From Candidatus Aminicenantota bacterium (GTDB lineage: Bacteria > Acidobacteriota > Aminicenantia > UBA2199): a stretch of DNA of 46,634 nucleotides. The notes below the pieces were generated by a model. That model was not told the DNA's origin and made no database searches. It worked only from the letters and a program-made list of their open reading frames with translations. Position numbers and translations under genes: made by a program. Positions 1 to 46,634 of this stretch are shown here, in pieces. How positions within the stretch are numbered: the first letter of the stretch is position 1; every line of letters starts with the position of its first letter. The stretch lies in the NCBI GenBank assembly GCA_027318645.1, contig DAHVOV010000133.1, forward strand, positions 1 through 46,634. The letters run 5' to 3'.

Positions 1-2
1 GC

Positions 3-155
3 ACCATCGACGATGTCCAGGCCCTCAACCAGGCCCTGGTCGACTACCTCCTCTGGTACAACACCAGAAAACCTCACCGCGGCATTGGCAACCTCACCCC
101 CATGGAGTACTATGTACGATCAGCTCGCCTTCAAAGGCAGATGTCCAATATGTAA
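3..155 (+). mobile_element. C-terminal part of an IS integrase/transposase (rve-type, IS481/IS3-like); 5' part lies outside the window
   Basis: Frame from nt 3 translates TIDDVQALNQALVDYLLWYNTRKPHRGIGNLTPMEYYVRSARLQRQMSNM*, with the typical integrase tail motif YNTRKPHRGIGNLTPMEYY. Not in the ORF track because it has no start in the window. Confidence 0.8.
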
Positions 156-172
156 TGGACTCCTACATGCCC

Positions 173-201
173 TTGCGCCTCCCCCCTGGCTCGCGTATAA
201 T
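173..201 (+). promoter_or_regulatory. sigma70-type promoter TTGCGC-N17-TATAAT
   Basis: TTGCGC at 173-178, TATAAT at 196-201, 17-bp spacer, 18 nt upstream of the ATG at 220 with an AGGAGG Shine-Dalgarno between. Confidence 0.6.
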
Positions 202-219
202 CAGCCGCCAGGAGGCGCC

Positions 220-789
220 ATGATCTGTCCCCGCTGCCGCCAGTTCACGCCCGACGAGGGATTCGCCTGCATCCAGTGCGGCGCCCCCGTCCAGAGGGCC
301 CAGACCGTTGCCGGCGCGGGGCGGGATCCCTCCCGGCGCACGGAGTCGCGGAGCTTCTTCCGCTCCTGGATGCTGGCCCTGCTGGCGCTGGTGGCGCTGC
401 TGGGCTACGTGGCCTACGGCCGGCTGAACCGCAGCCACGCCGCCAACGCCTTCGCTCCCGGCGCCGAGCTGGCCGTCGAAGGATACCTGGTGAAGGGCCG
501 GACCACCATCGTCGACTTCTACAGCGACTACTGCCCGCCCTGCCGCAGGATGTCGCCGCTGCTGGCCAAGCTGGCCAGGATGCGCCCCGACCTGGCGGTG
601 GTCAAGCTGGACATCAACCGCAAGGGGGTCGAGGGCATCGACTGGGCCTCGCCGCTGGCGCGGCAGTACGAGCTCAGCTCCATCCCCTATTTCCGCATCT
701 ATGACGGCGAGGGCAACCTGCTGCAGGACGGGCCGGAGGCGACGCAGGAGATCGTGACCATGCTGGCACGCGCCGGGATCGAACTGTAG
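220..789 (+). CDS. Membrane-anchored zinc-ribbon/thioredoxin-fold protein
   Basis: N-term CPRCRQFTPDEGFACIQCG zinc ribbon, one TM segment, then thioredoxin fold with YSDYCPPCRRM (CPPC). Start moved to the ATG at 220 preceded by GGAGG. Confidence 0.8.
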   Translation: MICPRCRQFTPDEGFACIQCGAPVQRAQTVAGAGRDPSRRTESRSFFRSWMLALLALVALLGYVAYGRLNRSHAANAFAPGAELAVEGYLVKGRTTIVDFYSDYCPPCRRMSPLLAKLARMRPDLAVVKLDINRKGVEGIDWASPLARQYELSSIPYFRIYDGEGNLLQDGPEATQEIVTMLARAGIEL

Positions 790-838
790 CGGGCCGGGCG
801 CGGCCCCGGCCCGAGAATCCAGGCAAAGGAGGGACGAC

Positions 839-1234
839 ATGGACATGAAGATCACGTTCCACGGGGGCAAGAAGGTCCACGCCGACTACCACGGCTTCAC
901 CCATAAGACCGACCAGCCCGTCGCTGCCGGCGGCGAGAACACGGCGCCCTCGCCCTTCGAGCTGTTCCTGGCCTCGCTGGGCACCTGCGCCGGCTTCTAC
1001 GTCCTCTCCTTCTGCCAGGGGCGCGGCATCGACACCGCCGGCATCGAGCTGAACATGGGCATGGAATGGGACGAGCGCAGCCACCTGATCGCCCGGATGA
1101 ACATCGAGGTCGTCCTGCCCGCCTCCTTCCCGGAGAAGTACCGGGCCGCCGTGCTGCAGGCGGCCCAGTCGTGCACGGTGAAGAAGCACCTGCAGAACCC
1201 GCCGCAGTTCAACCTCTACGCCACTGTGCGCTGA
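839..1234 (+). CDS. OsmC family protein
   Basis: ENTAPSPFELFLASLGTCAGFYV and SCTVKKHL motifs with both conserved Cys; Shine-Dalgarno AGGAGG. Confidence 0.85.
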   Translation: MDMKITFHGGKKVHADYHGFTHKTDQPVAAGGENTAPSPFELFLASLGTCAGFYVLSFCQGRGIDTAGIELNMGMEWDERSHLIARMNIEVVLPASFPEKYRAAVLQAAQSCTVKKHLQNPPQFNLYATVR

Positions 1235-3445
1235 TCATTCCCCGGCGCCGGGGTCGGTCACCTCGACGAGGCCGTTGCCGCAGACCACGCGCACGCTGCG
1301 CCCCAGGGCCAGCGCCGGCGCCAGCTCCGGGTGGGCGCGCAGCAGCGCGAAGTATTCGCTCGAGGCGAAGGCCACGCGCGTCAGCGGCAGCTTCCCCCGC
1401 GACGGGATGCGGCCGTCCACCCAGGTGCCGCGGTTCAGGTAGAAGGCGACGCCGCCGGCCGTCCGCACCTGGCCCGCGGCGGCGGCGAAGGCGCCGGAGA
1501 GCGGGCGGGCGGCGTCGACGGTCGACGCCTGGTTCAGCTTCTGCAGCTCGACGCTGGCGCGCACGCTGCCGGCCCCCGACTTGTCCTTCATGGCGGCGAA
1601 CTCCTCGCGCCGCTCGCGCTCCAGGGCCGGTGCGCCGGGGATGCCGCCGACGGTCATGTCGCTCTCGGCCAGGTCGCCGCGGCCGCGGCGGGCCGCCTCG
1701 TCCTCGACGATCAGGTAGCTGGTGTAGGGCGTGACGATGCCGTACTGCCGGGCCAGGCGCGTCGCCTCTTCGACCAGCTCCCGCTCCTCGCCGTGCAGGC
1801 GGATCTGGTCGAGCAGGAAGCCCACCCGGCGCGCGGCCCACAGCGGCGGCAGGAAGTCGTGGTTCGCGCTCTCCCGCGGCAGGTCGGCGCGGAAGGCGAA
1901 TTCCTCGGCGCGGCCGTTGACCGTGCCGCGCAGGGTGAAGACGGCCGGCCCGGAGCCGCGATAGCGGCCGACGACCGTCAGCGACGAGCCGCGATAGAGG
2001 TCGCCCAGCCGCCTCGGGTGGAGCTGCGAGGCGCCGGCCTGCGGCGAGACCTCCAGGCGAACGTCGCTCAGCACCGGCGAGCGGATCTTGTCGTAGAAGC
2101 GGGCGATGCCCGCCTCAAGGTCGTCGCCGGCGGCCAGGTAGGTGCGGAAGGTGCGCGTGCGCTCGGCGAACCCGTCCAGCAGGTGGGTGTTGATCTCGCT
2201 GCCGATGGCCACCGGGAACAGGCGCGCCCCGGCGGCGGCGCGGCCGGCCAGGGCCAGCAGCGCCTCGTCGCCGGTCTCGCCGATGGTCGGCCGGCCGTCG
2301 GTGACCAGGACGATCGCCCGCGAGCGTTCGGCGGAGCCCTTCTCCGCCAGTGCGGCCTTCAGCGCCTCCTCGCAGTTGGTGCCGCCGGCCGCCTGCCAGC
2401 CGGCGACGAACTCGCGCGCCCGGGCCAGGTTCGCGCCGTCGGCCGGGACCAGGCCGTTGAACAGCGACTCGGCCTCGGTCGAGAAGCGGACGACGCTGAA
2501 GCGGTCCCGGCGGCCCAGCCGCTCCAAACAGCGGGCGATCGCCGCCCGCGCCTGCTCGATGGCCCGGCCGGCCATGCTGCCCGACGTGTCGACCACGAAG
2601 GTGACGTCCTGGGCAGCGGCCTCCTCGCCGCCGCGCGCGAAGGACGGGGCGACGCTGAGGAAGAAGAAGCCGTCCTGGCCGCCGGCGCGGTGGGCGAGCA
2701 GGGAGAAGCCGAGGCGGCCCGTCGCCGGCGTGAAGACCAGGCGGAAGTCGCGGTCGGGGAGTGTGTCGCGGGCCGCGTAGCGGACCGTGGCGCCGCCGGC
2801 GCCGGCGCGCGAGACCTCCGCCGCGTGGGTGGGGCAGTGGATGTCGGCCAGGCCCTCCGAGGAATGCACCTCGACCACGAGGCTGACCTCGGGAACGGCC
2901 CGGGAGGAGAACTTCTCGGTGGCGAGCGGGTAGAGGTAGGAGACGGCGCCGTTGTCCTTCTCCAGCACCTCGTGGTAGGAGATGCGGATGCGCTTGCGGC
3001 CGCGCGGCTCGATGGGGAAGACGCGCATGCGGAACGCGCCGCGGCCGTCGTACTCCAGCAGCGCCGGGTCGCGCAGCCGGCGCACGATGTCCTCGTAGAT
3101 GCCGCGCGCCTTGGCGGCGTCGAGCAGCTCGGCCCGGGTCTCGCGGCCGTCGATCCACATGCTGAAGCGCTCGATGACGGCGCCGGCGGGCAGCGGGAAG
3201 AGGTAAACGCCCTCCAGGCGCGCGTCGTTGGGGTTGTAGAATTCCTGGTCGACCGAGGTCGTGGCCAACTGCCCGTCGATGGTCACGCGCACGTCGTGGC
3301 GCACCACCTCCAGCGGGAAGGGCGAGGCCGGCCCCGGCCGCGGCGGCCGCGGCACCACGATGAAGCCGTCTCCGCGCAGCGCCCCGGCGCCGGCGGCCAG
3401 CGCGGCCAGCAGCATCAGCATGACCTTCATGTTCGCATGTCCCAT
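1235..3445 (-). CDS. VIT and von Willebrand factor A domain protein, secreted
   Basis: VIT domain (LATTSVDQEFYNPNDARLEGVYLFPLPAGAVI) and VWA MIDAS VVDTSGSMAGRAI; N-terminal signal peptide. Confidence 0.85.
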   Translation of the reverse strand: MGHANMKVMLMLLAALAAGAGALRGDGFIVVPRPPRPGPASPFPLEVVRHDVRVTIDGQLATTSVDQEFYNPNDARLEGVYLFPLPAGAVIERFSMWIDGRETRAELLDAAKARGIYEDIVRRLRDPALLEYDGRGAFRMRVFPIEPRGRKRIRISYHEVLEKDNGAVSYLYPLATEKFSSRAVPEVSLVVEVHSSEGLADIHCPTHAAEVSRAGAGGATVRYAARDTLPDRDFRLVFTPATGRLGFSLLAHRAGGQDGFFFLSVAPSFARGGEEAAAQDVTFVVDTSGSMAGRAIEQARAAIARCLERLGRRDRFSVVRFSTEAESLFNGLVPADGANLARAREFVAGWQAAGGTNCEEALKAALAEKGSAERSRAIVLVTDGRPTIGETGDEALLALAGRAAAGARLFPVAIGSEINTHLLDGFAERTRTFRTYLAAGDDLEAGIARFYDKIRSPVLSDVRLEVSPQAGASQLHPRRLGDLYRGSSLTVVGRYRGSGPAVFTLRGTVNGRAEEFAFRADLPRESANHDFLPPLWAARRVGFLLDQIRLHGEERELVEEATRLARQYGIVTPYTSYLIVEDEAARRGRGDLAESDMTVGGIPGAPALERERREEFAAMKDKSGAGSVRASVELQKLNQASTVDAARPLSGAFAAAAGQVRTAGGVAFYLNRGTWVDGRIPSRGKLPLTRVAFASSEYFALLRAHPELAPALALGRSVRVVCGNGLVEVTDPGAGE

Positions 3446-3473
3446 CGGCTCCTCCTCGGCGGCTTTCGCCGGC

Positions 3474-4598
3474 TCACTTCCCGAACACGTAGCCCTTTTG
3501 CTCCGCCTGGCGGCGCAGGGCGCTGATGACGGCCTCGTCGAGCCCGCCGGCCGCGGCCTGGCTCTTCTGCCGCTCGCGGAGGAAGCGCTCGCGCTCGGCG
3601 TTCAGCGCCGAGACCTTCTTGCGCATCTCCTCGCGCTTCTTCTGCATGGACGCCACGTATTCCTTGCGCTGCGCGGCCGACATCCCCTTCATCTCACGGG
3701 GCAGCTCGTCCTCGGCCAGCTCCTCCAGGCGGACGAGCCCCTTCTTCTCGGCGTCGACCAGGTCCCAGGCGGAGCTGTCGTACATCGGCGCCGCCTTGGC
3801 CGCGGCGCGCTCGGCCATGAACGCCCCGCCGACGGCGGCGGCGTTGGCGTCCTGGGCCTCCTGGCGCCGCTTGCCGTCCGCTCCCTGGCGGCCGTAGGCG
3901 ACGTAGGTGGCGTTGAGCTCGCGGCCCAGGCGCGCGATCTCGGCGTCCTGCGGCGCCGGGGGCGGCGGCGGGGCGTTGTCGGCGTCGATGGCGGCGTACT
4001 GGCCGTCGGCCAGGTCGGCGCCCTCCTTCCAGCCCGTCCGCACCCCTTCCGCGCGCGGGCCGCAGAAGATGGTGTTGACGACGATGCCGCCGCGGATGGC
4101 CTCGGCGCAGGCGGCGCGGTAGTCGACGCCGCCCTGGCTGAACGGCTCGTTGCCGGCGATGACGATCAGCTTCAGGTCGCCGCTGCCCGGGCTCCACTCG
4201 AGGCCGCGCGCGGCCTCGCGGATGACCTGGCCGCAGTACTCGTCGCCGCCGTTGGTGCGCAGGCGGAACAGCTCCTCGGAGACGCGGTCGAGGTCCTCGC
4301 TCAGCGGAACGACGCGCCGCAGGTACCCTTCAGCGGCGGGGATGGAGCTCTGGCCGTACTCGTACAGCGCCACCTGCAGCCGCGGGACGCGGCCCTGCCG
4401 GCGGGCCGTGGCCAGCTCGTTGACGATCTTCCAGATGCGCGAGCGCGCCTGGTCGATCAGGCCGTCCATGCTGCCCGAGGTGTCGAGCAGCACCGCCAGC
4501 TGGATCCGCGGGGCCGGTGATGCGGGAACCGCGCCGCCCCAAAGGCCGGTGCCCAATGAAACCGCCGCCAAGGTCAACCACACGCTTGTTTTGTTCAT
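3474..4598 (-). CDS. VWA domain protein, secreted
   Basis: Signal peptide; MIDAS LLDTSGSMDGLIDQAR; 28-nt gap to the next VWA gene on the same strand. Confidence 0.8.
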   Translation of the reverse strand: MNKTSVWLTLAAVSLGTGLWGGAVPASPAPRIQLAVLLDTSGSMDGLIDQARSRIWKIVNELATARRQGRVPRLQVALYEYGQSSIPAAEGYLRRVVPLSEDLDRVSEELFRLRTNGGDEYCGQVIREAARGLEWSPGSGDLKLIVIAGNEPFSQGGVDYRAACAEAIRGGIVVNTIFCGPRAEGVRTGWKEGADLADGQYAAIDADNAPPPPPAPQDAEIARLGRELNATYVAYGRQGADGKRRQEAQDANAAAVGGAFMAERAAAKAAPMYDSSAWDLVDAEKKGLVRLEELAEDELPREMKGMSAAQRKEYVASMQKKREEMRKKVSALNAERERFLRERQKSQAAAGGLDEAVISALRRQAEQKGYVFGK

Positions 4599-4658
4599 GC
4601 CGCCTCCTTTCGCGGGGTTGGACGGCAGGATGCGCCCCGATTGCCCGGCGCGGGCGCA

Positions 4659-4687
4659 TTGACAAAGAGGCCCGGCGGGCTTATAGT
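4659..4687 (+). promoter_or_regulatory. sigma70-type promoter TTGACA-N17-TATAGT upstream of gatE
   Basis: TTGACA 4659-4664, TATAGT 4682-4687, 17-bp spacer; GAGGA Shine-Dalgarno before the ATG at 4709. Confidence 0.75.
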
Positions 4688-4708
4688 AGCCATTCTCCCC
4701 GAGGAATC

Positions 4709-6712
4709 ATGAAACCATCCTTCGACCCGCTGCAGAACTGTGAAAGGAGCCGGAAAACGGTCGGCTGGACGCCGCGCCGCGAGACCCCGGCCGACTCCTA
4801 TGCCCGCCTGGGTTTCAAGTGCGGCCTGGAGATCCACCAGCAGCTGAAGACCGGCCAGAAGCTCTTCTGCCACTGCCCGGCCGGCCGCTACCACCGCCAC
4901 GACGACTTCGACGCCGAGATCGTGCGCCACATGCGCCCGACCCTTTCCGAGCTGGGCGAGTACGACGGCACGGCGCTGATGGAGTTCAAGACGCGCAAGG
5001 TCGTCGTCTACCGCATCAAGAACGAGACCACCTGCACCTACGAGATCGACGATACGCCCCCCTTCCGCATCAACCGCCAGGCCATGGAGATCGCCATCGA
5101 GGCGGCGCTGCTGCTGAAGTGCAACATCGTCGGCGAGCTGCACATCACCCGCAAGCAGTACCTCGACGGCAGCATCCCCACCGGCTTCCAGCGCACCGGC
5201 ATCCTGGGCATCGAGGGCGAGATCCCGCTGAGCCGCAAGAAGGTGCGCGTCATCCAGCTCAGCGTCGAGGAGGACGCCTGCCGCGAGGTCTCGGACCGGG
5301 GGCACGTGCGCGTCTACTCCACCGACCGCCTGGGCATGCCGCTGATGGAGATGGTCACCTATCCCGACATGCTCACCCCCGACGAGGCGGCCGAGGCGGC
5401 GCACTACCTGCGCTTCCTGGCGCGCAGCACCGGCAAGGTGCGCACCGGCATCGGCGCCGCCCGCGAGGACGTCAACGTCAGCGTCGCCGGCGGCACGCGC
5501 GTCGAGATCAAGGGCGTGGCGCACATCGCCTGGATCCCCGAGCTGGTGCACAACGAGGCCTTCCGCCAGAAGGCGCTGCTGGAGATCCGCGACGAGCTGA
5601 AGCGCCGCGTCGCCGACCCCGGCGGCTGGACGCCCGGCCACGCCGAGCTCGACCCGGCGGCGCTGGACTGCCGGCACCCCTTGCTGCAGGAGGCGCGGCG
5701 CAACAAGCTGCGGCTGCTGGCGGTCAACCTGCCCGCCTTCCAGGGTATCCTCTCCTTCTTCACCCAGCCGGGCCAGTCGTTCGCCGACGAGATCGCCGGC
5801 CGGCTGAAGGTCATCGCCTGCCTGGAGAAGCCCAACATGCTGCATTCCGAGCCCCTCGGCCCCGAAGCGGCCGACGAGGCGCTGTTCCAGGACGCGCGCC
5901 GGGCGCTGCAGGCGCGGGAGGGCGATGCCCAGGTCGTCTTCTGGGCCGCCGACGATGACGTGAAGACGGCGCTGGAGACGATCGCCGAGCGCTGCCGCCT
6001 GGCCTTCCAGGGCGTGCCCAACGAGACGCGCAAGAGCTTCGCAGACGGCACCACCGTCTTCGAGCGCGTCCTGCCCGGCCCCGACCGCATGTACCCCGAC
6101 ACCGACTCGGCGCCCATCCCCATCGAGGAGGAGCTCATCGCGCGCGTGCGCGCCGGGCTGCCGCAGGACGTCGACCGCCGCTTCGCCCAGTTCCGCCAGT
6201 GGGGCGTGCCCGCGGGCGCCTTCGCCTTCCTGCTGAAGCACAACCTGGCGCCGCTGATCGAGGGCATCGCGGCCGACTTCGCCGCCGAGCCGCGCTTCGT
6301 GGCCACGCTGCTGGCCCACGACCTCAAGCACCTGCTGGGCCGCCGGCGCTCCGCGCTGCCGGCGCCCTCCGGCGAGGCGGCCTTCCCCTTCGCCCGCCTG
6401 CGCGAGCTCTTCGCCCTCCTGGAGGAGGAGAAGCTGGAGCGCGGGATCGCCCGCGCCATGCTGCCGGTGCTGGTCGAGCACCCGAACATGGACCTGCGGT
6501 CGGTGCTGACCACCGTGGGCTTCAGCCGGCGGACGCGCAAGGAGGTGCTGGCGCTGCTGCCGCCGCTGCGGAAGAAATACCGGCACATCGCCACCTCCAA
6601 GGACCCCGGGGCGCCGGCGCGCTGGATCGCCGGCCAGCTGCGCCAGGCGGCGCTGGGCAACCTGCCCATGCGCGAGGTGGCCGAGGCGGCCGCCGCCGGA
6701 GGTGAAGCGTGA
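4709..6712 (+). CDS. gatE: Glutamyl-tRNA(Gln) amidotransferase subunit E
   Basis: GatB/E core (LGFKCGLEIHQQLKTGQKLFCHCPAGRY, GSIPTGFQRTGI, VEEDACREV), with an insertion and YqeY-like tail of the length and order expected for GatE; followed immediately by gatD. Confidence 0.88.
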   Translation: MKPSFDPLQNCERSRKTVGWTPRRETPADSYARLGFKCGLEIHQQLKTGQKLFCHCPAGRYHRHDDFDAEIVRHMRPTLSELGEYDGTALMEFKTRKVVVYRIKNETTCTYEIDDTPPFRINRQAMEIAIEAALLLKCNIVGELHITRKQYLDGSIPTGFQRTGILGIEGEIPLSRKKVRVIQLSVEEDACREVSDRGHVRVYSTDRLGMPLMEMVTYPDMLTPDEAAEAAHYLRFLARSTGKVRTGIGAAREDVNVSVAGGTRVEIKGVAHIAWIPELVHNEAFRQKALLEIRDELKRRVADPGGWTPGHAELDPAALDCRHPLLQEARRNKLRLLAVNLPAFQGILSFFTQPGQSFADEIAGRLKVIACLEKPNMLHSEPLGPEAADEALFQDARRALQAREGDAQVVFWAADDDVKTALETIAERCRLAFQGVPNETRKSFADGTTVFERVLPGPDRMYPDTDSAPIPIEEELIARVRAGLPQDVDRRFAQFRQWGVPAGAFAFLLKHNLAPLIEGIAADFAAEPRFVATLLAHDLKHLLGRRRSALPAPSGEAAFPFARLRELFALLEEEKLERGIARAMLPVLVEHPNMDLRSVLTTVGFSRRTRKEVLALLPPLRKKYRHIATSKDPGAPARWIAGQLRQAALGNLPMREVAEAAAAGGEA

Positions 6713-8091
6713 GCGACCTCTTCAAGGGCTACAAGGGGCCGGCGCTGGAGCTGCTCAAGAAGTTCAACATCCGCGTCTGGAGCGACGCCAGCGTCAAGAC
6801 CAGCCGCGGCGACTTCCGCGGCATCGTGCTGCCGCGCGCCGAGAACGACGACGACCGGCACATCGTCCTCAAGCTGGCCACCGGATACAACGTCGGCATC
6901 GACGCCGGCACCGTGCGCGGCATGGAGGAGCTGGGCTACAAGGAGGCGCACTACAAGATCCCCGAGAAGGAGTTCCCGGTCTCGAAGGAGAAGAAGAACG
7001 TCAAGCTGCTGGGCACCGGCGGCACCATCGCCTCGCGCCTGGACTACCGCACCGGCGCCGTCATCCCCGCCTTCTCGCCCGGCGAGCTGTACGGCGCCGT
7101 CCCCGAGCTGGCCGACATCTGCAACCTGACGACCGAGAAGCTCTTCGCCGTCTTTTCCGAGAACATGGGCCCCGAGCAGTACAAGGGGCTGGCCAAGGCC
7201 ATCGGCGAGGAGATCCGCAAGGGCACCGACGGCATCGTCATCGGCCACGGCACCGACACCATGCACCACACCGCCGGCATCCTCTCCTTCATGGTGCAGA
7301 ACCCGCCCATCCCCATCGTCATGGTCGGCTCGCAGCGCTCCTCGGACCGGCCGTCGTCGGACGCGGCGCTCAACCTGATGCACGCCACCAAGACCGCCGC
7401 CGAGTCGGACATCGCCGAGGTCATGGTCTGCATGTTCGGCCCGACCTCGGACGAGTACGGCCTGCTGCACCGCGGCACGCGCGTGCGCAAGATGCACTCC
7501 TCCTACCGCTCCACCTTCCGCACCATCGGCGACATCCCGCTGGCCATGGTCGACCGCCGCCGGATCACGCCGCTGCGCAGCGACTACAACCGCCGGCGCA
7601 GAGACCGCGAGGTGAAGATCCTGCCGTACTTCGAGGAAAAGGTCGGGATGCTCTACTACTACCCCAACATGCAGCCCGACATGATCGACTCCATGGTCGA
7701 CCACGGCTACCGCGGCATCGTCATCGCCGGCACCGGGCTGGGGCATGTGAACAAGCCGCTCTACCCGGCCATCGTGCGCGCCGCCGAGAAGGGCGTGGCC
7801 ATCTACATGACGGTGCAGACGCTGTGGGGCTACGTGCACATGTTCGTCTACGACACCGGCCGCGACCTGATGGCCAAGGGCATCGTGCCGGCCGAGAACA
7901 TGCTGCCCGAGGTGGCGTACGTCAAGCTGGCCTGGGCGCTGGGGCAGACCGCCGACCTGGGCGAGGTGAAGCGGCTGATGCTCACCCCCATCGCCGGCGA
8001 GATCACCGAGCGCGAGCCGTACAACGGCTATTTGATCTTCCAGGGCGGCATCCCCGAGGTCGAGGAGTTCATCCGCAAGTTCCACAAATAG
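6709..8091 (+). CDS. gatD: Glutamyl-tRNA(Gln) amidotransferase subunit D (asparaginase-like)
   Basis: Asparaginase signatures LLGTGGTIASRLD and VIGHGTDTMHHTA plus the GatD N-terminal domain; GTG start overlaps the gatE stop by 4 nt. Confidence 0.88.
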   Translation: MSDLFKGYKGPALELLKKFNIRVWSDASVKTSRGDFRGIVLPRAENDDDRHIVLKLATGYNVGIDAGTVRGMEELGYKEAHYKIPEKEFPVSKEKKNVKLLGTGGTIASRLDYRTGAVIPAFSPGELYGAVPELADICNLTTEKLFAVFSENMGPEQYKGLAKAIGEEIRKGTDGIVIGHGTDTMHHTAGILSFMVQNPPIPIVMVGSQRSSDRPSSDAALNLMHATKTAAESDIAEVMVCMFGPTSDEYGLLHRGTRVRKMHSSYRSTFRTIGDIPLAMVDRRRITPLRSDYNRRRRDREVKILPYFEEKVGMLYYYPNMQPDMIDSMVDHGYRGIVIAGTGLGHVNKPLYPAIVRAAEKGVAIYMTVQTLWGYVHMFVYDTGRDLMAKGIVPAENMLPEVAYVKLAWALGQTADLGEVKRLMLTPIAGEITEREPYNGYLIFQGGIPEVEEFIRKFHK

Positions 8092-8149
8092 GCCGACGGA
8101 ACCGCCGGCGGCTTGAAATTTCGCAGGCGGATGGTTCATGCCGCGCCTA

Positions 8150-8177
8150 TTGCAACTTCGGCGAAACCAGATAAAAT
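8150..8177 (+). promoter_or_regulatory. promoter TTGCAA-N16-TAAAAT, -10 ends 6 nt before the ATG (predicted leaderless)
   Basis: TTGCAA 8150-8155, TAAAAT 8172-8177, CCGTTC, ATG 8184; an in-frame TAA lies inside the -10, so no upstream start is possible. Confidence 0.6.
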
Positions 8178-8183
8178 CCGTTC

Positions 8184-8756
8184 ATGACTTCCCGACCGAT
8201 CCATCACAAATTACGCCGCGACCTGGAAGAAAGCCGGATTGATGGCAAGGTGATCGTTTTATTCCTGCCGATCGCGTTCGTCACGTATCTCATCCACGAG
8301 TCCGGGCATTGGGCATTCGGCGAGCTTCTGGGAAACGACATGGTGCTGGGCCTGAACAGCTCTGCCCCGAAAAGCGGCCATTTCATCCATGGTTCCCATG
8401 CTCTGTGGTCCGCGCTGGGGGGGCCTGCCTTCACATTGCTGCAAGCGCTCGTATTTTTCTTGATCGCACGGATGACAAGATCGATCCATGCATATTCCGC
8501 CGTATTTTTCGCCGCGTTCTCGAGACTCTTCTCGATCGTTTTCGGCGGCATCGACCTGCAGGACGAGGCAAGAATCGCCTCCGCTTTGGGCGCGAACAAG
8601 TATTGCGTCGCGGCGATCGTGATGGCGCTGCTTTTTCTGGTCTTGTGGTGGTGCACGCGGATGATGAAGCTGAAAATGAAGGCCGTGGGATATTTTGCCG
8701 TTCTAGGAACGACGGCCATGCTGATCGTGATCGGAGTAAACGGATTGATCGCGTGA
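8184..8756 (+). CDS. Small M50-like integral membrane zinc metalloprotease
   Basis: HESGH (HExxH) in a hydrophobic context (VTYLIHESGHWAFGELLG), later LGGPAFTLLQ and multiple TM segments. Confidence 0.6.
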   Translation: MTSRPIHHKLRRDLEESRIDGKVIVLFLPIAFVTYLIHESGHWAFGELLGNDMVLGLNSSAPKSGHFIHGSHALWSALGGPAFTLLQALVFFLIARMTRSIHAYSAVFFAAFSRLFSIVFGGIDLQDEARIASALGANKYCVAAIVMALLFLVLWWCTRMMKLKMKAVGYFAVLGTTAMLIVIGVNGLIA

Positions 8757-8927
8757 TTCGGTCCTTGCCTTTTCGTGCCCAGGGGAATAGCATCTGCCGG
8801 GGCAACGCATGGCGAACGGCGTTCAGCGTTCGCTTCCCCCTTTCCAGTCCCGATTCAAGGAGGAACCGTGGCAATCAAGGCAAAAACCGGCATTGCATTT
8901 CCGGCCAGTGTTGCCAATAATGGAATC

Positions 8928-9662
8928 ATGAAGAAAAATAGTCTTCCCAGTCTGCTTGTTTTGCCGGTGCTCCTTCTGGCCGCCGCCGCCACGGTCCAAG
9001 CCCGGAACCTGGACATAAAGTGGATCGAGGTCGAGGGGGGAGCGTTCACGCCGGCAAGCGGCGGTTCGACACGTCCGATCACGCTCGACGGTTTCTTCAT
9101 GAGCGCGACGGAGGTGACCTTCGATCAGTTTGACGCCTACTGCGAGGCGACAGGGGCAAGAAAGCCGGATGACGCGGGTTGGGGCAGGGGCAGCCGGCCG
9201 GTCCTGAACGTGTCCTGGGAGGAGGCGGCCGCCTTCTGCCGCTGGCTGAGCCGGGAGATCGGGGCTGAAATCCGCCTGCCGAATGAGGCGGAATGGGAAT
9301 ATGCCGCAGCGGGCGGCAACCGGAGCAAAGGCTACCGGTACAGCGGCAGCAATACCTGGCGGGAGGTATCGTGGTCCGAGGGGAATTCCGGCGGCATGCC
9401 CCACCCGGTCGGGGGAAAGAAGCCCAATGAACTGGGCCTGTACGACATGAGCGGCAACCTCTGGGAGATGTGCGCAGATTGGCCTGCAGGCGATCCGGCG
9501 AAGCCGCGATCCGCCAGCGGGAGCCGCGACGGGGGCGTGAAGCGCGCGGTGCATGGGAATTCGTATGACAATCCCGCCAGCGACCCCAGGCGCGCCGACG
9601 TGCACGTCTTTCTCGGGGAAGGCCACATCAACGTTGGCTTTCGCGTCGTTAAGACGATATAA
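8928..9662 (+). CDS. FGE-sulfatase (SUMF1/EgtB/PvdO fold) domain secreted protein
   Basis: WIEVEGGAF, ATEVTFDQFDAYC, PVLNVSWEEAAAFCRWLS, RLPNEAEWEYAAAGG, NELGLYDMSGNLWEMCADW, GFRVVK; signal peptide from the Met at 8928. Alternative in-frame GTG at 8868 with AAGGAGG upstream. Confidence 0.85.
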   Translation: MKKNSLPSLLVLPVLLLAAAATVQARNLDIKWIEVEGGAFTPASGGSTRPITLDGFFMSATEVTFDQFDAYCEATGARKPDDAGWGRGSRPVLNVSWEEAAAFCRWLSREIGAEIRLPNEAEWEYAAAGGNRSKGYRYSGSNTWREVSWSEGNSGGMPHPVGGKKPNELGLYDMSGNLWEMCADWPAGDPAKPRSASGSRDGGVKRAVHGNSYDNPASDPRRADVHVFLGEGHINVGFRVVKTI

Positions 9663-9719
9663 GGCGGTCCCGCCCCAATGCTGGAGCGGAACGGCAGCAG
9701 CGGAGATCGGACCGGCGTC

Positions 9720-9748
9720 TTGAATTTTCGCCGCCGGTGGAGTATAGA
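9720..9748 (+). promoter_or_regulatory. promoter TTGAAT-N17-TATAGA
   Basis: TTGAAT 9720-9725, TATAGA 9743-9748, 17-bp spacer; upstream of the CDS at 9810. Confidence 0.55.
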
Positions 9749-9809
9749 TGCCATCCGCGAAAAGCACGCGGACCCGCTCCGCGAAGCGGAGGGTCCGGCG
9801 GGAGGGAAA

Positions 9810-10781
9810 ATGAACAAGACCGCCCATGTCGCCGCCTGGATCATGGCGCTGGCCATCGGCCTGGCGGCCGCGCCGCTGCCGGCGCGGACGGCCCCCGAGA
9901 TGAGGAAATGGGAGGCGCTCGGCGCGCAGCACAGGAACGAATTCTCCGGCCAGCCGCAGAAGAAGGCGATGTTCATCGCCGGCCTGGTCGCGGAGCGCCT
10001 GGCCCAGGACGGCGTCAAGCCCAACGCCGACGTCATCGGCCGCGCGGGGGCGCTGGCGACGCACGGCGACCAGGCCGCCGGGACCTGCGGCGACGTCGCC
10101 GAGGTCATGCGCAACGCCTTTGTCGGCGCCGGCTTCGCCCACCACGAGATATTCAAGCTGGTGGTGAGGAAGTTGGGGCTGAACCAGCTGAACCGCGGCT
10201 GGGTGTTCGACGTCAACATCGAGCACGTCGTGTTCGGCGCCGTGGTGGACGGCAAGCCGGTCGTGTTCGAGGCCTGGGGCTACGGCGGGGAGAACGGCTC
10301 GTTCGCCGGCTTCTACAAGAGCGTCTGGAACGGCATGGACCTGCACGTCTGGCTCGCCACGATGCGCAAACACGGCTACGACACCTACTCGTACGGCGAC
10401 GACCATTTCCGGCCGGTCGACGCCGACCGCATCTCGAACTTCCTGAGGAAGCTCGAGTTCAAGGGCTCCAGCCGGCCGGCCAAGCGCCCGACGCTTGTTC
10501 CGGGAACAAGCCCCGGCGGCGGCGACGACACCGCCCGCGTCGAGTCCGAGTTCCGTTCGCTCTATCCCCTCTGGCTAAGGAAACGGGACGACCCCACGAG
10601 CGTCACCACCGTCCTGGTCAACGCCCGCAGGGAGGGCGACGGCCGCTACTTCATCAGCATCGAGACCCGCTGCCGCAACGCCCAGGGCGCCAGCTGGGTG
10701 TGCGCGTCGCGCACCCTGTACATGACGCTCGCCGACCTGCGCGAGAGCGTCCAGGTCTACAAGCGCGACCTGGGGCGATGA
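9810..10781 (+). CDS. Secreted protein of unknown function, possible transglutaminase/papain-like fold
   Basis: Signal peptide; Cys in AAGTCGDVAEVMRNAF and His in FDVNIEHVVFGAVVDGKPVVFEAWG in an order compatible with a Cys-His hydrolase fold; GGAGG upstream of the ATG. Confidence 0.5.
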   Translation: MNKTAHVAAWIMALAIGLAAAPLPARTAPEMRKWEALGAQHRNEFSGQPQKKAMFIAGLVAERLAQDGVKPNADVIGRAGALATHGDQAAGTCGDVAEVMRNAFVGAGFAHHEIFKLVVRKLGLNQLNRGWVFDVNIEHVVFGAVVDGKPVVFEAWGYGGENGSFAGFYKSVWNGMDLHVWLATMRKHGYDTYSYGDDHFRPVDADRISNFLRKLEFKGSSRPAKRPTLVPGTSPGGGDDTARVESEFRSLYPLWLRKRDDPTSVTTVLVNARREGDGRYFISIETRCRNAQGASWVCASRTLYMTLADLRESVQVYKRDLGR

Positions 10782-10848
10782 GCACACCCGGGCAGCCGAT
10801 GAAGGAAAGGGACGTCGCCGGCCATTCGCGCCACCGGGGCCACGCCGC

Positions 10849-11934
10849 GTGCTGATCGCCGCCGTGCTCGCCTTTTCCGCGCTGCTGGCCGCATGGGGCG
10901 TCCTGCTGGCGTTGAGCCCGGGCCGGCCGGCCCCCGTTCCCGGGAAGGACGGAAAGCCCGTTCCGGGCAGCGTGGCGGAAAAAATTTACGTCGCGATCAA
11001 CGGCGTCGAGCAGGGGATGTTCATCATCGGCAGGGACGCCCGGAATCCCGTCCTGCTGGTCCTGCACGGGGGAATGCCGGAATACTTCCTGGCCGACCGC
11101 TATCCGACCGGCCTGGAGGACCTGTTCACCGTCGCCTGGTGGGAGCAGCGCGGCTCCGGCATGTCCTATCGCGGCGACATCCCCAAGGAATCCATCACCC
11201 CCGAGCAGCTGATCGCCGACACCGTGGCGGTGACGAACTACCTGCGCCGGCGCTTCGCGAAGGAGACGATCTACCTGATGGCCCACTCGGGGGGGAGCTT
11301 CTTCGGCATCCAGGCCGCCGCCCGGCATCCGGAGCTGTACGCCGCCTATGTCGGCGTGGCCCAGATCGCCGACCAGGTCCGCTCCGAAAAGCTGGTTTAC
11401 GAGCACATGCTCCAGGCCTACAGGACGCTGGGGAACCGGCGCATGGTCCGGGCGCTGGAAGCGGCCCCGGTCACGCTGGATGGCGGCACGCCGCGCAAGT
11501 ACCTGGCCGTGCGCGACCGGGGCATGCACGGCCTGGGCATCGGCACCACCCGCCGCATGCGCTCCATCTTCACCGGATTGTTCCTCCCGTCCCTGGCCTT
11601 CCGGGGGTATTCGCTGCCGGAAAAGATCAATTTTTGGCGCGGCAAGGCCCGCAACGGCGTCAGCGTGATCTGGGAAAAGTCGCTGTTCGCCGACATGGGC
11701 CGGCTGGTGCCGGAACTGAGGATCCCGGCATATTTCCTTGAGGGGGTCCATGACCATACCTGCAATTACGGGCTGGCCAGGGAATATTTCACCCGGCTCC
11801 AGGCGCCGGTGAAGGGATTCTATTCGTTCCGGGATTCCGCCCACTGCCCCCATTTCGAGGAGCCCGAGAAGACGCGCCTCGTGATGCGGAATGACGTCTT
11901 GAACGGAACGAACGGACTGGCGGACTTGACGTGA
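10849..11934 (+). CDS. Alpha/beta hydrolase (proline iminopeptidase-like)
   Basis: VLLVLHGGMPEYF oxyanion region, WWEQRGSGMS, nucleophile elbow LMAHSGGSFFG, late Asp/His (GVHDHT, DSAHCPHFE). GTG start uncertain. Confidence 0.75.
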   Translation: MLIAAVLAFSALLAAWGVLLALSPGRPAPVPGKDGKPVPGSVAEKIYVAINGVEQGMFIIGRDARNPVLLVLHGGMPEYFLADRYPTGLEDLFTVAWWEQRGSGMSYRGDIPKESITPEQLIADTVAVTNYLRRRFAKETIYLMAHSGGSFFGIQAAARHPELYAAYVGVAQIADQVRSEKLVYEHMLQAYRTLGNRRMVRALEAAPVTLDGGTPRKYLAVRDRGMHGLGIGTTRRMRSIFTGLFLPSLAFRGYSLPEKINFWRGKARNGVSVIWEKSLFADMGRLVPELRIPAYFLEGVHDHTCNYGLAREYFTRLQAPVKGFYSFRDSAHCPHFEEPEKTRLVMRNDVLNGTNGLADLT

Positions 11935-12055
11935 CCTCCCGGCCGCGGGGAGCGGATATCGGCCGCCGGCTCATGCCCAAAAAGCGCGGAAAATTGATTT
12001 TAAACCCAAAGTTCTAGTTACTTGCCCGCTGTCGCGGCGTCTTACCAGGTGATGT

Positions 12056-12077
12056 CGGCGGCGTCCGGACGCCGCCG
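12056..12077. repeat. 22-bp perfect palindrome CGGCGGCGTCCGGACGCCGCCG
   Basis: Read directly; both strands identical across 12056-12077, upstream of the CDS at 12106. Confidence 0.9.
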
Positions 12078-12105
12078 GGGTCAAGCCAATACCCAGTGAG
12101 GCGCC

Positions 12106-14760
12106 ATGAAGATGAAAAGCACGCTGCTGCTATTGTTCGCATTATGGATGGCCCCGGCCGTCGCGGCCCGGACGGCCAACGATTCCCCGCCGCCCGCGGT
12201 CACGGCCGTGCGTGCCGAGGAGGCGATCCAGGTCGACGGACTGCTTAACGAGAAAGTCTGGCAAACCCCGGGGTATTCGGCGTTCACGCAGGTCGATCCC
12301 GCCGACGGCAGCGAGCCCAGCGAAAAGACCTCGGTCTGGGTGGCCTACGACGACCAGGCCCTTTACGTGGCGGCGTACCTCTATGACTCGGACAAGGCGA
12401 AGATCATGACCCGCCTCGGCCGCCGCGACGATTACGGCGAGTCCGACTGGTTCCTCTTCTGCGTCGACCCCTATCTCGACCGCCGGACCGGCTACCAGTT
12501 CGCCGTCAACCCCTCCGGGACGGTCTGTGACTGGACGCTGCAGAACGACACCTGGAGCGACAGCACCTGGGACGGCGTATGGGAGGCCAAGGCGGCCCTC
12601 AACGGCGAAGGCTGGGCGGTGGAGATGAAGATCCGCTTCAGTCAGCTGCGCTTCAAGCGCCAGGACGAGGCGGTCTGGGGCGTCGATTTCCAGCGCCTGA
12701 TCAAGCGCCGGAACGAGTTCATCACCTACGCCTGGAAGCCCAAGGAGAAGGTGGGCTTCGTCTCCTATTTCTCGCGCCTGGAGGGGCTGCGCGGGCTGAC
12801 GCCCAGCCGCTACCTCGAGCTCACGCCCTATTCCTTCGCCCAGGCGCGCTTCCGTCCCGGCGAGCCCGGGAACCCCTTCCAGACCGGCTCGAAGCTGCTC
12901 GGCGACGCCGGCCTCGACCTCAAGTGGGGGCTGAAGAGCGACCTGACCCTCGACGCCACCTTCAACCCCGATTTCGGCCAGGTCGAGGTCGACCCGGCGG
13001 TGATCAACCTGAGCGCCTACGAGACCTACTACGAGGAGCGCCGCCCCTTCTTCATCGAGGGCGCCGACACCTTCAACGGCTTCGGCCAGGGCGGCTCCAT
13101 GGGCGGCCCGATCTTCAACTGGCCCTCGCCCGTCTTCTTCTACAGCCGGCGCATCGGCCGCGAGCCCCAGGGAAGTTATGACGGCGACGGCTTCAGCACG
13201 GCGCCCGACGGCGCCACCATCCTCGGCGCCGCCAAGCTGAGCGGCAAGATCGGCGCCTGGAAGCTCGGCGTGCTCTCCGGCGTCACCGCCCGCGAGTTCG
13301 CCCGCATCGACGAGAACGGCGCGCGCTCGAGCCAGGAGGTCGAGCCCTTCACCTGGTACGGCGTGGCGCGGGCCCAGCGCGAGTTCGCCGCCGGCCGCCA
13401 CGGCCTGGGCTTCATCGCCACCGGCGTGCGGCGCGACCTGCGCGACGAGGCCCTGGCCGGCATGCTCAACCGCAGCGCCCAGGCCCTGGGCGTCGACGGC
13501 TGGACCTTCCTCGACGCCAGGCGCAACTGGTTCATCACCGGCTGGCTGGGCGCCACCCGCGTGAGCGGCGACCCGGAGCAGATGCTGCGGCTGCAGAAAT
13601 CCTCCATGCATTACTTCCAGCGGCCCGACGCCGATTATCTCCGGCTCGACCCGCAGGCCGGGTCCCTGAGCGGCTGGGGCGGCATGCTGCGCTTCGGCCG
13701 CGAGCAGGGCCGCTTCTGGATGCACGTCAACGCCGGCGCCATCTCGCCCGGCTTCGATCCCAACGACATGGGCTTCCAGTACAGCCTGTCGGACACGGTC
13801 AACAGCAGCGTCGACTTCTCCTACCGCTGGCCGCACCCGGGCAAGGTATTCCGCAGCGTCTTCACCTGGATCGGCGCGTATCGCACCTGGGACTTCGGCC
13901 TCAGCCGCACCGGCAACGGCGTCTCCGGCTCGCTGCAGACCGAGTGGCTCAACTACTGGTTCACCTATCTCAATTATTCCCTCTCCGCCTCCTTCTACAG
14001 CGATACCTTGACCCGCGGCGGGCCCCAGGCGCTGATGCCGTTCGGCTATTCGCTCAGCGCCGGGCTGAGCAGCGACTCGCGAAAGAAGGTCGTTCTCTCC
14101 TTCGACGGCTATTGGAGCCGACGGCCCGGATTCAATGCCACATGGGAAGGCAGCCTCTATGTCAAGGTGAAGCCGCAGAAAAGCCTGACCGTGAGCCTCG
14201 GCCCGGTGCTTTCACTCTCTCACACCGAGCTGCAGTACCTGAAGAGGGTCGCCGATCCGCTGATGCCCGCGACCTACGGCAGCCGCTATCTCTTTGGCCG
14301 CATCGACCAGAAGACCCTGGCCTGCGAACTCCGCCTCAACTGGTCGTTCAGCCCCAAGCTCAGCCTGCAGGCCTACATGCAGCCTTTCCTCTCGGTCGGC
14401 GCCTACAGCCGCTTTAAGGAGCTGGCGCGGCCGCGCAGCGACCAATACAACGTCTACGGCGAGGGCGCCTCGACCGTCGTGCGCGGGGAGGATGGCTACC
14501 TCCTCGACCCGGACGGCCCCGGGCCGGCCGCCTCGTTCGCCCTGGCCGATCCCGATTTCAACATGAAGTCGCTGCGCGGCACCGTGGTGCTGCGCTGGGA
14601 GTACCGGCCGGGCTCCCTGCTCTATTTCGTCTGGACGCAGAACCGGGCCGACTACTCCCACCCGGGCGACCTGCAGCTCGGCCGCGACCTGGATGCGCTG
14701 CTGACGGCCCCGGGCGACAACATCTTCATGATGAAGTTCACCTATCGCTTCAACATCTGA
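12106..14760 (+). CDS. DUF5916/CBM9-like outer-membrane protein
   Basis: Signal peptide, CBM9-like N-term (IQVDGLLNEKVWQTPGYSAFTQVDPADGSEPSEKTSVWVAYDDQALYVAAYLYD), SAYETYYEERRPFFIEGADTF, then a beta-barrel-like C-terminus ending MMKFTYRFNI. Confidence 0.85.
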   Translation: MKMKSTLLLLFALWMAPAVAARTANDSPPPAVTAVRAEEAIQVDGLLNEKVWQTPGYSAFTQVDPADGSEPSEKTSVWVAYDDQALYVAAYLYDSDKAKIMTRLGRRDDYGESDWFLFCVDPYLDRRTGYQFAVNPSGTVCDWTLQNDTWSDSTWDGVWEAKAALNGEGWAVEMKIRFSQLRFKRQDEAVWGVDFQRLIKRRNEFITYAWKPKEKVGFVSYFSRLEGLRGLTPSRYLELTPYSFAQARFRPGEPGNPFQTGSKLLGDAGLDLKWGLKSDLTLDATFNPDFGQVEVDPAVINLSAYETYYEERRPFFIEGADTFNGFGQGGSMGGPIFNWPSPVFFYSRRIGREPQGSYDGDGFSTAPDGATILGAAKLSGKIGAWKLGVLSGVTAREFARIDENGARSSQEVEPFTWYGVARAQREFAAGRHGLGFIATGVRRDLRDEALAGMLNRSAQALGVDGWTFLDARRNWFITGWLGATRVSGDPEQMLRLQKSSMHYFQRPDADYLRLDPQAGSLSGWGGMLRFGREQGRFWMHVNAGAISPGFDPNDMGFQYSLSDTVNSSVDFSYRWPHPGKVFRSVFTWIGAYRTWDFGLSRTGNGVSGSLQTEWLNYWFTYLNYSLSASFYSDTLTRGGPQALMPFGYSLSAGLSSDSRKKVVLSFDGYWSRRPGFNATWEGSLYVKVKPQKSLTVSLGPVLSLSHTELQYLKRVADPLMPATYGSRYLFGRIDQKTLACELRLNWSFSPKLSLQAYMQPFLSVGAYSRFKELARPRSDQYNVYGEGASTVVRGEDGYLLDPDGPGPAASFALADPDFNMKSLRGTVVLRWEYRPGSLLYFVWTQNRADYSHPGDLQLGRDLDALLTAPGDNIFMMKFTYRFNI

Positions 14761-14939
14761 GCCCCGGGGGGGCGTCCGCTGCGGCATGAATTTCTGGAAT
14801 CTGCTTGGAACAACCGTCCCGGTGCTCCTTTCCTTCCGATCTCTCCCGGCATGAGAGGGGCCCCTGTGTTTCTTTTTGCGTGAGACGTTCCGGTTTTATT
14901 ACTATTTTTTATATGACTGGACTCATAAAGGGGGGTACA

Positions 14940-16253
14940 ATGACGCGCATCTCATCTTTTGCGATCACGTTATTCGCTGTTTTCTCGTTTTCGCTATCCG
15001 CGCAGAGCATCACCGTGACCAAGCCCGCCGCCAACGAATCCTGGACCAAGGGCGAAAGCCATACGATCCAATGGACAAAACAGGGGGAGATGCCCACCCA
15101 AGTCCGAATCGTCCTGAGAAAAAAAGAGTCCGCGGAGGCCACCCTGGTGATTGCGGATCAAGCCCCGAACAGCGGATTCTACCAATGGCTGGTGCCAGCC
15201 AGTGTCCCGGACGGAGAATACGTGATCCGGGTCAGGGTCAAGACCGCGGAAATCAGCGACGAAAGCGCCGGCTTCAGCATCGTTTCGTCCTCAGCAGGGC
15301 TGCAGCCCGCTTACAAGGCCGTCCGGCCGGGCAGTTTGAAGGGGCAGCCGATCGCCTATTCCATCAAGGTCGTTAATCCTGCCGCCGGCGATTCCTATCA
15401 GCAGTTGGACACGATCAACATTCGGGTCCAGGCCAACACGGGTCCTGCTGACGGGACGGGGGACGGATTCGACCTCGACCTCTACAACGAAGCCGGGACG
15501 GCCATGATGGCCGATATCCTCTCGGGCGCAATGACCCAGACAGCCCCGGGAGTCTACGTCCATGCCTGGAAAATGCCGCTCATCGACTCGGTCCCAGACG
15601 GCCGGTACACCATCCGCGCACGGAGCTGGAGCCAGAAAATCACTGGCTTCAGCGCTCCCTTCTGGATCAGGACGCCAGGCGCCGAGGAGAAGATCTCGAT
15701 CGAGGCCGTGATCGCGAACAATTGGATCTTCAAAAAGGAGCCGTCGGGCCCAAAACCCACTGAACACGTGGCTGATGAGCGACCAGGGGAGGCCCGGATC
15801 GGATGGTACTACTCCGGGACAAGCAGTATTTACTCGCACAGCTACCTGGGCATCATCTACAGGGCGCAAATGCAATTCCCCATGGATTACCTCAAGCCCA
15901 GGCTTGCCAGGTTAAAAAAAGCGACCCTGACTCTCAGGCAAACCCAGTTCGGCGTCCGCAAGAACGTCGGCGTTCGCCCCTGGACCATCGGCAAGCTGTT
16001 GATCCTCAAGCAGTCCTGGAACGACTTCTTCGACACGCCTTCGATCTTTTTCAAGGATGTCCCGATAAACGCCCCGACGGAGTGGAGCTGTGATGCCACC
16101 GGATTGGTCCGGGACTGGCTGGGCGGAGCAAAGCCCAACCACGGTCTCCTCGTTACGGCGGAATCGGAAGGATGGCTTCGCGACATCTTCTGCTACGCGG
16201 TCTCGTTCTACAAGGGGAAGCTCGACTTGACCTTCTTTGAGCCGCTCAATTGA
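14940..16253 (+). CDS. Secreted protein with Ser-Thr-rich GPI-anchored (Kre9/KNH-like) repeats and a C-terminal domain of unknown function
   Basis: ITVTKPAANESWTKGESHTIQWTKQGEMPTQVRIVL...GFYQWLVPASVPDGEYVIRV repeat; signal peptide; GGGGGT upstream of the ATG. Confidence 0.7.
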   Translation: MTRISSFAITLFAVFSFSLSAQSITVTKPAANESWTKGESHTIQWTKQGEMPTQVRIVLRKKESAEATLVIADQAPNSGFYQWLVPASVPDGEYVIRVRVKTAEISDESAGFSIVSSSAGLQPAYKAVRPGSLKGQPIAYSIKVVNPAAGDSYQQLDTINIRVQANTGPADGTGDGFDLDLYNEAGTAMMADILSGAMTQTAPGVYVHAWKMPLIDSVPDGRYTIRARSWSQKITGFSAPFWIRTPGAEEKISIEAVIANNWIFKKEPSGPKPTEHVADERPGEARIGWYYSGTSSIYSHSYLGIIYRAQMQFPMDYLKPRLARLKKATLTLRQTQFGVRKNVGVRPWTIGKLLILKQSWNDFFDTPSIFFKDVPINAPTEWSCDATGLVRDWLGGAKPNHGLLVTAESEGWLRDIFCYAVSFYKGKLDLTFFEPLN

Positions 16254-16361
16254 GGGGGTCGGCAAGGAAACCCCTAGGGAAGAGGCGGGACATTTCAGAG
16301 TCACGCGCCCAGGTACGTTTCCCAAATGGCCGGTGCGCGCGGCCATCGTGAGCGCAGAATT

Positions 16362-16628
16362 TCAAGCCCGCTGCCTTCTCTTTCTCCTTCCCGTCCCGGG
16401 CGGCGTGCGCCGGGGGCCGAAGTACTTCTCGCTGCGGTAGCGCAGCCACACGCGCAGCACCTGGGGGACCTGCTCCCGCTGCTCCCGCGACAGGCCTTCG
16501 TACAGCCTCATGGCCATCTCGCGGTGGGTGCGGCAGGCGGGATTGCGGTGGGCGTCCCAGTACGAGCGGGCCAGCCGGATCATGCGGCAGGCCTCCTTGA
16601 CCGGGTCCACTGAGGAGCGTTCGGACAT
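16362..16628 (-). CDS. Small hypothetical protein (88 aa)
   Basis: Plausible composition (MSERSSVDPVKEACRMIRLARSYWDAHRNPACRTHREMAMRLYEGLSREQREQVPQVLRVWLRYRSEKYFG); -10-like TACCAT ends 6 nt before its ATG. Confidence 0.45.
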   Translation of the reverse strand: MSERSSVDPVKEACRMIRLARSYWDAHRNPACRTHREMAMRLYEGLSREQREQVPQVLRVWLRYRSEKYFGPRRTPPGTGRRKRRQRA

Positions 16629-16859
16629 GGGAGAATGGTATCACACCCGGGCATTTCCTGTCCCCGCGTCGCAGGCGGCGATATCCTCCGGGGGATTGTC
16701 CGTCCTTGCCGGGATGGCCTGCCGTTCGCCCGGCCGGTTGCCGGAATCACGGGCTGTCGCGGCGGCATCCCGCCCCCGCTGCTGCCGGCAGCGAAAGCCG
16801 GGGGTCGGTCCTGCCGGGCCGCGGGTGAAAATACCTCGCGCCCTTTCTCCCGCCCGCCT

Positions 16860-18341
16860 TCAAAGGTAGCCAAGGCGGCGCAGGTCGCGGAGCAGGGCTT
16901 CCCTTTCCTGGGCGAGATCCAGCGCCGGATCCAGCTTCCCGAGATTCGCTTTCCTCAGCCGCTCGCTCCACCGCCGCCGCTCCAGAATGACAGCGAAGAG
17001 TTTTTTGCGGGCGGCGGGATCGTCGGCGGATCGGTCCAGCAGCTCTTCCGGGTCCGAGGGCAGATGGTAAAGCCGGAACGCGGACTTGGCCGGGTCTTTT
17101 GCGACGACCAGCTTGTAGCCGTCCAGCAGCACGGCATCGATCCCGTTCTCGCCTTCCGGCTCGTTCCGCGCGTCGCTGAAATAGACGGGCCGAATGGATT
17201 GGCGGCCGCCGTCAAGCGACGGCAGGAGGCTGGTCCCCTGTGCGGCGGGGCGCGGCGGGGCGACCCCGAGCATGGCCGCCAGGGTGGGGATGAGGTCGAC
17301 GTGGGCCACCGGCGCGGCGATCGACCTGCGGCGCAGCCCCGGCGCGAACAGGATCAGTGGCACGTGGACCAGCGTCTGCAGGTAGCGGTGGCCGTGCCCC
17401 CAGCGACCGAGCTCGCCCAGCAGCTCGCCGTGGTCGGCGGTGAAGATGAGGATGGTGCGGCGCAGCATGTCCCGGCGGCGCAGGATGTCGAGGACCCGGC
17501 CGATGCGCTCGTCGACCCACTCGACCTCGGCCTTGTAGAGGCCAACGAGGAATTCACGCTCCGCGCCGTCCAGGGGGATGTTCCGCTCCTGAAACTCATC
17601 CCGGATCATGGACAGCGACTTTCCGAGGAACATGCCGGCGTCGACACGGGACCGGGCGCCGGCGGCCGGGATCCTCTCCAGGAAGCGGCGCGGCGGGTCG
17701 TAAGGGGCGTGCGGGTCGTAGAACCAGTTCAGCGCCATGAAGGGCCTGTTCTTCGGGACGGTGGCCAGGTAATGCAGCAGCTTGTCGAAGGTGGCACGGG
17801 GCTTGCCGGGAGCGGGACCGCCCCGGGGATCGGCGGGCGGCTGGCCCCGCCGCCGGTGCCGCGGCCGCGCCGGGAGCGGGAAGCTCCGCGCGTCCCGGAA
17901 ACCCTGGAGGCCGTTGGCGTTCCGCACCAAGGGGTTCTCCAGGTTCATGACGGCATCGTACCCCCTTTCCCGCAGGGCCTCGGCCAGTAGCTGGTCCTTG
18001 GCGTTCACCCAGAATATCCCGCCCGGGATCGGCCCGCCGACGAAATAGGCACTCGAGTAGCGGCCGGTCAGCAGCGACAGGGATGATGGCAGCGTCGTCG
18101 GAGCATTGGCATAGGCGCTCTCGAAGCGGACGCCGTTTCGCGCCAGCCAGTCGATGTGGGGAGTGCGCGCGCTTCCGCCGTAGCAGCCGATCACATCCCG
18201 GCGCAGCGCATCGGAAACGATCCAGACGACGTTGTGGCCGCACCAGCGGGCGGGCCTCGGCCGCAGCAGCCGATATCCAGCGAACAGGACCAGCAGCATG
18301 GCCAGCGCGGCCAGCCACGGGCGAAGGTTCCGGCGTTTCAT
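16860..18341 (-). CDS. Sulfatase-like alkaline phosphatase superfamily protein
   Basis: VVWIVSDALRRDVIGCYGG, NAPTTLPSSLSLLTGRYSS, ILIFTADHGELLGELGRWGHGH. Start trimmed to the Met at 18341 (MKRRNLRPWLAALAML); the ORF-track extension is antisense to the neighbouring gene. Confidence 0.85.
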   Translation of the reverse strand: MKRRNLRPWLAALAMLLVLFAGYRLLRPRPARWCGHNVVWIVSDALRRDVIGCYGGSARTPHIDWLARNGVRFESAYANAPTTLPSSLSLLTGRYSSAYFVGGPIPGGIFWVNAKDQLLAEALRERGYDAVMNLENPLVRNANGLQGFRDARSFPLPARPRHRRRGQPPADPRGGPAPGKPRATFDKLLHYLATVPKNRPFMALNWFYDPHAPYDPPRRFLERIPAAGARSRVDAGMFLGKSLSMIRDEFQERNIPLDGAEREFLVGLYKAEVEWVDERIGRVLDILRRRDMLRRTILIFTADHGELLGELGRWGHGHRYLQTLVHVPLILFAPGLRRRSIAAPVAHVDLIPTLAAMLGVAPPRPAAQGTSLLPSLDGGRQSIRPVYFSDARNEPEGENGIDAVLLDGYKLVVAKDPAKSAFRLYHLPSDPEELLDRSADDPAARKKLFAVILERRRWSERLRKANLGKLDPALDLAQEREALLRDLRRLGYL

Positions 18342-18412
18342 GGTCGTCTCCTCGGATCGCTCCCCAGGATACCATTTTGGCGGGCCGATGGGGAGGGGCC
18401 CGCGGCGCGGGA

Positions 18413-19699
18413 TCAGTCCAGGTCCGCCTCGAACCCGATGCGCTGCCCGGCGACGAGCCGGTCGCACTCGATCGTCAGGACCGGGGCGTCGCCGCCGGCG
18501 GCGATGGTGAAGCCCTTGTTCTCCCCGGGGCGCAAGCCCTTCAGCGACTCGGCGGCGCGCACGCCGTTGACCGCGACCCAGGCATCGTAATAGATCGGCG
18601 CGATCCCCTGGTTCTCGACCGTGACCTGCGCGCTCGTGGTTGCGGCCCGGAAGGCGGTCACGCGGAAGCGGTAGCCGACGGCCATGCCGGCCTGGCGGAT
18701 GCGCTCCGCCGTCTGGAAGGACGGCTGGTCGTCGCCGATCATGTAGCTGACGTTGTACTGCGCCGCCATCTCCTCGAAGGAGATGCCGTACGGCCCCGAG
18801 GGGTCCAGGGCATGGCGCTGGTCGTACGCGGAGTAGTAGCTGAACTCGCCGCCGACCGGCGAGCGCAGCCGCTTCTCCTGGCCGAAGAAGGCGAAGCAGT
18901 CGTGGTTGTAGCCGCCGTGGTCGCGGCAGAGGAAGGAGTCGTCGAAGAGGCCGAAGGGGATCTGCTTGAGCTCCGGCGACGAGGCGAACGGCGCGCGGCT
19001 CGCGTCGGCGGCGTCGATCGAGACGCTCCAGTGCAGCGTCGGGAAGCCGGACTCCATCACGCGGAGGAGCTCCGCCTGGAACTCCTTGGACGGGAAGTTC
19101 ACCCCCAGCTCCTCGCCGGGGTCGTAGACGTGGTACTCGGCCCATAGGCCGAAGCCGACCTGCAGGAAGGCCAGCCGCGGGTCCCGGTCATAGCGCGCGG
19201 CGAAGCGGCGAAAAAACTCCTTGACGAAGTCCTGCAGCGCGGGATGCGACCAGTCGGGGAAGAAGGTCCACAGGCCCTCCGAGCGCGCCCGGCTCTCGCG
19301 GTAGTCCGGGAGACGCTTGAGGAAGGCCGGCAGGGCCGTGGCCCGGCCCGGGTAGGTGTCGAAGAAGCGCAGGATCGCCTGGTGGCGGTGGGAGGCGGCG
19401 CTGGCGAGCAGGCGCTCGACCCGGGCCCAGCTCCAGGTCTGCGGGTCGGCCTCGGCGGCCACCTCGTCGTAGCCGACGTAGGAATATTCGAGCTGGATAT
19501 AGTCGCGGGAGCTGAGCCGGTTGTCGTTCCAGAGGACGATGCCGGCCATGGGCTGGACGTCCCTGATCGAGGAATGCAGGGGCACGTCGCGATAGTCCGG
19601 CGGGGGAGCGGGGCCGTCGGGATCGCGGACGGAGCATGCCGCCGGCAGGAGCAGGGCGGCCAGCAGCAGCGCCAGGAGGCCGGCTTTCTCGTCCTTCAT
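18413..19699 (-). CDS. DUF4832-like lipoprotein
   Basis: Lipobox LLPAAC; AGIVLWNDN, LQVGFGLWAEYH, YNHDCFAFFGQEK, GGEFSYYSAYD motifs typical of DUF4832 proteins. Confidence 0.7.
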   Translation of the reverse strand: MKDEKAGLLALLLAALLLPAACSVRDPDGPAPPPDYRDVPLHSSIRDVQPMAGIVLWNDNRLSSRDYIQLEYSYVGYDEVAAEADPQTWSWARVERLLASAASHRHQAILRFFDTYPGRATALPAFLKRLPDYRESRARSEGLWTFFPDWSHPALQDFVKEFFRRFAARYDRDPRLAFLQVGFGLWAEYHVYDPGEELGVNFPSKEFQAELLRVMESGFPTLHWSVSIDAADASRAPFASSPELKQIPFGLFDDSFLCRDHGGYNHDCFAFFGQEKRLRSPVGGEFSYYSAYDQRHALDPSGPYGISFEEMAAQYNVSYMIGDDQPSFQTAERIRQAGMAVGYRFRVTAFRAATTSAQVTVENQGIAPIYYDAWVAVNGVRAAESLKGLRPGENKGFTIAAGGDAPVLTIECDRLVAGQRIGFEADLD

Positions 19700-19705
19700 C
19701 CGTCC

Positions 19706-19711
19706 ATGATA
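19706..19711 (-). promoter_or_regulatory. extended -10 (TGC-TATCAT) ending 6 nt before the ATG at 19699
   Basis: Minus strand reads TGCTATCATGGACGGATG; no strong -35. Confidence 0.4.
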
Positions 19712-19801
19712 GCACAGGGCGCGGGAAAGGAGCGAGGGGGGCGCCGCGCCGCCGGGAACGGCCTCGCGCCGGGCAGCCGGCATGGACGCTTCATTCGCCC
19801 C

Positions 19802-19830
19802 TTGACGGGGGGCGTTGCCTGGATTATAAT
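19802..19830 (+). promoter_or_regulatory. sigma70 promoter TTGACG-N17-TATAAT for the tetR-efflux operon
   Basis: TTGACG 19802-19807, TATAAT 19825-19830, 17-bp spacer. Confidence 0.85.
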
Positions 19831-19858
19831 TTCGACCTAAAAACTAAAATGGTCGAAA
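19830..19858. promoter_or_regulatory. Inverted repeat, likely TetR autoregulatory operator
   Basis: TTTCGACC-N13-GGTCGAAA (8-bp perfect arms, 19830-19837 / 19851-19858), starting at the last base of the -10. Confidence 0.7.
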
Positions 19859-19866
19859 GGACAATA

Positions 19867-20442
19867 ATGATGAAAAAGAAAGACCTGAGCCGGGAAGCGA
19901 TCCTGCGGGCCGCCGAGGCGCTCATCCAGAAATGGGGGATCCACAAGACCACGCTGGAGGATGTCGCCCGCGAGGCCGGGAAGGGCAAAAGCGCGATCTA
20001 TTACCATTTCCCCAACAAGGAGGCCCTGATCGAGGCCGTGGCCGTCGTGCAGGCCGAGCGGATCGTCGCCGCCGTGCGCCAGGAAGTGAAGCGGCAAGAG
20101 ACGGCCAAGGCCAAGCTCCTGGCCTACGTGACCACCGCCTTCCGCGAGACGCGGCGGGCCGCCGCCCTCTTCGAGATCGCCAAGGGCGAGCTGCGGGCCG
20201 ACCGGGCGCTGATCCAAAAAGTGATGGAAAGGTACCGGGCCCTGCAGGAGAAGGAGGTCGAGGAGATCCTGCGCTTCGGGAACCGGCGGAAGGAGTTCCG
20301 CAGCATCGGCGGCCGCGACGTCCATGCCGTCGCCCGGGCCGTGGTGACCGTCATGAGGAGCCTGATCCTGGACCTGTTCCTGGAGAGCGATGACCGGAAG
20401 AGCTTCGACCTGATCATCGAGATCCTCTCCGGCGGGCTATGA
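19867..20442 (+). CDS. TetR/AcrR family transcriptional regulator
   Basis: N-term HTH AAEALIQKWGIHKTTLEDVAREAGKGKSAIYYHFPNKEALIEAV. Confidence 0.92.
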   Translation: MMKKKDLSREAILRAAEALIQKWGIHKTTLEDVAREAGKGKSAIYYHFPNKEALIEAVAVVQAERIVAAVRQEVKRQETAKAKLLAYVTTAFRETRRAAALFEIAKGELRADRALIQKVMERYRALQEKEVEEILRFGNRRKEFRSIGGRDVHAVARAVVTVMRSLILDLFLESDDRKSFDLIIEILSGGL

Positions 20443-20496
20443 GCCGCGCATGAGCGCGGACCGCGAAACGGCATGTCGTTCGCGAAGGAGGATGGG

Positions 20497-21543
20497 ATGA
20501 GAACGAGAGCGAGAAAAATAGGCGGCGCCGTCCTGGTGATCGCCGTCCTGCTGGCTGGCTGCCGGGCGCGGCGCGGGGCGGAGGCCCCGACCCGGCCGGC
20601 GCGGGTCGTGGTCAGCCGGGTCGCCCCGGCCGAGGCGGGCCGGGAATTCGCCTACAGCGGCACCATGGCCGAATCGGAGACCCTGCCCCAGGGCTTCGCC
20701 GTGGCCGGGACCGTCACCCGCGTCCACGTCAACGAGGGCGACGTCGTCGCCCGGGGCGCGCTCCTGGCCGAGCTGGACGACGCGAACTTCCGCCAGGCCG
20801 CCGAGATGACCGCGGCGGCCGAGAAGCAGGCCGAGGACGCCTTCCAGCGCCTCTCGCGAATGTACCGGAACGGCAACCTCCCCGAGATCAAGTACGTCGA
20901 GGTCGAGACCGGCCTGCAGAAGGCCCGCGCCGCCGCCGCTATCGCCCGGAGGAACGTCGCCGACTGCCGCCTGCGCGCCAGCGCTTCCGGCTACGTCGGC
21001 AGGCGGGCCGTCGACCCGGGCATGACGGCCGTTCCCGGGCTGGCCGCGATCACCGTCGTCCGCATCGACAAGGTCTTCGCCCGCGTCCCCGTGCCGGAGA
21101 ACGACCTCCCCCTGCTTCATGAGGGCGGCCCGGCCGCGATCCGCATCGGCGCCCTGGGCGGGCGGGAGTTCGCGGGCCGCATCGAGGACATCGGCGTCGT
21201 CGCCGACCCGCTGGCCCACTCCTACAAGGTGCGCATCGCCGTCGCCAATCCCGACCGGGCCATCAAGCCCGGCATGGTCTGCACGGCGGTCGTCAAGGGG
21301 CTGGAGAGGAGCAGCGGGCTGGTCATCCCCAACCGGGCCGTCCTGGTCGACGAGACCGGCCGCCACTACGTCTATTGCCTCGACGCGGCCGGCGCCAGGG
21401 CCTTCGTGCGCACCGTCCGGCTCGGCGAGCTGCTGCAGAACGGCATCCGCATCACGGAGGGGCTGACCGCGGGGGACGCGGTCGTCGTCTACGGCCAGCA
21501 CAAGCTCGTCGACGGTGCGGCCGTCCAGGCCGTCGAACGGTAG
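20497..21543 (+). CDS. RND efflux periplasmic adaptor (membrane fusion protein), lipoprotein
   Basis: VLLAGC lipobox; GTVTRVHVNEGDVVARGALLAELDD lipoyl motif; VIPNRAVLVDE. Confidence 0.9.
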   Translation: MRTRARKIGGAVLVIAVLLAGCRARRGAEAPTRPARVVVSRVAPAEAGREFAYSGTMAESETLPQGFAVAGTVTRVHVNEGDVVARGALLAELDDANFRQAAEMTAAAEKQAEDAFQRLSRMYRNGNLPEIKYVEVETGLQKARAAAAIARRNVADCRLRASASGYVGRRAVDPGMTAVPGLAAITVVRIDKVFARVPVPENDLPLLHEGGPAAIRIGALGGREFAGRIEDIGVVADPLAHSYKVRIAVANPDRAIKPGMVCTAVVKGLERSSGLVIPNRAVLVDETGRHYVYCLDAAGARAFVRTVRLGELLQNGIRITEGLTAGDAVVVYGQHKLVDGAAVQAVER

Positions 21544-21564
21544 AGCCGGCAAGGGAGCTCCCCC

Positions 21565-24500
21565 ATGACGGAAAAGAAGCGCCAGCTGATCGACGTCCTG
21601 CTGCGCTACCAGCAGCCGGTCGCCGTGCTCGTCGTGATCCTGATCGTCGCCGGGGTCGTCGCCCTGGTCAAGATGCCCCGGGACGAGTTCCCCGAGATCA
21701 AGGTCCGCCAGGGGATCATCGTGGGCGTCTATCCCGGCGCCTCCGCGGAGCAGGTCGAGGCCGAGGTCACCGACAAGGTGGAAAAGTACCTTTTTCAGTA
21801 CAAGTCGGTCCGGCGCTCCCGGACGCACTCGCTGTCCCGCGAGAACGTGATGATCGTCTATGTCGAGGTCGCGGAGGACGAGAAGGACCCCGACGGCTTC
21901 TGGCTGAAGCTCCGCCACGGCCTGAACGAGCTCAAGCCCCAGCTTCCCGCGGGCCTGATATCGCTCACCGCCGACAACGACTTCGGCAACACCTCGGCGC
22001 TGCTGCTGTCGGTGCGCTCCGACGGCAAGACCTACCGGCAGCTGGAGGACTGCATCCGGCGGCTGGAGAGCGACGTCCGCCGCGTCCCCTCGGTTTCCCG
22101 CGTCAAGCGCTACGGCGCCCAGAGGGAGGAGATCGGCGTCTATCTCGACAACGCCCGGCTGGCCCGCTACGGCATCCGGCCCCTGACCCTGGCCGCCGCC
22201 ATCATCCCCCAGAGCGGGGCCGGCTACGCCGGCGAACTGGACGACGGCCGGCTCGTCCGCCCCCTGCACGTTCCCGCCAGCTACCGGACGGAGAACGACC
22301 TGGCCGAGCAGATCGTCTACGCCGATCCCCTCGGCACGGTCGTGCGCCTGAAGGACGTGGCGCGCGTCGTCCGCGAGTACGAGGAGCCGCAGTCGGCCGT
22401 CCGGGTCAACGGCAAGAAGTGCCTGGTCGTCTCGCTGGAGATGCAGGGCGGGAACAACATCGTGGACTTCGGCCGGGACGTCGGCCGGGTGATCGCCGGC
22501 TTCCGCAGGACCCTCCCCGCCGACGTCAAGGTCGATATCATCTCCAACATCCCCGAGGCGGTGGCCCGCTCCATCGGCAGCTTCCTGAGGGAATTCGCCA
22601 TCGCCATCCTGTCGGTCATCGCCGTGACCCTGATCCTGCTTCCCGGCCGCGTGGCCCTGGCCGCGGCCGCGACCATCCCGATCACCATCCTGTCCACCCT
22701 GGGCATCCTGTGGGCCTTCGGCATCGACCTGCAGACGGTCTCCCTGGCGTCGCTCATCCTGGTCCTGGGGCTGGTCGTCGACGATCCCATCGTCATCATC
22801 GACAACTACGTCGAGAAGCTCGACCTGGGCCTCGACCGCCGCGCGGCGGCGTCGCTCAGCGTCAGGGAGCTCTTCCCCTCGGTCTTCGCGGCCACCGTCA
22901 TCATCATCTGCTGCTTCGTGCCCATGCGCTTCTTCCTGTCCGGCATGGCCGGCGACTTCATCCGCTCCATGCCGCCGACGGTCATCACCTCCCTGACCGC
23001 CTCGCTGCTGGCCGCCTCGCTGCTGACCCCGCTCATGTGCTTCCGCTTCATCCGCCAGGGCGTGCGCGTCAACCGGACCGGCCGCAAGGCCGCCTTCCTG
23101 TCCGGGCTGCAGCGGCATTACGACCGCATCGTGGAGAGGGTCTTCAAGAGGAAGGCGCTGGTCATCGCCGCCAGCGCCGTCTCCTTCGCCGCCGGCCTGG
23201 CCATCATCTTCATGGTCCCCACCCAGCCCTTCCCCAAGATCGAGCGCAACCAGTTCGCGGTCGAGGTCACGCTGCCCGCGGGGAGCTCGCTGCAGGAGAC
23301 CGACGCCGTGATGCGGGACCTCGAGGGACAGCTGATGAAGGACGCCCGGGTCAAGGTGGTGACCGCCTTCGTCGGCACCAGCTCGCCGCGCTTTCATTCC
23401 ATCTATGCCCCGCGCTTTCCCTCGCGGGACCTCGGCCAGCTGGTCGTCCTGACCCGTTCCAACCAGGACACCCTGGACATCCTCGACGAATACAGCCGGA
23501 ATTTCGCCGGCCGCTACCCGTCGGCCGAGGTCAAGTGGAAGCAGCTGGAGCTGGTCAACTTCGTCGAGCCGATCGAGGTGCGCATCAGCGGCGACGACAT
23601 CCGCGACCTGAAGGCGACCGCCGGCAAGGTGGCGGCCATCCTCCGGGCGGCCCGGGGCGTGGACCTGGTGCGCAGCGACTTCCGGCAGCCGCTCCAGGGC
23701 GTGGACGTGAAGGTCCGCAAGGACGAGGCCAACCGGCTGGGCTTTCCCCGGGCCATGTTCGGCTATTCGCTCATGACCGGCACCAAGGGGCTGCCCGCGG
23801 CCACGGTCTGGGAGGGCGATTACCCGCTGCCGGTGCGGCTGAAGTTCGAGGGCATGGCGCATGCCGGCCCGGCCGACCTGGAGAACCTCTACCTCACCTC
23901 GCCCCTCCTGGGAGCCTCGGTGCCGCTCCGCCAGCTGGCCGAGCTCCGCCCCTCATGGAGCGAGGGCGACATCGTCCGCCGCAACGGGGTGCGGACGCTG
24001 AGCGTGCTGGCCGAGGTGGAGCGGGGCGTGTACGCGTCCGCCGTCACCCGCAAGGTGAAGCCGCTGATCGACGGCCTGGACCTCCCCGACGGCGTCCGCA
24101 TCGAATACGGCGGCGAGCTGGAGATGAGCCGGGACTACTTCACGCCCTTCTATTACGCCATGATCGTCACCATCATCCTGATCTTCCTCATCCTGATGTT
24201 CGAGTTCCGCAGCCTGAAGAAGTCGCTCCTGATCATGATCATCATGCCCCTGACCCTCTTCGGCGCCGCCTTCGGCATCCTGGTGACGGGCTACCCGTTC
24301 AGCGTCACCGCCTTCATCGGGCTGATCGCCCTGTTCGGCATCGTCGTCCGCAACGGCATCATCTACGTCCAGTACGCCGATGAGCTCCGCCGCGAGCAGG
24401 GGTGCGGGGCGGAGGAGGCGGCCATCGCCGCCGGCAAGCGCCGCATGCGGCCGATCTTCCTGACCGCCATGGCCGCCGCCGTCGGCGTCGTGCCCATGAT

Positions 24501-24654
24501 CCTGAGCGGCTCCTCCCTGTGGGGGCCGCTGGGCTCGGTCATCTGCTTCGGCCTGCTCTTCGCCCTCGTCCTCTCCCTGCTCATCCTGCCGATCCTGTAC
24601 TATCTTCTGCATCGGAACGAGCCCGTGGCCCATGGGAAGGGGGAACCCGCATGA
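21565..24654 (+). CDS. RND efflux permease (AcrB/HAE family)
   Basis: 1029 aa; VKMPRDEFPEIKVRQGIIVGVYPGASAEQVEAEVT, LILVLGLVVDDPIVIIDNYVE, GLIALFGIVVRNGIIYVQYADE. Confidence 0.93.
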   Translation: MTEKKRQLIDVLLRYQQPVAVLVVILIVAGVVALVKMPRDEFPEIKVRQGIIVGVYPGASAEQVEAEVTDKVEKYLFQYKSVRRSRTHSLSRENVMIVYVEVAEDEKDPDGFWLKLRHGLNELKPQLPAGLISLTADNDFGNTSALLLSVRSDGKTYRQLEDCIRRLESDVRRVPSVSRVKRYGAQREEIGVYLDNARLARYGIRPLTLAAAIIPQSGAGYAGELDDGRLVRPLHVPASYRTENDLAEQIVYADPLGTVVRLKDVARVVREYEEPQSAVRVNGKKCLVVSLEMQGGNNIVDFGRDVGRVIAGFRRTLPADVKVDIISNIPEAVARSIGSFLREFAIAILSVIAVTLILLPGRVALAAAATIPITILSTLGILWAFGIDLQTVSLASLILVLGLVVDDPIVIIDNYVEKLDLGLDRRAAASLSVRELFPSVFAATVIIICCFVPMRFFLSGMAGDFIRSMPPTVITSLTASLLAASLLTPLMCFRFIRQGVRVNRTGRKAAFLSGLQRHYDRIVERVFKRKALVIAASAVSFAAGLAIIFMVPTQPFPKIERNQFAVEVTLPAGSSLQETDAVMRDLEGQLMKDARVKVVTAFVGTSSPRFHSIYAPRFPSRDLGQLVVLTRSNQDTLDILDEYSRNFAGRYPSAEVKWKQLELVNFVEPIEVRISGDDIRDLKATAGKVAAILRAARGVDLVRSDFRQPLQGVDVKVRKDEANRLGFPRAMFGYSLMTGTKGLPAATVWEGDYPLPVRLKFEGMAHAGPADLENLYLTSPLLGASVPLRQLAELRPSWSEGDIVRRNGVRTLSVLAEVERGVYASAVTRKVKPLIDGLDLPDGVRIEYGGELEMSRDYFTPFYYAMIVTIILIFLILMFEFRSLKKSLLIMIIMPLTLFGAAFGILVTGYPFSVTAFIGLIALFGIVVRNGIIYVQYADELRREQGCGAEEAAIAAGKRRMRPIFLTAMAAAVGVVPMILSGSSLWGPLGSVICFGLLFALVLSLLILPILYYLLHRNEPVAHGKGEPA

Positions 24655-25997
24655 ACAAGACACCGCTCATCTGCGCGGCGGCATGGCTGCTGGCGGCCGG
24701 CGCGCTCCTGCCCGCGGAGAAACTGACGCTCGAGCAGAGCCGGCGCCTGGCCCTGGAGAACAACGCCGGCATCCGCAACAGCCGCCTGGAGGCCGAGGCC
24801 GCCCGCGAGGCGAAACAAGCGGCCTTCACGAAGTTCTTTCCCGCGCTGAGCGCCGGCGGGGCCTCGTTCAAGGCCGACAAGCCGCTTTTCCAGTTCACCA
24901 TCGAGGGCGGCAACCTGCCGGTCTACGACGGCAACCCGGCCCACCTGCCCTTCGCCACCCAGTTCGCCTATTTCCCCTCCTCGTCGATCGGCATGTTCGG
25001 CAAGGGGACCTTCGGGCTGCTCAACGCCGTCCAGCCGGTCTTCGCCGGCGGGCGCATCGTCAACGGCAACAGGCTGGCCGCCCTCGGCGTCGAGGCCGGC
25101 GGCTACAAGGAGCGGCTGGCCCGCAGCGAGGCGCTCCTCTCCACCGAGGAGCAATACTGGCGGGTGGTCGCCCTGGAGCAGAAGCTGCAGACGGCCGCCG
25201 CCTACGAGGATCTCCTCCGGCGCCTGCAGGTCAAGGTCGAGGCGGCCTATGAGGCCGGCCTGGCGACGAAGAACGAGGTCCTGAAGGTCAGGCTGAAGCT
25301 CGCCGAGCTGATGGTCAACCGCTCCAAGCTCCGCAACGGCCGCGAGATCTCGGCCATGGCCCTCTGCCAGCACATCGGCATCCCCTACGACCCGCCGCTC
25401 GAGCTGGAGGCGGCGCCCCCGGCCGACGGCCCCCCCGATTCCTTCAAGGCCGACCACCGGGCCGTGCTGCCGGCGCGGCCGGAATACAAGCTGCTGCAGG
25501 CGGCCGTCCGCGCGGAGGGCCTGCAGAGCCGGCTGAAGCTCGGCGAATTCCTGCCCCAGGCGGGCATCGGCCTGGCCGGCATCTACATGAAGGCCGACGA
25601 CGCCAAGGGGACCACCAACGGCATGGTCTACGGGAGCGTCTCGGTCCCGCTTTCCGGCTGGTGGGAAGCCGCCCATGCCATGGGCGAGCGCAAGGCCCGC
25701 GAGAGGATCGCCCGCAACAACCTCCAGGACAGGTCCGAGGCGCTGCTCATCCAGATGGAGAAGGCCTGGCAGGACCTGAACGACGCGGCGAAGCTGGTCC
25801 AACTGGCGCAGGCGGCCCTGGCCCAGGCCGAGGAGAACCTCAAGGTCAACGAGGACAGCTTCGAGAACGGCCTGAGCGACGTGTCCGATCTCCTGGAAGC
25901 CCAGGCCATGAGGCAGCAGGCCCTTGACCAGGCGACCGACGCGGCCGTCGCGTACCGCCTGAAGGTGGTCGGCTACCTGGCGGTGACGGGACGCTGA
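24651..25997 (+). CDS. TolC-family outer-membrane efflux protein
   Basis: Signal peptide, LTLEQSRRLALENNAGIRNSRLEAEAAREAKQ and a second OEP repeat; ATGA overlap with the RND permease. Confidence 0.9.
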   Translation: MNKTPLICAAAWLLAAGALLPAEKLTLEQSRRLALENNAGIRNSRLEAEAAREAKQAAFTKFFPALSAGGASFKADKPLFQFTIEGGNLPVYDGNPAHLPFATQFAYFPSSSIGMFGKGTFGLLNAVQPVFAGGRIVNGNRLAALGVEAGGYKERLARSEALLSTEEQYWRVVALEQKLQTAAAYEDLLRRLQVKVEAAYEAGLATKNEVLKVRLKLAELMVNRSKLRNGREISAMALCQHIGIPYDPPLELEAAPPADGPPDSFKADHRAVLPARPEYKLLQAAVRAEGLQSRLKLGEFLPQAGIGLAGIYMKADDAKGTTNGMVYGSVSVPLSGWWEAAHAMGERKARERIARNNLQDRSEALLIQMEKAWQDLNDAAKLVQLAQAALAQAEENLKVNEDSFENGLSDVSDLLEAQAMRQQALDQATDAAVAYRLKVVGYLAVTGR

Positions 25998-26017
25998 GCG
26001 ACGACGCGGGCGACCGC

Positions 26018-26046
26018 TTGACTTCAGGAGGGGGAGCGGATAGTCT
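26018..26046 (+). promoter_or_regulatory. promoter TTGACT-N17-TAGTCT, -10 ends 6 nt before the ATG (predicted leaderless)
   Basis: TTGACT 26018-26023, TAGTCT 26041-26046, CCGGCC, ATG 26053; an in-frame TAG within the -10 excludes an upstream start. Confidence 0.6.
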
Positions 26047-26052
26047 CCGGCC

Positions 26053-26565
26053 ATGAAACGTGGTCCCGTCCTGCTGGTCCTGCTGGCGCTGCTGCCGGGG
26101 CTGGTTCTGGCCGGGCCGGGACTGCGCCTGCCGGGACCCGGCGCGGCCGGCGAGCGGAGGATCGACCACCGTGTCCGCGTCTGGTCCGACACCACGCCGC
26201 CGATCAACCTGACCCACCTCTTCGCCGGCGAGATCAACCGCCGCGGCAAGCCGGTCGGCTTCCACTCCCGCCCCGGCGGCGTCGACCCCCATGGCAGCGG
26301 CGTGGCGCGCGTCATCGACCGCCCCGGTCGCTCCGGCGTCTACACCGCCGTGGTCTGGATCGGGCGGCGCGGCCGCACCAAGTTCTCGACCTTTTATCCC
26401 GACCGGCTGACGCGGGCGCAGGTGATCGCCGCCGTCCTGGGCGCCTTCCGCAAGGGGCGGCGCAGCGGCGAGAGCTTCCGCGGCCCGTCGGGGCTCGGAT
26501 TCACCATCGAGGGGTATTTCCAGGGCGGTCGCATCCAGACGGCCTATCCTGTCTATTCCCGCTGA
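26053..26565 (+). CDS. Secreted bacterial EndoU-type nuclease
   Basis: Signal peptide then PINLTHLFAGEINRRGKPVGFHSRPGGVD...GVYTAVVWIGRRGRTKFSTFYPDRLTRAQV: two His and a Lys in EndoU order. Confidence 0.78.
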   Translation: MKRGPVLLVLLALLPGLVLAGPGLRLPGPGAAGERRIDHRVRVWSDTTPPINLTHLFAGEINRRGKPVGFHSRPGGVDPHGSGVARVIDRPGRSGVYTAVVWIGRRGRTKFSTFYPDRLTRAQVIAAVLGAFRKGRRSGESFRGPSGLGFTIEGYFQGGRIQTAYPVYSR

Positions 26566-26576
26566 GAGGAGCAGCC

Positions 26577-26915
26577 ATGGCCTACCGATTCTTCCGCGAC
26601 GATGACGGCGACCTCAGGGCGGCGACCGGCCGCGAGCGGCGCCTGCTCGGCCGCTTCCTCGAGGCCGACATCCAGGGCAGCCGCGCCCTGTGCGACGAGG
26701 CGCTGGCGGCGCTCGCCGGCGTTCTTGCCGGACGCAGGAAGCGCTGGGAGATGACCGGCAACGCCCACACGCTCTCGGCGGGGAAAAGGACCTCGCGCAT
26801 CCATGCCGAAACGGGCCGCGCCGCCGACCTGGTGCTGCCGACCTGCGAGCTGCGCCTGGCGCTGCTGGAGTGGCGGCTGCTGCTCGGCGTCCAGCAGGCA
26901 AGGCGTTCGCGCTAG
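26577..26915 (+). CDS. YacL/UPF0231-like small protein; candidate EndoU immunity protein
   Basis: Pattern resembles E. coli YacL as I remember it (YxFxRDxxG...RWEMTGNAHTL); starts 11 nt after the EndoU stop with GAGGAG Shine-Dalgarno. Confidence 0.5.
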   Translation: MAYRFFRDDDGDLRAATGRERRLLGRFLEADIQGSRALCDEALAALAGVLAGRRKRWEMTGNAHTLSAGKRTSRIHAETGRAADLVLPTCELRLALLEWRLLLGVQQARRSR

Positions 26916-27023
26916 GGAGCCGCGTCGGCGGCACTGCCGCCCGGACCGGCAGCACGCCGCCTTGTCGTGCGAGTGAGATATTCCCCTCGTTCTCGCATAG
27001 AATCACCTGGCAGCAATGTGGAG

Positions 27024-28424
27024 ATGAACATGAAAAAGAACTTGTTTTTTTGCCTGATCGCGCTGGCCGGACTGAGCGGCCTCCTGCTTCCCGCCGCCTC
27101 CATCACGGTGACCAGCCCCGTGGCCGGGGAAACACTGCGCACGGGATGCGTGGCCACGATCCGCTGGACGGCCACCGATGTCGCGGGCGACGTGCGCATC
27201 GCGCTCTACCGCGGCGTCGGCGGCGACCGGCTGGGGCTCATCGAGAACCGCATCCCCGCCGCCGCCGGGTCCTTCTCATGGACGGTGGGGGAGCTGGGCT
27301 CCGGCAGCGCCGGGAGCGGCGACGACTACCGCATCCATGTCGTCGAGATCCTCGGCGCGACCACGGGCCAGAGCGGGGCCTTCTCGATCACGCCTGCGGC
27401 GCCGATGCTTCACGTCATCAGCCCCAACGGCGGCGAGGCCCTTGTCATCGGCGCGGACGGCGGGGTGCGCTACGAGTATTCCAACCTTCCCGGCCGGGAC
27501 CTGGTCCTGGAGCTGTACCGCGGCGGCACGGCAGCGGCCAACCGCGTGGGCCGGCTCTACCCCGACGCCCAGTCCGGGCATTCTCCCTGCGGCAGCTCCT
27601 TCCTGGCCTGGCACAATGGCTACGTCAGCGGGACCTATGCCGCCGAGGGCCGGAACGCCTACTATGTCCGGGTCATGACCCCGGACGGCAGCCTGTCCGA
27701 TTTCAGCGACGCCCCCTTCTCCCTGGCCGCGCCGCCGGCGGAGGAGCCGGCGGAAGAACCTTCCGCGTCCGCCGGCTCGATCACCATCTCGTCGCCGCTG
27801 GCGCCCCTGACCCTCAGCCACGACTTTTCGCTGGGCTGGAACGCCCGCAACATCGACGGCGAGCTGGTGATCAACGTGCTGCGCGAGGCGGGCGGCACCT
27901 GGACCATCGCCACCAGCGTCGATCCCGGCCGGGCCTACGGCCGCTTCCACTGGATCGTCGGCCAGCTGCCGAACCGCAATTCATCCTTCCCGCCCGTGGC
28001 GGGGCAGCGCTTCCGCTTCCAGATCAGCGGCCGGGGCAGCGACGGCCGGGCCGTGATCGCCACCGGGCGCTGGTTCGAGATCGTCTCCCCGGGGATCAGC
28101 GTGTCCGAGCCCCACGCCAACGAGCGCCTGGAGCGCGGCGGCCACAAGACCATCATGTGGAGCGCGCCCGCCCTCCATGGCGGGGTGCACATCGAGGCCT
28201 ACTACCGCCCCAGCGGCGGGGCCTCGTTCTCGAAGTACTCGCGCCTCTTCGAGGATGTCGCCAACAACGGCCACCGCACCTGGAACATTTGGGGTCGCCC
28301 CCACGGCATGACCGGCTCGATCGACGGCCCGCCCTCGGGGAACGGCGTCCGCTGGCACATCCGCGTGATCTCGGCCCGCTGCCCCTGGATCTTCGCCGAA
28401 GGCCCCGAGTTCATCCTGGAGTGA
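27024..28424 (+). CDS. Secreted protein with about four Ser-Thr-rich (Kre9/KNH-like) repeats
   Basis: Repeats beginning ITVTSPVAGETLRTG, LHVISPNGGEALVIG, ITISSPLAPLTLSHD, ISVSEPHANERLERGGHKTIMWSAP; signal peptide. Confidence 0.75.
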   Translation: MNMKKNLFFCLIALAGLSGLLLPAASITVTSPVAGETLRTGCVATIRWTATDVAGDVRIALYRGVGGDRLGLIENRIPAAAGSFSWTVGELGSGSAGSGDDYRIHVVEILGATTGQSGAFSITPAAPMLHVISPNGGEALVIGADGGVRYEYSNLPGRDLVLELYRGGTAAANRVGRLYPDAQSGHSPCGSSFLAWHNGYVSGTYAAEGRNAYYVRVMTPDGSLSDFSDAPFSLAAPPAEEPAEEPSASAGSITISSPLAPLTLSHDFSLGWNARNIDGELVINVLREAGGTWTIATSVDPGRAYGRFHWIVGQLPNRNSSFPPVAGQRFRFQISGRGSDGRAVIATGRWFEIVSPGISVSEPHANERLERGGHKTIMWSAPALHGGVHIEAYYRPSGGASFSKYSRLFEDVANNGHRTWNIWGRPHGMTGSIDGPPSGNGVRWHIRVISARCPWIFAEGPEFILE

Positions 28425-28591
28425 GCGGCGGCCCCGGCCCTTGCCGGGGAACCGTCCGGGCGAACTCCCGCGCGGCACGCCGGCGCCGCCCGGCGAGACG
28501 CCGGCCTGAAGACGTTTTTTCGCTCCTGATCGCGCGAAGGGTCAGGGGGGATCCACCCGAGTACCATGGCCCGCTGGCGGGCCGAGGCAGC

Positions 28592-28628
28592 AAAAAAAAG
28601 CCGCTCCGGAACGCTCCCGGAGCGGCTT
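28592..28628 (-). terminator. Rho-independent terminator for the minus-strand gene ending at 28651
   Basis: 12-bp perfect stem AAGCCGCTCCGG/CCGGAGCGGCTT with 7-nt loop and an A8 run at 28592-28599 (T tract on the minus strand). Confidence 0.9.
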
Positions 28629-28650
28629 GGGCAATGGCGCGGCGAAACGC

Positions 28651-29460
28651 CTAGTTGACGGGCACGGGCACGGGTTCGCCCGCCGGCAGCTCGGTCGCCG
28701 GAACCTCCGCCGCCGGCGCCGGGACCTCGGCGGCGGCATGCTCCTTGGTCCAGCGGGCCTCGCAGGTCTTGCAGAGCTCGGTGATGTTCTTCAGCTCGCG
28801 CGCCTGGGCCACGGTGCCTTCGAAGATCTCGTCGGTCTTGCTGGTGTTGATGTGCTGGCAGTCGGAGTACAGGTGATACTTCGATCCCGACTTGGTCCAG
28901 TAGACGTGGTTCTGGCCGGTGAGCTGCTCGACCTGGGCCGTCTGCTGGGCATACTGCTCCTGCGACGGCGGGTTGAAGTCGATGCCGGTGAAGCCGGCGA
29001 TCAGCAGCGCCACCACGGCGACGGCGCCGACCAGGCCCTTCTGCTTGCCCTTCAGGTCCTTGTTGGTGAGGATGAGCAGCACCAGGGGCAGGAAGGCGAT
29101 GACGGCGATGATCGCGCCCAGCTGGTTCTGCACGAAGAACCGGACCTTCTGCTTCTCCGAGGCCGGGTCGAAGCGGTTGGCCTTCTTCCACAGCAGGTTG
29201 CCGATGACGGCGAAGACCAGGTCGGCGGCGATCAGCACGATGAGCAGCCACGTCTTGATCGGCTGCACCCGCAGCTGCAGGATGGCGGCGACCTCCAGCC
29301 CGATGGCCACGATCCAGGAGAGGACCGCGAAGAGGCGGAACTTCCCGGCCTTGGCCTTGCTCTCGGGAGCGGGGACGAATGTCCGCGCCTCGGCGGCGGG
29401 CGAAGAGGCCGCCTCTCCCTCCACGTGGGTCAGCTTTTTCTTGGTTCCCTTGTCTGGCAT
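28651..29460 (-). CDS. Multi-pass membrane protein with C-terminal Ada-like Cys/His metal-binding motif
   Basis: TM segments then HVYWTKSGSKYHLYSDCQHINTSK...LCKTCEARW. Start trimmed to the Met at 29460. Confidence 0.7.
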   Translation of the reverse strand: MPDKGTKKKLTHVEGEAASSPAAEARTFVPAPESKAKAGKFRLFAVLSWIVAIGLEVAAILQLRVQPIKTWLLIVLIAADLVFAVIGNLLWKKANRFDPASEKQKVRFFVQNQLGAIIAVIAFLPLVLLILTNKDLKGKQKGLVGAVAVVALLIAGFTGIDFNPPSQEQYAQQTAQVEQLTGQNHVYWTKSGSKYHLYSDCQHINTSKTDEIFEGTVAQARELKNITELCKTCEARWTKEHAAAEVPAPAAEVPATELPAGEPVPVPVN

Positions 29461-29569
29461 GTTGTTCCCTCCTGGTAGCCGGCATTGTAATACAAATGGG
29501 AGAAAAAATAAACAGGCAGAAGATCCGTCGCCATGCCGGGCTGGACACGGGCCGCCGACGAGGAGCGAA

Positions 29570-29598
29570 TTGACATTCGCCACCGGCCTCACTATAGT
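29570..29598 (+). promoter_or_regulatory. promoter TTGACA-N17-TATAGT, -10 ends 6 nt before the ATG (predicted leaderless)
   Basis: TTGACA 29570-29575, TATAGT 29593-29598, GACGCG, ATG 29605. Confidence 0.7.
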
Positions 29599-29604
29599 GA
29601 CGCG

Positions 29605-30621
29605 ATGAGTGAAAACGCGAGGGTGTGGCTGCTCTTGCTGCTGGTCGGGATCGCCTGGGCCGGATTCGCCGGAGGCATCATGCCCGGGAAGCTTGATGAT
29701 GTGGCCGGCTCCATCGCCCAGTCCGTCGTGGTCAAGGTGGAGCGCATCAGCACAAGGGAGGTCTTCGAGAAGTGCAAGCGAATCCCGGCCCGCACCTACA
29801 TGGACATGCAGTGCCTTGCCCTGCGGACGCTCTATGGCCCCGAGGCGCCGGACACGCTGCATGTCCGGCTGACGCTCGACGCCTGGGCCTGGTACGACGA
29901 GAATTGCAGGGAGCAGGGGCACGCCTGGCTCCTGGTGCCGCATTCGGGGATCGAGTACGAACTGAAAGAGGGCCAGTCCTATGTCTTCAGCTTCAAGGAT
30001 TCCGCTGGGGCGGGGAGCGCGGAAGCCCCCCGGGAGCTGCTGCGGGCCGACCGGGAACAGGACGCCCATGCCGTGCAGGACGCCGTCTGGCAGGCGCATC
30101 GCACGGACGAGAAGCCGATCCTGAAGGAGGTGGCCCAGGCCCTGGTCGCCGAGATCGTCTCCCTGGAGCAGGAGAATCCGCTTCATTCCCAGGACGGCGG
30201 CCCGGAAGGCGGCTGCCCTCCCGCGGCCTTTGACCGCTTCTACCGCTGCCGGGCCATCCGCTTGCTTGCCGGCCCTCCCCTGTCGGGGGAATTCAAGGTC
30301 TCCGTCCTCATGCTGAACCCGAGCGCGGAATGCCGGACCCGCAAGTCGTTCATCCTGGAGCGCGGCGGCGACGCGGCGTTCGTCGCCGAGCCCGAACTCA
30401 AGGTCGGCGGCCGCTACTGCTTCCTCTCCTTCGAGGCCGCCCGGCCGGAGGATGCGGCCGCCTATCTGCCGGCCTGCTGGGTGGACGCGGAAGGCAGGGC
30501 CGACAGCCTAAGCGACAAGATCAGGAAGTGGAGGACCCCGGCCGGGGAGGAAGCTCGGCATCCGAGCAGCTGGGCAGCCTTCCTTTTGAACAGGCTGGAA
30601 TCATCCTGCGGCAGGGAGTGA
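29605..30621 (+). CDS. Hypothetical membrane-anchored/secreted protein
   Basis: N-terminal hydrophobic segment VWLLLLLVGIAWAGFAGG; no family recognised. Confidence 0.65.
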   Translation: MSENARVWLLLLLVGIAWAGFAGGIMPGKLDDVAGSIAQSVVVKVERISTREVFEKCKRIPARTYMDMQCLALRTLYGPEAPDTLHVRLTLDAWAWYDENCREQGHAWLLVPHSGIEYELKEGQSYVFSFKDSAGAGSAEAPRELLRADREQDAHAVQDAVWQAHRTDEKPILKEVAQALVAEIVSLEQENPLHSQDGGPEGGCPPAAFDRFYRCRAIRLLAGPPLSGEFKVSVLMLNPSAECRTRKSFILERGGDAAFVAEPELKVGGRYCFLSFEAARPEDAAAYLPACWVDAEGRADSLSDKIRKWRTPAGEEARHPSSWAAFLLNRLESSCGRE

Positions 30622-30628
30622 CGACAGC

Positions 30629-31453
30629 ATGCAGGGAGGATACGGGAACCCCGAGGATCAGCTGGCGCATTACACCTGCTTCCGCGCGCCGGGCCCCATC
30701 CGCGTCGACGGCCGCCTCGACGAGGAGGCATGGCGGGAGGCGCCGCTCTCGCCGCCGTTCGTCGACCTGGTGACGGGCGCCCCGGCGCCGCTGGACACCC
30801 GCATCGCCTGCCTGTGGGACGACCGCGCCCTGTACGTCGCCTTCCGCGTCGAGGAGCCCCATGTCCGCGCCACGCTCACCCGGCGCGACTCGTTCGTCTG
30901 GAACGACAACGACGTCGAGGTCTTCATCGCCGGGGACGACTGCTATTACGAGTTCGAGATCAACGCCCTGGGCACGGTCTACGAGGCATTCTTCGTCTGG
31001 CAGGACGCTCTGAAGCCGGGCGGCCGCTTCGACGCGCCCGAGTACGACCCGCGGCGGCGCGACGTCGACCTGCTGGGCGGCTTCCAGGACGCTTCGCGCT
31101 TCGGCCGCCACCCGCGCGGCAAGCGCTGGGCCTTCCTCGACTGGGACCTGCAGGGGCTGGAGGCCGCCGTTCACGTCGACGGCCCGCTCAACGACCCCGC
31201 CCGTGCCGGCTCGGGCTGGACCGTCGAGCTGGCCTTTCCCTGGCAGGGGCTGGGTCCGCTGTTCGCCGGCCGCCCGCTGCCGCCCCGCGAGGGCGACGTC
31301 CTGCGCGTCGACTTCTCGCGCTTCGAGCCGCTGGGCGACCCGGCGCGCAAGCCGGCGCCGGGCTGGTGCCTGAACGCCCACGGCGTCTACGACTCGCACA
31401 TCCCCGAGTGCTTTTCCTTCGTGCACTTCAGCGGCCGGGCGGCCGGGCGCTGA
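30629..31453 (+). CDS. Carbohydrate-binding family 9-like protein
   Basis: IRVDGRLDEEAWREAPLSPPFVD..RIACLWDDRALYVAFRVEEPHV..VWNDNDVEVFI...YYEFEINALGTVYE. Confidence 0.85.
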   Translation: MQGGYGNPEDQLAHYTCFRAPGPIRVDGRLDEEAWREAPLSPPFVDLVTGAPAPLDTRIACLWDDRALYVAFRVEEPHVRATLTRRDSFVWNDNDVEVFIAGDDCYYEFEINALGTVYEAFFVWQDALKPGGRFDAPEYDPRRRDVDLLGGFQDASRFGRHPRGKRWAFLDWDLQGLEAAVHVDGPLNDPARAGSGWTVELAFPWQGLGPLFAGRPLPPREGDVLRVDFSRFEPLGDPARKPAPGWCLNAHGVYDSHIPECFSFVHFSGRAAGR

Positions 31454-31507
31454 GAGCGGGAAAGGGAACGATCCGGCGGGGCGGCGCGCGGCGGGGAGCC
31501 GGGAAGC

Positions 31508-31966
31508 CTACAGCGCGAATCCGAGCGTGAAGCCGAAGGAGAGGTCGCTGAACAGCTCCTTCCAGGCGGTCAGCATGTAGGCGCCCAGGCGGAACTTGCT
31601 GGCGCGGACCCCGGCCTGGAGCTTCAGCTCCAACGGGATCGACAGGCCGGTGGACTTCAGCCAGATCTCCTTGACGATGCCGGCGCCGACGAACAGCTGG
31701 CCGCGGGTGAAGTTGAAGGTGCCGCCCGGCGCCAGGAGCAGCGAGTCGGTCTCGAACTTGTTGTTCACGTACAGCGTGCACTCCGGGCTGACCATGAACA
31801 GGCCGCCGACGGCGACGTCGAAGGTGACGTTCCCCGAGAAGACCAGCGGCTTGAAGTCGAAATCGCCGCGGGTGAGGATGCCGAAGTTGGCGCTGACGTC
31901 GATGCTCTGCGCCTGGACCAGGCCGGCGCTCGCGAGAACGATGATGACGATCCATGCTTTTTTCAT
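31508..31966 (-). CDS. Small outer-membrane beta-barrel-like protein
   Basis: Signal peptide MKKAWIVIIVLASAGLVQAQ and alternating amphipathic strands; AGGAGG Shine-Dalgarno. Confidence 0.65.
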   Translation of the reverse strand: MKKAWIVIIVLASAGLVQAQSIDVSANFGILTRGDFDFKPLVFSGNVTFDVAVGGLFMVSPECTLYVNNKFETDSLLLAPGGTFNFTRGQLFVGAGIVKEIWLKSTGLSIPLELKLQAGVRASKFRLGAYMLTAWKELFSDLSFGFTLGFAL

Positions 31967-32036
31967 GCGCCCTCCTGGGACCGCGTAATGGTAGACGAGG
32001 GGAAACGAAAAATCAAGCCCCGGCGCGCGCGGACGT

Positions 32037-32570
32037 TCAAGGGCCGGCCGCGCGAAAGCGATCCGCGGCGACGTGCCACTCCCACTCGCGCTCACCGTCG
32101 TCCATGTCCGGGCGCGCCGCCGGCCGGCGCGTCGCGGGATCGAGCTTCCCATAGTCGCCCGCGGCGCGGAAGCGGACGACGCCGGCGCCCACCCAGCGGA
32201 TGTCGCTCCACGAGTACGGGTAGGGTTCGACGCGGGAGAGGGGAGCGCCCGCGGCCAGCTCGGCGAGGCGGTAGAGGTTGACCGCCTGGTGCCCCTCGCC
32301 GCTGGAAACGGACAGCAGCAGGTCCTTGCCGGGGGAGACGAGCGCCTGGTCGATCGCGGCCAGCTCGTCGGGGAGCTCGGGCACGACCAGGTTGCCGGCC
32401 GCGTCGACCAGCGCCAGGAGGTCGCGGCCGGGCGGGCCCTGGACGTTGCCGATGACCACGATCTCCCGGCATGAGGGCGCATCCACCGCGATGCGGCGCA
32501 GGTTGGGGAACTCCGCGGCCGCTCCGGTCGCGGCCGCCAGCAGCAGCACCGTCCAGGGAATCCGTTTCAT
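32037..32570 (-). CDS. Secreted hypothetical protein
   Basis: Signal peptide MKRIPWTVLLLAAATGAAAEF; GGAGG upstream. Confidence 0.6.
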   Translation of the reverse strand: MKRIPWTVLLLAAATGAAAEFPNLRRIAVDAPSCREIVVIGNVQGPPGRDLLALVDAAGNLVVPELPDELAAIDQALVSPGKDLLLSVSSGEGHQAVNLYRLAELAAGAPLSRVEPYPYSWSDIRWVGAGVVRFRAAGDYGKLDPATRRPAARPDMDDGEREWEWHVAADRFRAAGP

Positions 32571-32651
32571 GGCCGCCTCCTCGCCAGGGCGCCGCGCGGG
32601 CGCCGGCGTACACTGTACCGGCGGCGCGGATGTTTTTCAAGGGAGCCTTAT

Positions 32652-32680
32652 TTGTCACCGGCGCGGTTTTGGTTTATAAT
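32652..32680 (+). promoter_or_regulatory. sigma70-type promoter TTGTCA-N17-TATAAT
   Basis: TTGTCA 32652-32657, TATAAT 32675-32680, 17-bp spacer, upstream of the MATE gene. Confidence 0.75.
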
Positions 32681-32722
32681 CGCTCCTTAGCACGATCCCC
32701 TTCATCTTTCCGGAGAACGCGA

Positions 32723-34105
32723 GTGGACAATTCCCAGGAACTGGGCCAGGCCCCGGTCGGAAAACTGCTCTGGAGGTATTTCGTCCCCGCCATCATCGGC
32801 GTGGCGGCCAATACCCTCTACAACCTCGTCGACCGCGTCTACATCGGCCAGGGCGTCGGGCCGCTGGCCCTTTCCGGCCTGACCGTCACCTTCCCGATCA
32901 TGATCATCGCCATGGCCTTCGGCATGCTGGTGGGCATGGGCTCGGCCGCGCTGGTGTCGATCCGCCTGGGCGAGGGGAAGCGCGGCGAGGCGGAGAAGAT
33001 CCTGGGCCATGCCTTCGTGCTGCTGGCCGGCATCTCCCTGGCCGTCAGCGTCCTGGGGCTGCTGCTGCGCGATCCCGTCCTGAGGATATTCGGCGCCGGC
33101 GCGCAGACGCTTGGCTACGCCCGCGAGTACATCACCATCATCCTGCTGGGCAACGTGTTCCAGGGCGTGGGCTTCGGCCTCAACAACCTGATCCGCGCCG
33201 AGGGCCACGCCCGCGTCGCCATGACCACCATGATCCTGGGCGCCGCGATGAACATCGTCCTCGACCCGATCTTCATCTTCGTGTTCAAGATGGGGGTGGC
33301 CGGCGCCGCCCTGGCCACGGTGATCTCCATGGCCGCCACCTGCGCCTGGGTGCTGGCCCACTTCACCGGCCGGCGCGGCCTGCTGCGGCTGCGGCGGCGC
33401 AATCTCCGCCTGGAGCGGCCCATCGTCCGCGACATCTTGGCCATCGGCATGGCTCCGTTCGCCATGCAGCTGGCCGGCAGCGTGGTCAACGCCCTGTTCA
33501 ACATCCAGCTGATCCGCTTCGGCGGCGACCTGGCGGTGGGCGCCATGGGCATCATCAACGGCGCGGCCATGATGGCCGTCTTCTGCGTGATCGCCGTCAA
33601 CATGGCGGCGCAGCCGATCATCGGCTTCAACTACGGGGCGCGGCAGTTCCTGCGGGTGAAGCGGACGCTGAAGATCGCGCTGGTCGCCGCCGCCGCCATC
33701 ACCGGCGCCGGCTTCCTGCTGGTGCAGCTCTTCCCGGCGGCCATCATCGGCCTGTTCAGCCGCCACGATCCCCGGCTGCTGGCCATCGGCACGCGCGGCA
33801 TGCGCATCCTGCTGGCCGCCTTCCCGGCGGTGGGGCCGCAGGTGGTCAGCTCCAACTTCTTCCAGGCCATCGGCAAGGCCCGCATCTCCATGGTCCTCAA
33901 CATGCTGCGGCAGGTGATCCTGCTGATCCCGCTGGTGCTGCTGCTGCCGCCGCTGCTGGGCATCGACGGCGTCTGGCTGGCCGGCCCGCTGGCCGACGCA
34001 TCGGCCGCGGTCATCACCGCCTGGGCCATCAAGCGCGAGGTGCGGCACCTCAACCGGCGCTGGCACGAGGGCCGAGCGTCGCTGGCCGTCGACCCCATCG
34101 CCTGA
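32723..34105 (+). CDS. MATE family efflux transporter
   Basis: FVPAIIGVAANTLYNLVDRVYIGQGVGPLALSGLTVTFPI, QPIIGFNYGARQF; about 12 TM segments; GTG start after GGAGA. Confidence 0.9.
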   Translation: MDNSQELGQAPVGKLLWRYFVPAIIGVAANTLYNLVDRVYIGQGVGPLALSGLTVTFPIMIIAMAFGMLVGMGSAALVSIRLGEGKRGEAEKILGHAFVLLAGISLAVSVLGLLLRDPVLRIFGAGAQTLGYAREYITIILLGNVFQGVGFGLNNLIRAEGHARVAMTTMILGAAMNIVLDPIFIFVFKMGVAGAALATVISMAATCAWVLAHFTGRRGLLRLRRRNLRLERPIVRDILAIGMAPFAMQLAGSVVNALFNIQLIRFGGDLAVGAMGIINGAAMMAVFCVIAVNMAAQPIIGFNYGARQFLRVKRTLKIALVAAAAITGAGFLLVQLFPAAIIGLFSRHDPRLLAIGTRGMRILLAAFPAVGPQVVSSNFFQAIGKARISMVLNMLRQVILLIPLVLLLPPLLGIDGVWLAGPLADASAAVITAWAIKREVRHLNRRWHEGRASLAVDPIA

Positions 34106-34119
34106 ACCGCGGCCGCCGG

Positions 34120-34148
34120 TTGCCATTTCCCCGGCGTTCGCCTACAAT
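34120..34148 (+). promoter_or_regulatory. promoter TTGCCA-N17-TACAAT, -10 ends 6 nt before the ATG (predicted leaderless)
   Basis: TTGCCA 34120-34125, TACAAT 34143-34148, CCGGGC, ATG 34155. Confidence 0.65.
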
Positions 34149-34154
34149 CCGGGC

Positions 34155-34919
34155 ATGGACCCGAGGCTGAAGGAAAGGTTTGCCGCGCTGTTCGCGAGGT
34201 ATTTCCCCGGCGCCGAGCCGCCGGTCGCCTTCTTCTACGCCGACGCGCCGCCGCCCGGGATGAAGACGGAGCCGAAGAGCAAGGGCTGGCGCTGCTTTAT
34301 CGCCGACCTGGGCCGGGCGCGGAAAGGGGAGCCCCTGTGCCTGGACGAGCCGGCGCTCGGCTGCGGCAAGCGCTTCTGCGGCTTCCCGGCGCCGCAACGG
34401 CCCGATTTCGAGCACTTCCTGTCGTCGGGCATCCCCGGCAAGATGGAGGGGGAGCGCTACAAGAAGGACCCCGCCACGGTGCGCGAGCTGATGAAGCACA
34501 TGCCGGAGTGGCAGGCACCGGGGCGCTGCCTGGTGCTGAAGCGCTGGGACGCGCTGGCGGGCGCCGACGAGCCCGAGGCGGCGATCTTCTTCGCCGCGCC
34601 CGACGCCTTGTCCGGCCTGTTCACCCTGGCCAACTTCGAGGAGACCGATCCGTTCGGCGTCATCGCCCCCTTCGCCTCGGGCTGCGCCTCGGTGATCCAG
34701 TACCCCTTCCTGGAGAACCGCAAGGCCGCCCCCCGCTGCGTGCTGGGCATGTTCGACGTCTCGGCCCGCCCCTGCGTCGGCGCCGGCGAGCTCACCTTCG
34801 CCGTGCCGATGAGGAAGCTCGAGCGCATGATCGGCCAGATCGAGGAAAGCTTCGTGACCACCCGCTCCTGGGAGAAGGTGCTGCGCCGCCTGCGCGCCGC
34901 CGCCGGCGCCGGGGGCTGA
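34155..34919 (+). CDS. DUF169 family protein
   Basis: PFASGCASVIQYPFLENRKAAPRCVLGMFDVSARPCVGAGELTFAVPMRKLERM. Confidence 0.75.
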   Translation: MDPRLKERFAALFARYFPGAEPPVAFFYADAPPPGMKTEPKSKGWRCFIADLGRARKGEPLCLDEPALGCGKRFCGFPAPQRPDFEHFLSSGIPGKMEGERYKKDPATVRELMKHMPEWQAPGRCLVLKRWDALAGADEPEAAIFFAAPDALSGLFTLANFEETDPFGVIAPFASGCASVIQYPFLENRKAAPRCVLGMFDVSARPCVGAGELTFAVPMRKLERMIGQIEESFVTTRSWEKVLRRLRAAAGAGG

Positions 34920-34999
34920 ACCTTTCATGCCGGCGGCGAGTAGTAGGAGATGAAGCCCGCGCCGACGCGGGCAAGTCCAACCAATCGTGGAGGTGGACC

Positions 35000-36652
35000 G
35001 TGACGCGATCGCAGCGGATGATGCTTGCCCAAACCGTGTTCTTCTGCTTCGTGCTGCTGGGGCTCTTTCTCGCCCCGCTCGCCGCCCTCGATGACGCGCG
35101 CCTGCTGCGCAATCCCGACGTCTGCGCCGGGCGCATCGTCTTCCAGTACGGCGGCGACCTGTGGACCTGCTCCCTGGCCGGCGGCCCGGCCGCGCAGCTG
35201 ACCAGCCATCCCGGCTCGGAGTCGTCGCCGTTCTTCTCGCCCGACGGCCGCTGGGTCGCCTTCAGCGGCCAGTACGACGAGAACATGGACGTGTATGTCG
35301 TGCCGGCCGCCGGCGGCGAGCCGCGGCGGCTGACGTTCCACCCCGGCGCCGACCAGGTCACGGGCTGGTCCGCCGACGGCCGCTCGGTGCTGTTCGCCAG
35401 CACCCGTGCCAGCAGCAACCGCTACGCGCGGATCTTCCGCGTCCCCGTCGAGGGCGGCAACCCCGAGGAGATGCCCATGCCCATGGCCTGGCTGGGCTCG
35501 ATGTCCGCCGACGGCCGCCTCTTCGCCTACACGTCGCTCTCCAACCGCCAGTCCTTCGAGACCTGGCGCCGCTACCGCGGCGGCAATGCGCCGTTCATCT
35601 GGGTCCTGGACCTGAAGACGCTCGCCGCCGACAAGGTGCCCCACCCCGGCAGCAACGACACCTTCCCGCGCTTCTCCGGGGAGTGGGTGTACTTCCTGTC
35701 CGACCGCGACCGCGTCATGAACCTGTACCGCTACAGCGCCGGGAGCCATGAGGTTGAGCCGCTGACGCGCTTCACCGGCGCCGACGTCAAGTCCTTCGGC
35801 GTGCGCGACGGCGTCGTCGTCTTCGAGCGCGAGGGACGCCTGCACCTGCTGCGCGACGGCGCGGTGACGAAGCTGGCCGTCGACGTCCCCAGCGAGCGCG
35901 TCCTCGCCCGGCCGGGGATCGTCCCGGCCGGGGAACTGATCTTCAGCGCCCACCTCTCCCCCGGCGGCAAGCGCGCCGTGTTCGAGGCCCGCGGCGAGAT
36001 CGTCACCGTGCCGGCGGAGAAGGGGGACATCCGCAACCTCACCCGCACGCCGGCCAGCGCCGAACGCGAGCCGGCCTGGTCGCCCGACGGCGGCTCGATC
36101 GCCTACTTCAGCGACGAGCCGGGCGAGTACGCCCTATTCATCCGCGACCAGAAGGGAGAGCGGTCCCCCCGCGTCATCGCCCTGCCCGAGAAGGCGTACT
36201 ATGGCGCGCCGCTGTGGTCCCCCGATTCCAAGCGCATCGCGTTCGTCGACAACCGCCAGGCGGTCTACCTGGCCGACGTCGCCTCCGGCAAGGTCGGCCG
36301 CGTCGCCGTCGACCCCAAGTTCATCTGCGTCCCCGAATACTCCTGGTCGCCCGACTCGCAGTGGCTGTGCTACACGCGGCACGGGGCGAACAACCTGCGC
36401 GACCTCTGGCTGTACCGCGTCGCCGACGGCAAGGCGTTCCGCCTGACCGACGGCATGAGCGACGCCTTCTCCCCGACCTTCGACCGCAACGGCAAGTTCC
36501 TCTATTTCGCCGCCTCGACCAACCTGGCCCACGACATGGGCTGGGTCGACCTCTCCGAGTACCCCCACGAGCCGGTGGCCAACCTCTACCTGGCGGTCCT
36601 GTCCGCCGCCGAGCCGTCGCCGCTGAAGGCGCAGAGCGACGAGGAGGAGTGA
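35000..36652 (+). pseudogene. N-terminal part of tricorn-type protease (beta-propeller), terminated by an in-frame TGA
   Basis: GTG start after GGAGG; signal peptide; repeated SPDGRWVAFSG-type WD40/TolB blades; same frame as the ORF at 36725. Confidence 0.75.
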
Positions 36653-36724
36653 AAGAAGGAGGAGAAGAAGGAGGCGGACAAGAAGAAGGGAGAGGAGGGC
36701 AAGAAGGCCGCCGCGGCCGCGCCC

Positions 36725-38266
36725 GTGCGCATCGACCTGGAGGGGATCGCCGGACGCATCATCGCCCTGCCCGTCCCCACCCGGCCCTATGTCAGCCTCC
36801 AGGCCGGGGAGAACAAGCTCTTCTACAGCGAGCGCGTCAAGCGCCGGCGCAGCGAGACCGAGGTCGACGAGAGCGTCACCCTGAGCGTCTTCGACCTGGA
36901 GAAGCGCGAGAGCGAGGTCCTGGCCGGCGACATCGCCTCCTTCGAGCTCTCCGCCGACGGCAAGAAGATGCTCACCCGCCATAAGCGCGACTGGTTCATC
37001 GTGGACGCGGCCAAGGCCGAGCCCGGCAAGGGCCGGCTGCGGACGCAGGAGATCGCGGTCTACCGCGAGCCGCGGAGCGAATGGCGGCAGATGCTGCGCG
37101 ACGCCTGGCGCATCGAGCGCGACTACTTCTACGATCCCGGCATGCACGGCCAGGACTGGCCGGCGGTCTGGGAGCGCTACGAGTCGTACCTGCCCTATGT
37201 CTCCCACCGCGACGACCTGAACTACCTCATCGGCCAGATGATCGGCGAGCTCTGCGTGGGCCACGCCTACCGCGGCGGCGGCGAGCAGCCGCGCATCAAG
37301 CAGGCGCCGGTCGGGCTGCTGGGCGCCGACATCGGCGTCCGCGACGGCCGCTTCTACCTGAAGAAGGTCTACCGCGGCGAGAGCTGGAACCCCGAGCTGC
37401 GCTCGCCCCTTTCCGAGCCGGGCAGCCGCGTCGAGGAGGGAAGCTACCTGCTGGCCGTGGACGGCCGCGAGCTGGACCCGGCCGCGAATTTCTACTCCTA
37501 CTTCCTGGGCAGCGCCGGCCGCCAGGTGCGCCTGCTGGTCAACGACAGGCCGCAGCCGGCCGGCGCCCGGGAGGTGACCGTGGTCCCCATCGAGAGCGAG
37601 GGCGACCTGCGCTTCCGCGAGAAGATCGAGGAGAACCGGCAGCTGGTGGAGAAGCTCAGCGACGGCCGGCTCGGCTACGTCTACCTGCCCGACACGGCGG
37701 TGGACGGCTACACCTTCTTCAACCGCTACTACTTCTCGCAGCTGTCGAAGCAGGGGATGGTCCTCGACGAGCGCTTCAACGGCGGCGGCTACGCCGCCGA
37801 CTACATCATCGACCTGCTGCGCCGGCCGCTGATGAACTACTGGCAGGGGCGCTGGGGCGAGCTGGGCCGGACGCCGCAGGCGGCGAACTTCGGGCCCAAG
37901 GCCATGCTGGTCAACGAGTACGCCGGCTCGGGCGGCGACGCCATGCCCTATTATTTCAAGCAGCAGAAGATCGGCCCGCTGGTCGGTAAGCGCACCTGGG
38001 GCGGCCTGGTCGGCATCACCGATTACCCGCCGCTGATGGACGGCGGCTACGTGACGGCGCCGTCGGTCTCCTTCGTCGACGTCGACGGCCGGCACACGGT
38101 GGAGAACGAGGGCGTGGCGCCCGACATCGAGGTCGAGTGGACGCCGTCCGCGGTGATCGCCGGCCATGACCCGCAGATCGAGAAGGCGGTGGCCTGGCTG
38201 CTGGAGGAGCTGGGGAAGAACCCGCCCCGCGAGTACAGGCCCGAGCCGTTCCCGCGCGGCCGCTGA
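36725..38266 (+). pseudogene. C-terminal part of tricorn-type protease (PDZ + S41 serine protease)
   Basis: WRIERDYFYDPGMHGQDWPAVWERYESYLPYVSHRDDLNYLIGQMIGELCVGHAY, NEYAGSGGDAMPYYFKQ, VENEGVAPDIEVEW. Frame continues without a further stop from 36653. Confidence 0.75.
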
Positions 38267-38276
38267 CGGCGGCGGC

Positions 38277-38819
38277 ATGGAAAAGCTGCCGCTGCCTCGG
38301 GCATACCTGCTGCTGGAGCCGGGGCCGGTGGTGCTGCTGGCCACCGCCTCCGGCGGCGAACGCAACCTCATGACCCTCTCCTGGCACATGGTCATGGACT
38401 TCACGCCGCGCATCGCCTTCGTCACCGGCGCCTGGAACCACTCCTGGCGGGCGCTGGTGCGCGAGCGCGAATGCGTCATCGCCGTGCCCGGGGTCGACCT
38501 GGCCCGCAAGGTGGTGGCCATCGGCGCCTGCAGCGGCGCCGACACCGACAAGTTCGCCAAGTTCAGGCTGACGCCGCTGCCGGCGGCGCGCGTCAGGGCG
38601 CCGCTGGTCGGCGAGTGCCTGGCCAACATCGAGTGCCGCGTCGTCGACCATGTCCGCCGCCACGACCTCTTCGTCGTCCAGGCGCTGCGCGCCTGGGTCG
38701 AGCCGCGGCGCCGGGAGCAGCGGGCGTTCCACGCCGTCGGCGACGGCCGCTTCGTCGCCGACGGCCGCCGCTTCAGCCTGCGGGAGCTCATGCGCGACAA
38801 GATCCCGCCGGGGGTGTGA
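38277..38819 (+). CDS. Flavin reductase-like (flavoredoxin) protein
   Basis: PGPVVLLATASGGERNLMTLSWHMVMDFTPRIAFVTG, ECLANIECRVVDH. Confidence 0.85.
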   Translation: MEKLPLPRAYLLLEPGPVVLLATASGGERNLMTLSWHMVMDFTPRIAFVTGAWNHSWRALVRERECVIAVPGVDLARKVVAIGACSGADTDKFAKFRLTPLPAARVRAPLVGECLANIECRVVDHVRRHDLFVVQALRAWVEPRRREQRAFHAVGDGRFVADGRRFSLRELMRDKIPPGV

Positions 38820-38823
38820 CGCC

Positions 38824-39486
38824 TTGGGCGCGCGGCTCGTTGCGGTCGTTGCCCTGCTGTGGGGAACCTTGTCGTTCGCGGCGGAGCCGGCGCCGCCGTC
38901 GTTCCATTCCCGGCTCGAGAGCGAAGTGCTGGCCGAGATCAACCGCGCCCGCACCGACCCCCGGGGATACGCCGCGAGCCTGCGGCGGCTGCGCGAGTCG
39001 TTCCGCGACCGCTTCTCGTACGTGGACGACGGCCTGAACTACCTCACCCAGGAGGGGGTCGCCGCCGTGGACGAGGCCATCGCCTTCCTGGAGGCGGCCG
39101 CTGCCGCGCCCGCGCTCGCCGGATCGCGGGGGCTGGCGCTATCCGCTCGGGACCTGGTAGTGGACCAGGCGCTGCGCGGCGGCACGGGTCACCTGGCGAG
39201 CGACGGCAGCGACCCTCTGGAGAGGATGAACCGCTATGGCCGGCTGGCTGGGGCCCGCCTGCAACCCCTGGGCGGGGGCGCGGCGGCGGGCGAGGTCATC
39301 GCCTACGGCCGCGACCGGGCGCCGGCCATCGTGGCGATGCTCATCGTCGACGACGGCGTGCCCGGCCGCGGCCACCGCCGGGCGCTCTTCGATCCCCTCT
39401 TCAGCCACGCCGGCGTCGCCTACGGCCCCCATCCGCTGTACGGCTGGGCGTGCGTCGTCGACCTGGCGGGCTCGTTCCGGGAATAG
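38824..39486 (+). CDS. CAP/SCP (PR-1-like) domain secreted protein
   Basis: EVLAEINRARTDPRGYAASL, GHLASDG, GEVIAYGRD, GRGHRRALFDPLFSHAGVAYG; probable TTG start at 38824 and signal peptide. Confidence 0.8.
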   Translation: MGARLVAVVALLWGTLSFAAEPAPPSFHSRLESEVLAEINRARTDPRGYAASLRRLRESFRDRFSYVDDGLNYLTQEGVAAVDEAIAFLEAAAAAPALAGSRGLALSARDLVVDQALRGGTGHLASDGSDPLERMNRYGRLAGARLQPLGGGAAAGEVIAYGRDRAPAIVAMLIVDDGVPGRGHRRALFDPLFSHAGVAYGPHPLYGWACVVDLAGSFRE

Positions 39487-39572
39487 GAACGCTGATCGCC
39501 GGCCGCCCCGGCTTGCATCCGCGCCGCCGCTGCGGTACAAGGAAGGCGATCCGATGCGGGGAGGAGGGGGGC

Positions 39573-39938
39573 ATGAAGATCTACAGCGGGCTGGACCTGG
39601 CGATCGGCGTGGCGGCGTTCTTCTGGGGAGCGGTGCAGATCGCCCGCGGCGGCACGGGCCTCGGGGCGCTGACCATGGCCATCGGCGTCGCCCTGGCCTG
39701 GATCGGCGTCCGCGGCGGGCGGCTGGCGCTGCTGCTCTTCGGCCACGGCGCGGTCATCGCCGGCTGCTACCTGGCGGCCTGGGGCCTCGCCCTGCCGCCG
39801 CTGGAGCGGCCCGGCGCCGCCGACATCCTCGGCCGGCCGCTCTTCTGGGGGCTGTTCGCCGTCGGCGGCGGCGTGTGCGCCATCTTCCACGCCTTCTGCT
39901 CCTCCGTCAGCGGCCGGCGCGAGCGGCCGCCGGCCTAG
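39573..39938 (+). CDS. Small integral membrane protein, unknown
   Basis: 3-4 TM segments; GGAGGAGGG upstream of the ATG. Confidence 0.6.
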   Translation: MKIYSGLDLAIGVAAFFWGAVQIARGGTGLGALTMAIGVALAWIGVRGGRLALLLFGHGAVIAGCYLAAWGLALPPLERPGAADILGRPLFWGLFAVGGGVCAIFHAFCSSVSGRRERPPA

Positions 39939-40447
39939 TCGCGGCTGAAGACGAACAGGCCGATGCCGGCCAGGATGGCGACCACGAAGCCGGCGCCCAT
40001 CATGCCCACCACCCCCGTGCCCTGAACGAAGAAGATGAGGAAGACCCCCAGCGGCAGCAGGCCGGTCAGCTTGCCGATGAGGATGGCGCTGGAGCCGCGC
40101 AGGGCGAACAGGATGACCGCCAGGCTGCCGGCCGGGATGAGGGCGATGAACAGGCGCGCCACGCCGATCCAGGCGACTCCCTGCTGCAGGGTCATGCGCG
40201 CCGTCCCGCGGAACAGGCCCAGCAGCTGCACGGCCGAGACGGAAAAGAACAGGACCGTGAACCAGGGCAGGAACAGGGAGACGAGCAGCAGCATGGCGCA
40301 GATGACGGCCGGCCGCTTCAGCCCCTCGGCGGCGGCGTCGCCGCCGCCGGCATGCTGGATGAAGTAGCGGCCGCAGCTGCGGCATTCGCGGGCATCGGCC
40401 GGGTTCACTTCACGGCAATGGCTGCAGACCTTGACTTCGTTGGCCAT
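39935..40447 (-). CDS. Zinc-ribbon membrane protein
   Basis: VCSHCREVNPADARECRSCGRYF followed by TM segments; stop codon overlaps the convergent gene at 39935-39938. Confidence 0.7.
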   Translation of the reverse strand: MANEVKVCSHCREVNPADARECRSCGRYFIQHAGGGDAAAEGLKRPAVICAMLLLVSLFLPWFTVLFFSVSAVQLLGLFRGTARMTLQQGVAWIGVARLFIALIPAGSLAVILFALRGSSAILIGKLTGLLPLGVFLIFFVQGTGVVGMMGAGFVVAILAGIGLFVFSRD

Positions 40448-40532
40448 GCGTCACCTCCGCCGGAGCCAAGGGTAGCAGGGCGGAGGGACGATTGCAAGAC
40501 GGAGCGGAAGATCGCCTGCGAAGTAAAAAGGT

Positions 40533-40612
40533 AAAAAGGTAAAAGTAAAAGAGCGAAAGCCCATCACTGAAATACAAATATCGATGGCTGGCTGTTCTAC
40601 TTTTACCTTTTT
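40533..40612. repeat. AT-rich intergenic 15-bp perfect inverted repeat with internal GTAAAAAG-type direct repeats
   Basis: AAAAAGGTAAAAGTA (40533-40547) and TACTTTTACCTTTTT (40598-40612), 50-nt spacer; GTAAAAAG units at 40523 and 40531. Confidence 0.85.
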
Positions 40613-40656
40613 CCTTTATAATGCTTCTTCCGAAATCATTTCCCGAGGTTACTCCC

Positions 40657-41556
40657 ATGTCCGGCATGATCGGCGAGGTCGCGGCCCTGCTCACGGCGTT
40701 CTGCTGGTCGTTCAACTCGGTGGTCTTCACCCTGGCCGGCCGCCGGGTGGGGTCGGTCACCGTCAACGCCCTGCGCCTGTGGATCGCCGTCCCGGCGCTG
40801 CTGCTGGTGCACGGGCTTCTCTTCGGGACGCCGTTCCCCTTCGCCATCGAGCCGGCGCGCCTGCTCTGGCTGGGCGCCTCGGGGGTGGTCGGCTTCGTCG
40901 TCGGCGACGCCATGCTCTTCGAGTCCTTCCTGCTGATCGGCCCGCGCCTGGCCATGCTGTTGGCGCTGCTGGTGCCGGTGTTCGGCGCGGCGCTGGCCTG
41001 GGTGTTCCTGGGCGAGACGCTGCAGCCCCTGGAGATCGCGGCCATCCTGCTGACCATCGGCGGCATTGCCTGGGTGGTGGCCGAGGGGAACGCCGGCGGC
41101 GCTGCGCCCCCGGCGCGGCATTATGGCCGGGGGATATGGCTGGCCATCGGCGGGGCGGTCGGGCAGGCGGTGGGGCTCCTGTTCTCCCGGCAGGGGCTCG
41201 CCGGCGGCTACTCGGCCATCTCCGCCACGCTCGTCCGCGTCAGCGTTGCCGCCGTAGTGCTGGCCCTGGCCGGCTTGGCGCGGGGCACGCTCCGCCGGCA
41301 CTTGGCTGGGCTGAAGGACAGGAAGGCGCTGCTGGAGATCAGCGCCGGGGCGCTGACCGGCCCGGCCCTGGGCGTCATCCTGTCCCTGGTGGCCATCGCC
41401 CATGCCTCGATCGGCGTCGCCTCGACGCTGATGTCGCTCACGCCGGTGCTGCTGCTGCCGGTTTCCCATTTCCTCTTCCGCGAGAGGATCTCCCCGCGCG
41501 CGATCGCCGGCACGATGGCGGCCCTGATGGGCGTCGTGCTGCTGTTCCTTACCTGA
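40657..41556 (+). CDS. EamA/DMT family permease
   Basis: AALLTAFCWSFNSVVFTLAGRRVGS, VFLGETLQPLEIAAILLTIGGIAWV, second EamA repeat; 10 TM segments. Confidence 0.85.
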   Translation: MSGMIGEVAALLTAFCWSFNSVVFTLAGRRVGSVTVNALRLWIAVPALLLVHGLLFGTPFPFAIEPARLLWLGASGVVGFVVGDAMLFESFLLIGPRLAMLLALLVPVFGAALAWVFLGETLQPLEIAAILLTIGGIAWVVAEGNAGGAAPPARHYGRGIWLAIGGAVGQAVGLLFSRQGLAGGYSAISATLVRVSVAAVVLALAGLARGTLRRHLAGLKDRKALLEISAGALTGPALGVILSLVAIAHASIGVASTLMSLTPVLLLPVSHFLFRERISPRAIAGTMAALMGVVLLFLT

Positions 41557-41627
41557 GCCCGGCGCCCCCGCGGGAACGGGCGCGCGGCCCGCTCGCCAGG
41601 GCCCGGTTTCCTGGATTTTCCCCCGAT

Positions 41628-41660
41628 AAAAAAACAGGCCGCGACCTCGCGGTCGCGGCC
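41628..41660 (-). terminator. Rho-independent terminator downstream of the HU gene
   Basis: GGCCGCGACC-TCGC-GGTCGCGGCC stem (41637-41660) with A7 at 41628-41634 (T tract on the minus strand). Confidence 0.9.
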
Positions 41661-41689
41661 TCGTTGCCAGTCGGGTCGCTTTCCCGGTC

Positions 41690-41971
41690 TTAACCGAGGA
41701 TGGCGTCCTTGCAGGCCTTGGCGACGCGGAACTTCACCACGCGCTTGGCCGGGATCTTGATGGCTTCGCCGGTGGCGGGGTTGCGGCCCATGCGCGCCTT
41801 GCGGTTGACCAGCACGAGCTTGCCCAGGCCGGGGACGGTGAAGCCGTTCTTGGCGTTCTTGTACGCCATGATCGCCAGGGTGTCGATGGCCTCCCCGGCC
41901 TGCTTCTTGGTGATCCCGGTCTTCTCCGCGACTCCGGCCACGATCTGACTCTTGGTCATTGCTTTCGCCAT
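41690..41971 (-). CDS. HU family DNA-binding protein
   Basis: MTKSQIVAGVAEKTGITKKQAGEAIDTLA, GLGKLVLVNRKARMGRNPATGEAIKIPAKRVVKFRVAKACKDAI. Confidence 0.93.
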   Translation of the reverse strand: MAKAMTKSQIVAGVAEKTGITKKQAGEAIDTLAIMAYKNAKNGFTVPGLGKLVLVNRKARMGRNPATGEAIKIPAKRVVKFRVAKACKDAILG

Positions 41972-42034
41972 GCGTTCATCTCCTTTTGTGAATTTGTCGT
42001 GGAAGTTCGAGCCCTCTCCACGATCCTGGCCGGA

Positions 42035-42063
42035 ACTATAAACAAATCCCCAAGGAAAATCAA
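42035..42063 (-). promoter_or_regulatory. sigma70-type promoter TTGATT-N17-TATAGT for HU
   Basis: Minus strand TTGATT (42063-42058), TATAGT (42040-42035), 17-bp spacer. Confidence 0.75.
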
Positions 42064-42107
42064 GCCCCGTCGCGATTTTTCTGATGCCGGGCGCGGCGGC
42101 CGCTCGA

Positions 42108-42136
42108 TTGACAAGTCGCGGACGCTTGGTGATAAT
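42108..42136 (+). promoter_or_regulatory. sigma70-type promoter TTGACA-N17-GATAAT
   Basis: TTGACA 42108-42113, GATAAT 42131-42136; divergent from the HU promoter, upstream of the CDS at 42196. Confidence 0.7.
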
Positions 42137-42195
42137 CCGCTGCACAAGCCGGGCGTGCGCAAAACGCCCGGACTTTCCCGTGACAGGAGGAATCC

Positions 42196-42906
42196 ATGGC
42201 GGCAATGGTCGATCGCTCCATCCTGGTGCTGCGCTGGCCCTTGTCGAAGCGCCGCCTGGTGCGCACGCTGGCGATCATCTCCTGCGTCCTTTTCCTGGCC
42301 GGGCTGCAGGGCCAGGCCGTCCGCTTCCGCACCGGGGACGGCCATCTCTGGGGCTTCACGCCGAAGTTCGACCTTGATGGCGAGATGAACGTCCCGACCT
42401 GGTACTCTTCCGCCCTCTTCGCCCTGTGCGGGCTCCTGAGCCTGCGCGCGGCCGCGGCCGAAACCGAAGCGGGCCGACGCCGGCGGTGGCGGCTGCTGGG
42501 CTGGAGCTTCTTCGTGTGCTCGGTCGACGAAGTGGCGGCCTGCCATGAAATGCTCGTGGGACCCACACGGGAGCTGCTGCATGCCGGCGGCCTCCTTTAC
42601 TTCGCGTGGGTGGTCCCGCTGTCCCTGCTCGTGTGCGTCCTGGCCGCTTATCTTGCGCCCCTCTTCCTCCGCCTCCCCCCAAGGCTGCGCCGCGACTTCA
42701 TCCTGGCCGCGCTGGTCTTTCTTGCCGGCAGCCTGGGGCTGGAGATGATCGGCGGCGCCTACGTGGAGGTCCACGGCCCCGACCACTTCGCTTACAGCCT
42801 CATCGCCCATTTCGAGGAGCTCCTCGAGTTTTTCGGCCAGGTGTTGTTCATCCGCGCCGCCCTGGAACTGCCGGTCCTGCAAGGACATGCCCGGCCGTCC
42901 GCCTGA
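42196..42906 (+). CDS. Polytopic membrane protein of unknown function
   Basis: About 6 TM segments; conserved-looking acidic/His positions SVDEVAACHE, GLEMIGGAYVE, AHFEELLEFFG; AGGAGG Shine-Dalgarno. Confidence 0.65.
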   Translation: MAAMVDRSILVLRWPLSKRRLVRTLAIISCVLFLAGLQGQAVRFRTGDGHLWGFTPKFDLDGEMNVPTWYSSALFALCGLLSLRAAAAETEAGRRRRWRLLGWSFFVCSVDEVAACHEMLVGPTRELLHAGGLLYFAWVVPLSLLVCVLAAYLAPLFLRLPPRLRRDFILAALVFLAGSLGLEMIGGAYVEVHGPDHFAYSLIAHFEELLEFFGQVLFIRAALELPVLQGHARPSA

Positions 42907-42974
42907 ATGCCGTGCCTGGCGCCTTTTTGCCCCCTTTATGATATAGTCGGATTTTCCTCCGGCTTGGAGTGAAC

Positions 42975-44432
42975 ATGACAAGGCATCTTGCGATCCTGGG
43001 ACTCTTGCTGCTGGCGGCGGCGCCGCTGTTCGCGCAGGAGGAGCGCTACGTGCCGGAGACCGATCCCCTGGTGCTGGCGAAGCTGTCGCGCTGGCAGGAC
43101 GCCAAGTTCGGCCTGCTCATGCACTGGGGGCCGTACAGCCAGTGGGGCGTGGTGGAGTCGTGGTCGATCTGCCCCGAGGACGAGGATTGGTGCCGCCGGG
43201 ACGGCGCCGACTACGCCGCCTACGTCCGGAGATACGAGGCGCTGAAGACCACCTTCGATCCCGTTCTCTTCGACCCGGAGCGCTGGGCGGCCGCCGCCCG
43301 GGACGCCGGCATGAGGTACGTCGTCTTCACCACCAAGCATCACGACGGATTCTGCATGTTCGACAGCCGGCTGACCGACTACAAGGTCACGTCGCCCGGC
43401 TGCCCTTTCCATTCTCGCCCCAAGGCCAACGTCGCCCGGGAGGTGTTCGCCGCCTTCCGCCGGGCCGGCTTCATGATTGGCGCCTATTTCTCCAAGCCCG
43501 ACTGGCACAGCGAATATTACTGGTGGCCGAGTTTCCCGCCGCGCGACCGCAACGTGAACTATGACCCGGCCCTCTACCCGGAGCGCTGGGCGAAGTTCCG
43601 CGAGTTCACCCACGGCCAGGTCATGGAGCTGATGTCCGGCTACGGCCGCATGGACATCCTGTGGCTCGACGGCGGCTGGGTGCGGGCGCGGCTCCCCCAG
43701 GAGCGCGAGGAGGATTACCTGCAGGATGCGCGGCGCTCGGAGTCGGGCTTCCTCAAGCGCGGCTACGTCAGCCAGGACATCGGCATGGAGGAACTGGCGG
43801 CCAAGTGCCGCCGCGAGCAGCCCGGGCTGATCATCGTCGATCGCGCCGTTCCCGGGAAGTTCCAGAATTACCTGACCCCCGAGAACCAGGTGCCGGAACG
43901 GCCGCTGGCCGGGCCGTGGGAATCATGCATCATCTCCGGCGGCGGCTGGTCCTACACGCCGCAGGCGAGGTACATGGACGGACGCCGGGCCGTCCACCTG
44001 CTCGTCGACGTCGTGGCCAAGGGCGGCAACCTGCTGCTCAACATCGCGCCCGGCCCCGACGGCGCCTGGCAGCCGGGGGCCTACGCCCTGCTGCGCGAGT
44101 ACGGGGACTGGTTGAAGGTCAACGGCGAGGCGATCTACGCCACCCGGCCGCAGCCTCCCTACTCGGAAGGAAGCGTGCGCCTGACCCGCGGCCGGGACGG
44201 CAGCGCCTACTTCGTGGTGCTGGCCGGGAGCGATGGCGCCATGCCCCTCGAGGTGGCCGTGCGCGCGCATCGCCCCGTTGCCGGCGCCAGGGTGACCCTG
44301 CTGGGCGCGCGGGGCAGGCTGTCGTGGCGACGCGGCGCCGATGGCTTCACGGTCAAGCTTCCCGAGAGGGCCCGCCGCTCCCCTCCCTGCCGCCATGCCT
44401 GGGTCGTCAAGGTCTCGGCCCTCGAGCGCTAG
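42975..44432 (+). CDS. GH29 alpha-L-fucosidase, secreted
   Basis: KFGLLMHWGPYSQWGVVESWS, YVVFTTKHHDGFCMFDSRLTDYKV, GRMDILWLDGGW, NLLLNIAPGPDG. Confidence 0.92.
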   Translation: MTRHLAILGLLLLAAAPLFAQEERYVPETDPLVLAKLSRWQDAKFGLLMHWGPYSQWGVVESWSICPEDEDWCRRDGADYAAYVRRYEALKTTFDPVLFDPERWAAAARDAGMRYVVFTTKHHDGFCMFDSRLTDYKVTSPGCPFHSRPKANVAREVFAAFRRAGFMIGAYFSKPDWHSEYYWWPSFPPRDRNVNYDPALYPERWAKFREFTHGQVMELMSGYGRMDILWLDGGWVRARLPQEREEDYLQDARRSESGFLKRGYVSQDIGMEELAAKCRREQPGLIIVDRAVPGKFQNYLTPENQVPERPLAGPWESCIISGGGWSYTPQARYMDGRRAVHLLVDVVAKGGNLLLNIAPGPDGAWQPGAYALLREYGDWLKVNGEAIYATRPQPPYSEGSVRLTRGRDGSAYFVVLAGSDGAMPLEVAVRAHRPVAGARVTLLGARGRLSWRRGADGFTVKLPERARRSPPCRHAWVVKVSALER

Positions 44433-44442
44433 GAAGGCCGGG

Positions 44443-46634
44443 ATGCGGGTCGCCCCGCTCCTCCTGCTGCTGGCCGCCGCCGGCTTCCTCGCGCCACCGG
44501 GCCGCGCCGCGGGGCCGGAGTGCCGCTTCCCCTTCCAGGACCCCGACCTGGGCCTGGACGAGCGCGTCGCCGACCTCGTCTCGCGCCTGACGCTGGAGGA
44601 GAAAGTGGCCCAGCTGATGCACACGGCGCCGGCGGTCCCGCGCCTGGGCGTTCCGGAGTACAGCTGGTGGAGCGAGGCGCTGCACGGGGTGGCGCGCTCG
44701 GGAGAGGCGGTCACCGTCTTCCCGCAGGCGATCGCCCTGGCCGCGACCTTCGATGACGACGCGGTCCGGCGGCTCGGCGACATCACCGCCACCGAGGCGC
44801 GGGCCATCTTCAACGAGGACCGCCGCCTGGGGCGGGCGGCGCGCATGTACCGCGGCCTGACCGTCTGGACGCCCAACGTCAACATCTTCCGCGACCCGCG
44901 CTGGGGCCGCGGCCAGGAGACCTACGGCGAGGACCCGTTCCTGACGGCGCGCCTGGGCCTGGCCATGGTCCGCGGCCTGCAGGGCGACGACCCGCGCCGC
45001 CTCAAGCTGGCGGCCTGCGCCAAGCACTTCGCCGTCCACAGCGGCCCCGAGAGCCGGCGCCACCGCATCGACGTGCACACCAGCGACTACGATCTCTGGG
45101 ACACGTACCTGCCGGCCTTCCGCGAGCTGGTGGTCCGCGGCGGCGTCAGCGGGGTCATGTGCGCCTACAACCGCTTCCGCTCCCAGCCCTGCTGCGCCAG
45201 CGACGCCCTGCTGACCGACATCCTCCGCCGCCGCTGGGGGTTCGCCGGCACCGTCACCAGCGACTGCTGGGCGCTGGACGATTTTCTCAAGGAGCACCGG
45301 ACCCATGACAGCGAGCGCGCGGCGGCGCTCGACGCCCTGCGGCACGAGGTCGACCTCGAGTGCGGCGGCTCCTACGGCCTGCCCGCCGCCGAGGCGAAGC
45401 CCGGCGTCCTCGGCGCCCTGCTGGCCGCCGTGCGCGACGGCGTGGTCGAGGAGCGGGCCATCGACCGGGCGCTTTGCCGGCTCTTCTCCGTCCGCTTCCG
45501 GCTGGGGCTCTTCGATCCCCCGGAGCGGGCGCCGTACGCCGGCATCCCGTACTCGGCGCTGAACCGCCCCGAGCACCAGGAGCACGCCCTGCGCCTGGCC
45601 CGGGAGTCGATCGTGCTGCTGAAGAACGACCGCTCGCTCCTGCCGCTGCGGGCGGAGCGGCTCCGCTGCGTCGCCGTCGTCGGGCCGAACGCCGACGACC
45701 GCCGCACGCCGCTGGGGAACTACCACGGCGAGCCGCTGCGGGTGATCACGCCGCTGGCTGCCATCCGCGCCAAGCTGGCAGGGAAGGCCGAGCTTCTCTA
45801 CGCCCGGGGCACGGGCTGGCTCGCCCCCGGGCCCGGCGATGAGCCGTTCGCCCTCCTGGCCGGCCGCCTGCGGCGGGCCGACGTGATCGTCTTCGTCGGC
45901 GGCCTGTCGCCGACCCTGGAGGGGGAGGAGGGCGACGCCGCCGGCGACGACAGCGAGGGCTTCTTCCGCGGCGACCGCACCCGCATCATCCTGCCGCCGG
46001 CGCAGACCCGGCTCCTGCGGCAATTGCAGGGGCTGGGCAAGCCCGTGGTGCTGGCGGTCATGGCGGGCGGCGCCGTCGCCATGGAGTGGGAGGCGTCCCG
46101 CCTCGACGCCATTCTCATGGCCTGGTACGGCGGCCAGGCCGGCGGCCAGGCCCTGGCCGATGTCCTGTTCGGCGATGCCTGCCCGTCCGGCCGCCTGCCG
46201 GTCACCTTCTACCGCCGCGACGGCGACCTGCCGCCGTTCGACGACTACTCCATGGCGAACCGCACCTACCGCTATTTCCGCGGCCGGCCGCTCTACCCCT
46301 TCGGCCACGGCCTGAGCTACACGCGCTTCGCCTATTCCGGCCTGCGCGCGCCGGCTCGTGCGGCGACCGGGGAGGCGATCGCCGTGTCGGCGCTGGTGCG
46401 CAACCGCGGCCGCCGCGCCGGCGACGAGGTCGTGCAGCTCTATGTCCGCCACGTCGCGGCGCCGGCGCCCGCCCCGCGCCTCTCCCTGCGGGGGTTCCAG
46501 CGCGTCCGCCTGGGGCCGGGCGAGCGCCGCCGCGTCGAGTTCCGCCTGGGCCCCGAGAATCTGGCGCGGGTCGACGCCGGCGGCCGCCGCTTCCAGGCGC
46601 CGGGCCTCGTCGAGATCCACGTCGGCGGCGGCCA
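44443..46634 (+). CDS. GH3 family beta-glycosidase (beta-glucosidase/xylosidase type), 3' end beyond the window
   Basis: Translated from the ATG at 44443: signal peptide, RLTLEEKVAQLMHTAP, YSWWSEALHGVARSG, FRDPRWGRGQETYGEDPFLTARLGLAMVRGLQG, KLAACAKHFAVHSGPE, GVMCAYNRFRSQPCCAS, GTVTSDCWALDDF. Absent from the ORF track because no stop lies in the window. Confidence 0.92.
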   Translation, partial: MRVAPLLLLLAAAGFLAPPGRAAGPECRFPFQDPDLGLDERVADLVSRLTLEEKVAQLMHTAPAVPRLGVPEYSWWSEALHGVARSGEAVTVFPQAIALAATFDDDAVRRLGDITATEARAIFNEDRRLGRAARMYRGLTVWTPNVNIFRDPRWGRGQETYGEDPFLTARLGLAMVRGLQGDDPRRLKLAACAKHFAVHSGPESRRHRIDVHTSDYDLWDTYLPAFRELVVRGGVSGVMCAYNRFRSQPCCASDALLTDILRRRWGFAGTVTSDCWALDDFLKEHRTHDSERAAALDALRHEVDLECGGSYGLPAAEAKPGVLGALLAAVRDGVVEERAIDRALCRLFSVRFRLGLFDPPERAPYAGIPYSALNRPEHQEHALRLARESIVLLKNDRSLLPLRAERLRCVAVVGPNADDRRTPLGNYHGEPLRVITPLAAIRAKLAGKAELLYARGTGWLAPGPGDEPFALLAGRLRRADVIVFVGGLSPTLEGEEGDAAGDDSEGFFRGDRTRIILPPAQTRLLRQLQGLGKPVVLAVMAGGAVAMEWEASRLDAILMAWYGGQAGGQALADVLFGDACPSGRLPVTFYRRDGDLPPFDDYSMANRTYRYFRGRPLYPFGHGLSYTRFAYSGLRAPARAATGEAIAVSALVRNRGRRAGDEVVQLYVRHVAAPAPAPRLSLRGFQRVRLGPGERRRVEFRLGPENLARVDAGGRRFQAPGLVEIHVGGG

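Follow-up and report, generated by a model that had tools for sequence, protein, structure and literature searches.

Several genes in a Candidatus Aminicenantes genome (Acidobacteriota) display a -10-like hexamer that ends exactly 6 nt before the ATG start codon. The examples are found in a contig of 46,634 nucleotides (C137 of the assembly), which was analysed over its whole length and is termed here the window. The original prediction took this spacing to be a signature of leaderless transcription. The question is whether the fixed distance marks a true mode of gene expression, and how widely it is found in the genome and in related species. Ordinary sigma70-type leaderless transcription very probably coexists with Shine-Dalgarno (SD) initiation in this genome.

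The assembly that holds the window is 2.80 Mb in 408 contigs (completeness 93.8%, contamination 0.69%). A 16S rRNA gene was not found in these contigs, so the lineage was placed by the GatE protein encoded in the window. This protein shares 93% identity with that of 'Acidobacteria bacterium RA.bin124', and 82% and 80% with those of Candidatus Aminicenantes UBA2190 and UBA6072, while all other matches are at 63% or less, which places the genome in Candidatus Aminicenantes (Acidobacteriota). The GC content of the genome is given as 69%, and that of the fetched contigs is ~61%–76%. The number of nucleotides between the end of the TANNNT hexamer and the ATG is termed k. A near-consensus promoter form was defined as a TTGACN -35 element, a spacer of N14–18, TANNNT, Nk and ATG; its background per offset is the mean whole-genome count over the twelve offsets k = 9–20. 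Gene-anchored counts were made with 1.19 Mb of contigs containing 441 transcription-unit-leading and 469 operon-internal genes. These contigs were in part picked for carrying such promoters, thus the sample is partly selected. The lineage comparison used 143 genomes of the class, of which 16 are from the same genus and 18 from other genera of the same family.

The sequence TANNNT-Nk-ATG is present 11 times in the window at k = 6, against a mean of 1.27 over the other 15 offsets from k = 0 to 15, each of which shows 0–3 occurrences (P about 1e-7, or 1.7e-6 when corrected for 16 offsets). Six of the 11 matches are at plausible gene starts: 8184, 16628-, 19699-, 26053, 29605 and 34155 (a minus sign denotes the minus strand). 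The other five (16326, 37142, 40639-, 30630- and 17948-) are intragenic or head tiny or antisense open reading frames. Table 1 shows the sites that had been named in the window.

Table 1. Sites in the window with a hexamer 6 nt before an ATG codon, and the open reading frames (ORFs) that follow
Site	Position	Strand	Sequence elements	Gene or ORF
8184, leaderless-type promoter	8150..8186	+	-35 TTGCAA 8150-8155; spacer 16 bp; -10 TAAAAT 8172-8177; CCGTTC; ATG 8184	ORF 8184-8756, 190 aa, contains LIHESGHW; atypical codon usage (coding score -4.7); no Pfam match
26053, leaderless-type promoter	26018..26055	+	-35 TTGACT 26018-26023; spacer 17 bp; -10 TAGTCT 26041-26046; CCGGCC; ATG 26053	26053-26565, EndoU domain (PF14436, 1.2e-18)
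29605, leaderless-type promoter	29570..29607	+	-35 TTGACA 29570-29575; spacer 17 bp; -10 TATAGT 29593-29598; GACGCG; ATG 29605	ORF 29605-30621, 338 aa, signal-peptide-like N-terminus
34155, leaderless-type promoter	34120..34157	+	-35 TTGCCA 34120-34125; spacer 17 bp; -10 TACAAT 34143-34148; CCGGGC; ATG 34155	34155-34919, DUF169 (PF02596, 3.4e-24)
16628-, extended -10	16626..16643	-	TG-A-TACCAT 16635-16643, 6 nt before ATG 16628; no clear -35 upstream	ORF 16362-16628, 88 aa, conserved
19699-, extended -10	19697..19714	-	TG-C-TATCAT 19706-19714, 6 nt before ATG 19699; no -35 upstream	ORF 18413-19699, DUF4832-like (match below cut-off)
8928, rejected case	8855..8930	+	AATAAT-GGAATC-ATG; in-frame GTG 8868 with AAGGAGG-AACC upstream	FGE-sulfatase-domain protein (start at 8928 or 8868)

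All seven sequences quoted in the original prediction are present in the window where it had placed them, and the -35 elements and spacers that it gave for the four strong sites (8184, 26053, 29605 and 34155) were confirmed. The same is true of the in-frame stop codons within the -10 hexamer, TAA at 8184 and TAG at 26053, and longer proteins are thus excluded at these two loci. The minus-strand cases 16628- and 19699- had been considered weak; they hold, and are stronger than had been thought. Site 8928 had been offered as a further weak case. Its hexamer does not conform to TANNNT, and the SD-led GTG at 8868 is at least as likely to be the start, thus this case was rejected. Six of the seven named sites hold and 8928 does not. 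A search of L088–L090 and the other relatives' loci compared gave no orthologue of 8184 or 8928, and the open reading frame at 29605 has no homologue in 15 genomes of the genus. The putative promoter at 8184 rests on evidence from a single genome, its own sequence, and that at 29605 likewise on its own sequence.

The k = 6 offset is also prominent in the whole genome. TANNNT-N6-ATG is found 250 times, against 90 for the reversed pattern. Near-consensus promoters that include the -35 element number 33 at k = 6, 1 at k = 5 and 12 at k = 7; the offsets k = 9–20 show 77 in total over the 12 offsets, i.e. 6.4 per offset, and the reversed control of the near-consensus form gives 0 at k = 6. Versions of the motif with GTG, TTG or CTG show no comparable k = 6 peak in the fetched contigs and the gene-anchored set. 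The original prediction had called for a genome-wide search for such a peak; the k = 6 enrichment is present in the genome as well as in the family (see below), and the lack of enrichment that it had named as a refutation was not seen.

In the partly selected 1.19 Mb sample, the k = 6 motif is found at an in-frame ATG in 50 of 441 leading genes, where the other offsets average 8.9, and in 6 of 469 operon-internal genes, with about 1 at other offsets (odds ratio 9.9 for leading versus internal genes). A less selected, nearly systematic series of small contigs shows only 6 of 154 genes at k = 6 and 8 of 154 at k = 7, against ~2.5 per offset, thus the fraction of leaderless genes is uncertain. 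An unselected estimate for the strict motif, i.e. the 250 occurrences minus ~117 expected (from 49.7 per offset in 1.19 Mb), gives ~130 genes. Strict-motif leaderless genes would then be roughly 5% of the genes of the genome, or about a tenth of the transcription-unit-leading genes. Outside the window, promoters of this type precede genes for a wide variety of proteins, e.g. a GGDEF sensor, an amidohydrolase, an M16 peptidase, an NAD-dependent epimerase and undecaprenyl diphosphate synthase.

The anatomy of the sites was analyzed in a set of 62 that were chosen on TANNNT and ATG alone, with no selection for a -35 element or a TG extension. Positions -35 to -31 display TTGAC with frequencies of.79 (T),.68 (T),.63 (G),.53 (A) and.55 (C), and positions -15/-14 display TG, the extended -10, at.48/.52. 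The interior of the hexamer reads TAtAAT, and the stretch from the hexamer to the ATG is GC-rich. The k = 6 peak is present for sites with a good -35 element (33) and likewise for those with a TG extension (31), against a background of a few each. These frequencies conform to a sigma70-type promoter, i.e. a TTGACA-like -35 at 16–18 bp or a TG extended -10, together with a TATAAT-like -10. A C residue at position -1 was also considered as a start-site preference, and was dropped, as it is nearly equal in SD-led genes (66% vs 73%).

No SD match of at least 5 nt was seen at any of the 62 sites, while the share with such a match is 40% among the other leading genes, 36% among internal genes and 8% in random sequence. 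The proposal that two initiation modes exist in one genome is thus supported, as ~40% of the other leading genes have an SD match of at least 5 nt.

The k = 6 peak extends to related genomes. In the genus of the window's genome, near-consensus promoters summed over genomes number 618 at k = 6 against 128.2 per background offset, and all 16 genomes are more than twofold above background. The other genera of the family show 1240 against 351.6, with a peak in 17 of 18 genomes.

The distance between the hexamer and the ATG is conserved across orthologues. The DUF169 gene at 34155 has full-length orthologues in three genomes (G125, G136 and G137) with 71%–75% identity, and these keep TTGC- and TACAAT or TAAAAT at exactly 6 nt. 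A broken copy (G128) also keeps TTGC- and TATAAT at exactly 6 nt, while the pattern is gone from another copy (L234), which is degraded further. The filler around the hexamer is unrelated between these orthologues, while the hexamer and the gap are kept. For the open reading frame at 16628-, six other genomes have a TANNNT whose distance is exactly 6 nt (TACTAT, TATAAT, TACCAT, TATCAT, TAGTAT and TACGAT); in L090 the hexamer is TAGGAT and the gap 7 nt. At 19699- conservation is seen in one close relative, L088 (87% protein identity), which displays TGTGCTATCATGGATGGATG; the sequence further upstream differs. The EndoU gene at 26053 has relatives in nine other genomes of the genus, which keep TAGGCT, TAATCT or TACAAT, with a gap of 6 nt in two and 7 nt in seven; eight of the nine have a TTGA(C/A) -35 element.

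The k = 6 peak, the bias to leading genes, the replacement of the SD site and the retention of hexamer and distance in diverged orthologues all support the leaderless reading in the original prediction. The promoters would be of the ordinary housekeeping-sigma type, positioned so as to put the first transcribed base on the A of the start codon. The TANNNT hexamer would lie at -12 to -7, with help from either a TTGACA-like -35 at 16–18 bp or a TG extended -10. With the hexamer at this position the usual sigma70 start would fall on the A of the ATG, and the mRNA would be leaderless, beginning with 5′-AUG and without an SD site. Translation would then presumably start by direct recognition of the 5′-terminal AUG by 70S ribosomes, and the remaining genes would use SD sites or other leaders. 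The proposed +1 position and ribosomal mechanism draw on established knowledge, i.e. 70S initiation at a 5′-terminal AUG is described for E. coli and mycobacteria (PMC9031893), and the same architecture has been tested in Deinococcus (PMC12340547).

The same promoters could also start transcription 1–5 nt upstream of the ATG and yield mRNAs with a very short leader. This appears improbable. The choice of +1 normally varies by one or two bases, and in the genus there is a shoulder at k = 7 (240 vs 128 per offset) that, together with the gap of 7 nt that most EndoU orthologues display, is consistent with short leaders. However, the sharp peak at 6, the depletion at k = 5 in the genus (70 vs 128 per offset) and the restriction to ATG fit best with a +1 on the A. 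Within the leaderless reading, the shoulder and the EndoU gaps may mean that some messages have a 1-nt leader.

It is more improbable still that the hexamers are true promoters but that translation begins at downstream in-frame codons, or that upstream promoters add leadered mRNAs. Some starts chosen by coding optimum are several codons away from the k = 6 ATG, and 8928 is an instance of an SD-led start in competition with a hexamer-like sequence. Yet for 34155, 16628- and 19699- the orthologous proteins align from the k = 6 ATG onwards, and the stop codons in the -10 hexamers at 8184 and 26053 rule out longer proteins. That A+T-rich hexamers lie beside ATG codons by chance or composition in a 69% GC genome, as the five intragenic or spurious matches in the window might suggest, is hardly credible and is contradicted already by the offset profile and the orthologues, in addition to the reversed-pattern controls (0 and 90), the unselected -35 block, the SD absence and the genus-wide replication.

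Leaderless genes of this type are known from other bacteria. Across bacteria, leaderless (TA-led) genes are recognised by a TANNNT located about 12 bp upstream of their start codon (Zheng et al. 2011; PMC3160421). That survey found them in all three Acidobacteria genomes included, at 13.3% of genes (range 9.7%–19.4%). The Aminicenantes sites are similar in the TANNNT distance, in the weak middle positions seen in high-GC genomes and in the presence of SD-led genes alongside, but the class is uncultured and the fraction is estimated to be lower, ~5% by the strict motif. In Deinococcus-Thermus, TANNNT is found 6–7 bp before the open reading frame, a distance similar to that described here, and has been tested as a working -10 of leaderless promoters in Deinococcus (PMC12340547). 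There, ~30% of open reading frames are involved, with at least one GTG start (pprI); here the peak is restricted to ATG, and a TTGAC -35 or a TG extension is prominent. In Mycobacterium (PMC4633059) and other Actinobacteria, too, leaderless genes form a large group alongside those that are SD-led. M. smegmatis initiates leaderless messages efficiently at GUG (PMC9031893), whereas no GTG peak is found here. A literature search yielded no paper that combines the terms Aminicenantes and leaderless.

The spacing may differ between families of the class. Among the 143 genomes, family f12 shows 141 near-consensus promoters at k = 6 against a background of 33.4, and family f7 shows 289 against 134.4. 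Families f2, f3/f4, f8 and f10/f11 have little or no k = 6 peak. In family f9, which is AT-rich (~33% GC), the count is 183 at k = 5 and 113 at k = 6, with a background of 51.5 per offset. One possible but doubtful interpretation is that the leaderless architecture is old in the class and that the distance from the -10 to the ATG is set per lineage, i.e. 6 nt in the window's family and in f12, 5 nt in f9, and little or none in other families. If so, RNA polymerase would have come to select a start site one base away, and promoters would have been displaced accordingly at many genes. The 5-nt spacing of f9 is the sole part of these results that might surprise a specialist.

The leaderless mode was known in Deinococcus, in Actinobacteria and in three other Acidobacteria. 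Its extension to the uncultured Aminicenantes lineage, for which no earlier report was found, is well supported by sequence conservation. Gene finders that expect an SD site will misplace such starts, and the hexamer gives exact predictions of both promoter and start. The class, in which the peak lies at 6 nt in some families and at 5 nt in another and is absent from others, is a natural series for the study of how leaderless promoters arise, are lost and change their spacing.

The GatE and GatD of the window are of the archaeal type, in a bacterial host. Relatives are widespread, in Zixibacteria, Bacteroidales, Cloacimonadota and some Clostridium. Pfam gave no match for either the 190-aa or the 88-aa protein (see table). 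The open reading frame of the former has a codon usage that differs from the rest of the genome; upstream of the latter, a TANNNT box 6 nt from the ATG is retained in most genus-mates.

Features of the window
Feature	Position	Strand	Characteristics
GatE and GatD genes	4709-8091	+	GatE: GatB_N; GatD: asparaginase and GatD_N
190-aa membrane-like protein	8184-8756	+	contains LIHESGHW (HExxH)
Conserved 88-aa protein	16362-16628	-	76-88% identity to copies of genus-mates

In the AT-rich family f9 of the class, near-consensus promoters are at a maximum 5 nt before the ATG, not 6 nt (183 vs 113; background 51.5), as noted in genomes G096, G097, G098 and G100 (loci L247-L276). Several of these 5-nt-gap promoters lead into open reading frames of real length.

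Near-identical TTGACTGGATATGTTTNTTCTATGTATTATTNTTNATG-like sequences are repeated inside single genomes of another family, f2, and across its genomes (G001, G002, G007, G009, G010, G013 and others), as if one promoter and start were carried by a repeated element or a paralogue family.
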